A stretch of 64,000 bases of DNA from Pseudodesulfovibrio nedwellii (GTDB lineage: Bacteria > Desulfobacterota > Desulfovibrionia > Desulfovibrionales > Desulfovibrionaceae). The first letter of the stretch is position 1. Every line of letters begins with the position of its first letter. Location: positions 2,909,501 to 2,973,500 of the forward strand of contig NZ_AP026709.1 in the NCBI RefSeq assembly GCF_027923765.1, read 5' to 3'. Of the stretch, positions 1 to 64,000 are shown piece after piece. A program made the translations under genes and the position numbers. The notes under the pieces were generated by a model. The model was given only the letters and a program-made list of their open reading frames with translations. It was not told the origin of the DNA and searched no databases.

Positions 1-506
1 ATACTGTTTGTCAGCAGGGAGACAATACCCCCGAGAAATGCACCGACACTTGCTCCGGCCAGCCCTTGCATGGCTGCTTCGAGTAGAAAGATGCGCAAGA
101 TCATTGAATCCAGTGCGCCGAGGCATTTCATGACCCCGATTTCCGAGAATCGTTCGGTGACGGACATGAGTTGGGCGTTGATAATACCCACGGTACAAAC
201 CAAGAGCGAAAGGATGACGATCCATCGTTCCTTGGCGGACATGGTGACTGCACTTTGCGCTGTATCCACATCGTATCCCGCTTGGAGTAATGCTCGGGCC
301 GCGTCTTTTCCGCCGTGTTCAAGCAGCCCTGCCGCTATATCCAGATTAACCAGCACGAAGCTCAGGAACGAAACGGCCAGCACCAGACTCGAGACCGTGA
401 TCATGGAACGGAAGAACCGAACCTTCAGGCTCTTGAAGCTGATCTCCACCGATTTGGAGAAGGGAAGCGAGATAAGGCGGTCAACCTTTCCTGCGGGAAT
501 GTTCAT
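1..506 (-). CDS. FtsX/MacB-like ABC transporter permease (partial, C-terminus outside window)
   Basis: Reading leftwards from the ATG at 506, the frame stays open to the window edge, giving about 168 residues. The start has an AAGGA ribosome site about 6 nt upstream and an in-frame stop shortly before it. A short cytoplasmic stretch leads into a membrane helix near residues 35-57, then a soluble stretch, then two more hydrophobic segments separated by a motif like VTERFSEIGVMKCLGA. That arrangement, with a glycine-rich last helix, is typical of the C-terminal FtsX-like permease domain of MacB/LolCE-type ABC systems, which act in envelope export or lipoprotein handling. The substrate cannot be told. 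The ATPase partner is not in the window and probably lies to the left. Confidence 0.75.
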   Translation of the reverse strand, partial: MNIPAGKVDRLISLPFSKSVEISFKSLKVRFFRSMITVSSLVLAVSFLSFVLVNLDIAAGLLEHGGKDAARALLQAGYDVDTAQSAVTMSAKERWIVILSLLVCTVGIINAQLMSVTERFSEIGVMKCLGALDSMILRIFLLEAAMQGLAGASVGAFLGGIVSLLTNS

Positions 507-621
507 GCGTATCCTTCGAATTCACTGATAAATATTCAATTCCTCCCATAGTAGGCTCAACCTGCATCCATGACAAGGATAAATGGACCGCAAGGGGGTG
601 ATTTTATGGAAGAGACTGATT

Positions 622-1395
622 TTATGGGGTATCGAATCGACGATGTTTTATAGCGGAGTGGTTTGCAATGTGCGACAGACAGGTGTCGAGAAAGTCTATG
701 GCCGCTTGATTCATGCGTTGATGATGCAGCATAACTCCGACGTTTCCTGTTTGAATGGCGTCCTCGAATTCTTTGGCGAGAGCGTCCCAGCCTTGAACAG
801 AATTGGTTTCGTTTCGGGTGTGCAGGTCAACGTTGATGGGGATGTCCGGTAAGGTATCGGGAAGCGGAACTTTGCGCTGTTCTCCAGCAGAACGGGAGAC
901 ACACGCATAGCCAAGTTCGATCAGCGCTTCTCCCGTCTGTGCGTCGAATCGGTTCCACGGTGGAGTAAACGCCGGGTAAAAAGATTCTCCCATGATTGAG
1001 TTCAATCGGTCGCGTCCTTTTTTTAGGGCCGTTCTTTTGTCAGAGGTAGGTCGTTGGTCGCCGAATTCCGAATTCTTACCCGAGGTTTGGTGGCTGCGAT
1101 GCTGCCAGCCGTGTTGGTGCCAGCAGAATACAGGGCTGTCTCCGGCCCAATGTATGAGGATATCCCAACGGGCCTGCGTGAGCCATGCCGGAGTGACAGC
1201 CATGTGGAGGGGGATGCCATGCGTGATGAACAGGTCCATCATTTGATGGCAGTTATTACTGGGAACGGCCACGTCATCGGCACGAAAGAATATTTCCGTT
1301 CCGGCCGGGGCTGCGTCGAGCAAATGGCCTATTCTTTGTATGCCGTCCGTAGACGGGGTGAGCCATAGCGATGAAATATGTGTTTTGACGATCAT
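622..1395 (-). CDS. Polysaccharide deacetylase-like (NodB/DUF2334-type) protein
   Basis: 257 residues, no signal peptide. Landmarks of carbohydrate esterase family 4-like TIM barrels are visible: FRADDVAV near residue 36 (paired aspartates), the histidine set HQHGWQHRSH near 93-102, and FTPPWNRFD near 144. The usual product is a metal-dependent deacetylase acting on N-acetyl sugars; the short cytoplasmic form without secretion signal suggests an intracellular or surface-polymer precursor role, but the substrate is unknown. It starts 6 nt after the stop of the upstream SpoIIE phosphatase, so the two are almost certainly co-transcribed. Function call is by motif only. Confidence 0.7.
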   Translation of the reverse strand: MIVKTHISSLWLTPSTDGIQRIGHLLDAAPAGTEIFFRADDVAVPSNNCHQMMDLFITHGIPLHMAVTPAWLTQARWDILIHWAGDSPVFCWHQHGWQHRSHQTSGKNSEFGDQRPTSDKRTALKKGRDRLNSIMGESFYPAFTPPWNRFDAQTGEALIELGYACVSRSAGEQRKVPLPDTLPDIPINVDLHTRNETNSVQGWDALAKEFEDAIQTGNVGVMLHHQRMNQAAIDFLDTCLSHIANHSAIKHRRFDTP

Positions 1396-1401
1396 GAGGG
1401 A

Positions 1402-2880
1402 TCAGGACTCCACGCCTTTGATGACCACCAGTGTGAGGTCGTCCTCGCGAAAGTCCGACCCGGAGAATTCAAGTACTGCGTCACAGAGTTCTTTCATGAT
1501 GGTTTGTGCGTCTTTGTCATTGTTTTTTCGAATAATTTCACGGATGCGTTCGCCGCCGAACATTTCTCCGGCGGGGCTGTGCGCTTCCCATATGCCGTCA
1601 GTACAGATGAAAATGATTTCACCTGGATCAGGCAAATCCATGGTTTTTTCGTGGAACTTCCATTCCGATTCGACTCCCAGAGGGATGTCTGCGCCTCTCA
1701 GTTCCGTGAACGTGTCGGTTGCCGGGGCATAAACCAAGGGTTGTTGATGACCTGCGTTGACCCACGTTGCGGTTTGTAATGTCGGGTCCATGACCATAAA
1801 AAACAAGGTCATGAATCGGCCTGTTTCACCGATGTCATGCGTCAGATGTTTGTTGGCCCGCGCGATGTTTTCCGTGGCCGATCCCGGCGTTGCTGCATTT
1901 TGTCGGATCACGGCCCGTCCTGCTGTCATGAGCAGGGCTGCGCCGATACCATGACCGGATACGTCGCCCACGGCAACAGCCAACTGTCCGCATGAATCCA
2001 GATCGCATTGGATGAAATCGTAAAAATCACCGCCGGTTTCGTCCGAGAAAAGACTGACACCCGCGATATCCAGTCCCGGAAAATCGGGTTGCTCGGACGG
2101 CAGGAAATGTTGCTGGACCTCCTTGGCGATGAGGAGCCCTTCGCGCATTCGGACACCTTCACGCAGTGCGCCGATCATGGCGTTTGTATGCCCGGCGATA
2201 ACGCCGAGTTCATCCGAAGTGGTCACGGGGACGCGGCGGGTCAGATCGCCTTGTGCTATGTTTTCAAGGACCATGGTTTCTGTGTTGAATAGGAGCCGAA
2301 GATTTTTGGTATAGGAAAAAATCAGGTTGACCACCATGATGAGCAGAAAAGCCATGATGAAGATGATTTCAAGCAGGACCGAGCGGTTCAGGAAGCCCAC
2401 GGCCGACATGGTCAGTTCCTGATTCGCCAGCCATTGTACATCACGGATGATGACCAACAAAAGAATGGAAGTAATCAGACAGATGGTCAGGGTGGCTACA
2501 AAGGAAAATTTGCGTGTCATGGGTGTCAGTTTGCGCGGCGGATCGTATTCGGCCTGCCCTGTTAGGGCTGTGTTGATAACCGTACGTTCTCGCTCAAGGC
2601 CGAGGTCCAGTCCGGCAAAAAAGCCGATGGTGAAAATGCCTAGAGCCAGTTTAAGTCCACTTTGTAGGATCGGAAAGCTGTAGCCGAATTGCAGGATAAG
2701 GGCGGCCATCAATCCCGCGCCAAGAAACAGGAGCAAGTCCATCCGAAATTGTAGAAAGGCCTGCCGGATTTGTGGGGCGGTTTCGACCAGTTTTTTTTGG
2801 ATGAATTCGCGGACAAGATAGGCTGTTGCCATGGGGACAAGAATGACCAAACCAAGCTCCCAGACCGGGAGCCGTATCAT
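1402..2880 (-). CDS. Membrane-anchored HAMP / SpoIIE-type (PP2C) serine phosphatase
   Basis: 492 residues. The N-terminal third has several hydrophobic segments (around residues 8-22, 48-75, 78-90, 127-148 and 168-190), followed by a HAMP-like linker (NIAQGDLTRRVPV) and a PP2C/SpoIIE catalytic domain from about residue 265. Metal-binding motifs are intact: GGDFYDF, GDVSGHGIGAA, and CTDGIWEA with a final FREDDLTLVV. Such proteins dephosphorylate a STAS-domain anti-sigma antagonist in partner-switching pathways. No STAS gene is adjacent; the only one in the window is at 33.2 kb, beside another SpoIIE protein. The start lies 6 nt after a short membrane ORF and has a poor ribosome site, suggesting translational coupling. 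Confidence 0.88.
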   Translation of the reverse strand: MIRLPVWELGLVILVPMATAYLVREFIQKKLVETAPQIRQAFLQFRMDLLLFLGAGLMAALILQFGYSFPILQSGLKLALGIFTIGFFAGLDLGLERERTVINTALTGQAEYDPPRKLTPMTRKFSFVATLTICLITSILLLVIIRDVQWLANQELTMSAVGFLNRSVLLEIIFIMAFLLIMVVNLIFSYTKNLRLLFNTETMVLENIAQGDLTRRVPVTTSDELGVIAGHTNAMIGALREGVRMREGLLIAKEVQQHFLPSEQPDFPGLDIAGVSLFSDETGGDFYDFIQCDLDSCGQLAVAVGDVSGHGIGAALLMTAGRAVIRQNAATPGSATENIARANKHLTHDIGETGRFMTLFFMVMDPTLQTATWVNAGHQQPLVYAPATDTFTELRGADIPLGVESEWKFHEKTMDLPDPGEIIFICTDGIWEAHSPAGEMFGGERIREIIRKNNDKDAQTIMKELCDAVLEFSGSDFREDDLTLVVIKGVES

Positions 2881-2886
2881 GAAAGG

Positions 2887-2979
2887 TCAGACCCGGCCGC
2901 CGTATATGGCCCCGCCAAGCACGGCGAGCAGGTAATAGGCCAGAGGCCGGATGGCGGACATTGTCGTTCCCTTCTGCAT
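2887..2979 (-). CDS. Possible small hydrophobic leader peptide upstream of the SpoIIE gene
   Basis: A 30-codon frame (or 24 codons from the internal ATG at 2961) ends 6 nt before the SpoIIE phosphatase ATG. It has AAGGGA about 9 nt before the first ATG, and the internal ATG is preceded by GAAGGGAA. The peptide contains a hydrophobic stretch (PLAYYLLAVLGGAIYGG) that could span the membrane. The following gene has almost no Shine-Dalgarno sequence, so this frame could exist for translational coupling. It is too short to confirm by eye and could be chance. Confidence 0.4.
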   Translation of the reverse strand: MQKGTTMSAIRPLAYYLLAVLGGAIYGGRV

Positions 2980-3098
2980 TCGAACCGATCCCTTTTTTGT
3001 CTTCTATACCTTTGCCAAGAGGCACGATCTTGTTTAATCATAGGTCAGTGTCCACCTCGTGGACAAGTCTTAATTCTGAAAAAGGCAGTGTCGAACCG

Positions 3099-3716
3099 AT
3101 GAAAAAAAAGTGTACGATTATTTTGGCGGCAATGGTTTGCTCCGTACTGTTCTTTGGAACAATGGCTTTGGCCGGAGATGATTTTCCTACATCCCTTGCG
3201 GGTTTTTCGTTGGGGGATGATGTCAAAAGTTATTCTGATTATTGTCATTTGGAGAAGGCTGTTCCTGGTTCGGATGCTCCGTTTTTGAGCGAAGCTATTA
3301 TCAAGTCTGACGTTCTGCCCGGCGTTAGGGGTGGAAGTTTGATCTTTGGCAACTGTAACCACAAGAATGAACTTGTTGGTATCAAGTTGAAATTTCATGA
3401 TCGTGGCAAAGGACTTTTTGACAAACTGTACAAACGGTATGAGAAGAAATTTGGTGAGCCTGACAATTACGTGGGTGATGCCTTCAAGAACGTCATAGCC
3501 TGGCAGTGGGTGTTCAAGAATGACAGCAAGGAAGAAGTTGCTCTGGTGCTTATGTGGAGTCGCAGCCAGCAGATGCGCCCTGGTGTTTCTATTAAGCTGA
3601 CGCATAAAACTCGCGTGAAGCAGGAACTAGATTGTTATCTGGCGATGGATGAAGATAAAAAGATGAATGAAAAGAGAAGTCGGATCAAGTCTCTGGATCA
3701 ATATATTCCCCGCTAG
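3099..3716 (+). CDS. Exported protein of unknown function
   Basis: 205 residues from the ATG at 3099; the open frame extends further upstream, but this ATG begins a clear signal peptide (MKKKC, hydrophobic core, cleavage after MALA). The mature part starts GDDFPTSLAGFSLGDDV, a beginning common in small periplasmic proteins of Desulfovibrio-like bacteria, and has about four cysteines and a charged C-terminus. I do not recognise a domain. It ends two bases before the next ATG, so it probably forms an operon with the following unknown gene and the PqqD-like gene. Confidence 0.7.
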   Translation: MKKKCTIILAAMVCSVLFFGTMALAGDDFPTSLAGFSLGDDVKSYSDYCHLEKAVPGSDAPFLSEAIIKSDVLPGVRGGSLIFGNCNHKNELVGIKLKFHDRGKGLFDKLYKRYEKKFGEPDNYVGDAFKNVIAWQWVFKNDSKEEVALVLMWSRSQQMRPGVSIKLTHKTRVKQELDCYLAMDEDKKMNEKRSRIKSLDQYIPR

Positions 3717-3718
3717 GC

Positions 3719-4636
3719 ATGGCTGAATATCTTTGGAATGGCCTTGGTGTTGTTGCACCTGACGCATGGGAACCTGCCGCTATCGAGCGGGATGGGTTGA
3801 CTCTTGCCGAGGGTGGGCAGCCAGTATGCGAACTCAAGTGGAACCGCATTCGCGGTTCCTTTTCTTTTGAAAAGCATATCAAGAAGCTCACTAAGGGCCA
3901 CAAAGGAGCGGCCATAAGCGGTGTTGCCGATGAAGAGACGCCTCCCGCTTGGAATGATGCCTTGAAAATATTGGCTGAATCCGGTCTTCGTTCCCGGAGT
4001 TTTATTTGGCAGGCTTCCGGTGTGCGTGGCATTGGTGCAACCTTGTATAATCCCGGTACCGGACTGGCCGCGCTGGTGCAGTTTTTTATTCGTGCCGAGT
4101 CCGATGAAGATCGGGCTGCTGATGTTTTGGCTTCGCTCCGTGATTATTCGAGTGGGAAAAGTCTGCCATGGACCATGTTTGGAGTGACTGCGCGAGTTCC
4201 GGCAGAGTTTATTCTCGATACATTTTCGTTTCAGCCAGGGCATTATCGTGTTCAATATTGGCGGCCTAAATCTGGTAAGATGTCAGAGCGTGTTCCGCCG
4301 GGGAAAGGGCTGGGAACCCAACTTACGTTTGAACGATTTGCACCGGCTTCGGTTTTGCTGCGGCATACCGGTTTGGCCGAATGGATCGCTGAGACTGTGA
4401 AGGAAACACCTGAAATCGAGGCTTTTGTAAGTCAGTCGTCGAGAGTTGCGTGGAACAGCGCCCTCAAGACATCGTTGCTTCGTAAGACATTACGGCGTGA
4501 AGTGTATTCTCAAGGGCGGGCTTGGACGACTGAAACAGGGAATGCCATCCTTTCTGTGTGTGCGTCGGGGACAGTCCCTGCACCTGAAATTTTGTTTGCC
4601 GATATTTGTGGGAGTTACGCACTTGTTCAAGAATAA
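3719..4636 (+). CDS. Conserved-looking protein of unknown function, partner of the PqqD-like gene
   Basis: 305 residues, soluble, without signal peptide or membrane helices. It starts 2 nt after the upstream stop, and its stop overlaps the start of the PqqD-like gene by 14 nt, so translation of the pair is probably coupled. Visible stretches include WNRIRGSFSFEKH, PWTMFGVTARVP and FQPGHYRVQYWRPKSG, which suggest a beta-rich fold. I recognise no catalytic motif. The tight coupling to a PqqD-like peptide-binding protein suggests a joint role, but no radical-SAM enzyme or precursor peptide is visible nearby. Confidence 0.7.
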   Translation: MAEYLWNGLGVVAPDAWEPAAIERDGLTLAEGGQPVCELKWNRIRGSFSFEKHIKKLTKGHKGAAISGVADEETPPAWNDALKILAESGLRSRSFIWQASGVRGIGATLYNPGTGLAALVQFFIRAESDEDRAADVLASLRDYSSGKSLPWTMFGVTARVPAEFILDTFSFQPGHYRVQYWRPKSGKMSERVPPGKGLGTQLTFERFAPASVLLRHTGLAEWIAETVKETPEIEAFVSQSSRVAWNSALKTSLLRKTLRREVYSQGRAWTTETGNAILSVCASGTVPAPEILFADICGSYALVQE

Positions 4637-5000
4637 ATCGCCTGAACCTGTCATCTCGCGCGCCGAGGCCCTGAATATGGTTCCAGTGAAGAACAGGGCC
4701 GTGGAAGAGATTGCATTGCCTGATGGTTTGGTGCGGCTGGCATATCCCTTGGCGATAAAACCGTGGTTTGGACGGTTGGCTGAAAAGGTCGGTATGTGGG
4801 ACAAGAAACCCATGATCAAACAGGTTGAACTCGATGAACTGGGAGCGTTTGTTTGGGAACGAATCAATGGCGAACGTTCTGTTCAACAGATTGCCGCAGA
4901 GTTGGCATCATTTTATGAAGTGCAGCCACGCGAGGCCGAGTTGAGTGTGACTGCGTTTATTAAAACGATTGGTCAACGAGGGATTATTGGGTTGAAATAG
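4623..5000 (+). CDS. PqqD-like (peptide chaperone family) protein
   Basis: About 125 residues using a TTG start at 4623, chosen because GGAG lies 8 nt upstream; the open frame runs further back without a better start. The C-terminal 70 residues have the PqqD/winged-helix pattern: VELDELGAFVWERINGERSVQQIAAEL, then FYEVQPREAELSVTAFIKTI. PqqD-family proteins bind precursor peptides and present them to radical-SAM enzymes in RiPP pathways, but many lone members of unknown role exist. The N-terminal part (about 55 residues) is not typical. It overlaps the upstream unknown gene by 14 nt. The start codon is uncertain. Confidence 0.7.
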   Translation: MFKNKSPEPVISRAEALNMVPVKNRAVEEIALPDGLVRLAYPLAIKPWFGRLAEKVGMWDKKPMIKQVELDELGAFVWERINGERSVQQIAAELASFYEVQPREAELSVTAFIKTIGQRGIIGLK

Positions 5001-5062
5001 TTTTTTGGGGTGGCCGTCTCCCAATTAGCCTTTGGCTGATTGATCATCTCCTTTTTTATAGA

Positions 5063-5808
5063 ATGCGTTGCGTGCATCCGCAGTGAAAATGCAAACGGTA
5101 TTATTGTAAAGGTTTCGCCTTTACGGCGACCTGCTTTTTTTGAGGCGAAAAAAAGGAGGCAAAAAACGCCTTCTTCGTTGTGCGTCTGATAGCGGACCCA
5201 AGAGCCTGTACGCGGCTTCACTGCCCGACAGGATTGTCTGTGGCACAGACTCGGTCGGGCTACGTTTCGCCGCGCGGGACAGGCTCTAAGGCCCGTTATC
5301 AATTTCTCGTCGTTGTAAGGGATTTCTCGGTGTAGGTGTTTGTTTTTGATTTGGGTTTTCGATAAATGCATACATATTTTTTGGTGTTTTATGCCATCGT
5401 GATAAATATATTTCATCATAGGTGTTTACTTTTAATTTCAAACTCTTCGCTCACCATAAAGGGCCTTGGGGTGTTTAACACCCCAACATCGCTCTCTCTC
5501 CGAAGACGAATTCTTTCCCGCTCAACCAGACGAAGACGGGAACCAGCCCTTGATTGGCGGTTTAGAAGCTGACCAATCGAAGGAGGCGGCTTTAGTCGGG
5601 GGATTAGACAATTTGTCTTAAACTGAAGGATAACGGGAGAGACAGGGCTTATATTTTTGACAGGGTGGAGCCGACTCGATTGGATCAGATTCTTACCGCA
5701 GATCATGGGGGCGGCCAAGCTCGTAAAGCGCCTTTTCTTTCGTCTATTTCTTTTGGCGCAGCAAAAGAAATAGACTCCGCCGGAAGGGCGCGCTTTAGCG
5801 CAATCTTT
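5063..5808 (-). repeat. Modular intergenic repeat, copy A (left module beta, right module delta)
   Basis: The gap 5001-5909 holds no convincing gene but a repeat read right to left. It starts after the terminator at 5807-5838 with a beta module: an inverted repeat of 13 bp (TATTTCTTTT stem, GCTGCGCC loop). Next comes the shared core at 5682-5704 (GATCTGCGG then AGAATCTGATCC on the minus strand). The long delta module follows, down to 5063. The delta part matches 49.2-49.8 kb over about 600 bp in opposite orientation, apart from about 95 extra AT-rich bases near 5340-5440 here. The 138-codon frame at 5416-5832 on the minus strand is judged spurious. Confidence 0.85.
5201..5287. other. Conserved multi-stem fold inside the delta module of repeat A
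   Basis: The outer arms AGAGCCTGT (5201-5209) and ACAGGCTCT (5279-5287) are perfectly complementary. Inside are CCCGAC/GTCGGG and a hairpin GTCTGT/ACAGAC. The copy at 49562-49649 keeps the outer and middle stems exactly and changes mainly loops. Could be an RNA structure or a DNA hairpin recognised by an enzyme. Confidence 0.5.
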
Positions 5809-5838
5809 AAAAAAATAAAACGCCGTCCTCAAGACGGC
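5807..5838 (-). terminator. Rho-independent terminator of the 3D-domain gene
   Basis: Stem GCCGTC/GACGGC (5822-5838) followed on the minus strand by GTTTTATTTTTTT. It lies about 70 nt past the stop of the gene at 5910-6302 and directly before repeat A. Confidence 0.75.
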
Positions 5839-5909
5839 ATCCTTATTTCTTTTCCCTCAATGGAGGCAGCCTCCATCCTTCTTCAGGCCCGCTGCTCGAA
5901 GCGCTCCCT

Positions 5910-6302
5910 CTACTTCCAGTAGATGGTCGCCGTCCGCTCTCCAAATTCCCGAGCTTTTTTTACATCGACCCCAAAATATAGATCAATCCGCCGTTTGAAT
6001 CGTTTATTCATTTTGTCCAAAACAACATAAGGTCCGCCGAGTCCTTCAATATGTACTTCGGCCTGATTCCCCAAGCCCATGGGAATAAGGTCGCGCGACA
6101 CTGCCACACTTTTCATGCCGGGTTTGAGCTTGTTCGCCCATGCCGCAACAAATGGATTGCCGTCTGTCTGCCCCCGCGTAGAGTTGTATGCCGTCACCGT
6201 CACCTCCAGACTTTTCCAGAATACCGGATTAGGAATACTCAACCCTGCACTCACAAAGGTCATCAGCCCGACCACGGTCATGGAAAGAATAAAATATTTC
6301 AT
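5910..6302 (-). CDS. 3D (Asp-Asp-Asp) domain protein, exported
   Basis: 130 residues. An N-terminal hydrophobic segment (residues 4-22) acts as signal peptide or anchor. The rest follows the double-psi beta-barrel 3D domain found in YuiC/MltA-like cell-wall proteins: VTVTAYNSTRGQTDGNP, then AVSRDLIPMGLG, GGPYVVLDKMNKRFKRRIDLYFG. In the family these aspartates form the active site of lytic-transglycosylase-like enzymes. Two of the three expected aspartates are clear (LDK and RIDLYFG). It probably acts in the periplasm on peptidoglycan. It is a single-gene unit with its own terminator. Confidence 0.75.
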   Translation of the reverse strand: MKYFILSMTVVGLMTFVSAGLSIPNPVFWKSLEVTVTAYNSTRGQTDGNPFVAAWANKLKPGMKSVAVSRDLIPMGLGNQAEVHIEGLGGPYVVLDKMNKRFKRRIDLYFGVDVKKAREFGERTATIYWK

Positions 6303-6387
6303 AACTCAGTGCGTTACATGAGGAAATAAAGATCGGCAAGACAATGTCGTTAGCGTCATCCTGTTTGGTTGTTTTCTGATGAATTGT

Positions 6388-7104
6388 TTATGATTCGGTG
6401 CAATATGCTGCGAATCGTTTCAGCACCGATGCTGATTCCGGTGTTTCAACCACCGCATCGCGAAGACTATTTGCATCCCCACCCTGATCCGTGATTTTCC
6501 CTCGCAATTGTTCAATATAATAGCAGATGGCCTCGGCATTGAATTCCGGGTGAAACTGTACTCCCCATGCGTGGTTGCCTACACGGAAACATTGGTGTGG
6601 ATCATGGTCGCTGGCAGCGAGCACGGTGGCGTTCGGTGGCAGGCTGAGTGCGGTTTGGGAATGGGTGACATGGCCCTTGAAAAATGAGGGCAGACCGCCA
6701 ATGAGTGGGTCGGCCATGCCGTTTTCGGTCAACGTGACATCGACGGTACCAATTTCCAATCCATTGGGATGAAATCCGGCCTCGCCGCCCAGAGCATGAG
6801 CCATCAGCTGATGGCCGAAACAAATGCCGAGCATGGGGAGTTCCGTATCAATGGCTTCGCGCAACCATTGGGTCGTAGCGGTTATCCATGGTAGATCATC
6901 TGTGACCATGTCGTGGGAGCCGGTGATGACACACCCTGCAATGTTGGCCGGATCGGGCAATGATGCGCTCGTGCGGACGTCCACACAGAGGCAATCTTCA
7001 AGGGACAATCCCATGCCATTGGCTGTCCAATGTTCGAAATCGTCGTGATCGTGGGTGAACTCTTCAAAAGTGCCGCCGGTTTTGATGATCAGGATTTTTT
7101 TCAT
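6388..7104 (-). CDS. Class I glutamine amidotransferase (GMP synthase glutaminase-like)
   Basis: 238 residues, cytoplasmic. The catalytic triad is visible: nucleophile cysteine in LGICFGHQLMAHALGG near residue 95, and the histidine-glutamate pair in GVQFHPEFNAE near 180. The N-terminus ILIIKTGGTF and GCVITGSHDMVTD fit the lone GATase1 family related to GuaA and YfeJ-like proteins, which hydrolyse glutamine to pass ammonia to a partner or act on gamma-glutamyl compounds. No synthetase domain is attached, so the true substrate is unknown. Divergent from the M48 peptidase gene. Confidence 0.85.
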   Translation of the reverse strand: MKKILIIKTGGTFEEFTHDHDDFEHWTANGMGLSLEDCLCVDVRTSASLPDPANIAGCVITGSHDMVTDDLPWITATTQWLREAIDTELPMLGICFGHQLMAHALGGEAGFHPNGLEIGTVDVTLTENGMADPLIGGLPSFFKGHVTHSQTALSLPPNATVLAASDHDPHQCFRVGNHAWGVQFHPEFNAEAICYYIEQLRGKITDQGGDANSLRDAVVETPESASVLKRFAAYCTES

Positions 7105-7242
7105 GAAAGACCTGCGAAAGCGTTTTGGAGTGAATGAAAGATTGGATGATGGCGCAAGGTATCCAGACTGTCAACGGGCCGTGTGTAGACTTGAATTGTT
7201 ACCCCGCTTTGCGGTATTGTATGGCAAGCACAGGAGAGTATA

Positions 7243-8616
7243 ATGGACTATATTAATATTGTCAGACAGTTGAGTCGCCGAGATTTTATGAAAGCCGGGG
7301 GCATGACAGTCCTTGGTCTCGCTTTTGGCGGATGTGCAAAAAACCCTGTTACTGGCGAGAATCAGTTTATGCTGGTCAGTGAGGAACAGGAAATTCAGAT
7401 GGACAGAAAGGCTTCGCCGCAACAACTGTCCAACGATTATGGTCCAACGCAGGATCTCGTGCTCAATGAATATGTGAGCGGCGTTGGCACGTCCCTGTCT
7501 GATCAATCGCATCGGCCGCAGATGCCGTACTCCTATCGTGTGGTCAACGCCAATTACGTCAATGCCTACGCTTTTCCGGGTGGGACCATTGCCTGTACTC
7601 GCGGTATCATGCTTGAAATCGACAACGAGGCTGAACTTTCGGCCTTGCTCGGTCATGAGATAGGACACGTCAACGCTCGGCACACTGCGGCGCGTATGAG
7701 TTCGCAAACCGTCATCGGTACATTAGCCGGTGTCGGTGGAGCGGCGGTGGGCGCAACATATGGTGGAACTTGGGGAGCTCTCGCGGGTGGTCTCGGTGGC
7801 CTTGGCGCAGGGTTGCTTCTGGCATCATACAGTCGCGACGACGAGCGGCAGGCAGACAGCCTTGGTATGGAATACATGACCCGTGCTCAATATAACCCGG
7901 ACGGCATGATAGGATTGATGGAAATGCTCAACGAACAGCATGATCGGGAGCCGAGTTCCGTTGAGATCATGTTTGCGACTCATCCAATGAGTTCAGAACG
8001 GTTGGCTACGGCGCGTAAACAGGCCGTTAATAAATATATGGGAGCCGGAGAGTACGCCATCTATCGCGAGCGGTATATGGACAACACCGCAGAACTCCGC
8101 AAGATCGGTCCGGCCATTAAGGAAATGCAGGACGCAGAAAAGCTTGGCGGTCAGAAGAAGTACGATGAAGCCGAGGAAAAGATGCAGTCCGCCCTGAAGA
8201 AGGTTCCGAACGATTACACCGGCCTTTTGCTTATGGCGAAATTGCAGATGGCCCAAAAAAAATATGAAGACGCTCTGCCTTACGCCATGGAAGCCAGACG
8301 AATTTATCCTGATGAGGCACAGGCCAGTCAATTGAGTGGGGTGCTTTTGATTCAATCCAAACAGTATTCCCAAGCGCATGATAATTTCGAGGCCTATGAC
8401 AAGGCGTTGCCCGGCAATCCTTATTCCAATTTTTTCAAGGGCTACAGTCAGGAAGGCATGGGCAACCGCGAAGAAGCGGCCCGTGAATATTACAAATTCC
8501 TTCAACAGGTTCGGCAGGGTGATCAAGCCGGTCACGCTTACCAACGTCTCATCGATTGGGGCTACATCAAGGGCGAGGTGCGCCCTGTGCGCGACCCCAT
8601 GTCTTATCTGGGATAA
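7243..8616 (+). CDS. M48-family metalloprotease with TPR tail, probable Tat-exported lipoprotein
   Basis: 457 residues; AGGAGAG lies 5 nt before the ATG. The N-terminus carries a twin-arginine motif (SRRDFMKAG) and then a lipobox-like LAFGGC, so it is probably exported folded and lipidated. The peptidase domain has the zinc motif HEIGH near residue 140 and the third-ligand region DERQADSLGMEYM. A glycine-rich segment lies between them, as in BepA/YfgC-type proteases. The C-terminal half has TPR-like helices (AEEKMQSALKKVP, ALPYAMEARRIYP). BepA relatives handle outer-membrane protein assembly and quality control. Monocistronic and convergent with nrdJ. Confidence 0.88.
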   Translation: MDYINIVRQLSRRDFMKAGGMTVLGLAFGGCAKNPVTGENQFMLVSEEQEIQMDRKASPQQLSNDYGPTQDLVLNEYVSGVGTSLSDQSHRPQMPYSYRVVNANYVNAYAFPGGTIACTRGIMLEIDNEAELSALLGHEIGHVNARHTAARMSSQTVIGTLAGVGGAAVGATYGGTWGALAGGLGGLGAGLLLASYSRDDERQADSLGMEYMTRAQYNPDGMIGLMEMLNEQHDREPSSVEIMFATHPMSSERLATARKQAVNKYMGAGEYAIYRERYMDNTAELRKIGPAIKEMQDAEKLGGQKKYDEAEEKMQSALKKVPNDYTGLLLMAKLQMAQKKYEDALPYAMEARRIYPDEAQASQLSGVLLIQSKQYSQAHDNFEAYDKALPGNPYSNFFKGYSQEGMGNREEAAREYYKFLQQVRQGDQAGHAYQRLIDWGYIKGEVRPVRDPMSYLG

Positions 8617-8635
8617 CGGTGTTCGCTTTTAGCGG

Positions 8636-8876
8636 GACCAGGACGCTGTCCTGGACTCTCCCAAATTTCTTATAGCGCCTTCGGTGAGCACTCATAGTCC
8701 GAAAAAGACTTTTAGTCCTGATGCAAATCGGGTTTTGATTTAGCTGACTAAGATCTCGCGAAGCGACATAAAAAGTTTAGGAAAAGAGAGGGATAGGGGG
8801 TCTGGGGGGAAGGGAGAGAAAGAACCCTTTACAAAGGGTTTTTCTCTCCCTTCCCCCCAGCCGTCGGAGACTTCTT
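8636..8876. repeat. Hairpin-type intergenic repeat, copy E, between convergent genes
   Basis: The gap between the M48 gene and nrdJ contains a short stem CCAGGACGCTGTCCTGG near 8638-8656, a conserved stretch ATAAAAAGTTTAGG near 8768-8782, a very long hairpin (8802-8860), and a variant of the CCGCCGGAGGC tail (CCGTCGGAGAC) just before the nrdJ stop. The same order occurs at 33.8 and 54.9 kb and in a looser form at 21.4 kb. Confidence 0.65.
8802..8860. terminator. Long bidirectional hairpin between the M48 gene and nrdJ
   Basis: Arms of about 28 nt, starting CTGGGGGGAAGGGAGAG and ending in its complement, pair with a two-base loop and a single bulge. An A-rich/T-rich stretch in the middle and its position between two stops suggest a shared terminator. 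Confidence 0.6.
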
Positions 8877-8879
8877 AAA

Positions 8880-11120
8880 CTACCCGCCGCACTTGGTATA
8901 AGCGCAGGATTTGCAGATGTGGCAACCTTCTTCGAAGACGAGCGGTTCGCCGCAATCCGGGCAGAGTTCCTTGTTGAGCGATGCGACCTGTACGTCAACG
9001 CGATCACCACTGAGATAGCGGGATTCGAAGACGTGGGCGATGGCATCGGGAATGGATTTGACCAGATGCTTTTTCATGAACTTGGGATTTTCGCCGCCGA
9101 TACCCTTGAGCTGTTCGACGATCTCGCGCACTTCAACGCCGGAACGCAGGGCAAGAGAGACAAGCCTGCCAATGGCTTCGGCCTTGGCGGTGATTGATCC
9201 ACCGGATTTGCCGATGGTGGCAAAAACTTCGAAGGGTTTGCCGTCCATCTCGTTGACGGTCAGGAAAAGCATCCCGAGACCTGTGGCGATTTTTTGGGTG
9301 AATCCGTAAATGACATCCGGGCGATCCTGAACAACGGAAGTATCTTCTTCTTTTTTCTTGTCGCTTTCGCCAGTGCAGAGAACTTGGGATGTTTTGGAGC
9401 CGTCGCGGTATACCGTGACGCCCTTGCAGCCATATTCGTAGGCCTTCCAGTAGATGTTCCAGATGTCTTCCTTGGTGGCGTTGCTGGGCAGGTTCACGGT
9501 CTTGGAGACGGCATTGTCGGTGTGCTTTTGGAAAGCTGCCTGCATTTTGAGATGCCAGATAGGCTCGATATCCATTGATGTGACGAAGACGGTTCGTAAC
9601 TCTTCGGGCAGATGTTCCATCTTTTTAATGGTGCCGATCTTGGCTATTTCTTCCATAAGGTTGGCGGAATAGGCTCCGGCATCCTTGACCGCAGTTTCGA
9701 AAAAGGAGTTGGTCTCGACCAACTTGTCGTTGTCCATGACGTTACGCACGAAGGACAGGGCAAACAGCGGTTCTACGCCGGAGGAACAGCCTGCTATGAT
9801 GGACAGAGTGCCGGTGGGCGCGATGGTTGTGGTCGTGGCGTTGCGGTAGGGGCCGAGATTGGCCTCACCGAAAATGGACTCGACGTATGTCGGGAAATGG
9901 CCGCGTTCGGTAGCGAGGGTCTTGGATGCGCTCCGGGCTTCGTCCTGCACGAATTTCATGACGCGCTCGCCCATATCTACGGCAGACTGGGAGTTGTAGG
10001 GAATTTTGAGCTGGTAAAGCAGGTCAGCCCACCCCATGACACCGAGACCGATCTTGCGGTTCATCTCAACGGTTTCGGTGATCTGAGGCAAGGGGTACTG
10101 GGAAGCGTCGATGACGTTGTCCAGGAACCTGACGGCTAAGTGTACGATGCGCTTGAGTTCATCCCAATCCACTTCGGAATCGTGACCGTTTTTGCCTTTG
10201 GCGAAGCACTTGCCGAGGTTGATGGAGCCGAGATTACAGGCTTCGTAAGGCAGCAAGGGCTGTTCGCCACAGGGGTTGGTAGACTCCATGTCACCGAGTT
10301 TGGGCGTGGGATTGTCGCGGTTGATACGATCCAAGAAGACGATCCCCGGATCGCCGGATTCCCATGCCTTTTGTACCAAAATATTGAAGACGTCACGGGC
10401 ATTGAGTGAGCCCACTTTTTCGCCGGAATTGGGGGCGATGAGATCAAAGTCTGCTTTTTTCTCAACAGCCTTCATGAATGCTTCTGTCAGTCCGATGGAT
10501 AGGTTGAAGTTGTTCAATTCTCCATCGCGTTCTTTGGCCTTGATGAAATCCATGATGTCTGGGTGGTCGACGCGTAAAATGCCCATGTTCGCGCCGCGTC
10601 GGGTGCCGCCCTGTTTGATTTGTTCAGTGGCGCAGTTGAAAATCTTGAGGAAGGAGAGAGGCCCGGATGCCACACCGCCAGTGGAACCGACCACGGAATC
10701 TTTGGCGCGTAGGCGGGAGAAAGAAAATCCTGTGCCGCCGCCGGACTTATGGATCATGGCTGCGTGCTTCACGGCGTCGAAAATACCTTCGATATCATCC
10801 TCGATCGGCAGGACGAAACAGGCGGCCAATTGTCCGATGTCGGTGCCTGCGTTCATGAGAGTGGGGGAGTTGGGCAGGAAACGATATGAGGTCATCAGTT
10901 CGTAGAACTCACGCGCCAGCTTGGTGGATTTGAACGAAGACTCCTTATACTTGTCTTCTTCTTCAGCAATGGCTGCCGCCACTCTCCAGAAGAGTTCCTT
11001 GGTGGTCTCGTAAGTGACCCCCTCGGTGTCTTTCCGTTGGTAACGCCGTTTCAAAACTATCTTGGCGTTTTCATTGATAATCGGGTCGGAAAGACTTGCG
11101 GGCATTTTGAGTTTTGACAT
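8880..11120 (-). CDS. nrdJ: Adenosylcobalamin-dependent (class II) ribonucleoside-diphosphate reductase
   Basis: 746 residues; GAAGG lies 7 nt before the ATG. It makes deoxyribonucleotides using B12 and no oxygen-dependent cofactor. Visible features: RFLPNSPTLMNAG near the substrate site, ACFVLPIEDD, KSGGGTGFSFSRLR, the active-site motif NPCGEQPLLPYEACNLGSINL, ATTTTIAPTGTLSIIAG, and a C-terminal zinc-ribbon-like tail (LCPDCGEPL, CHICKSC, then CGG), the redox tail typical of the long NrdJ form. Length is slightly short of the 750-860 seen in many relatives. Single gene with an upstream gap of about 370 bases. Confidence 0.96.
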   Translation of the reverse strand: MSKLKMPASLSDPIINENAKIVLKRRYQRKDTEGVTYETTKELFWRVAAAIAEEEDKYKESSFKSTKLAREFYELMTSYRFLPNSPTLMNAGTDIGQLAACFVLPIEDDIEGIFDAVKHAAMIHKSGGGTGFSFSRLRAKDSVVGSTGGVASGPLSFLKIFNCATEQIKQGGTRRGANMGILRVDHPDIMDFIKAKERDGELNNFNLSIGLTEAFMKAVEKKADFDLIAPNSGEKVGSLNARDVFNILVQKAWESGDPGIVFLDRINRDNPTPKLGDMESTNPCGEQPLLPYEACNLGSINLGKCFAKGKNGHDSEVDWDELKRIVHLAVRFLDNVIDASQYPLPQITETVEMNRKIGLGVMGWADLLYQLKIPYNSQSAVDMGERVMKFVQDEARSASKTLATERGHFPTYVESIFGEANLGPYRNATTTTIAPTGTLSIIAGCSSGVEPLFALSFVRNVMDNDKLVETNSFFETAVKDAGAYSANLMEEIAKIGTIKKMEHLPEELRTVFVTSMDIEPIWHLKMQAAFQKHTDNAVSKTVNLPSNATKEDIWNIYWKAYEYGCKGVTVYRDGSKTSQVLCTGESDKKKEEDTSVVQDRPDVIYGFTQKIATGLGMLFLTVNEMDGKPFEVFATIGKSGGSITAKAEAIGRLVSLALRSGVEVREIVEQLKGIGGENPKFMKKHLVKSIPDAIAHVFESRYLSGDRVDVQVASLNKELCPDCGEPLVFEEGCHICKSCAYTKCGG

Positions 11121-11190
11121 GGATGAACCTTCGTAAGCTGTTGAAAAAATTGTATTTATCTAAAAAAGTAGCGGAAAGTGAATGTAGGCA

Positions 11191-11205
11191 CTAGAGAATA
11201 TCTAG
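11191..11205. promoter_or_regulatory. Palindrome upstream of nrdJ (weak NrdR-box candidate)
   Basis: CTAGA-GAATA-TCTAG lies about 75 nt before the nrdJ start, in an otherwise featureless, AT-rich gap (11121-11491). Its overall look (CACTAG...TATCTAG) only loosely resembles an NrdR box, and no second copy is obvious. I see nothing else clear in this gap except a small ACCCTTTTTGAAGGG hairpin near 11344. Confidence 0.25.
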
Positions 11206-11491
11206 ATTATAGAAAGCAGACGAAAAACGCCAGCGCAAATTGCATTTTCATGCATAAAGACCGGGAAGCCTTGACCTGTCTTGGTTGTCAGCTTTGAGGG
11301 TCTTATCAAAAATAGTTATTATTTCATTTTTGGTATTTTTTACACCCTTTTTGAAGGGCGTGAGTAACGGAAAGGGGATTTGAGTCATCAACAAATAATG
11401 TCACTTTAGCTCATGAGATTCAATCACGAATATAACAGGGGACTTGTTGACTCAGGGAGGGTGAAATTCGTCTTAGATATCAAAGTGGGGA

Positions 11492-12235
11492 TTATTCATA
11501 CGCCAGTGAGACCTGGTGGCGGAGGGTCTCGGCCAGGCGTTGATCCGAACCGACAAAGTCACAGGCTGAGTATACGTTTGCCACACTACCGTTGTGATAA
11601 ACAACGATGGTCTCAGCAAATGCTTCCACTTCGTCGGCATCGTGGGTGACCATAATCATCGGGATGTCGAAAGTCTCCAGTACCTTGGTCAGTTCATTGC
11701 GCATACGTATGCGTAGAGGTTGGTCCAGTGCGCTGAAGGGTTCATCCAGCAGCAGAAGCTTGGGGGATGGAGCCAACGCCCGGGCCAGTGCAGTTCGCTG
11801 TTGCTGCCCACCTGATAGTGCAATCGGTCTTTGTCCTGCGATTTTTTCAAGGCCGAACACATCAATTAATTCTTCTACGTGCTGTTTTTCTTTATGACCA
11901 AGTCTGCTGAAGAGCGGCTTGAGGCCAAATCCGATGTTTTCTCGGACGGTCAGGTGTGGAAATAGTGCATAGTCCTGAAATACGTACCCGACATCGCGGC
12001 ATCGAGTGGGGACATTAATATTCGCTTTGGAGTCGAAGATAACGTCTCCGTTAATTTTAATGTATCCTTTGTCAGGTGTAAGCATGCCCGCTATGGATCG
12101 AAGGGTCAGGGTCTTGCCCGAGCCGGACGGCCCGAACAGTACCAAGGCCCGGTCTGTCGAGAAGAACTCCGAGCGGAGGAGAAATTCATCTCCTCCGCTT
12201 CGCATATGTTTTGTGATATCAAGTTCGAATTTCAT
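11492..12235 (-). CDS. modC: Molybdate ABC transporter ATPase
   Basis: 247 residues. Walker A GPSGSGKT, Q-loop FQDYALFPHLTV, signature LSGGQQQRTALARAL, Walker B LLLLDEPFSALD and the switch histidine VTHDADEVEAF are all intact. It lacks the C-terminal MOP/TOBE molybdate-sensing domain of E. coli ModC (which is about 350 residues), so feedback by bound molybdate on the ATPase is probably absent. It is the last gene of the modBAC run, 17 nt after modA, and has no clear Shine-Dalgarno of its own. Tungstate as substrate is an alternative, but ModA/ModB context favours molybdate or both. Confidence 0.88.
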   Translation of the reverse strand: MKFELDITKHMRSGGDEFLLRSEFFSTDRALVLFGPSGSGKTLTLRSIAGMLTPDKGYIKINGDVIFDSKANINVPTRCRDVGYVFQDYALFPHLTVRENIGFGLKPLFSRLGHKEKQHVEELIDVFGLEKIAGQRPIALSGGQQQRTALARALAPSPKLLLLDEPFSALDQPLRIRMRNELTKVLETFDIPMIMVTHDADEVEAFAETIVVYHNGSVANVYSACDFVGSDQRLAETLRHQVSLAYE

Positions 12236-12252
12236 GACACTAGATGGTTTTG

Positions 12253-13017
12253 TTAGGGGCGTTTGAAGCCGCGTCCTTCCAACAGGGAAGCACCGGCATC
12301 GCTGCGGACAAATTCTACAAAGGCCTTGGCGATGTCCTGCTCGCTGGATTGCTTAAGTACTGAAATAGGGTAAGTGACAGGCTTTTCAAGGGGAATTTCC
12401 TCAATGATGGTAACGGTTTTACCTGCTTTGACGGCATCAGTACGGTAGACAAAACCACAATCGATTTCATCGCGGGACAGGTAATCAAGGATCTGACGAA
12501 CGGATTCGCCGAAGATCATCTTGGGCGTCAGTTTTTCATACAGATTTTGAGCGGTCAGTGCTCCCTTGGCGTATTGGCCGGCAGGAACTGTCTCGGGTGT
12601 GCCGATTCCAATGGATTTTACGGCTGCTCCAGTGAGGTCATTCAACGTTTTTACGCCAGCTGGATTGTCTGCCGGGGTTGTCAGCACCAGAGAGTTGCGG
12701 GCAAAGACCTTGGCGTCGATTTTGTTGACGAAGCCTTTGTCAACGGCCTTTTTCATCCATTTGGGATTGGCGGATGCATAAACATCAGCCGGAGCGCCCT
12801 GTTCGATCTGGCGGTACAAAGCGCCGGATGAAGCAAAGTTCATAACTACATTCACGCCGGGATGGGCCGTTTCAAAGGCAGGCTCGATGTCGCTGAAGGC
12901 ATCGGTCAGGCTGGCGGCGGCAGAGACGATGAGTTCCTGTGCCATGGCACCTGTAGCGGTTCCTGCAATGAGAAAGAGTGATAAAACAATAGAGGCAAAA
13001 ATAGTCGTTCGTTTCAT
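12253..13017 (-). CDS. modA: Molybdate-binding periplasmic protein
   Basis: 254 residues from the ATG at 13017, chosen because AAGGAGTC lies just upstream and a signal peptide (MKRTTIFASIVLSLF... cut near AMAQE) begins there; the open frame has nine more codons upstream. The mature sequence has the ModA pattern: LIVSAAASLTDAFSDIEPAFE, NFASSGALYRQIEQGAPADVYASA, and IGTPETVPAGQYAKGAL. These residues form the oxyanion site (serines after SAAAS and SSGAL). Translation starts 20 nt after the modB stop. Confidence 0.92.
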   Translation of the reverse strand: MKRTTIFASIVLSLFLIAGTATGAMAQELIVSAAASLTDAFSDIEPAFETAHPGVNVVMNFASSGALYRQIEQGAPADVYASANPKWMKKAVDKGFVNKIDAKVFARNSLVLTTPADNPAGVKTLNDLTGAAVKSIGIGTPETVPAGQYAKGALTAQNLYEKLTPKMIFGESVRQILDYLSRDEIDCGFVYRTDAVKAGKTVTIIEEIPLEKPVTYPISVLKQSSEQDIAKAFVEFVRSDAGASLLEGRGFKRP

Positions 13018-13037
13018 GATGACTCCTTGAATGGTCG

Positions 13038-13727
13038 TTAACAACGAGGTTTTAATAATTTGCTCGTGGTCATGAGGATGATCACGCAGACGATACTGAT
13101 GATGAGCACCAGTGTGTTGGCGAGTGCATTGTTCCCGGCTTGAACCGCAGAATAGACGGCAAGCGAAAGGGTTTGTGTCCTGCCTGGAAGGTTACCGGCC
13201 ACCATGAGGGTGGCACCGAATTCTCCCATGGCACGGGCAAAAGCGAGCATCCCCCCGGAGAGGACCCCCCTGAAAGCCAGCGGGAGGGAGACACGAAGAA
13301 AGACAGCCAGCTCTCCTTGTCCCAAGGTGCGGGCTGCATTTTCATAATGTGCACCGACCCCTTCGAGTGCGGCACGAGCGGATTTGAATACCAATGGAAA
13401 AGCAACCACCGTGGCAGCGATGACCGCCCCCTGCCAGGTGAACATGAGTGTAATATTGAAGTGCTCTTGCAGCCAGCTTCCGATAATCCCTCGGCGTCCG
13501 ATGAAAACGAGCAGGTAGTATCCGAGCACAGTAGGGGGCATGACCATGGGCAGTGTGCATACGGCGTCCAGAAAGTCTCGTCCGGGGAAATCCCATCGGG
13601 CAAGTGCATAGGCAGCGGCTACGCCAAGAACCAACGCCCCCAGAGTCGCCAGTCCTGCGACTTTGAGAGTCAGTAACAGTGGTCCTGTAAAGGCCACATC
13701 GGTAAAATCAAACCACATCATATCCAT
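13038..13727 (-). CDS. modB: Molybdate ABC transporter permease
   Basis: 229 residues with about five membrane helices and the ABC permease EAA-loop, here YENAARTLGQGELAVFLRVSLPLA. Motifs TLPMVMPPTVLGYYLL and RAMGEFGATLMVAGN are characteristic of ModB. First gene of the modB-modA-modC operon; this order differs from E. coli modABC. No modE gene is present in the window; a perfect inverted repeat about 130 nt upstream is a possible operator. Confidence 0.93.
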   Translation of the reverse strand: MDMMWFDFTDVAFTGPLLLTLKVAGLATLGALVLGVAAAYALARWDFPGRDFLDAVCTLPMVMPPTVLGYYLLVFIGRRGIIGSWLQEHFNITLMFTWQGAVIAATVVAFPLVFKSARAALEGVGAHYENAARTLGQGELAVFLRVSLPLAFRGVLSGGMLAFARAMGEFGATLMVAGNLPGRTQTLSLAVYSAVQAGNNALANTLVLIISIVCVIILMTTSKLLKPRC

Positions 13728-13857
13728 GACAAGTCCATCAATAAGAAGTCTGGCAATATATTTTTACAGCGTACTCGTATTCTCCACCGGAAAAGTATAG
13801 TAATTTGTTGCCCATCAATGCATTATGCACACACAAAAAGAATTGTAAAGCATAGAG

Positions 13858-13893
13858 CAACTGTCACGAATATACCAAAAAGCGTGACAGTTG
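13858..13893. promoter_or_regulatory. Perfect 11-bp inverted repeat upstream of modB
   Basis: CAACTGTCACG (13858-13868) and CGTGACAGTTG (13883-13893) are exact complements separated by 14 nt. It sits in the 560-bp gap between modB and the hemerythrin region. A repeated ATTATGCACA word flanks it (13822-13831 and 13931-13940). No T-run follows, so an operator or hairpin is likelier than a terminator. It does not match the E. coli ModE box. The rest of the gap is AT-rich and without a visible gene. Confidence 0.45.
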
Positions 13894-14162
13894 GCTTTTG
13901 ACGGGCGGTAATGAGTACTCTTTGTCGTGTATTATGCACAAAATAACATAGTAGAGTCCGTCTTTTGCTGCCATGTACAGTGATAAATTGTGTATCTACC
14001 TTTATTGTTCATCGTGATAGTATGATTTTACTGTGCATGACCTTTTATCTTGGCTGATGCAAAGGATGGAAGGTTCTATAGAGCTTTCACGCCGCTTTTG
14101 CGTGTAATTTGTCATGTGCATAAAGAAAGAATGGAGGGGGCCGGAGACGGTCCGGGAGAGAG

Positions 14163-14194
14163 AACAGCCCCTCTCATGATCGGGCGGGGCTGTT
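14163..14194 (-). terminator. Hairpin downstream of the hemerythrin gene and methyltransferase remnant
   Basis: AACAGCCCC (14163-14171) pairs with GGGGCTGTT (14186-14194); on the minus strand it is followed by CTCTCTCCC and not a good T-run, so it is a moderate terminator candidate. Confidence 0.5.
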
Positions 14195-14214
14195 CGTGTG
14201 GCTGGGAGTATTCG

Positions 14215-14315
14215 TTATTTTTTGAATACGTGGAATTCATACCCATATGTGCCGGGGTAATCCTGATACTGTGCGATTTCCTTGCGGGTTATGTCGATGA
14301 AGGCCCGTCCATTTT
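14215..14315 (-). pseudogene. Remnant of a second methyltransferase gene 3' end
   Basis: On the minus strand this stretch encodes about 33 residues ending EIAQYQDYPGTYGYEFHVFKK and a stop. It is close to the C-terminus of the intact MerR-methyltransferase at 16891 (EIAQYRDYPGTYGYEF...); I count about 11 base differences over about 97, mostly transitions and mostly silent. Only the tail is present. The hemerythrin gene runs into it in another frame, so the last seven or so hemerythrin codons are made from this remnant. The silent pattern suggests it came from a once-functional paralog. Confidence 0.75.
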
Positions 14316-14708
14316 CTCTCGAAGGAAGTTCCCCATATCTCTGTCTGTTCCCATGGTATGGTCCTTCAACCATCCATTCAGAAAGTCGAGCAGTTCAAAT
14401 GTTACAGTGGCGCTTCCGTCCTTGAATTGTTCTTGCAGTTTGACTGCCTGACCTGTGAGTTCGTCGTGTTCTTTTTTATGGTTTTCATACTCCGGATACT
14501 TTTGTTCCTGCATGAATTTTTCTTCGGTATCAAAGTGTTCCACCGTATAGACGATGAGATCATCGAAAATTTTCACGATAGCAGACTGCTCCTGTCCTTC
14601 AATTGTAGCGGTATGCATCATGTTGAGAATTTCAAACAGATTGCGGTGCTGTTCGTCTATTTCTGGAATGTGGATCATGTTTTCTTTGGTAAAACTAATG
14701 AAAGACAT
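14289..14708 (-). CDS. Bacteriohemerythrin
   Basis: 139 residues forming a four-helix di-iron O2-binding protein. Ligands are in place: H21 (DEQHRNLF), H58 and E62 (HFDTEEK), H77 and H81 (HKKEH), H117 and D122 (HTMGTDRD). Such proteins sense or carry oxygen in anaerobes and microaerophiles. The last residues (MDGPSST) are encoded within a frame-shifted remnant of a methyltransferase gene, so the original C-terminus may have been different. It starts 24 nt after the cyclase stop and is probably co-transcribed with it, which fits an O2-responsive signalling unit, though that is inference. Confidence 0.92.
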   Translation of the reverse strand: MSFISFTKENMIHIPEIDEQHRNLFEILNMMHTATIEGQEQSAIVKIFDDLIVYTVEHFDTEEKFMQEQKYPEYENHKKEHDELTGQAVKLQEQFKDGSATVTFELLDFLNGWLKDHTMGTDRDMGNFLREKMDGPSST

Positions 14709-14732
14709 TGGAGAACTCCTCTATTGGTATAG

Positions 14733-16667
14733 TTAGAGAGTGCTAATGCCTGTCCATCCGTCGCCCGGAGGGATGCGCATCATGGTTTTGCATCGTTTGA
14801 AGAAAATAGGGCTTATGGTGTCACCAGGGCATTTCTTCATGCACAGTTTAAAGAGTTCAGCAGCTTCGTTGAAGTCGCCTTGCCTATAGAGGCCTAATGC
14901 CTGTTTAAATGAGGGCAGTAACGATTTTTTCTCTGCAATCAGAGGTTCAGGGTCGGCATCAAAGACTTCGTAAAGCGCCACGGGAATCTGTTTTCCCTTG
15001 ACGCGAACCGTGTCGATTTCACGTAGATTGAAGGCTGTAGGGTCGGGGAGTTTCTTGTATACGCTGTCGGATATCACGATATTGACACCGAAAGTCTTGG
15101 TGCAAGATTCGATACGAGCGGCTAAGTTGACCACATCGCCGATGACCGTGGCCTGGAGGCGTTCGTTGGTGCCGAGCGCCCCGAGTGTCACCTCGCCGTA
15201 GTGTATGCCAATGCCGGAGGCGATCGGTTTTTTAGCTTTCGCGGCTCTGTTTGTGTTGAATCGTTTTATACGATGCTGCATGGCAATAGCGGCTTGGGTC
15301 GCACCCTCGGCATTTCCATCTTTGAACAATGCCAGAAGAGCATCGCCGTGAAAGCTGTCCACGAACCCCTTATTGTCCGCGATGGGTTCGTTTACGGTCA
15401 AGAAATATTCATTGAGGAACTGGATGACATCCAGATGGGTCATGTCCTCGGAGAGTTTAGTGTAAGAACGGATGTCACTGAACAGGATGCACATCTCATG
15501 ATTCGCGTGACTATTCAGAGCAAGGTCGCGGTATCTGCCCTTGCCCAGAAGTGCTAGGAATTCCTTTGGAACAAATCGGGCATAGGAAGCCTGCTGCTCT
15601 ATGATGTCGAGTTGTGCCTGTTTGTTAGTTTGTCGGAACAAGCAAATAGAATAAATACCGGCCATGATAAGGATTGATAGGGGAATAAGTACCATGGACA
15701 TCTTGGCTAGGTATGCCTTGGGGCGAGCTGTGAGTTTGGCTACAGGCACATGGATCATGATTATCCATTTTCCGGCATCACTGGTAATTTGAATCCCTGC
15801 CAGTTCCGAGATGAATTCTCCAGGGTCAATGGTGGCGTATGTAAAAAGGCCATTTTTCGTTCTGATTTGGCCGTTTACTGTATTGACGATATTATCCCAT
15901 TCCTTCGGAAAACTTGCTTGAAAGGTGAGGTCTTTACCTCCTTCACGCATGAAGCCCCATTCTTTATCTGCGTCATTGGACCGCAGCCAGTACCCTTTGT
16001 CGTTGAGTAACATGGGTTTTTCGCTTGATCCCTCAGTCCCGAGTTCCATAATGCGGCATAGGTGATCTCCGAAGTAGTTGAGCATAACCACCCCGTGTCT
16101 CGTCCCTTCGGAGTCGAATAAAGGAGCTGCGATGCGCATGATGGGCTTGGGAATAGCGCCGGGATCACAGGAATTCGTGTCTAGATCCAGTGCGGAAATG
16201 TACAGTTCACCGACCTTCAGTTTGCGGGAACCTTTGTGGTAGTACCTTCTCCCTTTATCTTGCAAAGCCATGTTCTCCGCCACTGAGGGGTTGCCTTCGT
16301 GGTAATCAATGCGGAAAAGTTCCATGCCTTGTCTGTCCAGATAGCGGATATTGTCATATGTTTTTTTATCCAGAGAGAAAAAAAGTAGGTTTTTGGCGAG
16401 AATGGCGGTCATGTGGCTGGTGAAGACCTGTTGTGACTCCTGCATTTTAGAAAGTAGGCGGACATCTGCCACGATATTTTCGAATTCAAATTTCAAGAGT
16501 TGTAGAAGTGAATATACCGTATTGGAGGTCTTTTCTGCCTCTAATGATTCCACATGATTCTTGTTGGATTGGTACAAAGTGAAGGCGCAAGCGCCTACGA
16601 TGAGGCATACCAGCATTGAGGCTGCCAGCCATTGGCATAAACTTGATTTAAGGATTCTTTCCCCCAT
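14733..16667 (-). CDS. Class III adenylate/guanylate cyclase with periplasmic sensor domain
   Basis: 644 residues. A membrane helix (about 12-32) precedes a periplasmic region to about 320 that looks like a Cache-type sensor (ENIRYLDRQGMELFRIDY... style). A second helix (about 324-345) follows, and the cyclase domain starts near 385. Metal aspartates are in FSDIRSYTKLSE (396 on) and FHGDALLALF; GIHYGEVTLGALG and VIGDVVNLAARIE complete the domain. A short TPR-like tail (ALGLYRQGDFNEAAELF) ends the protein. It would make cAMP or cGMP in response to an external ligand. Directly upstream of, and probably co-transcribed with, the hemerythrin gene. Confidence 0.9.
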   Translation of the reverse strand: MGERILKSSLCQWLAASMLVCLIVGACAFTLYQSNKNHVESLEAEKTSNTVYSLLQLLKFEFENIVADVRLLSKMQESQQVFTSHMTAILAKNLLFFSLDKKTYDNIRYLDRQGMELFRIDYHEGNPSVAENMALQDKGRRYYHKGSRKLKVGELYISALDLDTNSCDPGAIPKPIMRIAAPLFDSEGTRHGVVMLNYFGDHLCRIMELGTEGSSEKPMLLNDKGYWLRSNDADKEWGFMREGGKDLTFQASFPKEWDNIVNTVNGQIRTKNGLFTYATIDPGEFISELAGIQITSDAGKWIIMIHVPVAKLTARPKAYLAKMSMVLIPLSILIMAGIYSICLFRQTNKQAQLDIIEQQASYARFVPKEFLALLGKGRYRDLALNSHANHEMCILFSDIRSYTKLSEDMTHLDVIQFLNEYFLTVNEPIADNKGFVDSFHGDALLALFKDGNAEGATQAAIAMQHRIKRFNTNRAAKAKKPIASGIGIHYGEVTLGALGTNERLQATVIGDVVNLAARIESCTKTFGVNIVISDSVYKKLPDPTAFNLREIDTVRVKGKQIPVALYEVFDADPEPLIAEKKSLLPSFKQALGLYRQGDFNEAAELFKLCMKKCPGDTISPIFFKRCKTMMRIPPGDGWTGISTL

Positions 16668-16833
16668 GGGAACGCCTTTGTGCTTAGTAATTATTACTAC
16701 ATATCATATTATAATTGTTTCATTTTTTTTTGTAAACACGAAAGCAATATTTGTTGATCTCTCTGATAAAAAATAATGTCCACCATTGAAGCTGGGGTAC
16801 GATTTGTCGTGAGATGTAAAATAGATGGTCGAC

Positions 16834-16865
16834 AAAAAGGCCCCGCACAGGAGGAATACGGGGCC
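16834..16865 (-). terminator. Terminator of the MerR-methyltransferase gene
   Basis: GGCCCC (16839-16844) pairs with GGGGCC (16860-16865), extended by the flanking GC bases; on the minus strand the stem runs into CTTTTTG. The remaining gap up to the cyclase start (16668) is AT-rich and presumably carries the cyclase promoter. Confidence 0.75.
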
Positions 16866-16890
16866 GGTAATGTCTTGGGAAACGAACGGG

Positions 16891-18198
16891 TTATTTCTTG
16901 AATACGTGGAACTCGTAACCGTATGTGCCGGGGTAATCCCGATACTGCGCGATTTCCTTGCGGGTCATGCCGATGATGGCTCGTCCATTCGGGTCTGTTC
17001 CATAGGTCGATTCAATTTCGTTCATTCGCCGTTCAACGTCATTGTAGAAAGCATCCCAACAGGCGGTGTCGATGGTGAAATTGCCGAGCGTGGTATAGCC
17101 CGCGGCTTCGCCAGCGCGGTTATTTTCTTCGGCAGTACGCATGGCAGGGTAGCCTTCGGCCCAGAAGTTCTTGACTTCTTCAGGCGTGTTGTCACGGATG
17201 TCGTCCGAGAGCCAGACCGCGTCGGAGATGCAAAGGCAGCCCCCCGGTTTAAGGTAGTGTTTCCACTGTTCAAGCGCCTTGTCCACGCCCAGAATATATG
17301 CCGCGCCTTCGCACCAGATGAGGTCAAAGGATTCAGGTTCAGCCTGTATTTCGCCCATGTCCATGACTGCGGCGATAATGCGGTCTTCCACTCCGGCTTT
17401 CTTAGCGTTTTCGACCATCTTTTCGAGGAAGGGGTGATAGATTTCTGTGGCCGTGACAATGCCGTTGGATATCTGCGCCAGTGGGATCGTTGCCCCACCT
17501 GATCCGCAACCCAATTCGAGAATCTCCGGTTTTTCCGGCAGGTCAGTGCACATATCGTAAGCGCGTTGTGTCATAGCAAAACTGCCGGGACCTTCGCGGT
17601 CGAGTCCTTCGTATATCTTAAAGAATATTTCCATGAATTTTCCTGATTCCTTGTTGATGTTGAATATTGCATGCGGTGCTGCGGCCATTGCCCGGATGGC
17701 TGAGATTTCTCCTTCAGGTATATGCAGGCGGCGCAGGAAATCCGCATGTTTGTCAGGTGCGCTCTTTTCAAATTGGACATGCCAGCGTCGCATATCTTTT
17801 TCGCTGAATCCGGCGGAACTGAGCAGGGAAACCCATGTGGCCTTGTCCATGACTTGCTGTTCGTTCAACAAGTCGGCTCGGCCAAGCAGGTTGGTGATGA
17901 ATCGTTGCTGTTCTCGCAAGGTGTCCATTTCCCGGTTCAGTTCTGAGAGCCGATTTTCCAGAGTCGTGGCCACGCCGGTTTCCGCTTGATCGTCGAGCAT
18001 GTCACCAATGGCTTTGAGGCTGATCCCGGCTCTACGGTATTCACATATCCTTGTCAGGTGGATATCGTCTTCATCCGAATACTGTCGATATTCACCTTTG
18101 GTGTGACCGTTTGGTCGGAGTAGGCCGATGCGATCGTAGTAGAGCAGTGTTGAGCGAGATAGGCCGTGCTTTTTGGCGAGCCTTCCAACAGTGTACAT
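16891..18198 (-). CDS. MerR-type regulator fused to a SAM-dependent methyltransferase
   Basis: 435 residues. N-terminal MerR winged helix (YTVGRLAKKHGLSRSTLLYYDRIGLLRP, then RTCEYRRAGISLKAIGDML-like region) and a dimerisation coiled coil to about 120. After a linker comes a class I methyltransferase with ILELGCGSGGATIPLAQ near residue 228, VTATEIYHPFLEKM, and DLIWCEGAAYILG. Fusion of a MerR DNA-binding head to a methyltransferase suggests autoregulated small-molecule methylation, with the ligand sensed by the same protein. Second gene of an operon, 17 nt after an SRPBCC gene. A decayed copy of its 3' end lies at 14.2 kb. Confidence 0.88.
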   Translation of the reverse strand: MYTVGRLAKKHGLSRSTLLYYDRIGLLRPNGHTKGEYRQYSDEDDIHLTRICEYRRAGISLKAIGDMLDDQAETGVATTLENRLSELNREMDTLREQQRFITNLLGRADLLNEQQVMDKATWVSLLSSAGFSEKDMRRWHVQFEKSAPDKHADFLRRLHIPEGEISAIRAMAAAPHAIFNINKESGKFMEIFFKIYEGLDREGPGSFAMTQRAYDMCTDLPEKPEILELGCGSGGATIPLAQISNGIVTATEIYHPFLEKMVENAKKAGVEDRIIAAVMDMGEIQAEPESFDLIWCEGAAYILGVDKALEQWKHYLKPGGCLCISDAVWLSDDIRDNTPEEVKNFWAEGYPAMRTAEENNRAGEAAGYTTLGNFTIDTACWDAFYNDVERRMNEIESTYGTDPNGRAIIGMTRKEIAQYRDYPGTYGYEFHVFKK

Positions 18199-18215
18199 AT
18201 GTTGTCTGTCTCCTG

Positions 18216-18695
18216 TCAGCTTTTATCGTTTGTCCGCAGCATTTCGCCTGTTGCGAGATAGTATGTGAGCATTTTTTCAAGTCCTTTTATTGTGGCTTTG
18301 AATACTTCTGATTTATGTTTCACGTATTCATTTCCCTGCTTGTTTAATGCTGTCACATGTTGGGTCCATTTGAGAGTCGTTCCGGTTTTGCTCGGTTCTA
18401 CTTCGATGATGTAATGGGCGATTCTCCATGCGTTGGTGCGGATGAACTCGATACGTTCCATCGGGTCGAATCGGCATGTGAACCAGGTTTCCGGGCCGCC
18501 TTCTGTTGGGAAATCGGTGTGGAAGACGCAACCCAATTCATTGAATCCGGATTTGGAGTGGAGTATCTCGCATTCCCAGTCTTCTATCCAATCGTATTCG
18601 CGCACAGGGCAGAGTTGTGGCCAGATATCCTCGGCTGGAAAGTCAAGGTGTATCACTTGTTCAACCGTGGTGTGTTTCCCCTTGAATGTAGACAT
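18216..18695 (-). CDS. SRPBCC (START/Bet v1-like) lipid- or ligand-binding protein
   Basis: 159 residues from the ATG at 18695, which has AAGGAG 7 nt upstream; an ATG nine codons earlier lacks this. The pattern VEQVIHLDFPAEDIWPQLCPVREYDWIEDWECEIL, then GGPETWFTCRFDP and IEVEPSKTGTTLKWTQHVTALN, is typical of polyketide-cyclase/SRPBCC folds with a hydrophobic pocket. It likely binds a small hydrophobic ligand. Because it precedes the MerR-methyltransferase in one operon, it may bind that enzyme's substrate or product; this is inference. Confidence 0.75.
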   Translation of the reverse strand: MSTFKGKHTTVEQVIHLDFPAEDIWPQLCPVREYDWIEDWECEILHSKSGFNELGCVFHTDFPTEGGPETWFTCRFDPMERIEFIRTNAWRIAHYIIEVEPSKTGTTLKWTQHVTALNKQGNEYVKHKSEVFKATIKGLEKMLTYYLATGEMLRTNDKS

Positions 18696-18743
18696 GAGTT
18701 TCTCCTTGTCGGTGTTGTTCATGTCTTTGTTTCTGCACTATGA

Positions 18744-18757
18744 ACCTATAGACAGGT
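18744..18757. promoter_or_regulatory. Candidate MerR-type operator ACCT-N6-AGGT
   Basis: A short dyad ACCTATAGACAGGT overlaps a TTGACC hexamer on the minus strand (18760-18755), about 50 nt upstream of the SRPBCC start. MerR-family operators often lie between or over -35/-10 elements of their own promoter. A good -10 hexamer is not obvious, so this is tentative. The other side of the gap drives the aminotransferase. Confidence 0.3.
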
Positions 18758-18877
18758 CAACGCGTTTGGCAACTTTTTTCCCGATTGGGGGAAAACCCGA
18801 TTTACGTCCGAATTGTTTTCGTCTATTGGCAGGTTAGCGGTCCATATCATTAATACCTAACAAGAGAGAGTCTTCAT

Positions 18878-20050
18878 ATGCGTATTTCAGATCGCCTGAC
18901 GCGTATCAAACCTTCCGCGACTTTGGCTGTCAACGCCAAGGCCTTGGAACTCCGCGCTCAGGGACGCGAGGTTATCAGTCTGGCAGTAGGGCAGCCCGAC
19001 TTCGATACACCTGCCCATGTTTGCGATGCGGCCAAAGCCGCCTTGGATGAAGGGTTCACCCGCTATACTCCGGTGCCGGGGATACCGGAATTGCGTGAAG
19101 CCGTGGCCGGATATTACACAAAATTTTATGGGGCAAAAGCCTGCGCTGACAATGCGATTGTTTCCAATGGCGGCAAGCAGGTGTTGTACAACTTGCTTAT
19201 GGCCGTGGTGAATCCCGGCGATGAAGTTCTTATTCCGGCTCCTTATTGGGTCAGCTATCCGGCCATGGTGCAGTTGGTTGATGGCGTTTCCGTGTTCGTC
19301 CCTACTACTGCCGAGGAGAAGTATCTTGTCACCGTGGAGGCTCTTGAAGCCGCACGTACTGATAAGACTCGTGTGCTTGCTCTCAATTCGCCGTCCAATC
19401 CGACTGGCTGTTGTTATACGCAGGAACAGCTTGAAGCTATTGCCAAATGGGCGCGTGACAACGATATTTTTATCATCTCTGACGAGGTTTATGACCGTCT
19501 TGTGTACGCTCCGTTTGAACCGGTGTCCCTTGCCAAGACTTGGGAAGCGTATCCTGAGACCATCGCCATTGTTGGTGCCTTGTCCAAATCATTTTGCATG
19601 ACCGGTTGGCGTGTGGGGTATGCCTTGGCGCACGAGGATCTGGTCAAAGCCATGAGTAAGATTCAGGGGCAGTCCACATCCAATATTAATTCCATCACCC
19701 AGAAGGCTGCGCTTGCCGCGTTGAATGGTCCGTGGGATATCGTGGATGAGATGAAGGAAGCATTTGTTCGTCGTCGTGACCTTGCGTACGAGATCATTAC
19801 TGGTTGGGGAGCAAAATGTCCTAAGCCTGATGGTGCATTCTATCTGTTCCCGGTGTTGGATCAGTTCTACACCGAAGACGCGCCGGATTCTGCGGCTATG
19901 TGTACCAAGATTTTGGAAGAAGCTGGCGTTGCACTGGTGCCGGGGTCTGCGTTTGGCGACGACAAGTGTATTCGGTTTTCCTACGCTGTTGATGACGAGA
20001 CTTTGAAGGATGCTCTTTCCAGAGTCGGTAAAGTGCTGATGGGGAAATAG
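18878..20050 (+). CDS. Class I/II pyridoxal-phosphate aminotransferase (aspartate aminotransferase-like)
   Basis: 390 residues, the usual length for subgroup I-gamma aspartate aminotransferases. Features: AVGQPDFDTPAHV, YTPVPGIPELREAVA, APYWVSYPAMVQL, NSPSNPTG, ISDEVYDRLVY, and the PLP lysine in SKSFCMTGWRVGY near residue 237. The C-terminal CIRFSYA carries the carboxylate-binding arginine. It transfers amino groups between aspartate (or related acids) and 2-oxoglutarate; aspartate is most likely but not certain. Preceded by AAGAGAGAG and followed by a strong terminator. Confidence 0.92.
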   Translation: MRISDRLTRIKPSATLAVNAKALELRAQGREVISLAVGQPDFDTPAHVCDAAKAALDEGFTRYTPVPGIPELREAVAGYYTKFYGAKACADNAIVSNGGKQVLYNLLMAVVNPGDEVLIPAPYWVSYPAMVQLVDGVSVFVPTTAEEKYLVTVEALEAARTDKTRVLALNSPSNPTGCCYTQEQLEAIAKWARDNDIFIISDEVYDRLVYAPFEPVSLAKTWEAYPETIAIVGALSKSFCMTGWRVGYALAHEDLVKAMSKIQGQSTSNINSITQKAALAALNGPWDIVDEMKEAFVRRRDLAYEIITGWGAKCPKPDGAFYLFPVLDQFYTEDAPDSAAMCTKILEEAGVALVPGSAFGDDKCIRFSYAVDDETLKDALSRVGKVLMGK

Positions 20051-20108
20051 TTTTTTGAGAATGAAGAAGCCGAGGGGGGCACCCTCGGTGGAGAGAAGAA
20101 ATAAAGAT

Positions 20109-20136
20109 GGCCGCCTATACAGGCGGCCTTTTTTTT
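20109..20136 (+). terminator. Terminator of the aminotransferase gene
   Basis: GGCCGCC/GGCGGCC stem with loop TATACA and eight T residues. It is followed after about 25 nt by repeat copy B. Confidence 0.9.
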
Positions 20137-20159
20137 GTGGAAAGGAAGGAAGAAAATGA

Positions 20160-20396
20160 AGAAAAAGATTGCGCCAACGCGCGCCCTTCCGGCGGAGTCC
20201 ATTTCTTTTGCTGCGCCAAAAGAAATAGACGAAAGAATAGGCGCTTGCGCGAACTGGGCCGCCCGGTGATCGGCGGCGAGAATCTGATCACCGCGCGCAG
20301 CTTTCGGAATCGTGTTCTTCTGCTCCGCTCCAGTGCAATTCCGAACGAGGCGCTGCCGATGCGCGCTGTCAGCTTCTAGGCCTCTCGATCAAGGAC
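20160..20396 (+). repeat. Modular intergenic repeat, copy B (beta module, gamma module)
   Basis: Begins AAAGATTGCGCC, has the beta hairpin (CATTTCTTTT stem, loop GCTGCGCC, AAAAGAAATAG), the shared core at 20268-20290 (GATCGGCGG then AGAATCTGATCA), and a gamma module ending CAGCTTCTAGGCCTCTCGAT then CAAGGACTG. The beta part matches repeat A (opposite strand); the gamma part matches repeat C. Beyond it, 20400-20590 is AT-rich with no gene visible and belongs to the low-GC block of the following gene. Confidence 0.85.
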
Positions 20397-20590
20397 TGAG
20401 GGGAACTATTAGCAAAAAAAACAACATGATTGTTTGGTCAACAAATCATAAAAGACAATCGAACTTGTAGCGCACAATATCTATGCGTACACTAATAAAT
20501 CAAAATCGCATTTCTAATACTCGATACTGTTAAATTTAAGAACATTTGTAATGCACTTTAAATTCACTAACGCAATACAAAGGGCCTACG

Positions 20591-21316
20591 ATGATGACAA
20601 AAACTTTTCTATATATGGATCAATTAACCTGCCGCAATAAACAAAATGAAATTGATGCTTATAGCAATTGGATCGAGTGCCGCCTATTCCCTTCCATTGA
20701 TTCATGGGATTCTGAACAAAAACGAACGGAACACGAAATAAATGAACGCAACGAAAGAAAAAATTTCTCTGAATGGCACGACCCCTTAGATGAATTTGAA
20801 GAAATAATTACTCAAACCCTTCAGGTTGCAGAGGTAAATTCATATATGATTGGGGTTTCCATTTCTGGTTTGTACCATCTTTGGGAAAAACAAATTATTG
20901 ACCATTTAATTCACGAATTAAAACATGATTGGGTTATCCCTGAAAAACATTTAATGAAAACATGGAATGAGATTAATTACATATTTAAATCATACTCAAC
21001 AAACCTTTCCCAAATGTCCTTTTATAAAAACCTTGAAGAGCTTCGTTTAGTTTCAAACACAATCAAACATGGTAATGGGAGCAGTTATAGGCAACTCGTC
21101 GGAATAAAAGCTGACATAGTAAAACCGTATAACAAATCTAACAATCAACCCATTATCGGTGGGAACCATTCCCTTATCCGAGTTGATCTCTTTCCACGCA
21201 TTGATCATTATATGAAATATAAACAAGCGGTATTGGACTTCTGGAATTTTGACATCTGGCATTCACAAGGCGAACGGTTACCCTTTGATAATTGGCCTGA
21301 AAAGAAAAAACGATGA
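20591..21316 (+). CDS. AT-rich gene for a HEPN-like protein of unknown function
   Basis: 241 residues, no membrane helix. The codons and flanks are clearly AT-richer than all neighbours, pointing to recent transfer. The segment LEELRLVSNTIKHGNGSSY resembles the N-x3-HG element of HEPN-domain proteins, but the usual arginine before the asparagine is serine, so ribonuclease activity is doubtful. SISGLYHLWEKQIIDHL and the N-terminal helices also fit an all-alpha fold. Relatives of this type often occur in defence or abortive-infection loci; no toxin, antitoxin or nuclease partner is visible here. The ATG pair at 20591 is preceded by AAAGGG. Confidence 0.6.
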   Translation: MMTKTFLYMDQLTCRNKQNEIDAYSNWIECRLFPSIDSWDSEQKRTEHEINERNERKNFSEWHDPLDEFEEIITQTLQVAEVNSYMIGVSISGLYHLWEKQIIDHLIHELKHDWVIPEKHLMKTWNEINYIFKSYSTNLSQMSFYKNLEELRLVSNTIKHGNGSSYRQLVGIKADIVKPYNKSNNQPIIGGNHSLIRVDLFPRIDHYMKYKQAVLDFWNFDIWHSQGERLPFDNWPEKKKR

Positions 21317-21339
21317 CAGTCAGTTAAGAATGCGACCGC

Positions 21340-21465
21340 TCTTTACCCCTCCCGCTGCAAAGCGGGCAATGGGATTCCTAAGGCCCTCGGCCTTAGGCGG
21401 GTCCAGGGCGGCGCCCTGGTCTCTCCGAAGGAGCGCCCCAGCGAGGCCGCCGGAGGCCCTTCCCC
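21340..21465. repeat. GC-rich hairpin cluster, copy F, between convergent genes
   Basis: Three stems in a row: CCCGCTGCAAAGCGGG, CTAAGGCCCTCGGCCTTAG and CCAGGGCGGCGCCCTGG, followed by GCCGCCGGAGGC directly before the uvrA stop. Related in its tail to copies E, G and H. Its placement between the HEPN-like gene and uvrA suggests two-way termination. Confidence 0.6.
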
Positions 21466-21466
21466 G

Positions 21467-24232
21467 CTACTTCAAAAACTGACCAGTAGCGCTGTCGGGG
21501 TTGGCGAGAATTTCTTCGGGCGTACCGCTGGCGACGATTTGGCCGCCGTGCTCGCCTCCGCCGGGTCCGAGATCGAGGACATGATCGGACGCCATGATAA
21601 CGTCGGTGTTGTGCTCGATAACGATGACAGTGGCGTTCTTGTCGACAAGAGCATGAAGAACACGGATGAGCTTGCCGACCTCGTGCATGTGTAGACCGGT
21701 GGTCGGCTCGTCGAGAATGTAGAGCGCACCGGGCAGCTTGCGCTTGCCAAGCTCGCGGGAGATTTTGATGCGCTGCGCTTCACCGCCGGAAAGCGTTGTG
21801 GCGGGCTGGCCAAGCTTGAGATATTCGAGACCGACCTGGGCGAGCACGTCGAGCTTGCGCATGAGGGAGGGATGGTTGGCAAAGAATTCACGGGCCTGAC
21901 GCACGGTCATGTTGAGCACGTCGGCGATGTTCTTGCCCTTGTACTCCACTTCAAGCGTCTGGGCGTTGTACCGCTTACCTTTGCAGGCTTCGCAGGTGAC
22001 GTACACGTCGGGTAGGAAATGCATTTCGACGCGGATTTGGCCGTCCCCCTTACAGGCTTCACACCGCCCACCCTTGACGTTGAAAGAGAATCGTCCGGGC
22101 TGATAGCCGCGTGTACGCGCTTCTTTTGAACCAGCGAAGATTTTGCGAATCTCGTCGAAGATTTTGGTGTAGGTGGCAGGATTGGAACGCGGCGTCCGAC
22201 CAATGGGCGTCTGGTCGATGGAAATGACTTTTTCGATCTTTTCAAGGCCGTCGATACCGCCGATTTTGCCGGGGTTGTTGGCTTTCTGCCCACGATGCAG
22301 CAGCAGATGCTTGTACATGGAGTCCATGACGAGGGAGGACTTGCCCGAACCGGATACGCCGGTCACACAGGTCATGACGCCAAGCGGAATTTCCACATCA
22401 AGATTCTTGAGATTGTTGGTCTGCACACTGCGGAGGGTGATGAATTCCTTGGCCTTGCGACGGGATTCGGGCGGCTCGATAAACATGTCGCCACGCAAAT
22501 ATTTGCCGGTCAGGGAATCCGCTGTGAGCAACTTGTCCACAGGACCTTGATACACGATTTCGCCACCAAGCCAGCCCGAACTGGGGCCGATTTCGATGAC
22601 GTGATCCGCTTCGCGAATGGTCTCCTCGTCATGCTCGACCACGAGCACGGTGTTGCCCCGGCGTTGCAGGGAGCGAAGCGTGTCGAGAAGCCGCTGATTA
22701 TCGCGAGGATGCAAGCCGATGGACGGTTCATCGAGAACATATGTTACGCCGACCAGCCCGGAACCAAGCTGAGAGGCAAGACGAATCCGCTGGGCTTCGC
22801 CGCCGGACAGGGTGCCCATGTTTCGACCAAGCGACAAGTATTCAAGGCCTACGTTGACCATAAAGCCGAGTTTGTGGGTCAGTTCCTTGAGTAATGGTTC
22901 GGAAATAAGTGTGTCGTGACCATCAAATTCCAATTCGTTTAACCAGTCGAGCGCACGTTGAATGGACATGGACGCGAACTCGTACATATTTTTGTCTGCG
23001 ACACGCACAGCAAGGGCTTCTGGTTTGAGGCGTGCACCTTTGCAATCAGGACATGGTCGCGACTGCTGAAACCGGGCAGTCCAATGATCCCATATGCCGG
23101 ACTGCATCTGGCCGTATTCAAGAATGGGAACGATCCCCTGCCAATTGACCTTGGGGTTGCCGTAAAACAAATCATCCCACGCTTCGGCTGAAAAATCAGA
23201 TAATGGAGAATCCAAAGTGATGCCGTGTATTTTACACAGCGCCTTGAGCTTCGGCCCGTATTGTTCCTGCCGGTAGGCGGACTTCCACGGGATCACACCG
23301 CCTTCGTTCAGGGAAAGTCCCTTGTTGGGTGCAATGAGGTCAGGCTCAAAATATTCGACAGTGCCGATACCGTTGCAAGTGGGACACGCCCCCTGCGGCG
23401 AGTTGAAGGAAAAGAGTTGCGGGGTCAATCGCGGTAAGGAAATTTTGCAGGACGGACAGGTCGACAACGTAGACATAGGGATGTCGCCAGAATTATCGCC
23501 ACCAACCACGGCCACGGTTAAACGCTCATCGCCACGCTCAAGAGCCAGCTCCACGGAATCCGTGAGTCGTTTTTTGATGCCGTCTTTGATGACAAGCCGG
23601 TCCACAACCAGATCAATGGTGTGCTTCTTGTGCTTTTCAAGCTCCGGCACGTCGTCGAGGGTGTACATTTGCCCACCGATTCGCACTCGCACAAAGCCTT
23701 CTTTCTTGAGCTTGGCGAACAAGTCCTTGTGTGTACCTTTCTGATGCTCAATCAGTGGAGCCAGCAACATAAACTTGGTGCCCTGCTCCATGGCGAGGAT
23801 GGTCTGCACGATCTCATCTGTGGTCTGGGCCGCGATAGCCTTGCCACACTTGGGACAATAAAATTTGCCGAGTCGTGCGTAGAATACTCGCAGAAAATCA
23901 TAAACCTCGGTCACAGTGCCGACCGTAGAACGCGGGTTGCGCGTGGCGGTTTGCTGTTCCAAGGATATTGCCGGGGACAATCCCTCGACCTTGTCAACAT
24001 CCGGCTTGTCCATTTGGGGCAAAAACTGGCGAGCGTATGCGGACAGGGATTCGACATACCTCCGCTGTCCTTCGGCATAGACGATGTCGAAGGCAAGCGT
24101 GGATTTGCCCGAGCCTGACGGACCACACACCACGACCAACTGATCGCGGGGGATGTCCAAAGTCAGGTCCTTGAGATTATGATGCCGGGCGCCTTCTATA
24201 TGAATGAATTTCTTATCTGCTGATTGAGTCAT
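21467..24232 (-). CDS. uvrA: Excinuclease ABC subunit A
   Basis: 921 residues from the ATG at 24232 (MTQSADKKFIHIEG); the open frame has 32 more codons upstream without family resemblance. Two ABC modules are intact: GPSGSGKSTLAFD and GVSGSGKSSLVMD Walker A motifs, two LSGGEAQRI signatures, and zinc-finger pairs CPKCGK and CEACKGDG/CEACKGKRY. UvrA scans DNA for lesions and loads UvrB in nucleotide excision repair. No uvrB or uvrC is nearby. Convergent with the HEPN-like gene and divergent from the CopZ-like gene. Confidence 0.97.
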   Translation of the reverse strand: MTQSADKKFIHIEGARHHNLKDLTLDIPRDQLVVVCGPSGSGKSTLAFDIVYAEGQRRYVESLSAYARQFLPQMDKPDVDKVEGLSPAISLEQQTATRNPRSTVGTVTEVYDFLRVFYARLGKFYCPKCGKAIAAQTTDEIVQTILAMEQGTKFMLLAPLIEHQKGTHKDLFAKLKKEGFVRVRIGGQMYTLDDVPELEKHKKHTIDLVVDRLVIKDGIKKRLTDSVELALERGDERLTVAVVGGDNSGDIPMSTLSTCPSCKISLPRLTPQLFSFNSPQGACPTCNGIGTVEYFEPDLIAPNKGLSLNEGGVIPWKSAYRQEQYGPKLKALCKIHGITLDSPLSDFSAEAWDDLFYGNPKVNWQGIVPILEYGQMQSGIWDHWTARFQQSRPCPDCKGARLKPEALAVRVADKNMYEFASMSIQRALDWLNELEFDGHDTLISEPLLKELTHKLGFMVNVGLEYLSLGRNMGTLSGGEAQRIRLASQLGSGLVGVTYVLDEPSIGLHPRDNQRLLDTLRSLQRRGNTVLVVEHDEETIREADHVIEIGPSSGWLGGEIVYQGPVDKLLTADSLTGKYLRGDMFIEPPESRRKAKEFITLRSVQTNNLKNLDVEIPLGVMTCVTGVSGSGKSSLVMDSMYKHLLLHRGQKANNPGKIGGIDGLEKIEKVISIDQTPIGRTPRSNPATYTKIFDEIRKIFAGSKEARTRGYQPGRFSFNVKGGRCEACKGDGQIRVEMHFLPDVYVTCEACKGKRYNAQTLEVEYKGKNIADVLNMTVRQAREFFANHPSLMRKLDVLAQVGLEYLKLGQPATTLSGGEAQRIKISRELGKRKLPGALYILDEPTTGLHMHEVGKLIRVLHALVDKNATVIVIEHNTDVIMASDHVLDLGPGGGEHGGQIVASGTPEEILANPDSATGQFLK

Positions 24233-24368
24233 TGACCGAGAGTAACCATTCCTGAATAGAAGGCAAGCCGGAAGGGGAAAATGATGGGAATGGTCAAATT
24301 GCACATTGACTTTCGACACAACGGTCACACTCTAATTCAGATACTAGACTTTTCAAGGAGGGATTTGA

Positions 24369-24869
24369 ATGACCAAACCAATGAATGATCTGCCTATGGA
24401 TACAAAAAACCGGGATTGCACCTGTGGTGGTCCACCGGAATTCATAGAAACGACTTGTCCCAAGTGCGGCGAGAAGGGTGTGCGCGTCAAATCTGGTACT
24501 GTACGATATCTGCTTGATGACGAGCATCGCATTGCTGTTACGGATAAAATATATGGGCTGTGTCTTACACCTGATTGTGCTGTGTCATGGTATGCTCAGG
24601 GTGGTTCTCATTTCTTTACCACTGACCAGACAGCCACACCGATTTGGACCAAAGCTGACGTTGATCCGATCATGGCCTGTTATTGTAATGAGATCACCAA
24701 AAACATGGTTTTTGATGCAGTAAAAACCAACGGTTTGAACGACATGCAAGATATTATTGAGCATTACCGTGGCAAAATGAAATCCATGTGTGCCGTAAAA
24801 AATCCTATGGGGAAATGCTGCTCCGAATCATTTAATACTATGATTAAGGAAGCTCAAAAAAATATATAG
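24369..24869 (+). CDS. CopZ-like iron-sulfur metallochaperone (zf-CopZ plus BFD-like domain)
   Basis: 166 residues with 11 cysteines. The N-terminal zinc part has C17, C19, C30, C33 and later C65 and C70. The C-terminal [2Fe-2S] BFD-like part has C104, C106 (ACYCNEIT), C141 and C150/C151 (CAVKNPMGKCC). This matches the N-terminal domain of the Archaeoglobus CopZ copper chaperone. The usual C-terminal HMA copper domain is missing, and no copper ATPase is nearby, so a copper role is inferred only from family. AAGGAGG lies just before the ATG. Confidence 0.8.
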   Translation: MTKPMNDLPMDTKNRDCTCGGPPEFIETTCPKCGEKGVRVKSGTVRYLLDDEHRIAVTDKIYGLCLTPDCAVSWYAQGGSHFFTTDQTATPIWTKADVDPIMACYCNEITKNMVFDAVKTNGLNDMQDIIEHYRGKMKSMCAVKNPMGKCCSESFNTMIKEAQKNI

Positions 24870-24973
24870 CACACATTGTATATCAACAAAATGTGATTTG
24901 ATTTCAGACCAAACTGACAGACATAAAACTATAATTCAAAGGTTTACAGCCATCGCATTGGAGTGTATCTATT

Positions 24974-25042
24974 CCCGGAAGAAAAGCCAAACCCGTTGCG
25001 AAACGGGGACGGAAAGCCACGGGTCTCATTGAGACCGCCGGG
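24974..25042 (+). ncRNA. Cyclic-di-GMP-I (GEMM) riboswitch aptamer
   Basis: CCCGG (24974-24978) and CCGGG (25038-25042) close the element. Between them are the conserved GCCAAACC, a six-pair stem CCCGTT/AACGGG capped by a GNRA loop GCGA (24992-25007), the sequence GGGACGGAAAGCC (consensus GGGACGCAAAGCC), and a second stem GGTCTC/GAGACC (25022-25036). The order, spacing and sequence fit the GEMM-I aptamer. It ends about 80 nt before an HD-GYP gene, a usual target. A competing pairing for the second stem lies at 25077-25083. Confidence 0.82.
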
Positions 25043-25122
25043 TTGTCAAAGCCATACTCCATGAATCCACTTGATACGGTCTCTGATTGCTTTGGCTTCC
25101 CCGCTTTCCCAAGGGAAAAAGA

Positions 25123-26130
25123 ATGCAGGACGCAACAGCGACTGGGATCGAAAACGAAGAATCCCACAAAATATCAGCGAACAATGTTTTTAAAGTGTCG
25201 CCATACATGGTCATCCCTTCCAGGGTCGGCGGTTTCTCGTTGTACCTGAAGCAGGATAAAAACTTTGTGCTGTATGCGGAAAAGGGCGTCCTGTTTACCG
25301 AGGAGCACACCAAGCGTCTCATTATGCTTGATGTAAAACATCTGTACGTCAAAGCCTCAGACTATGCCTTTTATACGAGTTACCTTCAGGATAATATCAT
25401 GGAGGTGCTGGAAGATGAAGCCATCCCATTGTCCGAAAGAGCCAGGGCATGGAACGACGCCACCGTGGCCATTGCCAAATCAGCTTTTGATCGATCTTTG
25501 CCTGCCCCTGTAGACAAGCGGCAATTCAAACGCATTAAGTCTCTCATCTCCAACTCTCTCACATTTCTAACCCGCGACGATGCTTTGCGTGAACTGTCTC
25601 GATTCATCAGAGAAGGGGACAGCCTGTACCGCCACGGCATTGCCGTCATGGTCCTGACCATTGTTACCCTCGCCACGTTCATGAAAGATGAGCACGACAT
25701 ATTGGTGGCCGTCGGTCTGGGAGCCATGCTCCACGACATAGGCAAACTGGAACTGCCCCAGAATATCTTCGTCAACAGGTACGAGACTCTTAACCGTGAA
25801 GGCAAAGATCTCGTACGTTCGCATCCTGCGCTTGGTGTAGGCTACTGTTCTTCGCTCCCGCTGCCGCAGGAAACTTTGCAGTGTATTCTTTTCCACCACG
25901 AACGGGAAGACGGAACAGGGTATCCCTCCGGCTCAACAGGAAATTTTCTTCCAGACTATGTTAAGGTCCTGACCATGTGTAATCTGTATGACAACCTAGT
26001 CACCGGGAAATATGGCCGGAAAAAAACGCCTTTCGAAGCGTTGACGCACATCCGATCCATGCGAAGTGCCTTTGATCAGAAAATGCTCAAACGATTGATT
26101 TCAGTGCTTGCCACGTCTGACTTGGCCTAA
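25123..26130 (+). CDS. HD-GYP domain protein (cyclic-di-GMP phosphodiesterase family)
   Basis: 335 residues from the ATG at 25123, preceded by AAGGGA at a good distance; an earlier ATG at 25087 lies within the riboswitch platform and is unlikely. The N-terminal 130 residues resemble the DUF3391-like part of HD-GYP proteins. The HD-GYP domain has LHDIGKLELP, RSHPALGVGY and HHEREDGTGYPSG. The later motif, normally with Asp before x-x-Asp-Ala, reads MCNLYDNL, so one metal ligand may be Asn. It would hydrolyse cyclic-di-GMP, and its gene follows a cyclic-di-GMP riboswitch, closing a feedback loop. Confidence 0.88.
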   Translation: MQDATATGIENEESHKISANNVFKVSPYMVIPSRVGGFSLYLKQDKNFVLYAEKGVLFTEEHTKRLIMLDVKHLYVKASDYAFYTSYLQDNIMEVLEDEAIPLSERARAWNDATVAIAKSAFDRSLPAPVDKRQFKRIKSLISNSLTFLTRDDALRELSRFIREGDSLYRHGIAVMVLTIVTLATFMKDEHDILVAVGLGAMLHDIGKLELPQNIFVNRYETLNREGKDLVRSHPALGVGYCSSLPLPQETLQCILFHHEREDGTGYPSGSTGNFLPDYVKVLTMCNLYDNLVTGKYGRKKTPFEALTHIRSMRSAFDQKMLKRLISVLATSDLA

Positions 26131-26185
26131 AAGTATTGATCTGCACGGTATTGCCTTTTTTACAGGCTGACGCTAGACAACGTCC

Positions 26186-26458
26186 ATGAAGAAGAGTTCA
26201 CGCAATCGCCCCAGAAAAAGAATTTGTCCGCCTCCGCCACAAACGTCGGCGCGTACTTATGTTCGTATTAACACCGCAGATATCGGCATGTTCCGTTTTC
26301 TGCTGGAAGGATACGACAACCTCGGGATTTTTACAGTAGTAAATAAATTCAAGGGAATTCTGCTGTTACGATACAGCCCACACCTTAAGCGTGAAGTGAA
26401 GGTCTTCTTGAAAGCTGCTGCGACAGAAATGAAATTGGAGATTCTTCCCCATTTATAG
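26186..26458 (+). CDS. DUF4911-type small protein
   Basis: 90 residues, basic N-terminus followed by an alpha/beta stretch RINTADIGMFRFLLEGYDNLGIFTVVN, then ILLLRYSPHLKREVKVFLKAA. This matches the short DUF4911 family found in sulfate reducers and relatives, of unknown function. The fold looks ACT/ferredoxin-like, so ligand binding is possible. It lies 55 nt after the HD-GYP gene, possibly in the same transcript, and ends at a strong terminator. Confidence 0.7.
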   Translation: MKKSSRNRPRKRICPPPPQTSARTYVRINTADIGMFRFLLEGYDNLGIFTVVNKFKGILLLRYSPHLKREVKVFLKAAATEMKLEILPHL

Positions 26459-26525
26459 AAGTACATTTCGAGCAGAGTACCTGAAGAAGCGGTGGGCAAT
26501 CCTGATGGAGAGAAAATATAATGAT

Positions 26526-26549
26526 GGTCGCCTAAGGGCGGCCTTTTTT
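26526..26549 (+). terminator. Terminator after the DUF4911 gene
   Basis: GGTCGCC/GGCGGCC stem with loop TAAG and six T residues, followed within a few bases by repeat copy C. Confidence 0.85.
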
Positions 26550-26553
26550 ATTG

Positions 26554-26822
26554 GGAGAAACGCCTTTGGCGACAGTTATTATTGGATGCTGAAGACTTAA
26601 CTTTTCCATGTACTACGCGGTCGGCGGATCTTTTTGGCAGAGCTACCCCAAAAGAACTCAAAAAATCGGCTTATGTATTTGGTTGCCTGGTGATCGGCGG
26701 CGAGAATCTGATCAACGCGTGCAGTTTTTGGAATCGCGTTTTTTTGCTGCGCTCCAGTGCAAGTCCTAACGGGACGCTGCTGTTGTGCGCTGTCAGCTTC
26801 TAGGTTTTTCGATCAAGGACTG
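26554..26822 (+). repeat. Modular intergenic repeat, copy C (alpha module, gamma module)
   Basis: Starts CGCCTTTGGCGACAGTTATT, contains the alpha hairpin (GATCTTTTTGG ... CCCCAAAAG), the shared core at 26692-26714, and the gamma module ending CAGCTTCTAGGTTTTTCGAT then CAAGGACTGG. Alpha matches repeat D and gamma matches repeat B. The small frames inside are judged spurious. The gap 26459-26918 contains this, two terminators and nothing else visible. Confidence 0.85.
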
Positions 26823-26849
26823 GTTGGGCATCTTTGAAAATAACGAAAC

Positions 26850-26884
26850 AAAGCCCCGCTTGAAGTAAATTCAAGCGGGGCTTT
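26850..26884. terminator. Bidirectional terminator
   Basis: AAAGCCCCGCTTGAA pairs with TTCAAGCGGGGCTTT around a five-base loop, with T-rich and A-rich flanks on the two strands; it serves the AhpD-like gene and any transcript from repeat C. Confidence 0.88.
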
Positions 26885-26918
26885 GTTTTAATCTTGCTTC
26901 GCAAGAGGTAGGCAATCT

Positions 26919-27248
26919 CTAGTCAAAGAGTTTTTCCGCCTCTTCATATACATATCGCATGTACATCATCTTGGGAGAACCACCCATGGCAACGGCCAAG
27001 AGGCCTGCATCGATGATCTCATCCTTGGTTGCGCCGTGCGTGGCCGCATTCTGAACGTGCAGTGAAATACACATGTCGCACTGGGACAGGATGGAGCAGG
27101 CAATCAGAATCAGGGACTGATATTTGTCCTCGATGGCACTGCCCTTTTTGATGGTGGCGGTGAACCCCTGGTAGGCCTTGAAGACATCCCGGCGGTTTTT
27201 GTTCATCTGTCGGAAGAGATCGGTAGCTTTTTCAGCAGGTTCTTTCAT
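26919..27248 (-). CDS. AhpD-like / carboxymuconolactone decarboxylase-family protein
   Basis: 109 residues from the ATG at 27248, chosen for the AAAGGAG just upstream. The AhpD CxxC motif is present in SQCDMCISLHVQNA, with the following histidine, and the GATKDEIIDAGLLAVAMGG helix is typical of the family. Members are thiol-based peroxidases or reductases, often of unknown substrate. Monocistronic, with the terminator at 26850-26884. Confidence 0.85.
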   Translation of the reverse strand: MKEPAEKATDLFRQMNKNRRDVFKAYQGFTATIKKGSAIEDKYQSLILIACSILSQCDMCISLHVQNAATHGATKDEIIDAGLLAVAMGGSPKMMYMRYVYEEAEKLFD

Positions 27249-27493
27249 TCCATACTCCTTTAATAATACAGCGCCGGTCCAAGAGAACATCTCTTGGGCC
27301 GGGCGCTATGAGAGGGAGAGAGTCCCGATTGGGTTAGACGTTGGGTACATCCAAAAAAAACGCCTGTAAAGCGGAAAAATGACGTTTTTTTTGCTGTTTT
27401 GGCGAACTTTTTTGCGTATTTTATCAAAAAAGCAACCGATACCACATTGTTGGACAAAAAAAGTAGTTTCCGGTTTCGTTTTTTGAAAGAAAG

Positions 27494-27922
27494 TCATGTA
27501 GATGGGCCTTCGTTTTGCTTGAGCTCATGCCATTTATGTGTACCTCGAATGGCGTTGATAAATGCAAGAATAAAGAAGATGGCGAAAAAACCACTGATGA
27601 GCGTCTGAATTGGTACATCGGTAATTTTCGAGATGAATATATAAAGGTACAGAACAAGCCCGACAATGGCGGCTATGTTGTATTTTTTATGAATGCCTAT
27701 CCCGATCAGACCGAACAAGGCGACATCCACAAGAGGCAACAGATCTACCGGCTGCCCTGGATAATCAATCATGAACATGACGGTATTAAGTACCGTGAAG
27801 CCACATATGATGCCGCAGGCCCAGACGCCTTGTGCCGCTGCATACTTGGCAATTTCGAGATCTGTGATTTTTGGCCAGAACTTGTTGAAGTCCTTGCGTG
27901 GTTGTTTGTTTTCTTCAGACAT
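27494..27922 (-). CDS. Small integral membrane protein of unknown function
   Basis: 142 residues with four hydrophobic segments (about 30-50, 62-76, 82-100, 104-125). The N- and C-termini are charged. No known family recognised. It lies 17 nt after the ABC exporter gene on the same strand and is probably co-transcribed, so it may be an accessory subunit. Its gene has a weak ribosome site. The 240 bp between it and the AhpD-like gene hold no visible gene. Confidence 0.6.
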   Translation of the reverse strand: MSEENKQPRKDFNKFWPKITDLEIAKYAAAQGVWACGIICGFTVLNTVMFMIDYPGQPVDLLPLVDVALFGLIGIGIHKKYNIAAIVGLVLYLYIFISKITDVPIQTLISGFFAIFFILAFINAIRGTHKWHELKQNEGPST

Positions 27923-27939
27923 CCTTAATCACCGTCAGT

Positions 27940-30483
27940 TTAATCCTCTTTGCCGTGAATGAGCGTGTAGAGCGCTCCCTTTTGTTCCAGTAATTCTTCA
28001 TATCCGCCCTGTTCGACGATGCGGCCTGCTTTGAGAACCACGACCTTGTCGTAGTAGGGGAGCATGTCCAGACGGTGAATAACGGCTAGAACTGTGGATT
28101 TGCCTTTCCAATTGTTGGTCAGGATGTTTTGCACTCGTCCTTGTGACTTGTTGTCCAGAGCGGCGGTGGCTTCATCCAGAATGAGGACAGGCGGTACCTT
28201 GAGGAATGTTCGTGCAAGAGCGACTTTTTGTCGCTGCCCACCGGACAGTCGGTCACCCATGGAACCGACTTCGAAATTCAGGCCCATTTCGGCCACTGGC
28301 TCCAACGCTCCCTGCATGATGAGCGCTTGCATGATGCGGTGGTTAATTTCGTCCTCAGCACCTGTGGCATCGGCGCGGACGCGACCAAACAGGATGTTGT
28401 CCTGAATGTTCAGAGAATCGATGTATTCTTCATGGCTAAAGAAACGGAAAGAGTCAGGGTGATCTCGTGTCACCTTGTCCATGAAGTCCTGACGAGATCG
28501 GACCACACGGTTGACAAAACCCTTGTCCAGTTCAATCTGGCCGTGAATACCCGGAATGAAGGCCAAGGCCAGCTTGAAGATGAGGCCTTTTTCCTTTTCC
28601 GAAAGAGGTTCGCCGGAATCGAGTCGGTTTGCGACCTTCTGATATTCGCCGTACTCAGCCTCGGGGATAGGGTTGTTCGTGAAGGCGTCGTGTTCGGGTG
28701 TCGGTCCCAGTTCGTCAGTAATCATCCGTGCTAGAGTTTCGCCCAGAACGGTCAGGTGCGCGACGAGTCCGTGTCCTTCAAGGAATTCGATGAACTGATG
28801 GTGTTCATGCAGATGCTCTTGATCGAATTTTTCGTTAATGGCTGCGCCGAAGGCTATGTTTTCGGCTACGGTCATGTAGCGGCTGTAGCTATCCACATCA
28901 AAGAATTCAATGTATTCGGCCACGTCTGCGTACATACCGGCTTCGCCTTCCTGGAATTCTTTGCGTGAGGCGAGAATTGCTTCCTTGAGACTTCTGTCTG
29001 GGTTCTTCGTGTCCAGCTTGGCTCGCAGGGCAAAGGCAAGGACATCAGTGAAAAATCCGACTTGTTGCGATATCTTGATCAGGTCGTCGAGTGTCGGTTC
29101 ATTCCCTGAAGGCGTGCAACTTCCTCCTTGCATGGCCAGAGATTGACAGGAGTAGAGCAGATTTTCTTTGACTGTGCCGTCAAAGATGAAGGGATGCTGG
29201 GCTACCATGCCAAGGTTGTATGAAATATCTTGTTTGGTCAGTTCCGAGACTTCGCGACCGCCCACAAGTATGCTGCCGCCCGTGTATTTATAGAGCTGGG
29301 CCACGCACAGAGCCAGGGTGGATTTACCCGAACCGGAGAAGCCTACCAAGGCCACGTGTTCGCCACCTTTGACTTTCATTGACACGCTGTCGAGCAGACG
29401 GATATTGCCGCCTATGACGAAGGAAAGGTCGCGGACTTCGATGTCGTTGTCCAGAGCATAGGGTTCGCGTCCTTCAGTGAATTGTTTGAATTCCGGGGCG
29501 TGATCAAAGGCGCGCATGATCTGGCCGTAACGAACGGAACTGTCTTGATATACCTGCCAGAATTCCATCAGCTCTTTCCATGGGTCATAGAGCTTTTCAT
29601 AGGCAGACAGGAAGGCCACGATAGCACCTACATCAAAATGGCCCTGAATGGCATAGTAACCACCGATGAGAAAGAGGACGAACGGTCCGAGGCTCATGAA
29701 AAAATTGTTCACGAACTTGATACCGAATTTGATGCTGTTTTGTGTCACTGTGGCTTTGTAAAGCTTTTCAATGACGGCGGAGAAGCGGGCTTTTTCCAAC
29801 GGGATGGACGCATTGGAATGGACTTCATGGACGCCTGAAACGGCTTCGCCGACCAGTCCAGAGAGTTTTTGGGTGTGCTCTATGCGTTGACGATTGGCTC
29901 GTCTGAAGTATTTTTGGATGCGAGGCAGGATGAACAGTTCTATTGGATAAATGGAAATGGAAATGAGGCCGATAGTTGGATTCAGATGAATCATATAGCC
30001 GGCCATTGCAAAGAATGTCAGTACGTTGACAGCTGGGACGGCTACAGCCTGGCCGATGAACGTGGCCACTGGGATGAATTCTGTGATAAGATAGGAAATG
30101 ACATTGCCTGGAGAGGTGCGGCGATAGAATTGGACGGGTAGGGAAAGTAGGTGTTCATAAAGCCGTTCCCGGACGACTTTGAGGGTCTTTTCTCCGATAT
30201 ATACCTGCATCAGGTTGATACAGTATTTGAGTATACCCGCCAGGGTCACGGCGCCTATGTACAAGGCGCAATATCTCCACAAGGCCGGAAGGTCTTTGAG
30301 GCCGATCGCTTCGTTGATGATTCTCTTCTGCATTTCAAGCGGCAGGACACGCATGGCAACTGTGACCACGATGATGCCCACTACGGCAAGCTGGAGAGGG
30401 ATATTTTTATAAAGAACCCACGAATAGAGTGCGGTTTTCGTGATGCGTTTATTATCGTTGGGATGCGGCATGTGACGGTCCAT
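27940..30483 (-). CDS. ABC exporter (fused membrane and ATPase domains) with a large insertion in the ATPase
   Basis: 847 residues from the ATG at 30483; a TTG 18 codons earlier is possible. An ABC exporter membrane domain fills about residues 25-320, then the ATPase. Walker A GFSGSGKST is at about 381, the Q-loop (VAQHPFIFDGTVKENLLYS) at about 427, but the signature LSGGQRQKVALAR is only at about 746, with Walker B LILDEA at about 768. The Q-loop-to-signature distance is about 300 residues; 50-60 is normal. Within the extra part, TVAENIAFG (about 538) and NIQDNILFG (about 692) echo TVKENLLYS. Substrate unknown. Divergent from the SpoIIE gene at 30641. Confidence 0.85.
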   Translation of the reverse strand: MDRHMPHPNDNKRITKTALYSWVLYKNIPLQLAVVGIIVVTVAMRVLPLEMQKRIINEAIGLKDLPALWRYCALYIGAVTLAGILKYCINLMQVYIGEKTLKVVRERLYEHLLSLPVQFYRRTSPGNVISYLITEFIPVATFIGQAVAVPAVNVLTFFAMAGYMIHLNPTIGLISISIYPIELFILPRIQKYFRRANRQRIEHTQKLSGLVGEAVSGVHEVHSNASIPLEKARFSAVIEKLYKATVTQNSIKFGIKFVNNFFMSLGPFVLFLIGGYYAIQGHFDVGAIVAFLSAYEKLYDPWKELMEFWQVYQDSSVRYGQIMRAFDHAPEFKQFTEGREPYALDNDIEVRDLSFVIGGNIRLLDSVSMKVKGGEHVALVGFSGSGKSTLALCVAQLYKYTGGSILVGGREVSELTKQDISYNLGMVAQHPFIFDGTVKENLLYSCQSLAMQGGSCTPSGNEPTLDDLIKISQQVGFFTDVLAFALRAKLDTKNPDRSLKEAILASRKEFQEGEAGMYADVAEYIEFFDVDSYSRYMTVAENIAFGAAINEKFDQEHLHEHHQFIEFLEGHGLVAHLTVLGETLARMITDELGPTPEHDAFTNNPIPEAEYGEYQKVANRLDSGEPLSEKEKGLIFKLALAFIPGIHGQIELDKGFVNRVVRSRQDFMDKVTRDHPDSFRFFSHEEYIDSLNIQDNILFGRVRADATGAEDEINHRIMQALIMQGALEPVAEMGLNFEVGSMGDRLSGGQRQKVALARTFLKVPPVLILDEATAALDNKSQGRVQNILTNNWKGKSTVLAVIHRLDMLPYYDKVVVLKAGRIVEQGGYEELLEQKGALYTLIHGKED

Positions 30484-30640
30484 TGTGCTGATTGTGAAGA
30501 TTTTGTTTTGTATAAACGGAATAGGATGTTTTTCCAAGTATTATATAAGGGAAAAGCGGTTTCGCTGTGGACAATTGCCCCTGTTGTATGGTCAAACTGC
30601 GAGGGATGTACAAGAGGACGGCCTCATTGAGGAATAGTGT

Positions 30641-33229
30641 ATGAAATTTTCCATCCGTATTAAAATATTTGTTGTGCTTCTGGCGTTTAGTCTAGGGCCG
30701 CTTTTCCTTTCGCGTGGGCTTATGGGCAAGGCCTCTTCCGAGGCAGTCCGTGATATGGCCGAAGAGTTGCGCAAGGAACTGCTTTTTATCGTTGCATCGG
30801 AGCTTGAATATAATGCCTCGTCGCTGTTGACTCTTCTGGAGCGTGGCGGGGAGACCATGAAGCTGGCAGTGCGTGCTCTCGCTGTTGATACGAGTCGGAT
30901 TTTTGAAAACAAGAAAACTGACGTTGAATCCCGGATTTATTATTCCATTGATTTTGCCGATCCCGACGAAGCTCCACCGGACGCCGTGCCTCATAAAGGA
31001 TATGTGCGAAAGACCATGTCTGGGCGGGAGCGTCTCATTAAAGTAAGTTTTGAATATCCATCAGTTCATTTGTCCCATCGAGTGCGTGAAAAAGACGTAA
31101 AAAAGGATCTGCAACTGTTGCAGCAGTTGTCGCAGACATTGCGCAGTCTCATTCAGGACATGACGGATGCACCGTTTTGGATCAATGTCGGTCTTGAATC
31201 TGGTGCATTTCTGACCTATCCGGGGCATGGTGGATTCCCTTCTATGTACGACCACAGGGATCAGGATTGGTATCAAGAGTCCAAGGAATCGAAAACATGG
31301 AAGTTTTATCTGACTGTTGATCCTGTCACACGGGCGACTGTGTCTACGATAGCCTTTCCCATTCGATCAAATGACGGAACATTTCTCGGCTGCGCTTCTT
31401 TGGATCTGCCTGCTTTTGCCTTAATGGGTGAGGAGGAATTGAAGGAGCGGTGGGATGGAGAAATCCTTTCTTTCATGGTCAGCCGGGATTCTTCCGGTGA
31501 TACTCAGAACAAAGGACTACTTATTCTTGCACAGAAGGATCCCCATGCTGACGGCCATCGTCATTGGATGTCCGGCGTGAAACAGGAGTGGCTCACCTTT
31601 GATGATCCAATTGGTACGGAAATCCTATTGCATGCGATGGACATGCAGAAGTCTGGGGCGGTGCCGCTCTCCTATAAGGGTGAAAATTCGCTGTGCGCTT
31701 TTGCTTCCAACGATTTTTATTCTTTTATTATTATCGCGCCTGAAAGAGTTATTTCCAAATTACCAAATGCTGTGGCCGGTTCATTGGATATTTTATTTGA
31801 TGAAATGCGGGATATTTCCTTTATTATTTCCGGCATAATGTTGATTTTTACAGGGGTTATAGCATGGTTCGGTTCGCGGGCGATAACCCGGCCACTTCTT
31901 GCCATGAATGATGTGGCGCGGCGATTGGCTGGCGGTGATTTCTCGGCGCGTATGACGCAGAAAACCGGGGATGAGCGCGATGATCTTATTGAATCATTTA
32001 ATGAAATGGGACCACAACTCAAGGAATTGATGCGTCTCAACAAGGATATGGAACTCGCACAGGAAGTGCAGCGTCTGCTGTTGCCACACTCCGAGCCGTG
32101 TCTGGATGGATTCGATATTTCCGGTGGTATTTCGTATTGCGATCAGACTGGTGGCGATTATTATGATTTTCTGAATGTTAAATGTCAGGACGGCGATGCC
32201 TTGGGCGTTGTCGTTGGTGACGTGTCAGGTCATGGCCTTCCGTCCGCCATGGTCATGGCCGCTGCCAGAGGGCAGTTTCACACTCTGTCTAAAATCACCA
32301 TGGGACCGCACGAACGGATGCAGTCCATCAACGAGGTGTTGAGCCGTGACCTGGATGGAACAGGTCGATTCCTGACGATGTTCTATTTACGACTCAAGAA
32401 AAATAATGCCTCGGTCAAATGGGTGCGGGCAGGCCATGATCCGGCCATTCGATACAATCCGGACACTGATAGTTTCGGCGAGTTGCTCGGCGAAGGGCTT
32501 CCTCTTGGGGTTTTGGAAGAGTATGAGTATGAATCCAATGAAGCCCTGTTGGAAAACGGGGAGATTCTGGTTTTGTCCACAGACGGCGTCTGGGAGGCTC
32601 GGAATGATGAAGGTATAATGTTTGGCAAGAAGAGAATGCTTGCTATCATCAGAGAGAGTGCGCATAAAAACGCAGAGGGAATCCGTCTGGCATTGATGGA
32701 TGCAGTGGATCACTATCAGGTTAATGGTCAGGAAGACGATATTGCAGTCGTCGTTATCAAGAAAACCAGCGGAAAGTGCATGCCTGGAGATACCGTTTCA
32801 TTTCGTATGACCAACAAGGAAAATTGCTTTCGGTGTTTTCAGCCGAAAGTAGAGGCCTTTGGTGAGTCCAACGGCCTGCCGGGAAAGATAATTTTTCATC
32901 TGACGTTGGTGCTGGATGAATTGGTTACGAATATTATTGATTATGGGTACGCCGATTTCGACGAACACCCTATTGACGTTTCCCTGTCCATGGACGGAGA
33001 CATCTTGATTATCAGGGTAGAAGATGATTCCGAGCCTTTCAATATTTTGGAAGCCCCGGAACCTGAGTTGGATGTGCCACTGGAAGAGCGTGATCGTCCT
33101 ATTGGCGGCATGGGTATTCATCTGATCAAGAACATGGTGCATTGTATTGAATACGTGCGCGAAGACGGCAAGAACGTCCTCACATTGAGCAAAGACACAA
33201 GCAAGTCCTGCACCCCCGCAAAGGGGTAG
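30641..33229 (+). CDS. Sensor with Cache, HAMP, SpoIIE phosphatase and HATPase (anti-sigma kinase-like) domains
   Basis: 862 residues. TM helix 8-27, a large periplasmic Cache-like sensor to about 390 (DQDWYQ and FYLTVDP motifs typical of dCache), TM2 about 392-411, HAMP to about 465, SpoIIE/PP2C domain about 485-705 with GGDYYDF, GDVSGHGLPSA and STDGVWEA, and a C-terminal RsbW-like HATPase (LVLDELVTNIIDYGY; GGMGIHLIKNM). Having both the kinase-like and phosphatase domains of a partner-switching system in one chain lets it set the phosphorylation state of a STAS protein. That STAS gene follows 17 nt downstream. Confidence 0.92.
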   Translation: MKFSIRIKIFVVLLAFSLGPLFLSRGLMGKASSEAVRDMAEELRKELLFIVASELEYNASSLLTLLERGGETMKLAVRALAVDTSRIFENKKTDVESRIYYSIDFADPDEAPPDAVPHKGYVRKTMSGRERLIKVSFEYPSVHLSHRVREKDVKKDLQLLQQLSQTLRSLIQDMTDAPFWINVGLESGAFLTYPGHGGFPSMYDHRDQDWYQESKESKTWKFYLTVDPVTRATVSTIAFPIRSNDGTFLGCASLDLPAFALMGEEELKERWDGEILSFMVSRDSSGDTQNKGLLILAQKDPHADGHRHWMSGVKQEWLTFDDPIGTEILLHAMDMQKSGAVPLSYKGENSLCAFASNDFYSFIIIAPERVISKLPNAVAGSLDILFDEMRDISFIISGIMLIFTGVIAWFGSRAITRPLLAMNDVARRLAGGDFSARMTQKTGDERDDLIESFNEMGPQLKELMRLNKDMELAQEVQRLLLPHSEPCLDGFDISGGISYCDQTGGDYYDFLNVKCQDGDALGVVVGDVSGHGLPSAMVMAAARGQFHTLSKITMGPHERMQSINEVLSRDLDGTGRFLTMFYLRLKKNNASVKWVRAGHDPAIRYNPDTDSFGELLGEGLPLGVLEEYEYESNEALLENGEILVLSTDGVWEARNDEGIMFGKKRMLAIIRESAHKNAEGIRLALMDAVDHYQVNGQEDDIAVVVIKKTSGKCMPGDTVSFRMTNKENCFRCFQPKVEAFGESNGLPGKIIFHLTLVLDELVTNIIDYGYADFDEHPIDVSLSMDGDILIIRVEDDSEPFNILEAPEPELDVPLEERDRPIGGMGIHLIKNMVHCIEYVREDGKNVLTLSKDTSKSCTPAKG

Positions 33230-33246
33230 GCATACGGAGGCATACA

Positions 33247-33579
33247 ATGGCAATGAACCAGGAAAATGAGAATGGCGTCACCATTCTTGCGGTAGACGGT
33301 AATCTCGATGCCGAGGGCACTCAGGCTATGGAAGAGAAAGTCCTCGCCTTGCTTGAGAGCGGCGAAACCAAATTGCTTTTTGATTTTTCGGGATTGGACT
33401 ACATCAATAGTTCGGGCCTGCGCGTGCTCGTGCTTGCTTATCAGCGACTTAAAAAAGCATCGGGCACTGTCGCCATCTGTGGCGTTAAGGATTACATTCA
33501 GGAAGTCTTCGAAGTCTCCGGCTACGACAAGATTTTTCCGCTGTATACCGCACGGGCTGATGCTTTGGCGGGAATGTAG
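33247..33579 (+). CDS. STAS-domain anti-sigma factor antagonist
   Basis: 110 residues; GGAGGC lies upstream of the ATG. The pattern GVTILAVDGNLDAEGTQAMEEKV and LLFDFSGLDYINSSGLRVL is that of SpoIIAA/RsbV-type proteins, with the phosphorylatable serine in the NSSGLR motif. It would be phosphorylated by the HATPase part and dephosphorylated by the SpoIIE part of the protein just upstream. The sigma factor or other output is not in the window. Confidence 0.93.
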   Translation: MAMNQENENGVTILAVDGNLDAEGTQAMEEKVLALLESGETKLLFDFSGLDYINSSGLRVLVLAYQRLKKASGTVAICGVKDYIQEVFEVSGYDKIFPLYTARADALAGM

Positions 33580-33751
33580 TCTCGCGGGCCATCTGCGTCG
33601 CTGTCGGGTGTAATTTAATTGTTCAATGGAGCGAGGTTCGCCTGCGGTTAAATCACATACGCCACCGACACATCTGATTCATTCTTGAAAGCCTGACTCT
33701 GTGCGTTGGGCTGGGCATTTCATTGTTGCCTTATGTGAATGTGAAAATATA

Positions 33752-33800
33752 AGAAGGTCTCATTTTTTTCGTAAATACGGAAAAAGTGGGACCTTCTTTT
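33752..33800 (+). terminator. Terminator of the SpoIIE-STAS operon
   Basis: AGAAGGTCTC and ACCTTCT arms with an A/T-rich inner stem (CATTTTTTTCG / CGGAAAAAGTG) and TTTTG at the end. Confidence 0.7.
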
Positions 33801-33834
33801 GTCCTTTAATCGTGCCAACTCACAAAAATTTGCC

Positions 33835-33905
33835 GAAGGCGCACTAAAAAGTTCTGGAAATCCTCAAGAACCTTTTTCAAAAGGTTCTTGAGCCGCCGGA
33901 GGCCT
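33835..33905. repeat. Hairpin-type intergenic repeat, copy G, reaching into the EamA gene
   Basis: CTAAAAAGTTCTGGA is followed by a 14-bp stem (CTCAAGAACCTTTT / AAAAGGTTCTTGAG, 33863-33892) and CCGCCGGAGGC. The stop codon of the EamA-type gene lies inside the first arm, so the repeat encodes its last 12 or so residues. Confidence 0.75.
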
Positions 33906-34808
33906 TCTCCTTAATGTGAGTCGCCCGTCAATAAGAATGGCTGCGGCCGAAACAATGAGCATGCCGATTATGAGGCGCATAGTGAACGGTTCGCCGAGGA
34001 AGGAGATGCCGAGTGTTGATGCGCTGAATGGGATGAGCAGAGTCACAAGGCTGATGTTGGTTGCTCCGGCTGAAGTGAGTATGCGGAAGAAGATGAGAGA
34101 GGCGATTGTTGAACAGAGTAGTCCTAGACCTGTGATGGCTGCAAGAGTTTCGAGTCCGGGCATAGGCAACTCCCATGGCCGGGTGACGACAAGGACAACG
34201 GGGGCCATGACCAATGAGGCCGCAGAGAGCTGAAGGCAGCCCATGACTGTGGGGGACATACCTGTCAGTCGTCTGGCGTAGGTTGCCGCACAGGCATAGG
34301 ACAGAGCTGCTCCCATAATTGCGATCTGTCCGAAAACGTGGTCGCCAAATCCCATAAGCGCATCGGTTCCGATGAGGGTTGCCACGCCGCCTAGGCCGAG
34401 GGCTGCGCCGGAGAGTTTGCGCATGGAGAACCGTTCGTCTGCCGTGAAAAAGTGGGCCACCAGTATGGTGAAGGCTGGAGTTGTGGCATTGATGACCGCG
34501 GCCAGTCCGCTTTCGATGTATTGCTGCCCCCAGACAATGAGGAAAAATGGAAGGGCCGTGTTGAATGTGCCAAGAACGGCGAGTTGCCGCCAGCGGTGTA
34601 AATGAACACGGGCATTTTGTCGGGTTATGAAAACCACAGCTATTAAACCGAGACTTCCTATCGAGATGCGTCCGAAGACAACCAGCATCGGCGGTAGTTC
34701 TCGCAGAGCTATTTCGTTGAAGAAGAACCCGCCACCCCAGATGATGGAAAGAGTGATGAGCATCAGCCATTCTGTGAGAGTCATGCTTTGTATACCGCGT
34801 GGTGTCAT
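33864..34808 (-). CDS. EamA/DMT-family transporter
   Basis: 314 residues with ten hydrophobic segments and the two EamA repeats (WGGGFFFNEIALRELPPMLVVFGRI; GALSYACAATYARRLTG). Such proteins export small metabolites, often amino acids or purines; substrate unknown. AAGGG lies just before the ATG. The last residues (RRPPAAQEPFEKGS) are encoded by intergenic repeat copy G, so the original C-terminus was probably shorter or different; the membrane part is unaffected. Confidence 0.87.
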   Translation of the reverse strand: MTPRGIQSMTLTEWLMLITLSIIWGGGFFFNEIALRELPPMLVVFGRISIGSLGLIAVVFITRQNARVHLHRWRQLAVLGTFNTALPFFLIVWGQQYIESGLAAVINATTPAFTILVAHFFTADERFSMRKLSGAALGLGGVATLIGTDALMGFGDHVFGQIAIMGAALSYACAATYARRLTGMSPTVMGCLQLSAASLVMAPVVLVVTRPWELPMPGLETLAAITGLGLLCSTIASLIFFRILTSAGATNISLVTLLIPFSASTLGISFLGEPFTMRLIIGMLIVSAAAILIDGRLTLRRRPPAAQEPFEKGS

Positions 34809-34885
34809 GGTGCCCTTGTGCCTGTGAATTTGAGCTTATTCAAGCGGATATCGGAGTTGGCTTTCACGAAAGTATGCGACTGCAG

Positions 34886-34923
34886 ATAAAAAAATCCGCC
34901 TGTCCAGATAAGGACAGGCGGAT
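34886..34923 (-). terminator. Terminator of the LysM lipoprotein gene
   Basis: ATCCGCCTGTCC pairs with GGACAGGCGGAT around a short loop, followed by TTTTTTTA on the minus strand. Confidence 0.9.
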
Positions 34924-34946
34924 ATGTATGGCTGGTGAGGCTAGCC

Positions 34947-35414
34947 TTAGAAGCTATAACCGAGAGCCGCGCGCATTTCTGCGGGGATCATGGCATCCTG
35001 TCCAGGCTCAAGAGCCTTCCAGGGAGCACCGGCTTCCTTGCGGGATGCCTTGACTTCTTCGAGGTCGAAGCCGTAGCGGGGCACGTCAAACTGCTGGCCG
35101 GGGTAGATCATGTCAGGATTGTTGATCTTGTCACGGTTAGCCTTGAAAATCAGGGGCCACATGAAGGGATCGTTGTACACATGCTTGTATTCGGAGATCC
35201 ACCACAGGCATTCGCCCTTGGTCACAGTGTGTGTCACCGGGAGAGAATCGTATTCAGCTTTGTAGACCTGCATGGGGTCGACAATAACGACTTCTTCAAC
35301 AATAACTTCTTTTTCCTCAACGATAACCACTTCTGGCTCGGTTTGGACTTTTTTGGCGCAGCCCCAGGCAAAGACAAGGCACAGGGCGATTGCGAGTAAA
35401 ATCAGCTTCTTCAT
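34947..35414 (-). CDS. LysM-domain lipoprotein
   Basis: 155 residues from the ATG at 35414, which has GAGGAGGC upstream and starts a signal peptide ending in a lipobox (VFAWGC). A glutamate/valine-rich spacer (about 25-45) precedes a LysM-like domain, HTVTKGECLWWISEYKHVYNDPFMWPLIFKAN, then NPDMIYPGQQFDVP. It should bind peptidoglycan in the periplasm from a lipid anchor. Last gene of a run pgi-kinase-unknown-LysM; a gap of 53 nt and its own good ribosome site leave open a separate promoter. Confidence 0.85.
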   Translation of the reverse strand: MKKLILLAIALCLVFAWGCAKKVQTEPEVVIVEEKEVIVEEVVIVDPMQVYKAEYDSLPVTHTVTKGECLWWISEYKHVYNDPFMWPLIFKANRDKINNPDMIYPGQQFDVPRYGFDLEEVKASRKEAGAPWKALEPGQDAMIPAEMRAALGYSF

Positions 35415-35467
35415 TGTGGGCCTCCTCAAAAAGATCGCATTTTGCAGATTCCAGTGTGAAAACTGGG

Positions 35468-36238
35468 TCAAGTATTTATTCTAGTTGCCCAATTATCAAT
35501 AATTTTCTTTTCTTGCAACACTATTTTGCTGGTTGGGTTCTCGGCAAAGGCTTTCTCCGCTGCCTCACCCGCCTCTTTCATCCACCCTCCCATACGCAGG
35601 CTCTGACTGGCAAGGACGAACATGCGTTCTGGCTCATTCCCATAAATGGCAGAGATCAGATGGTCGTATTCGGTGCCGAAAACCGCCTTAACTAATTCGT
35701 TTTGTGAGAAAATGTATCGTGCAAGTAACACGTTCTCACTATACCTGTGAAGGTAAAACGGAAGAAGCTGTCGGCACTTGTCGATAATGAATCGGATGCG
35801 GTCAATTTCGCGGCGCATGGATTCTTCGGTCTGATTGAGAATCTGAAAAAGTTGATCCGTAATATCTTTTTCTGACTCGCTCAGATCTCCCTCGTGGAGT
35901 TTATGGAACCATGGTGCGTAGTTTTGTTTTTGATAGGCGTCTTCCTTGAGTTTGGTCGCTTCATGGAAGATGTAGCCGAGTGCCCAGTCCAAAAACTTTC
36001 CGCCCAATTGTGAGTGCGGATCATTACGAAAGACGTGATGAGCCGTGTCTTTCATGCGCCAGAGCAGCCCTTTGTTCATTTCAAGACCCACGAGGTCCTT
36101 GATTACTTCAAACTTTACGGTTCCGTTTTTGTCGAACCCGATGAATTGAAGTTCAAGCTGCTCGCAAGCCTGGCAGAAAAATTTGAACAAATCCCGCACG
36201 AACTCGGGATGTTTTGTCTGTATCCACGCTTTTGACAT
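35468..36238 (-). CDS. Protein of unknown function, co-transcribed with a histidine kinase
   Basis: 256 residues, soluble, mostly helical in appearance (ESMRREIDRIRFIIDKCRQLLPFYLHRY; EAGEAAEKAFAENPTSKIVL). Two cysteines near residue 22-25 (CQAC) and no known motif. It starts 9 nt after the histidine kinase stop and so is likely an accessory or target of it, although no receiver domain is present. Functional guess not possible. Confidence 0.65.
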   Translation of the reverse strand: MSKAWIQTKHPEFVRDLFKFFCQACEQLELQFIGFDKNGTVKFEVIKDLVGLEMNKGLLWRMKDTAHHVFRNDPHSQLGGKFLDWALGYIFHEATKLKEDAYQKQNYAPWFHKLHEGDLSESEKDITDQLFQILNQTEESMRREIDRIRFIIDKCRQLLPFYLHRYSENVLLARYIFSQNELVKAVFGTEYDHLISAIYGNEPERMFVLASQSLRMGGWMKEAGEAAEKAFAENPTSKIVLQEKKIIDNWATRINT

Positions 36239-36247
36239 GTCTATTCC

Positions 36248-37669
36248 TTATGCAGGGAAGATGACATCTATCCGTGCACCGCCGTTTTCGCCGTTGCTCA
36301 GATGCATCTCGATGCCGTGGCTTTCGAAGATGGTGGAAACCAGTGCCAGACCGAGGCCGGTACCGGAATCCTTGGTTGTGAAGAAGGGGTCGCGGACTTG
36401 ATCCAGATGCTCGGGTGAAAATCCCGGTCCTGTGTCGAGAAGAATGACATGGAGGCGTCCGTGCCCTCGTGCCGCGTTGATGGACAACTCACCATCACCA
36501 TTCATGGCCTGAAGAGCATTGGCCACGAGATTGTAAAAGGCGCGGTACAGAAGATCCTTATCACCTTTGGCCGACATATCGTCGCAGTATTTTCGTTCAA
36601 TGGTTACACCGAGTTTTTCGCATTCCGGTTCCATGAAAATGGAGACTTGCTCCAAGATGGAGTCCACTTTGACAGGGAGCATGGACGGCTTCTTGGGGCG
36701 GGCGTAATCAAGGAATTCGGTCACGGTCCGAGAGAGGCGTTTGGCCTCTTCATGGAGGGCTTCAAGAATACGAGTGGAGGAACTGCCCTCTTTTTTTGCT
36801 CGTTTCAGAATGAGCTCGGAGCTGGAGCAGATGATGCCGAGCGGGTTGCGGATTTCATGCGCAACACCCGCGACCATGCGGCCCATGCCTGCCAGTTTTT
36901 CCTGCTGTTGCAATTCAAAAATGAGTTTTTCCTTTTCCTTGAGCTGTTTGTTGCTCAGTCGTTCAGCCCTGCGTAATACCGTCAGGACGAGGAAAAAGAG
37001 TACCAGTGAGGTGACGAGGGAAAAGGCGATAACGAGCCGTTCGAAGTTGAGCATGGACAAATAATCATTCGTAATATCTTGTTCAAATTCAAGGATGCCC
37101 ATGATCGGGTTTCGGTCGATGTTGGTCAGACTTCGTTCTGCGCGTAGCGGATTGTAGGCCCTGAGAGTCATGCTGCCGGGTTTGAGATCAACCATAAACA
37201 GGGCGGCGATTTTGGAAACGCGGGCCAGAATTTCGGCGCTGAAATCTTTAGATTCCCAAGTTTCCGTAACCTTGTATATGGCATTGCCCGGTTTGCCGAT
37301 TTCATCTTTTTCCATGGAATAGATAACAGTCCCTTTGGCGTCATATATTCGCAAGGTCGAGACATGAAAACTGTGAATCGTGGATCGGATGACCTTGTCC
37401 ATGGCTTTGTATTGGTCGTCGTTTCGCAGCTGGATGTGACCGAATTTGACTACCGTGGGGATTACGAATCTGGAAAAGAGCTGGTGGCTGACATTCTCGG
37501 CCAAGAGCAGAGCAAAGGCCTCCTGTTTTTCCAGGAGGGTCTGCTCGGCATATTTCGATATGAACAGTGACAGCAGTAGGCTGAAGCTCAAGATGATGAC
37601 CAGTAGCGTCCAGGATATGACCTTGACGAACTGGAGTGGTTTGCCGCCGTCGGCGTCGGATATCTGCAA
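36248..37669 (-). CDS. Membrane sensor histidine kinase
   Basis: 473 residues from a TTG start; there is no ATG before the first membrane helix, and GGGAG (within the end of pgi) lies about 10 nt upstream. TM1 about 17-37, a periplasmic sensor to about 200, TM2 about 207-227, a coiled coil, then the H-box GVAHEIRNPLGI with phospho-accepting His near 270, the N-box NLVANALQAM, DTGPGFSPE and GTGLGLAL. A complete NtrB/ZraS-like HisKA kinase. No response regulator is adjacent; the sigma-54 activator at 43.6 kb has a degenerate receiver and is not an obvious partner. Confidence 0.92.
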   Translation of the reverse strand: MQISDADGGKPLQFVKVISWTLLVIILSFSLLLSLFISKYAEQTLLEKQEAFALLLAENVSHQLFSRFVIPTVVKFGHIQLRNDDQYKAMDKVIRSTIHSFHVSTLRIYDAKGTVIYSMEKDEIGKPGNAIYKVTETWESKDFSAEILARVSKIAALFMVDLKPGSMTLRAYNPLRAERSLTNIDRNPIMGILEFEQDITNDYLSMLNFERLVIAFSLVTSLVLFFLVLTVLRRAERLSNKQLKEKEKLIFELQQQEKLAGMGRMVAGVAHEIRNPLGIICSSSELILKRAKKEGSSSTRILEALHEEAKRLSRTVTEFLDYARPKKPSMLPVKVDSILEQVSIFMEPECEKLGVTIERKYCDDMSAKGDKDLLYRAFYNLVANALQAMNGDGELSINAARGHGRLHVILLDTGPGFSPEHLDQVRDPFFTTKDSGTGLGLALVSTIFESHGIEMHLSNGENGGARIDVIFPA

Positions 37670-37673
37670 CGGA

Positions 37674-39014
37674 TTAAAACTCCCGTAAATCTCTGTCTGC
37701 GGTGAGGAAAGCGTTTAAATCTGCTTTTTCACCTTCAAGGCCATCCGCGTTCATTCGCGCCTTGGCCAATCGTTTGCCGAGTTCCACTGCGGGCTGGTCC
37801 AGCGGGTTGATACCCATGAGCCAGCCGGTCAGTATGGTGGCCGCACCGAGCAGGGCGATAAGTTTACCTGCCTGTCTCGGGCTGTCCGCGCCCATGCGCA
37901 GCTCCACCAGCGGAACGCCGTTCGTCGACAACGCCATGCGTGTGCCGAGGCCTTCCGCCTGAATCAATTCGCCGAAATCCTTGTCCCGAACATAACTGAA
38001 TTGGTCCGGGAGGTCTGCCGGGAATTTCGGTCCGGTAGGCAGATTCGGACAGGTCATGAACAAGCACGCCTTGTTGCGCACACCGTCCATGAACATCTGA
38101 TTTACGGAGTGTTGGTCCGTCACGCCGAGGGCGGGAACAGGCTGACTGCCTTTTCCTTCCTTGCCAAGTGATTCGGCCCAAAGCTGGGCAAACCAGTCTC
38201 CAAAACTGGCCCACAAGGGGATATAGGCGAAAAAGATCATCTCATCAAATCCCTTGTCCATGAGTGCCGCGCCCCAAGCCGCCAATTGGAATGATCCGTG
38301 TTCGGTCAGGGTTTCGCCGGTCAGGCTTGGGGTGGTTAACTGGTCCGCCACTTCCTGCGCTCCGGCCATGAGCGAGTTGATGTCCATGCCCAGGAATAGG
38401 GCCGGGACCATGCCAACGGCAGATAAAACGGAGTATCGACCACCAAGATTGTCAGGGACCGGCAGGGCCGTGATGCCGTAGGTTTCCACTTCGCCGCGCA
38501 GGAATCCCTGTTTTTCATCGGTCACAAGCAGCATGTTTTTATGCCACTCGTCCCCCAAGTGGTGTTGCATCCATTTCTTGAGGATGAAATATTGGCCCAC
38601 GGTTTCGATGGTGCCGCCTGATTTGGAAACCGTCACGACGACCGTTTTTTCGGGCGGGAGTTTAGCAAGATACGCTTCAAGGGCGTAGGCGTCGATATTA
38701 TCAGCAATCCAGAGACTCGGCCCGGAGTGTCCCGGTTGATCTTGCTGAGGGAAGAAAGCTTGTTGCAAGGCTCGTGCGCCCAAGGCGGAACCGCCTATGC
38801 CGAGCAGGAGCATATGGTCGAATTTTTTGAGAAAAGGTTTGAGCTCCTCTAGTTGCTTTTTGAGGGCCGTCGCATAAGGCATGGTCAGGAAGGGGAGTCT
38901 GCCTGCGCCGGTTTCCTCGCGAAGACGTACCGCCATTTCTTCGGCCCGAGCTTCGAAACTCGCCATGTCCAGGTTTTCCAAACTTGAATTGGTCCAATCA
39001 AGAATATCAGCCAT
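37674..39014 (-). CDS. pgi: Glucose-6-phosphate isomerase
   Basis: 446 residues from the ATG at 39014, with GGGAGGA upstream; 16 more open codons precede it. The protein belongs to the shorter bacterial GPI group: LLLGIGGSALGARALQQAFF, VTVSKSGGTIETVGQYFILK (sugar-phosphate-binding SIS motif), and the family end region. It interconverts glucose-6-phosphate and fructose-6-phosphate. Its stop nearly touches the kinase start, an unusual operon partnership for a glycolytic enzyme. Confidence 0.93.
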   Translation of the reverse strand: MADILDWTNSSLENLDMASFEARAEEMAVRLREETGAGRLPFLTMPYATALKKQLEELKPFLKKFDHMLLLGIGGSALGARALQQAFFPQQDQPGHSGPSLWIADNIDAYALEAYLAKLPPEKTVVVTVSKSGGTIETVGQYFILKKWMQHHLGDEWHKNMLLVTDEKQGFLRGEVETYGITALPVPDNLGGRYSVLSAVGMVPALFLGMDINSLMAGAQEVADQLTTPSLTGETLTEHGSFQLAAWGAALMDKGFDEMIFFAYIPLWASFGDWFAQLWAESLGKEGKGSQPVPALGVTDQHSVNQMFMDGVRNKACLFMTCPNLPTGPKFPADLPDQFSYVRDKDFGELIQAEGLGTRMALSTNGVPLVELRMGADSPRQAGKLIALLGAATILTGWLMGINPLDQPAVELGKRLAKARMNADGLEGEKADLNAFLTADRDLREF

Positions 39015-39155
39015 GATGTCCTCCCGGTCAGTGTCGTCAATGCGCCGAGCACTTTTTAGCATCGTGCGTGCCGTACAGAAAATATCATTTCCCTGTCATG
39101 TACAGGGTTCAGTAGAATACCATGATTTTCAGAAAAGGGAAGTCATGGGCTTCTA

Positions 39156-40481
39156 TCAATTCCGCTTGCCGAACAGGACGCGTTGCAGGTCGGCCAGTGT
39201 GCCGGCGGTCCCGGAATGGCAGATAGGGTCATGCCCCAGTCGGTCGGCCTGCTTGAGCCTGACATCATGGGCAGCGACTGGTCGGACCTGCCCGTTGAGA
39301 TCGATCTCTCCCCAGAACACGGCGGATTCCGGCAGAGGTTGGTCATAAAATGACGACATGATGGCTGCCACTACAGCCAGATCCAAGCCGGGATCTTTGT
39401 AAGCCAGTCCACCTGTTATCTTTGCATAAATGTCATGGCCGCTCAGGTTCAGGCGTAGTCGCTTTTCAAGCACAGCCAGCAGCAGGTTGAGGCGGTTTGT
39501 ATCAAAACCGAGTGCCGTACGTCGAGGAATGGTCAGGAATGATTTGCAAACGAGAGCCTGTACCTCCACGGCAAAGGGGCGCTGGCCGTCTACAGCCAAG
39601 GCCATGGCCGTGCCGGAAAGGGATGGGTCACGTGCCCCGAGGAAAAATGTGGCGGGGTCTGCCACGACTTCCAACCCCTTTTCCTTCATGGTGAAGACCA
39701 CCAGTTCATCACTGGGGCCGAATCGGTTTTTGAGCACGCGTAGGATGCGGGAAAAATGTTTGCGGTCACCTTCCAGATACAGGACCGTGTCCACCATGTG
39801 TTCCAAGAGCTTTGGACCGGCAATCTGGCCGTCCTTGGTGACATGCCCCACGAGAATGAGTGTGGTGCCGGTTTTTTTGGTCTTTTCCACCAGTTCACCG
39901 GATACAGCGCGTACCTGACTGACCGAGCCGGGGATGCCGTCAGCCAGCGGGGATGCTAAAGTTTGTACGGAATCCACAATGAGTAGTTCCGGCGGGTTGG
40001 GGGCGTCGAGTACTGCCAGTGCATCTTCCACCTTGTTGGATGCCATGGCGAGCAGTCCCGGTCCGAGCAGGTCGAGTCGTTCCGCACGTCCTCGGAGTTG
40101 AGGCAGGGACTCTTCACCTGAAAGATAGACCGCAGTGTGTCCAAGTTTGGCCTGACTTCCGGCCAGTTGCAGGAGCAGGGTGGATTTACCAATCCCCGGT
40201 TCTCCGCCAAGTAGAATGGCCGCACCCGGCACCAAACCGGAGCCAAGCAATTCATCGAGTGACTCCATGCCCGAAGTGCGCGTGGAGTATTGTTCGCTGT
40301 GCAGGTCTTCAAGTGGCTGTGGTCTATCCTGAGCGGCTGCCGCGTTCACGGATGAGGCGCGTTTCTTGTTTACGGTGATGGATTCCAGAGTGTTCCATTC
40401 CTTGCAGGAAGGGCATTGCCCTTGCCACCGAGGTGATTGTGCACCACAGGCTGCGCACCTAAAGATGTCTTTGGTTTTCAT
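39156..40481 (-). CDS. radA: DNA repair protein RadA (Sms)
   Basis: 441 residues from the ATG at 40481; the open frame extends 49 codons upstream without resemblance. The zinc finger CAACGAQSPRWQGQCPSC opens the protein, followed by Walker A GGEPGIGKST, Walker B LLIVDSVQTL, the RadA motif KNRFG and a C-terminal Lon-like domain (ITGGLAYKDPGLDLAVVAAI). RadA helps branch migration during recombinational repair. It is transcribed divergently from azlC. Confidence 0.96.
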   Translation of the reverse strand: MKTKDIFRCAACGAQSPRWQGQCPSCKEWNTLESITVNKKRASSVNAAAAQDRPQPLEDLHSEQYSTRTSGMESLDELLGSGLVPGAAILLGGEPGIGKSTLLLQLAGSQAKLGHTAVYLSGEESLPQLRGRAERLDLLGPGLLAMASNKVEDALAVLDAPNPPELLIVDSVQTLASPLADGIPGSVSQVRAVSGELVEKTKKTGTTLILVGHVTKDGQIAGPKLLEHMVDTVLYLEGDRKHFSRILRVLKNRFGPSDELVVFTMKEKGLEVVADPATFFLGARDPSLSGTAMALAVDGQRPFAVEVQALVCKSFLTIPRRTALGFDTNRLNLLLAVLEKRLRLNLSGHDIYAKITGGLAYKDPGLDLAVVAAIMSSFYDQPLPESAVFWGEIDLNGQVRPVAAHDVRLKQADRLGHDPICHSGTAGTLADLQRVLFGKRN

Positions 40482-40598
40482 ACGTGTGAGTATCCCGCTT
40501 TTTACCGGAAAAAGTCCAGCCCGGAAAATGTGTGGCAAACAATAAAATTGTTGACGATGTGCGTGGGGCGTCAGTACCCATGCTGTACAGGAAAAAGC

Positions 40599-41294
40599 AT
40601 GACTGACCGAAAATCGACATTTCTTCAAGGCGCTCGCGACATCAGCCCCATCTTGGCGGGTGTGATGCCGTTCGGCCTTATCTGTGGCGCGGTAGGAGTC
40701 TCTGAGGGGATGCCTGAATGGGCCTCATCCATGATGTCCGTCATCGTCTTTGCCGGAGCGTCTCAGTTGGCGGCCATCCAGCTCATGAGTGAGAATGCGT
40801 CCATCGCTGTGGTTATTCTTACCGGATTGATCATCAATGCACGATTCTTCATGTATTCCGCGTCTATCGGGCCGTATCTCAAGGGAGCTTCACCGTTGCA
40901 GAAGGCTGGATTAGCCTACCTGTTGACGGATGGGGGATATGCCGTGTCCGTAGCCCATTACCTTCGTAGTGAGACTGGTAGCGTTAACAAGGTCTGGTAT
41001 TATCTGGGGACCAATGTCGTCATATGGGTGGGCTATATTTTTTCAACCATCATCGGTGCGTATGTTGGCGCAGTCATTCCACCTGAGTGGCGACTTGATT
41101 TTGCTGTTCCGTTGACGTTTACGGCTGTGGTTATGCCGGCCATTGTCGACAGGCCCATGGTTCTGGCCGCGCTTGTTTCTGGCGGCATGGCCGTTGCTGC
41201 GTCTTCGCTTCCGTATAATCTTGGGCTGATGGTTGGTGCCGTCAGCGGCATGGTGGTAGGTTACCTCGCAGAGAGGAGGCTTGCCAATGCTTGA
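40599..41294 (+). CDS. azlC: Branched-chain amino acid exporter large subunit, AzlC family
   Basis: 231 residues from the ATG at 40599, preceded by CAGGAAAAA. About five to seven membrane helices; family motifs SPILAGVMPFGLICGAVGV, FAGASQLAAIQLM and NARFFMYSASIGPYL are clear. AzlC with AzlD exports valine, leucine or related amino acids. Stop overlaps the azlD start by 8 nt. Confidence 0.92.
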   Translation: MTDRKSTFLQGARDISPILAGVMPFGLICGAVGVSEGMPEWASSMMSVIVFAGASQLAAIQLMSENASIAVVILTGLIINARFFMYSASIGPYLKGASPLQKAGLAYLLTDGGYAVSVAHYLRSETGSVNKVWYYLGTNVVIWVGYIFSTIIGAYVGAVIPPEWRLDFAVPLTFTAVVMPAIVDRPMVLAALVSGGMAVAASSLPYNLGLMVGAVSGMVVGYLAERRLANA

Positions 41295-41616
41295 TATGTC
41301 TGACTACTGGCCCGTCGTGTTGGGTATTGGTGTTGGTGTGTTTTTGATCCGGTATTCTTTTATTTTGATCATCGACAAGGTGACATTGCCGGAGATGGTG
41401 CAACGGATGCTTCGATACATTCCCGCCTCGGTGCTTCCTGCGCTGATCGTCCCGGCGGTGCTTCTGCATAAGGACGGTGGTGTGACAACATTTGCCGGAT
41501 GGGATCAACTGGCTGCTGCTTTGATCGCTGTTCTGGTCGCATGGAAGACCCGGAATATGTTGGCGACTATTGCTTCCGGCATGATTGTCTTGTGGGGAAT
41601 TCTGTTTTTTTTATAA
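41287..41616 (+). CDS. azlD: Branched-chain amino acid exporter small subunit, AzlD family
   Basis: 109 residues from the ATG at 41287, with GAGGAGGC upstream. Four membrane helices and the AzlD hallmarks GVFLIRYSFIL, ML RYIPASVLPALIVPAVL (broken only by spacing) fit. Works with AzlC. A weak stem TCAACC/GGTTGA lies just after the stop; the 230 bp before the next gene carry no visible gene. Confidence 0.9.
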   Translation: MLDMSDYWPVVLGIGVGVFLIRYSFILIIDKVTLPEMVQRMLRYIPASVLPALIVPAVLLHKDGGVTTFAGWDQLAAALIAVLVAWKTRNMLATIASGMIVLWGILFFL

Positions 41617-41848
41617 GTTGCGTTTTCAACCTCGTCTTTGGTTGAATTGTCGTTTCCTTTCTTTTGTGCTGTCTGCACGTCCTTTTTTTGTTCAATTCCA
41701 TGTGAAAATATTAACGCTTGACTCTTGGCGAACAGAGGTATTTAGTCTGCCCCTTTCCGCGTGATTCTCCAGCCCCTGGCCTCCTCTTTCATAGACTCGA
41801 CCATTGACTGTGACCACGAAGAAACCACCAACCTAAGGAGGTCTCTCA

Positions 41849-43561
41849 ATGGCTTTTTCATTGCGTGCGCAATTTAAAACGTACGCTCCCAAAAGTATTA
41901 CCTATTTGAAATCCTACTCGCTGACTGCGCTGCAACGGGATTTGGGTGCGGGTGTCACGGTTGGCATCGTTGCGCTACCGTTGGCCATGGCTTTTGCCAT
42001 CGCGTCCGGGGCCAGTCCGCAAACTGGTCTGTTCACCGCTATTGTTGCCGGTTTTGTTATTTCAGCCTTTGGTGGTACCCGTTTTCAAATCGGTGGACCG
42101 ACCGGCGCATTCGTCGTTATCATATCCGGCGTTATTGCCCGAAATGGTTTTGAAGGCCTGATGCTCGCCACTATTTTGGCCGGACTGTTGCTTGTGGTCA
42201 TGGGATTGCTTCGGCTTGGAAGATTGCTGCAGTATATTCCGTATCCGGTCACAGCCGGATTTACCTCTGGCATTGGCCTCTTGATTTTTACATCCCAGTT
42301 GAAAGACTTCTTGGGATTGCAGATCAGCGCTATGCCGTCTGCCTTTGCTGAGCAGATAATGGCATGTGCGCATGCCCTACCGACTGCACTGCCTGCAACT
42401 TTTGGTATCGGCGCATTGACATTGGCAATCATGTTGATTGTCCGCCGTTACATTCCACGTATCCCGGCTCCTTTTGCCGGAATAGTTGTTGGTTCAATCG
42501 CGGCGTGGTCTTTGGGGCTACAGATCGAGACCATCGGAAGCAAGTTCGGTGGCATTCCTTCGACCATGCCTGATTTTGTCCCTCTGACCGGGATAAGTCT
42601 TGCAACTATCCGGAACATTCTTCCTGATGCTTTGACCATCGCAGTGCTGGCGGGCATGGAATCACTGTTGAGTGCCACGGTGGCAGACGGCATGAGCGGT
42701 GACAGGCATAACTCTTCCACGGAATTAGTCGCACAGGGATTGGCTAATATTGCCTCTCCGTTGTTCGGCGGCTTGCCTGCCACGGGAGCCATTGCCCGTA
42801 CCGCCACCAATATCCGGGCCGGAGCATTTACGCCCATGGCCGGTATTTTCCATGTTCTAACATTGGTAGTGTTTATTAAATTCATGGCACCAGTTGCGTC
42901 GCTCATTCCCCTTTCCAGTCTCGCCGCCGTTTTGATGGTAGTGGCTTGGGATATGAGTGAGCCCCATCGTTTGAAACGCCTTTTTCTGGCGCCCAAGTCC
43001 GATTCCATGGTGATGTTGAGCACCTTTTTGCTGACGGTTTTTGTTGGTCTGACTGTGGCGGTGGAGATTGGCGTTGTGCTGGCGGCTGTGCTGTTCATGA
43101 AGCGCATGAGTGAACTGGTGGATATTCACAGTCTCGATACAGGTTTACCTGAAGATGCGATCATCAGTCGTCGAACCGGAAACCCCAGAGTGGTTGTGTA
43201 TGAGATTGCAGGTCCGCTCTTTTTCGGTATGACGCAACGGTTTATCGATATCATGCGATTTACTCGCAAGAAACCGGAAATTCTCGTGCTTTGCATGCGG
43301 CTTGTCCCCATCATCGACGCGACGGGACTAGAAGGATTGGAAACGGTTATTCGCAAGGGACAATCTCGTGGTATCCGAGTTATCCTGTCAGGGGTAAACC
43401 CGAGAATCATGAAGATTATGATCCGGCTTGGTACGGACAAAGTCGTTGGTAGCGATAATATCTTTCAGGATTTTTCAACTGCCGTTGCCGCAACGTTGCC
43501 TTATTTTGAAGAAGAAGCAGAAGCGGATGAAGTTGTGGGTAAGGTCCAGCATTGCGCGTAA
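41849..43561 (+). CDS. SulP-family anion (sulfate) permease with STAS domain
   Basis: 570 residues; AAGGAGG lies upstream of the ATG. The N-terminal part has the SulP signature (DLGAGVTVGIVALPLAMAFAIASGASPQTGLF) and about 11-12 membrane helices. A C-terminal STAS domain begins near residue 440 (NPRVVVYEIAGPLFFGMTQRF ... VPIIDATGLEGLE). Sulfate is the obvious substrate in a sulfate reducer, but bicarbonate or other anions are possible in this family. A single gene with a strong terminator. Confidence 0.92.
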   Translation: MAFSLRAQFKTYAPKSITYLKSYSLTALQRDLGAGVTVGIVALPLAMAFAIASGASPQTGLFTAIVAGFVISAFGGTRFQIGGPTGAFVVIISGVIARNGFEGLMLATILAGLLLVVMGLLRLGRLLQYIPYPVTAGFTSGIGLLIFTSQLKDFLGLQISAMPSAFAEQIMACAHALPTALPATFGIGALTLAIMLIVRRYIPRIPAPFAGIVVGSIAAWSLGLQIETIGSKFGGIPSTMPDFVPLTGISLATIRNILPDALTIAVLAGMESLLSATVADGMSGDRHNSSTELVAQGLANIASPLFGGLPATGAIARTATNIRAGAFTPMAGIFHVLTLVVFIKFMAPVASLIPLSSLAAVLMVVAWDMSEPHRLKRLFLAPKSDSMVMLSTFLLTVFVGLTVAVEIGVVLAAVLFMKRMSELVDIHSLDTGLPEDAIISRRTGNPRVVVYEIAGPLFFGMTQRFIDIMRFTRKKPEILVLCMRLVPIIDATGLEGLETVIRKGQSRGIRVILSGVNPRIMKIMIRLGTDKVVGSDNIFQDFSTAVAATLPYFEEEAEADEVVGKVQHCA

Positions 43562-43587
43562 ACATAGCGCTGTTATAAAGCAGATGA

Positions 43588-43615
43588 GGGTCGCCTGAGG
43601 GCGGCCCTTTTTTTT
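43588..43615 (+). terminator. Terminator of the SulP gene
   Basis: GGGTCGCC/GGGCGGCCC stem with loop TGA and about eight T residues, touching the stop codon of the convergent sigma-54 activator gene. Confidence 0.85.
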
Positions 43616-45038
43616 AGACTTCTACGCCCTGCTTTTTATATTCGTTAAGTTTGTTGCGGAGAGTACGGACCGAGATGCCGAGGAGTTCGGCGGCGCGAGT
43701 GCGGTTGCCGGTAGTTTCTTCAAGGCTTTTGAGAATAAGTCGTTTTTCCATTTCATGGATGGGCATGACTGACAAAGCTTCATCCGGGGTGGACGGTGGC
43801 GCGGTTTCGGAAACGGCCTGTTGGTCAGCATCAATGGATGACAGATCGTCAGGTGTCCATTGTTCGTCGCCCATGAGAAAGTGCTTGGTTTGAATGGGAC
43901 CTTGTCCGGCGAGAAGCACGGCGCGTTCCATGAGGTTCTGGAGTTCGCGCACGTTGCCTGGCCAATCATAGGACATGAGCCATTTTTTGGCGTCCTCTGC
44001 AAAGGCGAGTCGATCAAGGCCATAAGTAGCCGTAAATTTGTTGGTAAAATATTCCGCTAACAGAATGACATCATCGCCCCGTTCTTTGAGAGAGGGTAGG
44101 GCCAACGGGATGACGTTCAGGCGATAGAACAGGTCCTGACGGAACTTGCCTTCTTTGACTGTGGTTTCGATGTCGCGGTTGGTGGTCGCGAGTACGCGTA
44201 CATCAATGTTGACTGTTTCCACGCCACCCACGCGATCAAATTCCGATTCTTGCAATACGCGTAACAGTTTGGCTTGGAGGCCGAGGTCCATTTCCGTGAT
44301 TTCATCAAGCAGAATGGTGCCGCCGTCAGCCAGTTCAAACTTGCCAAGTTTGCGATTGATGGCTCCGGTGAACGCACCTTTTTCATGGCCGAAGAGTTCG
44401 GATTCAAGGAGATGCTCAGGCAGGGCCGCGCAGTTGATCGCCACGAATGGTTTGTCCGTGCGGGTCGAATTGTGATGCAAATACCGCGCGAACATTTCTT
44501 TACCTGTGCCGGATTCACCGGAGATGAGCACGGTGGCCTTGGAACCTGCCACCTGTCGGGCAAGGGCAAGAACACGTAAAACCGCATTGTGGCGGCCTAT
44601 GATTTGAAATTTGCTGGGTGTGGACGGTGCGGCGGCTGCGGATTTGGGTGATACGGTTGGTGCCGGTTCTGGTTCGGGCTCCGGTTCAGGTTCCGGGAGG
44701 ACCAGCTTGATTTTTTCCCAGACCAACGGTTCGATCCAGTAATCACGTGCACCGAGTTCAAGGTATTCAGTGGCTTGCTCGGCAGAACCGGATGCGGAGA
44801 AAATGACCACGGGCGGGAATCCTTCAACGGATTGCGCCTGCGTCAGAAAGCTTTTGGCATCAAAGCCTTGAAGTTCTGGTCGGCAGAAAACGAGGCACGG
44901 ACTGGACTTTTTGATGAAGCCGAGTGCGCCAGTGAGATTGTCAGCCAACCCGGCCTGCAACCCCGCCTTTTGCAAGGTGGGGAAGATGCCTGTGACGGAT
45001 TGCGGTTCCGCGATGAAAAGTACTGTTCTAGCCGACAT
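43614..45038 (-). CDS. Sigma-54-dependent activator with a degenerate receiver domain
   Basis: 474 residues. The N-terminal receiver-like domain (1-115) lacks the usual acidic pocket (IAEP where DDE is normal) and the phospho-aspartate (CRPELQG), and has Glu in place of the conserved Lys (YWIEPL), so it is probably not phosphorylated. A Pro-Glu repeat linker follows (about 116-126). The AAA+ domain has GESGTGKE, the sigma-54 contact loop GAFTGA, and a Walker B region GGTILLDEI. A Fis-type helix-turn-helix ends the protein (NRTRAAELLGISVRTLRNKL). Such pseudo-receiver activators control flagella or surface functions in relatives; the target is unknown here. Confidence 0.9.
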   Translation of the reverse strand: MSARTVLFIAEPQSVTGIFPTLQKAGLQAGLADNLTGALGFIKKSSPCLVFCRPELQGFDAKSFLTQAQSVEGFPPVVIFSASGSAEQATEYLELGARDYWIEPLVWEKIKLVLPEPEPEPEPEPAPTVSPKSAAAAPSTPSKFQIIGRHNAVLRVLALARQVAGSKATVLISGESGTGKEMFARYLHHNSTRTDKPFVAINCAALPEHLLESELFGHEKGAFTGAINRKLGKFELADGGTILLDEITEMDLGLQAKLLRVLQESEFDRVGGVETVNIDVRVLATTNRDIETTVKEGKFRQDLFYRLNVIPLALPSLKERGDDVILLAEYFTNKFTATYGLDRLAFAEDAKKWLMSYDWPGNVRELQNLMERAVLLAGQGPIQTKHFLMGDEQWTPDDLSSIDADQQAVSETAPPSTPDEALSVMPIHEMEKRLILKSLEETTGNRTRAAELLGISVRTLRNKLNEYKKQGVEV

Positions 45039-45143
45039 GATCCCTTCTATTAGCCGTAAGTGGGACAGTTTACAAGAGGTTCACTCTTTTCAAGGGTTGA
45101 ACGGTGTTTTTGGAAACCTGTCAAGTTGATTGTTTATACCTTT

Positions 45144-45203
45144 TTGACGCTTTTCCTCGATATTCGCTGACATCTTGACGCTTGGTCGAAACCCTGTGTT
45201 AGG
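45144..45203 (+). promoter_or_regulatory. Possible promoter of the deacetylase-glycosyltransferase operon
   Basis: The word TTGACGCTT occurs twice, at 45144 and 45175; the second is followed after 18 nt by TTAGGT, giving a loose sigma-70-like promoter about 190 nt before the start at 45395. The long leader contains AGCCGT/ACGGCT (near 45279-45306) followed by GGTTTTT, a possible attenuator. Otherwise the 45039-45394 gap has no gene visible. Confidence 0.3.
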
Positions 45204-45394
45204 TTTTCCGCAAAATTCATGAAGTCGTTTTATGTCGAAAATCATTCCCCCAACGAGTGCTCGATCACGAAGCACTGAATTACGAAGAGCCGTTCGTCAT
45301 TGGTGGACGGCTTCAACTATGGTTTTTCCCCTTTCCTTGCCCTGTTCTGACCCATCTGGTACTTCTCGGTTGCTTAACCGCAAACGAGAAAATA

Positions 45395-47497
45395 ATGATC
45401 AGAACATCAATACCTGTCCTTTGCTATCATAACGTCAGTGACATCGACGGCCATACGCCGGAGTTGTTTCGTGAACACCTGGACGCCATTGTCAACGCTG
45501 GCTGGCACACCATCTCTTCCCGCGACTTGCTGGCCGTGACGCGGGGACAGATGAGGGCCCCGAAGAAATCCGTGGTCCTGACTTTTGATGACGGTCATCT
45601 GTCCAATTGGCTGACCGTGGTTCCTGAACTGGAAAAACGGAACATGACCGGCACATTCTTCGCTTTGAAAGATTTCACTGTGGACGGTCCTGTGCGCACA
45701 TTTGAAACTGCTCCTGACATGATGACCATGCCGGAGACGTTCAAAGCCGCACACCTCAATGGTGATTTTTCTCAATTCATTAATAAGAGTGAATTTAAGG
45801 CCATGCTCGATAAGGGAATGGAAGTATTTTCGCATGGCTGCCGTCATCAGGGCGCATTCCTTGACCTCAAGCCGCTCCAACCCATGGGGCAGAATGCTCA
45901 CTGGGGGGCATGGTCCATTTATCCCGGTTATAATGAGGACTGGCTGACCTTCAAAGTCGGTAGTGCCTATGTCTACGGCGGTTTTCAGCCCACTTTCAAC
46001 GGTTCAGGAAAACCCCATTTTGTCCAGAGATCCGTCGCAGATCGTCGGGCTTTCTGTCGCAAGGAATTCCGTAAGAGTATCGAATGGATTCGTGATCTGA
46101 ATGGCTACGACGAACAACTTTTTTGTTGGCCATGGGGTCAGTTCTGTGATGATGCGCAGGAAGAATTGCACAAGGCTGGATATGTTGGTGCATTCACTTT
46201 GGAACGGTGGGTCAATGCCAAGGGCACGAATCCGTTTCGGTTGAATCGTATTGGCGTGGGCAAGAAAAAGACCGGTAAATGGATTCAGTCCCGCTTACGT
46301 ATGTACGGTTCTGATCCAGCGGCTCGGGTGTTTTTCAAGTTGCACACCAAGCGGCCTGAGGTGCAGAGCGTATTGTATGCCACGGATTCTGCAAAGTTGT
46401 CTGGCGGCAGTCGTCAGATGATCAACAATATCAAAGCGATGTCCGACATGGGTGTCAAGACTTATGCCGTAATCACCAGCGATACGCCCATCAACGCCGC
46501 GCTCGAAGGGCTGGACGTGGAAGTTTTCCATTTCGATGAATTCAAGAAGTACAAGAAATCCGGTCAATTCCTGAAAAAGCTGGTGCGGAATAATGCTATT
46601 GATGTGGTGCATACTTTCCACAATCGGGCGTACAAAATGGGCGTGCTGGCACGACTCATGGGTGCCAAGTGCAAGTTGTTCATCAATAGAGGTGTTATTT
46701 CCAAGCCCAACTCGATATTTTTTCTGTGGACCGCATTGGCTGACGGTGTGATAGCCAATTCACGGCAATGTGCAGAAGTCATGCACAAGTATCATGTGCT
46801 GAAAAAACGGCTAAACGTAGTTTACAATGCTTATGTGGGACCAGATTTTGGCGATCCCAAGCCACGCAAGAAGCGTGGAATCCGTTTTATTTACATCGGT
46901 AACACCGTGGACATCAAAGGGTATGACGTGTTTCTTGATGCGGCATCCGCTCTTTGTGAAAATGGTGATTGTCGGGATATGGAGTTTGTGGCCGTGGGTG
47001 TTCCCGAAGATCGGCGGGAATGGTTTGCAGACCACATGACCCCGGCTGTCAGAGAGCGTCTTCATTTGCCCGGTGTCATTCCTCATGAACAGGTGCTTGA
47101 GGAGCTGGCTTTTTCAGATGTGCAGGTCATGACCTCGCGTAAAGAGAGCCTGCCCAATGCTTTGCTTGAAGGGTTTGACCTTGGCGTTCCGGCCATTTGT
47201 ACCCGTGTGGGCGGGGTGCCGGAGATTGTCCGTGATGGCGTCAATGGGTTTTTATGCGAGAGCGAAGACGTTGCGTGTCTGGCTGAAAAAATGCGGTATA
47301 TGGCTGACAATCCTGCGGCGCGCTTTTCCATGGGGTGTGGCGGACGGGCTTTGGTCCGTACCATGTTGACCCCTGAAGCCAAGGGGCGGAATCTCATGCG
47401 TGTGTATATGGGAGAAACCCTGTGCGAGCCATTGGACATGGACAGCCTGCCCAAGGCGCAGAGCGAGGAGCAGATTTATGGCAAGAGCGATCACTGA
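45395..47497 (+). CDS. Polysaccharide deacetylase-glycosyltransferase (GT4) fusion
   Basis: 700 residues from the ATG at 45395; the frame upstream has no family resemblance. The first 310 residues are a NodB-like deacetylase (LTFDDGHLSNWLTVVPEL; FSHGCRHQG as histidine pair; WPWGQF). From about 335 comes a GT4/GT-B domain: ATDSAKLSGGSRQMINNIKAM, VVHTFHNRAYKMGVLAR, YIGNTVDIKGYDVFLDA and the C-terminal donor site MTSRKESLPNALLEGFDLGVPAICTRVGG. A single chain could deacetylate and extend a surface glycan. It overlaps the next glycosyltransferase gene by 20 nt. Confidence 0.87.
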   Translation: MIRTSIPVLCYHNVSDIDGHTPELFREHLDAIVNAGWHTISSRDLLAVTRGQMRAPKKSVVLTFDDGHLSNWLTVVPELEKRNMTGTFFALKDFTVDGPVRTFETAPDMMTMPETFKAAHLNGDFSQFINKSEFKAMLDKGMEVFSHGCRHQGAFLDLKPLQPMGQNAHWGAWSIYPGYNEDWLTFKVGSAYVYGGFQPTFNGSGKPHFVQRSVADRRAFCRKEFRKSIEWIRDLNGYDEQLFCWPWGQFCDDAQEELHKAGYVGAFTLERWVNAKGTNPFRLNRIGVGKKKTGKWIQSRLRMYGSDPAARVFFKLHTKRPEVQSVLYATDSAKLSGGSRQMINNIKAMSDMGVKTYAVITSDTPINAALEGLDVEVFHFDEFKKYKKSGQFLKKLVRNNAIDVVHTFHNRAYKMGVLARLMGAKCKLFINRGVISKPNSIFFLWTALADGVIANSRQCAEVMHKYHVLKKRLNVVYNAYVGPDFGDPKPRKKRGIRFIYIGNTVDIKGYDVFLDAASALCENGDCRDMEFVAVGVPEDRREWFADHMTPAVRERLHLPGVIPHEQVLEELAFSDVQVMTSRKESLPNALLEGFDLGVPAICTRVGGVPEIVRDGVNGFLCESEDVACLAEKMRYMADNPAARFSMGCGGRALVRTMLTPEAKGRNLMRVYMGETLCEPLDMDSLPKAQSEEQIYGKSDH

Positions 47498-49052
47498 TGG
47501 ATTGATCGAATTCTGGCAGTCGTTGCCCGAAGACCTTAAGGCTAAATTGCGCCTTGGGTTTACCGGGAAAAAACATTTGCTGGATATTGCCGGATGGTGT
47601 CTGCGTTCTGGTAATCCGGCTGTGATGCCCATTGCCGTCGATGCTCTTGAAACTGTTGTTCGCGAAAATCCACTCGACGGACGTATGGCTGCCGAGTTGC
47701 TTGCGTTGAATCCGATTAAAGATATTTTGTCATCGGAAGTCGTGGAAAAGCTGACTGTGGTGGCAAATTATTATCAGGCACCTGGCCCCTCTGATCCTTT
47801 TATGAAGCTTCGAGCGAGCCGAGATTTTTTGGTACTCAAAGACTTTATTCGTACTCAAGTCACGAAGGAGCCGAATAATTTATATTGGCGAGAACAGGCG
47901 TTGACTATTGGTGTGTTTAATTTCGACACCGATTTCTGTGTCGAAATATTATCAAACGACATTGAGTCAAGTGCTGAAAGTGTGATTAGTATCGCATTAT
48001 CTCGAGTCAGAGCGTTGTCGTCTCCTGAAAAAACGATCGATACAGGTCAGCTTTTGAATGATTTGGCTACTGCACCATGGAATATGGGATTGGCTCTGCG
48101 TGGGTATGACGTGCTGGCCGGAGTGGCTGAAATGAGGACGGCTCTGCCGGGTTCTGTCGCCCTGTTGTTGTATTCATGGAACAAGGCGGATGAGTTGGAT
48201 GCAACTTTGGCGTCGCTTCTCGATTCTGATTTGACTGGTGCATCGCTTTTCGTGCTGGATAATGGATCGACTGATCGGACAGCCGAGGTCCTTGCCGGAT
48301 GGGAGTCCCGGTTTGTGGCCGAGCTTGGTGCTGATCGATTTACGGTAATATCGTTGCCGGTGAATGTGGGAGCTGCATCGGCGCGGAACTGGTTGCTGCA
48401 TATGGATGTGGTGCAGGAACATGAATTTGTTTGTTATCTCGACGACGATGTAGAGTTATCCAAGGATTGGTTGTCTTGGCTTGGAGCAGCGGTAAAGGTG
48501 TACCCGGAGGCAGGTGTTTGGGGATGCAAGGTCGTGGATCATGCCAATGGGTTGCTAATCCAGAGTGCGGACAGTCATTTGCTGGCCGAGCCGGATACTA
48601 TTGTGGATTTTTCAAGGCTGGCGCCGAATCCGTTCAAACTTTCCGATCTGCATATTCAGACGGTGGATTCTGGCGATTTTGATTTTATGCGGCCCTGTGC
48701 GTCTGTGACCGGCTGCTGTCATCTTTTCCGAACCGAAACTCTACTTGAGTCCGGTGATTTTGCGATTCAGCTTTCTCCGTCGCAGTATGACGACATGGAG
48801 CATGATATTCGTTTGTGTGAGGCTGGATTATTTCCGGTTTATCAAGGGCATCTGGCTGTGCGGCATAAGAAGCGTACGGGTGTTGCGTCTCATACCTCAA
48901 TGCAGGAAGAAGGGAATGCTTTGGGGAATAAATATAAGATGCAAACCATGCACGGGGTTGAGGAGGTGTGTGCTGCCGCACGGGCTGAACAGGCTGTTTT
49001 GGAAGTTGATATTTTGGTGAAATTGAAATTCCTTGAAGAGTATATGAAATAA
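47478..49052 (+). CDS. GT2-family glycosyltransferase with N-terminal extension
   Basis: 524 residues from the ATG at 47478, with GAGGAG seven nt upstream; the start lies inside the end of the preceding gene. About 220 N-terminal residues of unknown helical type are followed by a GT-A domain: LYSWNKADELDATLASLLDSD, VLDNGSTDRTAEVLAGW, NVGAASARNWLL and the metal motif CYLDDDVEL. It transfers sugars to a glycan or protein. Operonic with the deacetylase-GT4 fusion; together they probably build one surface polymer or modify flagellin-like proteins. Confidence 0.87.
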   Translation: MARAITDGLIEFWQSLPEDLKAKLRLGFTGKKHLLDIAGWCLRSGNPAVMPIAVDALETVVRENPLDGRMAAELLALNPIKDILSSEVVEKLTVVANYYQAPGPSDPFMKLRASRDFLVLKDFIRTQVTKEPNNLYWREQALTIGVFNFDTDFCVEILSNDIESSAESVISIALSRVRALSSPEKTIDTGQLLNDLATAPWNMGLALRGYDVLAGVAEMRTALPGSVALLLYSWNKADELDATLASLLDSDLTGASLFVLDNGSTDRTAEVLAGWESRFVAELGADRFTVISLPVNVGAASARNWLLHMDVVQEHEFVCYLDDDVELSKDWLSWLGAAVKVYPEAGVWGCKVVDHANGLLIQSADSHLLAEPDTIVDFSRLAPNPFKLSDLHIQTVDSGDFDFMRPCASVTGCCHLFRTETLLESGDFAIQLSPSQYDDMEHDIRLCEAGLFPVYQGHLAVRHKKRTGVASHTSMQEEGNALGNKYKMQTMHGVEEVCAAARAEQAVLEVDILVKLKFLEEYMK

Positions 49053-49057
49053 GGAAG

Positions 49058-49081
49058 GGCCGCTTTGGAAGCGGCCTTTTT
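49058..49081 (+). terminator. Terminator of the glycosyltransferase operon
   Basis: GGCCGC/GCGGCC stem with loop TTTGGAA and a run of five T residues. Repeat copy D follows within about 5 nt. Confidence 0.85.
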
Positions 49082-49085
49082 GTTA

Positions 49086-49787
49086 GGAAGATGTGCCTTC
49101 GGCGAGAGTCATTGTTGGGCGCTGAAGCACCCAAGGCTTTCCATGCCCTGCGCGGGCGGCGGATCTTTTTGGCTGAACCGCCCCAAAAAGAACCAAAAAA
49201 CTCGGCTCACTAGTTTGGCCGCCCCCATGATCTGCGGCAAGAATCTGATCCAATCGAGTCGGCTCCACCCGATTAAAAGTATAATCCCTTCCTCTTCCTT
49301 TATCCCCCAGTCTAAGACAAATTATCTGACTCCTTTATAAGAGCCGCCTCCTTCGATTGGTTAGCTTCTAAGCAGCCAATCAAAGGCTGGGTTCCGTCTT
49401 CGTCTGGTTTGGGAGGGAAAGAAATCGTCTTCGGAGGGAGAGCGGTGTTGGGGTGCTGGAGCACCCCAAGGCCCTCTGTGGATAACGAAGAGCCTTAAAT
49501 CAGAAATGGACACCTACACCGAGAAATCCCTTACAACGACGAACAATTGATAACGGGCCTTAGAGCCTGTCTCGCGTGGCGAATCGTAGCCCGACCGAGT
49601 CTGCTGTCACAGACAATCCTGTCGGGCAGTGGAGCCGCGTACAGGCTCTTAGGACCGCTATCAGGCTCACACCGAAAAGGCGTTTTTTGCCTCCTTTTTT
49701 TCGCCTCAAAAAAAGCAGGTCGCCGTAAAGGCGAAACCTTTTTAATAAAGACCGTTTGTACCTTCACTGCGAAGCACGCAACGCCCA
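49086..49787 (+). repeat. Modular intergenic repeat, copy D (alpha module, delta module)
   Basis: Opens with GCCTTCGGCGAGAGTCATTG and the alpha hairpin (GATCTTTTTGGC ... CCCCAAAAAGAACC), shares the core at 49229-49251, and carries the delta module through to ACGCAACGCC at 49785. Delta is inverted relative to repeat A, 44 kb away. Its end (CACTGCGAAGCACGCAACGCC, from about 49765) is echoed by an imperfect direct repeat from about 49828. The gap 49053-49879 contains nothing else but the terminator. Confidence 0.88.
49562..49649. other. Conserved multi-stem fold inside the delta module of repeat D
   Basis: Outer arms AGAGCCTGT (49562-49570) and ACAGGCTCT (49641-49649), a middle stem CCCGAC/GTCGGG and a small inner hairpin, the same as at 5201-5287 but with changed loop bases. 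Confidence 0.5.
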
Positions 49788-49879
49788 CCAAAAAAAGTAC
49801 CCCTTTTTCCCTTTATCTTCATTGCGGTCGCCCGCAACGCCTACCAAGAAAGTACACACTCAAAAAAAGGAACCTTACA

Positions 49880-50662
49880 CTATCGAAGAAGAAGCCTCTG
49901 CGCAGCAGAAAAGCACCGTCGGCGGACTAACCCCGAGACGATGAGCGTCCCCAACGAAGTTGACGCAACCAACATCAGCATGACCACGATTTGATAACGA
50001 ATGGCTATGAGTGGATCAGTCCCGGATAAAATCTGACCGGTCATCATTCCCGGCAGAGACACGAGCCCTACGGCCATAAGCGAATTGATGGACGGGATCA
50101 TTCCCGCCTTGATCGCATTGCGCAGGATGTCCTGCGAGGCTTCGCGATAATCCGCGCCAAGTGCGAGTTTCATTTCCACCTCTTCCCGTCGAGTTTTGAG
50201 GTCTGAGAAGAGTCGATCCAGACAAATGGAAATTGCGGTCATGGAATTCCCGACAATCATACCTGCCAGCGGGATGAAATATTGTGGAGTCCACCATGGC
50301 TTGGCTCCGACAATCACGCCGGTAACGAGCATGGTGACGAGTGAATAGGTAACGATCATGGAGAGAAATGTCGGGATGACAAAGGGGATGGCTTTTTCAG
50401 ACACACGGCCACGTATGATATGCACAGCCGCAGTGACCATGCCTGTAAATATGAGCAGTACGAGCCAGCTTATATTTGCACTGAAAACGAATTTGAGGAC
50501 GTAGCCCATGAGAAAAAGTTGAGCAAATGTTCGGATGGTGCCGATGAAGAGATCTCGCCCAAGGCCGAGATTATATTTGAAGGACGTGACGCCTGCCAAC
50601 AGCACGAATCCGAGACAGAGGGAGAGTTGAAGCGGACCTATTTCAATGATGGATTGGGTCAT
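49880..50662 (-). CDS. FetB-like (YbbM) ABC transporter permease, probable iron exporter
   Basis: 260 residues with about seven membrane helices. Family markers: RTFAQLFLMGYVLKFVF, PLAGMIVGNSMTAISICLDRL, ALGADYREASQDILRNAIKAGMIPSINSLMAVGLVSLPGMMTGQI. In E. coli FetAB exports iron under oxidative stress. Its start overlaps the ATPase stop by 4 nt (ATGA). The C-terminus reaches into the noncoding-looking flank of repeat D and is basic (RRRCFSAAQRLLLR). Confidence 0.82.
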   Translation of the reverse strand: MTQSIIEIGPLQLSLCLGFVLLAGVTSFKYNLGLGRDLFIGTIRTFAQLFLMGYVLKFVFSANISWLVLLIFTGMVTAAVHIIRGRVSEKAIPFVIPTFLSMIVTYSLVTMLVTGVIVGAKPWWTPQYFIPLAGMIVGNSMTAISICLDRLFSDLKTRREEVEMKLALGADYREASQDILRNAIKAGMIPSINSLMAVGLVSLPGMMTGQILSGTDPLIAIRYQIVVMLMLVASTSLGTLIVSGLVRRRCFSAAQRLLLR

Positions 50663-51312
50663 TGCGCCACCAGCCCTTTGTCGAGAATAGAGACGATTTG
50701 ATTGACGCCTTCCGGTGTTTTTTCAGAGTGGGAAATCATGATGACCGTGATTCCCTGACGACTGAGTTCCATTGTTTTTTTGAGCACGACTTCTGCGCTT
50801 TCCGGGTCGAGTGAAGCGGTGGGTTCATCCAACAAAATAACTTCCGGGTGGAGTAACAGGCTGCGAATAAGGCATATCCGTTGTGATTGGCCTACGGACA
50901 ACCTGTTCGCTTCGCTGTCCAGTGTTATCCCTGTGAGTAGAAATGAATCCAAGTACCCTGTGAGTTCCAGATCAGCAGGAGGAGTGACGTTTTTATTGGA
51001 ATGGAAGGAGAAGGGGAGCAACAGGTTGTCACGCACGGTTCCGGGAAGCAGGGTGGGCATTTGTTGAACATATGCCACGCACCGGCGCAGGGATGCCGGA
51101 GCAATGTCCGTGATGTCACATTCCTTATATTGAATGCTGCCGGCCTGAATTTCTTCCAACCGGCAGAGCAGGCGGAGCAGCGTGGACTTTCCTGAACCGG
51201 ATGGCCCTCGTACGAGATAATACGCCCCTTGCTCGAAAGTCAGATTGGCATCGTGCAAAATGGCTGGGCCATTCGGGTATGAAAAGGATACGGATTCAAG
51301 AGTTAAACACAT
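50659..51312 (-). CDS. FetA-like (YbbL) ABC transporter ATPase
   Basis: 217 residues. Walker A GPSGSGKST, Q-loop YVQQMPTLLPGTV, signature LSVGQSQRICLIRSLLL (a variant LSVGQ), Walker B VILLDEPTASLDPES and SHSE switch. Together with the downstream permease it resembles FetAB. It starts 3 nt after the TPR gene stop; all three are one operon. Confidence 0.82.
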   Translation of the reverse strand: MCLTLESVSFSYPNGPAILHDANLTFEQGAYYLVRGPSGSGKSTLLRLLCRLEEIQAGSIQYKECDITDIAPASLRRCVAYVQQMPTLLPGTVRDNLLLPFSFHSNKNVTPPADLELTGYLDSFLLTGITLDSEANRLSVGQSQRICLIRSLLLHPEVILLDEPTASLDPESAEVVLKKTMELSRQGITVIMISHSEKTPEGVNQIVSILDKGLVAQ

Positions 51313-51315
51313 GCG

Positions 51316-52119
51316 TTATTCTTCTTTATTGATATATGCCAAAAATTTGTTGGCTTCTTCGAAAGAAGGATTCAGTTCAAGCGCCTTGGCCAGGTTCGCT
51401 TTGCATTCGTCCTTTTCGCCTTGTTCAAAATAGGCACGGGCGATATTGTAGTAGAGGTTCTCGTCGTTTTCAGTGATTTCAAGAGCGCGGGTATAATACT
51501 CAACGGCCTGATCAAGTAGCTTGGATTTGCGTAGGTTGATGCCGAACTCGTTGAATAAATGCTTGTGTTCGGGCGTAAATGCTGCGTCTAGACAGACCAC
51601 TCGTTCGAAGATATCTCCCGCTTTTTCCGTTTCACCTCGTTCCATATATGTCAGGCCGAGACCAAAGTTGGCGCGTACGTTTTGCTCGTCGAAGTTCAGT
51701 GTGGCTTCATACTCAAATTGAGCTGAGTAGAGTGCCCCCTGTTCGCGTTGATTTTCGGCGCGTTTCAAGGTGGAGTCCATCTCCTGCATTCTTGGATAAA
51801 CTTCTGCCTGATAGTATTCCAATTCCGGGTCGAATTTTTCCAGAAAATCGGGCAATGGGAAACCTTCCTTAGGCCCGGAGGGGATGTTGTTATTATTGAG
51901 AGGTTGGACCATGACTACTCGTCCATTCTCATCTTGATCAGCTTCTTCGGCAAACCAGTAAGACTTCTGGATAGCCTTGCGGGAAGTGGTGCCGGTGCCG
52001 ACTCTGTTGACTGATTGAGAAGAGAAGACTCCAAAGATTTTTTCGAGTTCCACATCTTCGGGAATAGTGACGGTCTCCATGGGTTCATCCGGGGTGACCT
52101 TGTTTTTATCTTGGTTCAC
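51316..52119 (-). CDS. TPR-repeat protein
   Basis: 267 residues from a GTG start with GAGGA seven nt upstream. The first 110 residues are acidic and without known fold; then TPR units follow (ALYSAQFEYEATLNFDEQNVRANFGLGLTYMERG; LDQAVEYYTRALEITENDENLYYNIARAYFEQG; CKANLAKALELNPSFEEANKFLAYI). It is a protein-interaction scaffold. Same operon as the FetAB-like pair but without obvious functional link. Confidence 0.85.
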   Translation of the reverse strand: MNQDKNKVTPDEPMETVTIPEDVELEKIFGVFSSQSVNRVGTGTTSRKAIQKSYWFAEEADQDENGRVVMVQPLNNNNIPSGPKEGFPLPDFLEKFDPELEYYQAEVYPRMQEMDSTLKRAENQREQGALYSAQFEYEATLNFDEQNVRANFGLGLTYMERGETEKAGDIFERVVCLDAAFTPEHKHLFNEFGINLRKSKLLDQAVEYYTRALEITENDENLYYNIARAYFEQGEKDECKANLAKALELNPSFEEANKFLAYINKEE

Positions 52120-52518
52120 GACATGTCCTCGATTGGTTTCAATTTATCGTGTGTGAATAAAAAAATACACGGCAGAGCCATGAATGGCAACTGGCAGAGG
52201 TGTCGATTGAACGACAAAATAACACGTTTACAGGATGCGTGCATCCGATCTGTTGCCGTGTGTGGTGATGCAAAAGTTTGAGCCTTTTATTGATGCGGAG
52301 AACAGACGTTTCCGACGAACATTCGTTTGATAGAATATGAGAAAAAAAGATGTATCCATTGTAAAAAAATGAGCATCCTCTCCCTGACCCTCCAAGGTGA
52401 CAATCCGGTTTGTTTCGGGTAAACGCAAAGACGGCGAATTACCGTCTTCTGGATCGAATGATTGCAGAAGATTTTATATAATGTAGATAATTGTTGATGT
52501 TTCAAGGAGACTCCACTG

Positions 52519-53079
52519 ATGGACAATGTCGGCAAAAGGATTCAGTCCTACCGAGAAAAACAGAATCTGACCATTGAGGATTTAGCCAATCGAACCACTT
52601 TGAGCGAAGAGTTCATTCGCGCCGTTGAAGACGAGGACATGTATCCTTCCTTGCAGCCGCTCGTGAAATTGGCACGCGCATTAGGGGTGCGGCTTGGTAC
52701 CTTTATGGATGACCATGTGTCCCGTGATCCGTTGATCACGCGTCTTGATGAGCGCACAGAAGAATTGGTCATGCATCCTGCCGGAAAGGAACCGGGGTTG
52801 AAGTTTCATTCCCTTGGCAAGGGCAAGACCGATCGCCATATGGAACCTTTTTTTATCGAGTTGATGCCCGAATCCGCTAAGGACGAGCACCTTTCCTCTC
52901 ATGAAGGTGAAGAATTTATCATAGTTCACTCCGGTAAGGTTCGCATCAAATACGGCCAGGAAGAGACCATTCTTGAAAAAGGAGATTCCTCCTATTTCAA
53001 CTCCGTGGTACCGCACAATGTGGCGTGTGCCGGTGATGAAATGGCCGAAATCTATGCTGTCCTCTACTTCCCAGAATAG
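52519..53079 (+). CDS. XRE-family regulator with C-terminal cupin (pair 1)
   Basis: 186 residues; CAAGGAGA lies upstream. An N-terminal helix-turn-helix (IQSYREKQNLTIEDLANRTTLSEEFIRAVE) is joined to a cupin from about 110 (SSHEGEEFIIVHSGKVRIKYG ... LEKGDSSYFNSVVPHNVACAG). XRE-cupin proteins commonly sense an acid or acyl compound and control the adjacent ligase gene. The gap 52120-52518 before it has no gene; it holds a leader with a small hairpin AGACGG/CCGTCT near 52428. Confidence 0.9.
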   Translation: MDNVGKRIQSYREKQNLTIEDLANRTTLSEEFIRAVEDEDMYPSLQPLVKLARALGVRLGTFMDDHVSRDPLITRLDERTEELVMHPAGKEPGLKFHSLGKGKTDRHMEPFFIELMPESAKDEHLSSHEGEEFIIVHSGKVRIKYGQEETILEKGDSSYFNSVVPHNVACAGDEMAEIYAVLYFPE

Positions 53080-53088
53080 GGGGGCGTC

Positions 53089-54729
53089 ATGACAGCACTT
53101 CGCGAAATAACCCTTGGACAACTTTTGGACGAGGCCGTTGAAAAGTGGCCTGATCAGGACGCCGTGGTCTACGTGGATCGCGACTTTCATTTGACCTATG
53201 AGGAATTCGGCGATTTGGTGGATACCATCGCCAAAGGTCTTATGGGACTGGGTGTGCAAAAGGGTGAAAAGGTGGCTATCTGGGCGAATAATGTCCCTTA
53301 TTGGGTCGCCTTGCAGTTCGCCACAGCCAAGATCGGGGCCATTCTGCTTACGGTCAACACTCATTATCGTTCACACGAACTTAAATATTTGCTTGAGCAT
53401 TCCGAGGCCGAAAATCTGTTCATCATTGGCGAATATCGGGGGCATGATTATCTCGCCTCGGTGTACGAGCAGGTGCCGGAACTCAAGGTGCAGGAACGTG
53501 GTCAGCTTCATACCAACACGTTTCCTCATCTTAAGCGTGTATTTTACCTTGGTCACGAAAAGCATCGTGGCATGTATTCCATTCCTGAATTGCAGGCCAT
53601 GTCCGCTATGGTCTCCGATCAGGATTACAAGGCCCGTCAAGCGGGGATTGATGCGCATGATGTTGTCAATATGCAATACACCTCCGGGACCACGGGGTTC
53701 CCCAAGGGCGTGCAGCTTTCTCATTACAACATTGCCAACAACGGGTACTGGATCGGCAAGAACCAGAACTTTCAGCCAGGTGACCGGCTTGCTTTGACTG
53801 TGCCATTGTTCCATTGCTTCGGCTGTGTGCTTGGCGTACTCGCCTGCGTCAACCATGGTGTGGCCATGATTATTCTTGAGGACTTTGTACCCACGGATGT
53901 CATGCTCGCCATTGATCAGGAAAAATGTACTGCGGTGTATGGCGTGCCAACGATGTTTATAGCCATGCTTGATCATGCCATGTTTGATCGTTTCGATTAT
54001 TCCTCCCTGCGTACTGGCATTATGGCTGGTTCGCCATGTCCGGTGGAAGTCATGAAGCGGGTTATGGACAAGATGAACATGAAAGAGATCACCATCTGTT
54101 ATGGCCTCACCGAGGCCAGTCCGGTGATGAGTCAGACCACCATCGGTGATACCATCGAGCACATGACCGAGACCGTTGGTCCGGCTATGCCCGAAGTGGA
54201 GATTCGCATTACTGATCCCGAAACGGGTGAAAAATGTGCCTCCGGTGTTCAAGGTGAGGTTTGTTGTCGTGGTTATAATGTAATGACGGGCTACTACAAT
54301 AACGAGAAAGCCACGATTGCCGCTATTGATACCGATGGCTGGCTGCATTCCGGTGATCTCGGTGTTATGGATGATGACGGTTATTTGTCCATTACAGGTC
54401 GTCTCAAGGATATGATCATTCGTGGCGGAGAGAATATCTATCCGCGCGAAATCGAGGAGTTTCTCTACACTATGGAGGGCGTTCTCGATGTACAGGTAGC
54501 TGGTGTGCCTAGCGAAAAGTTTGGCGAACAGGTCGGTGCTTTTGTTATTCTCAAGGAAGGCGTTGAACTGGAACCTGAAGATGTCATCGACTATTGCCGT
54601 GGCAAGATCGCTCGTTACAAGATTCCGAAATACGTCACGTTTATGACTGAATATCCCATGACTGCATCCGGGAAAATTCAGAAATATAAATTGCGTGACC
54701 ACGCAGCCACCCTGTGGCCGGACGCGTAG
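53089..54729 (+). CDS. AMP-dependent acyl-CoA ligase (pair 1)
   Basis: 546 residues, starting 9 nt after the regulator stop with AGGGGGG before the ATG. ANL-family motifs: YTSGTTGFPKGVQLSH (P-loop), ICYGLTEASPVMSQT, WLHSGDLGVMDDDGYLSITGRLKDMIIRGGENIYPREIEEFL and the C-terminal lysine in ASGKIQKYKLR. It activates a carboxylic acid with ATP and CoA; sequence type is nearest to medium/long-chain fatty acyl-CoA ligases, but the substrate is unproven. Ends at a hairpin terminator. Confidence 0.92.
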   Translation: MTALREITLGQLLDEAVEKWPDQDAVVYVDRDFHLTYEEFGDLVDTIAKGLMGLGVQKGEKVAIWANNVPYWVALQFATAKIGAILLTVNTHYRSHELKYLLEHSEAENLFIIGEYRGHDYLASVYEQVPELKVQERGQLHTNTFPHLKRVFYLGHEKHRGMYSIPELQAMSAMVSDQDYKARQAGIDAHDVVNMQYTSGTTGFPKGVQLSHYNIANNGYWIGKNQNFQPGDRLALTVPLFHCFGCVLGVLACVNHGVAMIILEDFVPTDVMLAIDQEKCTAVYGVPTMFIAMLDHAMFDRFDYSSLRTGIMAGSPCPVEVMKRVMDKMNMKEITICYGLTEASPVMSQTTIGDTIEHMTETVGPAMPEVEIRITDPETGEKCASGVQGEVCCRGYNVMTGYYNNEKATIAAIDTDGWLHSGDLGVMDDDGYLSITGRLKDMIIRGGENIYPREIEEFLYTMEGVLDVQVAGVPSEKFGEQVGAFVILKEGVELEPEDVIDYCRGKIARYKIPKYVTFMTEYPMTASGKIQKYKLRDHAATLWPDA

Positions 54730-54745
54730 AATAAAGATGAAGACT

Positions 54746-54775
54746 GGGGGAAACCTTTTGAAAGAGGTTTCCCCC
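54746..54775 (+). terminator. Hairpin terminator after the first ligase gene
   Basis: GGGGGAAACCTTTT-type arms pair with AAGAGGTTTCCCCC; the stem is GC-rich at its base and A/T-rich at the loop. No long T-run follows, so efficiency is uncertain. Confidence 0.6.
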
Positions 54776-54909
54776 AAACCCTCATCTAGAACTTTCAGAC
54801 GTGCCGTCAGAGAGCTTAATGGGGGATATAAAGACACGTTGGCGGCGTGTTGGTGGCAAGCAAAGGGGAAAATGTTGCTTGTCAGGAAGAATCCTCCACC
54901 CCGCAGGGG

Positions 54910-54978
54910 TGGCGATAAAAAGTTTTGGAGGATTCTCAAGGAACCTTTTTTAAAAGGTTCCTTGAGCCGCCGGAGGCA
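54910..54978. repeat. Hairpin-type intergenic repeat, copy H, upstream of a gene
   Basis: GATAAAAAGTTTTGGAGGAT is followed by a 14-bp perfect stem (CTCAAGGAACCTTTT / AAAAGGTTCCTTGAG, 54935-54966) and CCGCCGGAGGC. It has the same order as copies E and G, but here the tail faces the start of a gene: the ribosome site of the second regulator begins about 12 nt later. No other gene is visible in 54730-54997. Confidence 0.75.
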
Positions 54979-54997
54979 CTTCTTACAGGAGGTATAT

Positions 54998-55546
54998 ATG
55001 GAACAGTACAAGGAAATTGCGCCCCGTTTGGTGGGATTGCGAGAAGGAATCGGCTGGACCGTTGCTGAGATGGCAGACCTTTTGGGCCTGCCGGAAGACA
55101 AAGTTGCCGGGTATGAATCCGGGACAGTCGAGATTCCGGTTGGGTACATGTTGGATGTTTCCCGGCTGTGTCGGGTCGATCTGACCACGCTCATTTCCGG
55201 GCGAGAACCCCACCTGAAATCGTATTCCGTTGTCCGTAAAGACGAAGGGTACGCTGTGGATCGTCGCAAGGATTATGACTACAAGTCTTTGGGGTACAAG
55301 TTCGCCGGACGCGAAATGGAGCCGTTTTTGATCACGGTACCACCGAAACCCGAAGAAGAAATGGTCGAGACTGCACACCGTGGACAGGAATTTATGTACG
55401 TCCTTGAAGGTCGTCTTGAAGTCCGTCTTGGTGGTGAATCTATTGTTGTTGAGCCGGGTGACTCTTTGTATTTCAGTTCCGAAACGCCTCATGCTCTGCG
55501 TGGTATGGATGGCAAAGAAGTAAAATTCCTTGATGTGATTCTGTAG
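54998..55546 (+). CDS. XRE-family regulator with C-terminal cupin (pair 2)
   Basis: 182 residues from the ATG at 54998 (AGGAGG upstream); the open frame runs 101 codons back through the repeat and terminator, which is not coding. HTH VGLREGIGWTVAEMADLLGLPEDKVAGYESG, then a cupin (HRGQEFMYVLEGRLEVRLGGESIVVEPGDSLYFSSETPHALRGM). A diverged paralog of the regulator at 52519. Probably controls the ligase that follows. Confidence 0.9.
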   Translation: MEQYKEIAPRLVGLREGIGWTVAEMADLLGLPEDKVAGYESGTVEIPVGYMLDVSRLCRVDLTTLISGREPHLKSYSVVRKDEGYAVDRRKDYDYKSLGYKFAGREMEPFLITVPPKPEEEMVETAHRGQEFMYVLEGRLEVRLGGESIVVEPGDSLYFSSETPHALRGMDGKEVKFLDVIL

Positions 55547-55642
55547 GGTTGGCCGATTTTTTGGTCCGCCCGGAACAAGGTATGTCATTTTTTATGTGCA
55601 AAAAAAACGCAAAATTGATTCAGAATCACGGAGTTATTTATC

Positions 55643-57277
55643 ATGTTTACTAAGGAAGAATACGCCGATTACGCAGACTTGTGCGCCAGATATAAACCGG
55701 AATGCCCTGAGAATTTCAACTTTTCTTATGATGTTCTGGATGCAATGGAGCCGGGAAAAACCGCGCTTATTCATGTTGACGACGATGGTGTTCGTCGCGA
55801 ATACGATTTCAAATTTTTTCAGGAAACGTCGAGTAAACTCGCCAATGCCCTTGTGAAAGAGGGCGTCAAGAAAGGTGATCGGGTTATGCTCGTCCTGTAT
55901 CGCCGTTTGGAATACTGGACGGTTATGCTTGCATTGCATCGCATCGGCGCATTGCCAATTCCGTCCCCGTCCCTGCTGACAAAGAAGGATATCTCTCAGC
56001 GTGTAAATTACGCTAAGATTTCCGCTATCATCTGTGAAGATTCCATTTGTGCACGTGTGGATGAAGCCAAGGGTGATTGCCCGGGACTCAATCATTTCGT
56101 ACAGATTGACGGCGAAACCAATGACGGTTGGCATGACTATGAAGAACTTATGGCAACTGGTGATGTGAGTTTTCCGCGTACGGCTGATTCTCCAGGCGGC
56201 GATGATCCCATGGTCATTTTCTTTTCTTCCGGTACCACGGGCCTGCCAAAGATGGTGCTGCACAATTTCTCCTATCCGGCGAGTCATTTTACGACAGCTG
56301 CAATGTGGCACGATCTTGAAGAGGGCGATATCCATCTGACTCTGTCCGAGACCGGTTGGGCCAAGTCCGTGTGGGGCAAGTTCTATGGCCAGTGGATGGC
56401 CGGTGCCGTCGTTTTTGTCTGGGATTTTCGAGGCAAGTTCGAGCCTGCTCATCTCTTGCAGATCATGGAAGAAAACAAGATCACGACCTTTTGCGCACCG
56501 CCGACCGTGTACCGATTCCTTGTGCGCGAGGATTTGTCCAAGTACGCATTGTCACTTCGTCACTGCACTACTGCTGGCGAGCTGTTGAATGAGTCGGTAT
56601 TCCATGCCTGGGAAAAGGCTTTCAACATGCCTCTTTATGAAGGATATGGTCAGACTGAAACCACACTTCAGGTGGCGACTTTCAAGTGCATGACGCCCAA
56701 ACCTGGTTCCATTGGTCGGCCTGTGCCTGGGTGGGACATTGCGCTTATGGATGATGAGGGTAAGAAAGTCCCTCAGGGCGAAGAAGGCGAAATTTGTATC
56801 CGTATTGACAAGCCGGTGCTCGGGTTGTTCGATTCCTATATGGATGAGCCGGAAAAGACCGCGTCCGTCAAGTTTGATGGCTGGTATCATACCGGAGACA
56901 AAGCTTGGGCGGATGAAGATGGATACCTCTGGTTCATGGGCCGTACTGATGACCTTATCAAGAGCTCCGGCTATCGTATCGGACCCTTTGAGGTCGAGTC
57001 TGCTTTGGTGGCACATGATTCCGTTATCGAAGCTGCCGTCACCGGCTTGCCTGATGAGGTGCGTGGGCAACTGGTGAAGGCAACGGTGGTTCTTGCACCC
57101 GGTTACGAGCCGTCCGAAGAGCTGACCAAGGCCCTTCAGACCTATGTCCGAGAATTGACCGCCCCGTACAAATATCCCCGCGTTATCGAGTATGTGGATG
57201 ATCTGCCCAAGACCATTTCCGGCAAGATCAAACGTAAAGAGATTCGGGAAGCTGATTTGAAGAAATATAACAGTTAA
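55643..57277 (+). CDS. AMP-dependent acyl-CoA synthetase, acetyl-CoA synthetase-like (pair 2)
   Basis: 544 residues. ANL motifs: FFSSGTTGLPKMVLH, YEGYGQTETTLQV, GWYHTGDKAWADEDGYLWFMGRTDDLIKSSGYRIGPFEVE and the C-terminal lysine motif KTISGKIKRKEIRE. The sequence resembles medium-chain (MACS/ACSM) acyl-CoA synthetases more than the long-chain type in pair 1, so the two pairs probably use different acids. ATG preceded by GGAG. Confidence 0.92.
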   Translation: MFTKEEYADYADLCARYKPECPENFNFSYDVLDAMEPGKTALIHVDDDGVRREYDFKFFQETSSKLANALVKEGVKKGDRVMLVLYRRLEYWTVMLALHRIGALPIPSPSLLTKKDISQRVNYAKISAIICEDSICARVDEAKGDCPGLNHFVQIDGETNDGWHDYEELMATGDVSFPRTADSPGGDDPMVIFFSSGTTGLPKMVLHNFSYPASHFTTAAMWHDLEEGDIHLTLSETGWAKSVWGKFYGQWMAGAVVFVWDFRGKFEPAHLLQIMEENKITTFCAPPTVYRFLVREDLSKYALSLRHCTTAGELLNESVFHAWEKAFNMPLYEGYGQTETTLQVATFKCMTPKPGSIGRPVPGWDIALMDDEGKKVPQGEEGEICIRIDKPVLGLFDSYMDEPEKTASVKFDGWYHTGDKAWADEDGYLWFMGRTDDLIKSSGYRIGPFEVESALVAHDSVIEAAVTGLPDEVRGQLVKATVVLAPGYEPSEELTKALQTYVRELTAPYKYPRVIEYVDDLPKTISGKIKRKEIREADLKKYNS

Positions 57278-57291
57278 GAATTCTGACGATT

Positions 57292-57333
57292 AAAAACGAA
57301 AAAGCCGACCATGTGGTCGGCTTTTTCGTTTTT
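57292..57333. terminator. Bidirectional terminator between convergent genes
   Basis: A near-perfect 19-bp stem (AAAAACGAAAAAGCCGACC and its complement) with loop ATGT; the A- and T-rich ends serve both strands. Confidence 0.92.
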
Positions 57334-57349
57334 AATAACAAGGTAAAGA

Positions 57350-57613
57350 CTATTGCGGATTCTTTGGATCGGCTTCGCCTTCTCCATTCGCTTCTGCCGT
57401 AGCAACTCCATCTTCTGTCAACAGCGTGGCATATGCATCCTTGAAAATGAGTTTTGTTGCGAGTTCATCGGCTTTTTCTCCCAGCTCCATGAGGTGTTCA
57501 AGGAAGTCGAGAATAAGCAGTCGGCGTTCTTCTTCACCGTTTTCGAATTCGAATTTGCAGTCGCCGGATTCGAAATACTTGGCCACGCGTTCCAGATAAT
57601 CGATGTCGAGCAT
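57350..57613 (-). CDS. Small protein of unknown function downstream of rlmH
   Basis: 87 residues from the ATG at 57613, with ACGGAGA upstream; the frame is open for 32 codons more inside rlmH, which is not used. Acidic and mostly helical (DIDYLERVAKYFESGDCKFEF; RRLLILDFLEHLMELGEKADELA), with a disordered tail. Last of a three-gene run phosphoesterase-rlmH-this, 13 nt after rlmH. No known family recognised. Confidence 0.65.
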   Translation of the reverse strand: MLDIDYLERVAKYFESGDCKFEFENGEEERRLLILDFLEHLMELGEKADELATKLIFKDAYATLLTEDGVATAEANGEGEADPKNPQ

Positions 57614-57626
57614 ACGTAAATCTCCG

Positions 57627-58097
57627 TTAGTCGTGATGGTAGGGCATGTTTTTATGAATGGTTCCGACGCGGTATAATTGTTCAAGCAGGAGTAAACGTG
57701 CCAGCTCATGTGGCAGTGTCATATCACTGAGCCGGATGGAATGACGGGCCGCTTTTTTGACGTCTTCGGACAATCCAAAGGGGCCGCCGATGACGAACAC
57801 AGGTCGTTGGTTAGGCGCATCTGTCCATTTTTGAACCCGCTTGGCGAGTTCTCGCGAGGTCAATCGGTCGCCGTATTCATCAAGAATGATGAGGACGTCT
57901 CCCTTTTTGACCTTGGAAAGAATACCTTCTCCTTCCTTTTTGTTCTTGTCCTGAACCGGAAGTTTGCCGGGGGCGTCTTTGATTATAGACTCTTCCAGCT
58001 TGAAAAAACGCGATAGTTTTTTCAAGTAATGGGCGCATCCATCCTTGGAAAATGGTTCTTTGAGTTTCCCAACCCAGATGAATCCGATCTTGCTCAT
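57627..58097 (-). CDS. rlmH: 23S rRNA pseudouridine-1915 N3-methyltransferase
   Basis: 156 residues, a SPOUT-fold enzyme that methylates pseudouridine 1915 in helix 69. The SAM-binding knot is visible: LIILDEYGDRLTSRELAKRV, FVIGGPFGLSEDVKKAA and the end region LSDMTLPHELARLLLLEQLYRVGTIHKNMPYH. The start overlaps the upstream phosphoesterase stop (ATGA). Confidence 0.96.
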   Translation of the reverse strand: MSKIGFIWVGKLKEPFSKDGCAHYLKKLSRFFKLEESIIKDAPGKLPVQDKNKKEGEGILSKVKKGDVLIILDEYGDRLTSRELAKRVQKWTDAPNQRPVFVIGGPFGLSEDVKKAARHSIRLSDMTLPHELARLLLLEQLYRVGTIHKNMPYHHD

Positions 58098-58753
58098 GAC
58101 ACGCTCATTAGTTGTGCGGAGACGGTTGAGCCTTCAAATTCGATGCGAATATAGCCGCCGCCAGCCAGCATGCCAGGATTAATAACCGGAGTTTTGCCGA
58201 TCATGTCTACAGCTTTTGATTCGTGGATGTGGCCGGTGATGACCAGTGCCGGTTGGACGCGCTCGATGAATTTGCGGACGCTGGGGCTACCAACATGCTG
58301 TCCGTTACCGAGTTGATCAACCTTGGTGTCGTGTGGCGGCTCGTGGATAATTGCGATGAGCTGGTCGAATTCGTCTACCTGCGTATGGGTTTCATCCAGC
58401 CATTTGGCAATGGTTTCTTCCGGGACTTCGCTGGGTGTACCAAACGGTGTCGGCGTGGACATTCCCACACCCAAGAGGGCGAGGCCGGGAGTCAGCTCTC
58501 GGACTTTCAGATGGATGTCCATGTCCTGTTCTATCAGGTAGGTCTGCACAGTGTCTGTGTCCATATTCCCCGGTTGGGCCAGAATACGGGGATTGATCGC
58601 GGCCACAGTCTTGATCACGTTATTGACCGCTTCACGGCTCCCCCGGTTGGTAATGTCGCCGGAGATGATGACACCTTCCGCGCCGGAGAGGTCGGGAATG
58701 GCCTCAATAAGGCCTGTGGATTCGTGTATATCGCCAAATGCTATCCAATACAT
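58094..58753 (-). CDS. Calcineurin-like metallophosphoesterase
   Basis: 219 residues; CAGGAG lies before the ATG. Metal-binding motifs: FGDIHESTGL near residue 7, ISGDITNRGS, QPGNMDTD, IHEPPHD and TGHIHESK. Small cytoplasmic phosphoesterases of this type act on nucleotides or phosphoproteins, with unknown substrate here. First gene of the operon with rlmH. Confidence 0.87.
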   Translation of the reverse strand: MYWIAFGDIHESTGLIEAIPDLSGAEGVIISGDITNRGSREAVNNVIKTVAAINPRILAQPGNMDTDTVQTYLIEQDMDIHLKVRELTPGLALLGVGMSTPTPFGTPSEVPEETIAKWLDETHTQVDEFDQLIAIIHEPPHDTKVDQLGNGQHVGSPSVRKFIERVQPALVITGHIHESKAVDMIGKTPVINPGMLAGGGYIRIEFEGSTVSAQLMSVS

Positions 58754-58843
58754 GATCGTGTTCTCCTGAAAAAAACTGGCATGACCCTATATCTGAGTCA
58801 TGCCGTTCGTCAACGGACCGTGGAGGGAGGACATAAAAGAGCG

Positions 58844-58871
58844 GGTGGCCCCATTATGAAGTGGGGCCACC
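58844..58871 (-). terminator. Terminator of the Lon-like protease gene
   Basis: GGTGGCCCC (58844-58852) pairs with GGGGCCACC (58863-58871); on the minus strand the stem is followed by CGCTCTTTTATG. Confidence 0.75.
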
Positions 58872-58884
58872 TGTGAAGCGTATC

Positions 58885-61296
58885 TTATTCGTTTTTGTCA
58901 CCCGGCACGGCGAGTTTGGCGAGTTCTGCCAATCGGTCGTCAACCATGCGGTACAGTGTGCCTGTCGGATATTTGCCTTTTCTGTCGGGCTTGCCACAAC
59001 GCATACCTGTGAGGATGAACATGGCTTCTTCAATGGTTTTGACCGGGAAAATGTGAAACATCCCGGCTTCAACGGCCTGAACGATTTCGTCTTTGAGCAT
59101 CAGGTTGACCACGTTGTCAGCAGGCAGGATGACGCCTTGTTTGCCGGTCAGCTTGCGACGACGGCAGACTTCGAAGAAACCTTCGATCTTGCGGTTGACG
59201 CCGCCCACGGCCATGACTGCACCGCTCTGGGATACTGCGCCAGTGAAGGCGTAGGACAAATTGATCGGTGCGCCGGACAGGGCTGAAAGCAGGGAAGCCA
59301 GTTCCGCGCCTGAAGCTGAGTCACCTTCGATGCCTGCGTAGGACTGCTCGAAACAGAGTGACCCGGTCATGACGATGGGTTTGTCCTGTGCAAACAGTCG
59401 GACCAGATAGGACTTGATAATCATCATACCCTTGGTGTGAATGGGGCCACCCATCTGGGCTTCGCGTTCCAAGTCGAGAATGCCACCGTGACCAACGCCT
59501 GCGGTGCAGGAAATTTGGTGCGGTAGACCAAATTCGTAGTCGCCGAAGAGCGTCACGGACAATCCATTGGCGCGACCTGCGGCTTGTCCATCGGTGGCGA
59601 CTTTGATGACCTGACGATCATAGTCGGTCATGAATTCTTCTTCATACAGATTGACCCGATAGTCCTTGGCGGTAACCGCCTCGTTTAGAGCTTCGAGATC
59701 TATGGTGTCTTTACCGGCCATGCGTGCGAAAGCTGATGCTTCGATCATGCGTTCACGTACTAGCGGGATGTAGAGGGATAACCGTTTCTGGTCTTCCACC
59801 AGTCTGGATGAGAAATCAACCAACCCGGCAATGGCCTCTCTTGTCAGCGGGAGGACTTTTGTTTCGCGTGCGGTCTGGCCGATAATCGAGATATAGTTCT
59901 TGATGTTGGCCGCGTTACGTGTGGCTGCGTGCTGCAAATGTGCTTTGAGCTTAAAGTATTTGGCAAAGCGGTCATCGTTGTAGAGCAAAACTTCATAGTG
60001 TTCGTCCGAACCGATAAGCACGATCTTGAGATCAAGATTAATGGGTTCTGGCTGGATGGTCCGAGCACGTACTTGTTCCTGATCAACAGGGTCTTCAATG
60101 CGTGATTGGCCTGATCTGAGGGCGCGGAGCAATCCTTCCCAAGAGACGTGGTTGGAGAGCAGATCCTCCATGTTCAGGAGCAGGAAGCCGCCGTTGGCCT
60201 GGTGCAGTGTTCCGGCCTTGATGAGGGTAAAGTCTGTGTAGAGTGCGCCCATTTCGGCTTCGCGTTCGATGGAGCCGAGTAGATTGAAAGCGGTGGGGTG
60301 GTCTTCCACCACGACGGGAGCGCCTTTGGTTTTGCCGTTGTCCACGAACAGGTTGACCTCGAACCGTGTGAAGAAGTCTTCACCGGACGGCATTCCTTCG
60401 GGGAGTAGGCCGGCCAGAGATGTGTCGCGGGGCATGAACTGGTCCACGTTTTCCACGACCTCGTTGACCAGTGCCTCAAAGTATTCCGGCAATCCCTTGA
60501 TGGATTTGAACTTGTCTGAAACTTGTGTGAAACAATCATGCATGACAGCCTTGGCTGTTTCTCGGTGCAGATCGTTTTCGGACTCGCGCATATCCATTTC
60601 GTTCTGGTTGATCTGGCGTAGAATGGAGCTGACTCCGGCAAGGAGTTCTTCGCCCTTGACCTTGAGCTTTTTGCGTTGGGCTGGTTTGATTTTGTCGAAG
60701 TCCTTGTCCGATATGACTTCACCGTCCACGATGGGAGAGAGGGTGAGAACTCCCTCGTCATCGAGATTAAGGGAGAAATTCTCCTTTTCGGCGGTGGCAT
60801 CCATCTTGTTGAACAGTTCTTCACGTTTGGCGTTGAACTTTTTGACTATCCGTTCATGTTTTTTCTGGAAAGTATCCTTTTCGAATCGAGCCGGGATTTC
60901 CTGACGGATATGGGTCATGGCCTTGTGTTGAGCCACTTTGAGCTTTCGGCCCTTGCCTGCAGGCATGGACACGGAAATAGGCCTGTCGTTGTCCTCGAAA
61001 TTGTAGAGGTACACCCAGTCGCATGGCGGTGTGGCCTTTGCAGCTGTGGGCTTCAAAAAGGATTTGACGAAATATGTCCGGCCCATATTCGGCTCACCGG
61101 AAACGTAGAGATTATGTTCGTTGCCTTTGATCTCAAGGGCCAGTGACAGAGCTTGTATGGCCCTGGGCTGGAGTTTGGGATAGACATTCCTGTCCGGGAT
61201 GTCTGCACTGGTTTCATAGGGGATCTTGGTCGGGTCCAGCGTGGCCCGGAGCTTGGAGCCGGGGAGCCCTTTGAGGGCGGGAGTAGTCTTGTTCAT
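58885..61296 (-). CDS. Lon-like AAA protease (LonB/AAA_32 type)
   Basis: 803 residues from the ATG at 61296. The N-terminal AAA_32-type part begins LRATLDPTKIPYETSADIPD and has a P-loop variant GEPNMGRTYF (Arg in place of the usual Lys). A coiled coil follows, then a second ATPase-like part (GGFLLLNMEDLL). The C-terminal Lon peptidase domain has catalytic serine in EGDSASGAELASLLSAL near residue 645 and lysine in GGVNRKIEGFFEVC. These soluble Lon relatives are of unclear substrate range. Monocistronic. Confidence 0.9.
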   Translation of the reverse strand: MNKTTPALKGLPGSKLRATLDPTKIPYETSADIPDRNVYPKLQPRAIQALSLALEIKGNEHNLYVSGEPNMGRTYFVKSFLKPTAAKATPPCDWVYLYNFEDNDRPISVSMPAGKGRKLKVAQHKAMTHIRQEIPARFEKDTFQKKHERIVKKFNAKREELFNKMDATAEKENFSLNLDDEGVLTLSPIVDGEVISDKDFDKIKPAQRKKLKVKGEELLAGVSSILRQINQNEMDMRESENDLHRETAKAVMHDCFTQVSDKFKSIKGLPEYFEALVNEVVENVDQFMPRDTSLAGLLPEGMPSGEDFFTRFEVNLFVDNGKTKGAPVVVEDHPTAFNLLGSIEREAEMGALYTDFTLIKAGTLHQANGGFLLLNMEDLLSNHVSWEGLLRALRSGQSRIEDPVDQEQVRARTIQPEPINLDLKIVLIGSDEHYEVLLYNDDRFAKYFKLKAHLQHAATRNAANIKNYISIIGQTARETKVLPLTREAIAGLVDFSSRLVEDQKRLSLYIPLVRERMIEASAFARMAGKDTIDLEALNEAVTAKDYRVNLYEEEFMTDYDRQVIKVATDGQAAGRANGLSVTLFGDYEFGLPHQISCTAGVGHGGILDLEREAQMGGPIHTKGMMIIKSYLVRLFAQDKPIVMTGSLCFEQSYAGIEGDSASGAELASLLSALSGAPINLSYAFTGAVSQSGAVMAVGGVNRKIEGFFEVCRRRKLTGKQGVILPADNVVNLMLKDEIVQAVEAGMFHIFPVKTIEEAMFILTGMRCGKPDRKGKYPTGTLYRMVDDRLAELAKLAVPGDKNE

Positions 61297-61395
61297 TAAA
61301 TGCTCATGCTGTATTATTCGTGCGCGGCATTGGCACTTTATGAATCTAAGGTGTTTTTCCCCGGTTGTCACCATCCATTGTGCGGGATTGAGCAT

Positions 61396-61422
61396 GAAAA
61401 AGGCGACCTCGAATGGCCGCCT
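61396..61422 (-). terminator. Terminator of the peptidoglycan-binding gene cluster
   Basis: AGGCGACC/GGCCGCCT stem (61401-61422, one G-U pair) followed on the minus strand by TTTTTC. Confidence 0.75.
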
Positions 61423-61444
61423 AATTATTTCGAGCACAGTGTGT

Positions 61445-62632
61445 CTACAATCCGGTTCCTTTGAACAGGGCTTTTTGCAGCCCAAGGCTCCATTGTCCCT
61501 TGGGAAATCCGTATTTTACGGCGAAGTTATCTAGGGCCTGTCTTGTTATTGGTCCCCAGTTTTGGTCAATTTTTCCCTTGTAATAGCCAAGGTCGCGCAA
61601 ACGGACCTGCATGGCTTTAACGTCTTCGGGGAAGACCGGATTCAGGAAAGCAGTGCCACGCCCATACGGGCCTTCGCCGGAGCCTGTTTGAGGTGTTGGC
61701 GTTGGAGCGTATGCCGTTTGGGGGCGTGGTGTGCTCGTGGGAACAGGAGGGGCGACTGCGCTTTTTATGGGAGCTGACGGCCCGGAGGCTGACGGTTTAG
61801 AGTTGTATCGAGCAACATGATTCCTTTCGCGCAGATCTTGGGCGATACCACTCCCCGGTGTGTAGTAGTAATTGTTGTAAAATCGGTCACGGAGGCTGGA
61901 CGGATTGAATTTTGCTGCGAACATGTGCACTCGCCAACCATCATAGTCGAGATACGACTCCTGTTTTTTTGCCAAATTGTCTCGCTGCCACTGTGCTTTT
62001 TTTCTATCACTCATGATAACTTCAAATTTGGCATCCGCAGGGAGTCGGTTCTTGACGAAGGTCATAACCAAATATTTGTCGATTTTGGCCTGGTCCCGTT
62101 GTGGATTAAAACCGTATGTTTTGGCTGCATGGTAAACCGCTCCCCAATCTCCACGAGATTCAATCGGGACAGCCTGGAGAAATGTTTCATACGGGATCAT
62201 ATAGACTTCCAGAGTCATTTTTGATGGAGATGATGTTGCGGCTAGACATTGTGTGATGCTGATTTTGTCTTTTTGAACAGTATATTGAGCCAGATATTGC
62301 AGGGTTGCGATGCGTTCATTAGAGTCGAAAAGATGAATGACGCCGGCCACATCAGCCGCATAGTTGTCGCCGATGCCGTAGTTCTGGCCTATGACCGGGA
62401 TAGCCCCGCCATGTTTGAAATTGTAGAAGTATCCGTTATTGAGACCTTCCATATATGCGTCTGCGCCGGGAGCAAATGAGACGGAACTCGGCCCTTGTTG
62501 GTTGGTGAGTTTGGCAGCTACGGCATAAGATACGGCAAGGGCATCCGGCGGCCATTCCACATCTTGTCCCATGACGGGGGAGGCTGTTGTCAGGCATATC
62601 AGAAAGCTGAGAGTGAGAATAATCTTTTTCAT
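61445..62632 (-). CDS. Exported protein with C-terminal peptidoglycan-binding domain
   Basis: 395 residues from the ATG at 62632, which begins a signal peptide cut near SPVMGQD. The main part (about 25-260) has no known domain. A Pro/Thr/Ser-rich linker follows, then a C-terminal domain, FPEDVKAMQVRLRDLGYYKGKIDQNWG, of PG_binding_1 type. The last 70 residues are nearly identical to those of the gene at 63453-64000. Second gene after the lipoprotein at 62646, separated by 13 nt. Confidence 0.8.
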   Translation of the reverse strand: MKKIILTLSFLICLTTASPVMGQDVEWPPDALAVSYAVAAKLTNQQGPSSVSFAPGADAYMEGLNNGYFYNFKHGGAIPVIGQNYGIGDNYAADVAGVIHLFDSNERIATLQYLAQYTVQKDKISITQCLAATSSPSKMTLEVYMIPYETFLQAVPIESRGDWGAVYHAAKTYGFNPQRDQAKIDKYLVMTFVKNRLPADAKFEVIMSDRKKAQWQRDNLAKKQESYLDYDGWRVHMFAAKFNPSSLRDRFYNNYYYTPGSGIAQDLRERNHVARYNSKPSASGPSAPIKSAVAPPVPTSTPRPQTAYAPTPTPQTGSGEGPYGRGTAFLNPVFPEDVKAMQVRLRDLGYYKGKIDQNWGPITRQALDNFAVKYGFPKGQWSLGLQKALFKGTGL

Positions 62633-62645
62633 GGTGGTTTCTCCT

Positions 62646-63293
62646 CTACCAAAGCTGTGTGTCTTCCTGAGTTGCCTGAGGACCAGGCATACCAAATCCG
62701 AAGCCTGAGTAGTCGGGACTCATGTCTCCTGGGGCGTCAGCCGTGCCATCGTGTCCTGTTTGGACACCTCTTGAATTGCGCATGCCCATGGCTGATTTTC
62801 CGTAAGCTTTTTTTTCTTTTTCGAGTCTGCGGAGGACATCTACGGAAAGGTCTACGCCTTTCTTGATGCCCTCAATGGTTTTAATGGCTGCGATGATTTC
62901 TGGGTTGGATGCAAAGATGAATCCCATGATCATATCCTGAAAGCGGCTTTGTGCTTCATTTTTTGTGTAATCAATGATGGCAACGGCAGCTTTTTCAGCG
63001 GTTGTCAGTTCTCGATTGACGACTGGTTGCGGCGGAGTGTCAGTCCATGGACTTTTCCAACCTCGTTCGGGGTCCATTACCGGGACCCCTTCTATTCCTA
63101 TGGTGGGTTCCATGGCCGGGCCTTTTCTTCCTGATGGTCCTCTCAGAGCAGAACCGTCGCTTCCGCCACCGCCTCCACTTCCTCCACTATCGCATCCGCT
63201 TGCAAAGAGTGGTGCAGGTGCAGCCATGAAGAGAATAAGGAGGACACCCGTTAGCCAATATGTGAGTGGTGCAAATCGTTGTGAGAGAAGCAT
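62646..63293 (-). CDS. Exported glycine-rich protein, possible lipoprotein
   Basis: 215 residues from the ATG at 63293, with AAGGAG upstream; the open frame extends 40 codons back but lacks sense there. An N-terminal signal segment ends in LFASGC, a lipobox-like site, followed by a Gly/Ser-rich stretch. A helical region (TTAEKAAVAIIDYTKNEAQSRFQDMI) and a low-complexity tail follow. No family recognised. Operonic with the peptidoglycan-binding genes on both sides, so a cell-envelope role is likely. Confidence 0.65.
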   Translation of the reverse strand: MLLSQRFAPLTYWLTGVLLILFMAAPAPLFASGCDSGGSGGGGGSDGSALRGPSGRKGPAMEPTIGIEGVPVMDPERGWKSPWTDTPPQPVVNRELTTAEKAAVAIIDYTKNEAQSRFQDMIMGFIFASNPEIIAAIKTIEGIKKGVDLSVDVLRRLEKEKKAYGKSAMGMRNSRGVQTGHDGTADAPGDMSPDYSGFGFGMPGPQATQEDTQLW

Positions 63294-63409
63294 TTGAATA
63301 CTCCTTGTTGAAGGAAAAGATGCACCGCCTGATCTTTTGACCTTATATGTGCTTTTCATGTCCTGCCCGTACGGGATTTTTCCCTTGAAGGAAGGTTGAA
63401 AAAGGGTGG

Positions 63410-63443
63410 GCAAAGGCGGCCTCGGAGTTGAGACCGCCTTTGC
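63410..63443 (-). terminator. Hairpin after the partial peptidoglycan-binding gene
   Basis: GCAAAGGCGG pairs with CCGCCTTTGC; on the minus strand it is followed by CCACCCTTTTTC, a moderate terminator. Confidence 0.6.
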
Positions 63444-63452
63444 TGGTAATGA

Positions 63453-64000
63453 TTATAGTCCGGTCCCCTTGAACAGAGCCTTTTGGACACCGAGGCTCCA
63501 TTGTCCTTTGGGAAAGCCATATTTTACGGCGAAGTTATCCAGAGCTTGTTTGGTCAGTGGGCCAAAGTTCTGATCGATTTTGCCCTTGTAGTAGCCAAGT
63601 TCTCTCAGTCGGACCTGCATGACTTTGACGTCTTCCGGAAAGACCGGATTAAGGAACGCGCGTCCAGCGCCTAATGGGCCATCTGTAGGGGCGGATTGTA
63701 TCGCTGCTGGCGCGGGTGCTGCTATTGCAGGGGCAGGAGCTGCCATTGCCGGAGCAGGTGCCGCTATTGCTGGAGCAGGAGCTGCTACAGAAGCTGGCGC
63801 CGGAGATGCTGTGGCTGGTGCGGCTGGTGCGGCAACTGCGGCAACGGGAGCCGGTGGAGCTTCGGTGCGGTCTTTTTTCACGTTGGCGAACTCACCGACC
63901 ACCACGGCTGGGAGATAGCCTGTTGGGTCTTGTTTGTAGGTCACACCCACGTAGAATCTGCTCTTGCTGGAGCCGGGGGTGAATTCGCCACCAGCTATCA
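63453..64000 (-). CDS. Peptidoglycan-binding protein (partial, N-terminus outside window)
   Basis: The frame is open to the window edge, giving about 181 residues of the C-terminal part. It begins within a beta-rich stretch (RFYVGVTYKQDPTGYLPAVV), then has an Ala/Pro-rich linker built from imperfect repeats of APAPAIAA, and ends in a PG_binding_1 domain (FPEDVKVMQVRLRELGYYKG). Its last 70 residues are almost the same as those of the gene at 61445, suggesting recent duplication or exchange. Confidence 0.8.
   Translation of the reverse strand, partial: IAGGEFTPGSSKSRFYVGVTYKQDPTGYLPAVVVGEFANVKKDRTEAPPAPVAAVAAPAAPATASPAPASVAAPAPAIAAPAPAMAAPAPAIAAPAPAAIQSAPTDGPLGAGRAFLNPVFPEDVKVMQVRLRELGYYKGKIDQNFGPLTKQALDNFAVKYGFPKGQWSLGVQKALFKGTGL

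Follow-up and report, generated by a model that had tools for sequence, protein, structure and literature searches.

A genus-wide family of long folded intergenic elements in Pseudodesulfovibrio, the short form of which can border AT-rich genes

The window analysed in this work, a stretch of 64,000 nucleotides of the Pseudodesulfovibrio nedwellii genome, contains four intergenic elements at the positions reported in the initial annotation, and all four combinations of the modules described there were observed. Element A (5063..5808, minus strand; beta-delta) consists of an E1 module with a beta T-hairpin, the core stem and a delta top, followed by an additional second module, E2, and a reversed T-hairpin; its model matches, converted from genome coordinates, are at 5664-5789 for R1 and 5183-5308 for R2. 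Element D (49086..49787, plus strand; alpha-delta) has an E1 with an alpha T-hairpin and a delta top, likewise followed by E2 and a reversed T-hairpin, and matches R1 at 49144-49269 and R2 at 49541-49667. The remaining two are short E1 forms with a gamma top, both on the plus strand. Element B (20160..20396; beta-gamma; R1 match at 20183-20307) has a beta T-hairpin, is devoid of E2 and borders an exchangeable gene at the uvrA site. Element C (26554..26822; alpha-gamma; R1 match at 26610-26728) has an alpha T-hairpin, no adjoining cargo and no lowered GC content on its 3' side.

At site B, the intrinsic terminator of the upstream gene (20109..20136, plus strand) precedes the element, and the cargo gene (20591..21316, plus strand, 35% GC) encodes a protein of 241 aa that resembles a HEPN-type model (RTasHEPN) weakly, at E 2e-4, and exceeds the cut-off of no Pfam family. 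A different gene occupies this position in isolate OB3, which belongs to the same species as the window genome, and in G051 and G052. The right border of the site is formed by the core gene uvrA (21467..24328, minus strand), the product of which matches UvrA models over its C-terminal 300 aa and which has orthologous matches in 34 of the 36 genomes. The elements had been described as following a terminator and reading in the direction of the preceding gene. This holds for A to D, with the terminators of B and C taken from the terminator listing and those of A and D identified by eye from the sequence, but not as a rule for the family: in our own, crude gene calls for 54 sites in five genomes, the closest gene upstream reads with the element at 32 sites and against it at 22, and co-orientation as a rule was rejected on that count. 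In the window genome alone, the same crude calls gave 13 co-oriented and 5 opposed genes.

The elements had been proposed to be built from interchangeable modules to the left and right of a shared core. The similarity of the core is above chance, with 19 matches at up to 2 mismatches in the whole 3.76-Mb genome as compared to 0 for the pattern read backwards, and the left hairpin comes in at least three types and the stem top in several, in place of the uniform, decaying element that had been feared. The left hairpins vary, but gamma and delta are not unrelated right modules: gamma and delta copies have the conserved 3' strand TCAGCTTCTARGCC in common, and they are therefore alternative tops of a single stem. 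What had been termed the core is the 5' strand of this long imperfect stem, the 3' strand of which is likewise conserved. E1, of approximately 250 nt, consists of a T/A-rich hairpin, the loop of which is able to pair with a segment farther 3' (H-type pseudoknot), and an imperfect stem of roughly 27 bp in which one mismatch is conserved, a T is bulged and the top varies. E2 continues many E1 copies and corresponds to a long hairpin followed by a reversed T-hairpin. A set of 107 distinct elements, chosen for their closing stem, has it as AGAA.CTGA/TCAG.TTCT or close variants.

Covariation shows that the E1 stem is conserved. In a register set with the bulged T after inspection of the sequences, 550 of 749 cells of the P stem are Watson-Crick pairs, as compared to a mean of 354 and a maximum of 391 in 1000 partner shuffles, which ignore relatedness; for the outer stem, the corresponding figures are 372 of 640 versus 256 (maximum 289), with shuffles of the same kind. 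A first pairing count, made without the bulged T, gave no signal (upper stem, 249 versus 258 shuffled), and R1 is a model without base pairs, RNAalifold having detected none in the alignment. In the E2 hairpin, double changes occur at 13 of 28 pairs. Strong covariation in both modules, in a family that is multi-copy and genus-wide, would be consistent with E1 and E2 being candidate structured noncoding RNAs with a cellular function, homogenised by recombination in the manner of rRNA genes. The 57 G-U pairs versus 5 A-C mismatches in E2 point in the same direction, although the E2 structure was predicted on the same strand, which favours G-U. In E1, however, the bias is weak (60 G-U versus 40 A-C), all four window elements come after terminators, and no Rfam family fits: the sole match in the window at gathering score is a c-di-GMP riboswitch located away from the elements, and the 8 matches at E up to 1 at seven loci are all under the gathering scores. 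A function as RNA is considered improbable. Conserved small proteins within the elements were rejected, since the frames differ among species as judged by eye.

These long folded intergenic elements form a family that extends across the sulfate-reducing genus Pseudodesulfovibrio. Element D as query gave 43 matches in the window genome, and the copy counts of the whole-genome model searches, in which the best 150 candidates per genome were scored, are lower bounds. Among the 118 stretches listed by a wider contig pattern scan, at least 7 are full-length by R1, namely, 6 in OB3 and 1 in Desulfovibrionaceae MIC098Bin4, and the rest are at most partial; no full R1 match was present among the 6 viral stretches listed. 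E2 loci cluster around the replication origin (66 of 67 in five genomes), with the origin tested by GC skew in G000 only (20 stretches sampled) and taken to be at dnaA-2 in the other genomes.

When the polA and cysK/cysS sites are left out, the closest relative of a copy lies in the same genome in 107 of 112 cases. At these two sites, the closest relative of 8 of 10 copies occupies the corresponding site of a different genome, which is a weak result; five of the ten stem from genomes in which one or two copies were sampled, and the remaining five give 3 of 5. In a same-species strain pair, the elements differ by 2.1% and their flanks by 1.0% with one misaligned pair excluded (3.7% versus 1.5% with it included), and between species the gene order breaks at elements. 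The own-genome kinship, the higher divergence of the elements and the gene-order breaks favour the exchange by recombination put forward in the initial annotation. Because copies are nearest to copies of their own genome, recombination among copies explains the module mosaics.

Several observations are suggestive of non-autonomous transposable elements with T-hairpin inverted ends that settled long ago and next to which cargo is incidental. A and D have opposed T-hairpins at their two ends, E1 pairs face one another approximately 120 bp apart in G019, tandem copies exist in G010, G005 and G007, and at locus L267 the E1 seen in OB3 is missing from the window genome, where only E2 is left, a difference that either loss or gain could explain. 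The reversed T-hairpins in E2 and the paired E1 in G019 might serve as inverted ends, but lone E1 elements are one-ended. However, of the 25 OB3 copies compared with window-genome sites, 21 (L267 among them) match by both flanks, three by one flank and one by neither; element sites are common to different species; an unsystematic look met with neither a clean empty site nor a target duplication; and two-sided compensatory change is not expected in decaying elements. A transposon origin is hence regarded as doubtful.

The main new point is that E1 alone can border AT-rich genes, and that it does so on its 3' side only. At a GC threshold of 0.12, which was chosen after the data were seen, as was that of 0.15 used for the site panels below, GC is lower on the 3' side in 16 of 59 detections of E1 without E2 (13 distinct stretches) and on the 5' side in none of the 59; for E1 with E2, the values are 2 and 0 of 57. 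Most sampled copies have no cargo. At three sites, the gene differs between two strains of the same species and E1 is kept: proteins of 241 and 262 aa alternate at the uvrA site and of 297 and 331 aa at the polA site, and an OLD/GajA-like protein alternates with a dGTPase-like one at site 2027795. The suggestion of a mobile cassette system is accordingly borne out for the gene that lies immediately 3' of E1 alone, which is exchanged, but not for the module at the core. Cargo comprises one or two genes that read toward or away from E1. Its left border lies 20-26 nt past TTCT, at GGCTA or similar, in the four sites compared by eye, and the cargo ends showed no sequence in common at the sites compared. 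Inverted E1 pairs bracket the cargo at 2027795 and L324.

Site panels were assembled from the 30 of the 36 genomes that came with loci. E1 was found beside polA in 10 of the 11 genomes that carry AT-rich cargo there and in 0 of the 19 that do not (Fisher 3.7e-7), at a search depth that was unequal in that all 30 sites were covered over 1.5 kb but eight were extended to approximately 5 kb and one to the contig end; these extensions fall mostly at sites with AT-rich cargo, and five of the ten E1 finds depend on them. At equal depth, the counts are 5 of 11 versus 0 of 19 (p 0.003). AT-rich cargo without E1 was seen in 1 of the 11, and the count excludes a weak E1-like match (20 bits) that lies next to polA in G046, a genome without AT-rich cargo. 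The association is weaker at cysK/cysS, where 6 of 14 genomes with AT-rich cargo have a convergent E1 and one further genome has an E1 in the other orientation, and where co-oriented copies occur in 2 of 16 genomes without such cargo. At uvrA, E1 is present in 3 of 6 genomes with and 5 of 24 without AT-rich cargo, which is not significant (p 0.3; 0.06 when G051, lost to rounding, is included).

Many cargo genes resemble anti-phage defence genes, as suggested by protein model matches. Of 20 proteins drawn from the 34 cargo proteins for a PADLOC scan, 14 match defence models at the E 0.01 level, the match of L400 being weak (E 2e-4). The 20 include L440, from a site without E1, and L444, from a site where E1 is reversed, and these two match none. 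Of the 34 proteins, 27 come from three sites; 4 related pairs were found among the 34, and in all 4 both partners belong to the same site.

The preferred explanation is that the short form of a genus-wide family of folded intergenic elements is the fixed border of several gene-replacement sites, at which AT-rich genes are replaced between strains and E1 stays. The most likely route is allelic homologous recombination, in which one crossover would fall within E1 or the gene upstream of it and a second one within the core gene beyond the cargo (polA, uvrA or cysK/cysS), and the folded E1 would set the end point of the variable segment. Taken whole, this account is advanced tentatively, as a possibility that falls a little short of probable. 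E1 could also be a bystander at sites that tolerate insertions. Alternatively, E1 might be the attachment structure of a folded-strand gene-cassette system in which a trans-acting recombinase attaches cargo at the E1 3' end. Its long stem with a conserved mismatch, bulged T and variable top resembles the attC architecture, and the position of the cargo border at the four sites compared, the size of the cargo and the two bracketing E1 pairs would suit such a system. Set against this are the free orientation of the cargo, the lack of a visible common sequence at its ends, the absence of related cargo from different sites and the search for the integron integrase TIGR02249, which gave no match above cut-off in any of the 36 genus genomes, nor in any of 14 control genomes, so that a positive control was lacking. 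Weaker TIGR02249 matches, present in 36 of 36 genomes, are probably other tyrosine recombinases. Such a system is unlikely. Slightly more unlikely still is the fuller proposal, in which an as yet undescribed cassette system acting in trans would use E1 as its folded attachment site and would place and replace phage-defence genes at fixed chromosomal addresses that are each marked by their own E1 stem sequence.

The family bears on how single defence genes are swapped at fixed chromosome sites without a visible integrase. Since a recognisable folded element lies at one border of several such sites, these can be found by sequence, their turnover can be measured and new defence genes can be picked from the cargo. 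The family also illustrates clearly how structured elements evolve in concert, and how elements can be restricted to the origin-proximal half of the chromosome.

BIME/REP and BOX are mosaic intergenic repeats. The elements resemble them in being dispersed, intergenic and palindromic, with modules in varying combinations, but are far longer (approximately 240-750 bp), possess a covarying multi-part stem and, in their short form, border exchangeable genes. The main text of a paper on stem-loop families contains no mention of Desulfovibrio (PMC2267715). Tn7-like transposons with defence cargo (PMC8649781) similarly have defence genes beside a fixed site, but no transposition genes or transposon ends were noticed in passing at E1 sites. 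No description of the present elements was found in the literature searched, as judged by title or abstract opening, bioRxiv preprints being outside its coverage. The integron integrase uses folded attC sites, the boxes of which are GTTRRRY/RYYYAAC. Integron arrays share with E1 a folded site beside single accessory genes, defence genes included; however, E1 sites are scattered and single, no integrase scored above cut-off, the closing stem of the 107 elements selected for it is AGAA.CTGA/TCAG.TTCT or a close variant, and the fixed gene-to-site orientation of integron cassettes is absent, as E1 cargo reads both ways. Integrase-free hotspots exchange accessory genes through recombination in flanking core genes. 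The E1 sites resemble them in their fixed position by core genes, with cargo replaced and flanks retained, and differ in that one border holds a specific folded element; where sites were compared, the cargo border falls at the 3' end of this element.

The four elements that the initial annotation had placed in the window were confirmed in the sequence at 5063-5808 (A), 20160-20396 (B), 26554-26822 (C) and 49086-49787 (D), in the module combinations beta-delta, beta-gamma, alpha-gamma and alpha-delta, respectively. The genome is one contig of 3.76 Mb, on which the window spans 2,909,501-2,973,500, and genome-wide searches returned 43 matches with element D as query, 17 with element B, and 19 with the core pattern as compared to none for its reversed control. 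When B was searched against 41 genomes, 17 matched, namely, the own genome and 16 of 24 congeners, whereas none of the 16 genomes from other genera did. The elements are built from E1, a T/A-rich hairpin with a long imperfect stem, and E2, a long hairpin that follows E1 in A and D and is missing from the short form. Sequence models of the E1 left half (R1) and the E2 hairpin (R2) found copies in 9 and 5, respectively, of 9 genomes (own plus 8 congeners). Pseudodesulfovibrio sp. OB3, a strain of the same species, has at least six full-length copies according to a pattern scan verified with R1, and the DNA surrounding these six is 97.7-99.4% identical to the window genome over 3.6-7.4 kb. Tandem copies, with units of about 370, 664 and 737 bp, were seen at L038 and L040 (G010), L044 (G005) and L042 (G007). 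No Rfam family fits the elements; the sole Rfam match of the window at gathering score is a c-di-GMP-I-UAU riboswitch at 24977-25051 (+ strand). The window also contains two 230-nt direct repeats (61446-61675 and 63454-63683; 78% alike), which probably fall inside paralogous genes, and a 31-nt repeat (..TTGAGCCGCCGGAGGC) at 33873-33903 and 54947-54977 (87% alike), and a GC-rich tail similar to the latter adjoins uvrA near 21390-21440.

E1 opens with a strand rich in T and one rich in A, separated by a loop; an A-rich linker and a stretch complementary to that loop come next. As judged by eye, loop and complement co-vary among types (GCGCC/GGCGC, GGCCC/GGGCC, GGGGC/GCCCC, and GAGCCG/CGGCTC), and their pairing would form an H-type pseudoknot. 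The core GATCGGCGGC-A-AGAATCTGA-T-C.. makes up the 5' side of a stem, and ..TCAGCTTCT-AR-GCCGCCGATC the 3' side. Among 107 distinct elements, chosen for their closing pairs, the part above these pairs (P stem) had 550 Watson-Crick cells of 749, compared with 354 on average (391 at most) over 1000 partner shuffles that ignored relatedness; its register, including one bulged T, was fixed after a bulge-free count had given no signal. The outer stem had 372 of 640, compared with 256 (maximum 289) in shuffles likewise ignoring relatedness. Because the core and the conserved 3' strand form a covarying stem, gamma and delta, both of which are present as annotated, are alternative tops of one stem and not separate right-hand modules. 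In the E2 hairpin, 13 of 28 pairs are altered on both sides in some sequence, and a T-hairpin follows in reverse orientation. At two sites (L262/L076 and L265/L081), 41 nt of the T-hairpin are present in OB3 and absent from the window genome, probably through deletions between short direct repeats.

In a set of 122 E1 sequences from 12 genomes, from which OB3 and other very close relatives were left out, 107 of the 112 sequences not labelled polA or cysK/cysS had their nearest relative in their own genome. Several sites are nevertheless common to different species as judged by gene neighbours, for example, one beside a flagellin gene in G000 (the window genome), G010, and G002. This pattern of concerted evolution agrees with recombination among copies: mosaics such as A to D are what partial copy-to-copy exchange would leave. 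Some breaks in gene order between G000 and G010 coincide with elements. Elements of the window genome and OB3 differ by 2.1% and their flanks by 1.0% (20 aligned pairs, without the uvrA site, site B); with site B, which is misaligned because the cargo there differs, these values are 3.7% and 1.5%. E2 loci are unevenly distributed, with 66 of 67 in five genomes located in the chromosome half nearest the second dnaA gene, as compared to 22 of 67 for the first (G000 contig positions 2537408-2538676 and 116-1450, respectively), the skew being checked in G000 only. There, the sign of the GC skew switches within the interval 2.37-2.56 Mb (20 sampled stretches), which contains the second dnaA; the origin by skew is thus near that gene, away from the first base of the record.

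The proposal of mobile cassettes holds, in an unforeseen sense, for the gene directly 3' of the short form, which differs between strains at several sites, whereas mobility of E1 itself is unsupported by the sequence comparisons. Among 25 OB3 copies, both flanks match window-genome sites in 21, one flank in three, and neither flank in one; the last is the polA copy, and both strains carry E1 at polA. At L267, OB3 has E1 and the window genome E2 alone. For E1 without E2, GC content was lower by at least 0.12 on the 3' side in 16 of 59 detections (13 distinct stretches, three being counted twice) and on the 5' side in none of 59; for E1 with E2 the corresponding numbers were 2 and 0 of 57. These AT-rich stretches, or cargo, mostly hold one or two genes each, in either orientation. 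The cargo gene at site B encodes 241 aa in the window genome and 184 aa in G052. In OB3, a 262-aa protein stands there whose endonuclease matches are weak and under the Pfam cut-off (PDDEXK_5, E 0.0035), and G051 carries an 87% identical relative of this protein. At genome position 2,027,795, an OLD/GajA-like ATPase in the window genome stands against a dGTPase-like protein in OB3, and at polA the cargo is of 297 and 331 aa, respectively, with further cargo in G006, G019, G050, G052, G047, G013, G022, and G002. The cysK/cysS site harbours the same 190-aa DUF6338 protein in both strains and other proteins in G052, G051, G006, and G018. The C-terminal half of the cysK/cysS gene resembles cysteine--tRNA ligase, and the remaining part we take to be cysteine synthase; the polA and uvrA identities are upheld by NCBIfam matches. 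At two places in G004 (L283 and L288), a transposase-like gene, presumably of IS110 type, adjoins E1 and cargo. At four loci of G019 (L322, L329, L335, and L336), inverted E1 pairs stand face to face across about 120 bp that hold nothing else, resembling an empty bracket.

E1 is linked to cargo, but the counts at polA, cysK/cysS and uvrA show this link to be neither strict nor equal across sites. At polA, 10 of the 11 genomes that carry AT-rich cargo have E1, as compared to none of the 19 others (Fisher 3.7e-7, omitting a 20-bit match in G046; 3.8e-6 if included), where five of the ten finds came from longer stretches fetched mainly for cargo-bearing genomes; at equal depth (1.5 kb), the values were 5/11 and 0/19 (p 0.003). 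A first count at cysK/cysS gave 7/14 with and 0/16 without AT-rich cargo. E1 of G022 is oppositely oriented, and co-oriented copies exist in G023 and G005, both without AT-rich cargo, so that convergent E1 amounts to 6/14 versus 0/16 (p 0.005) and E1 in any orientation to 7/14 versus 2/16 (p 0.046). At uvrA, E1 was present in 3/6 genomes with and 5/24 without AT-rich cargo (p 0.3), or 4/7 and 4/23 (p 0.06) with G051 counted.

By eye, similarity between close relatives on the left spans the E1 stem and stops 20-26 nt past TTCT, at GGCTA, GGCTG, GACTG, or GGCT. On the right, again by eye, it returns at the polA stop codon, no more than a few tens of bases away from that of cysK/cysS, and about 100-150 bases ahead of that of uvrA; no common sequence was seen at the cargo ends. 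All four related pairs among 34 cargo proteins, 27 of them from three sites, are same-site pairs. The simplest account of cargo exchange is allelic replacement, in which a first crossover would occur in E1 or the gene upstream of it and a second in the core gene beyond the cargo, and which requires no integrase; no integrase of the integron type was detected at cut-off in 36 genomes. This account does not by itself explain the place of E1 at the cargo border, and a less probable alternative is that E1 is a folded site on which a recombinase acts. As a whole, a family of folded elements with swap sites and allelic recombination is our best explanation, to which we give slightly less than an even chance, a confidence that we reduced a little because polA was not searched equally deeply in all genomes and because the two strains differ in E1 at L267.

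Many cargo proteins resemble defence proteins. Fourteen of 20 scanned proteins, taken from the 34, had PADLOC matches at E 0.01, and Pfam additionally identified DUF3800, DUF488, HSDR_N, AIPR, and an IrrE-type peptidase among the cargo. The PADLOC matches assign candidate defence families as predicted from the models: strong ones include Old/GajA, dGTPase, AbiU, PDC-M19A, PDC-M19B, PDC-M30A, PDC-M36A, PDC-M53A, and PDC-M53B, moderate ones include PDC-S42, PDC-M04A, and capP/RmrA, and the 241-aa cargo of the window weakly matches RTasHEPN (E 2e-4).
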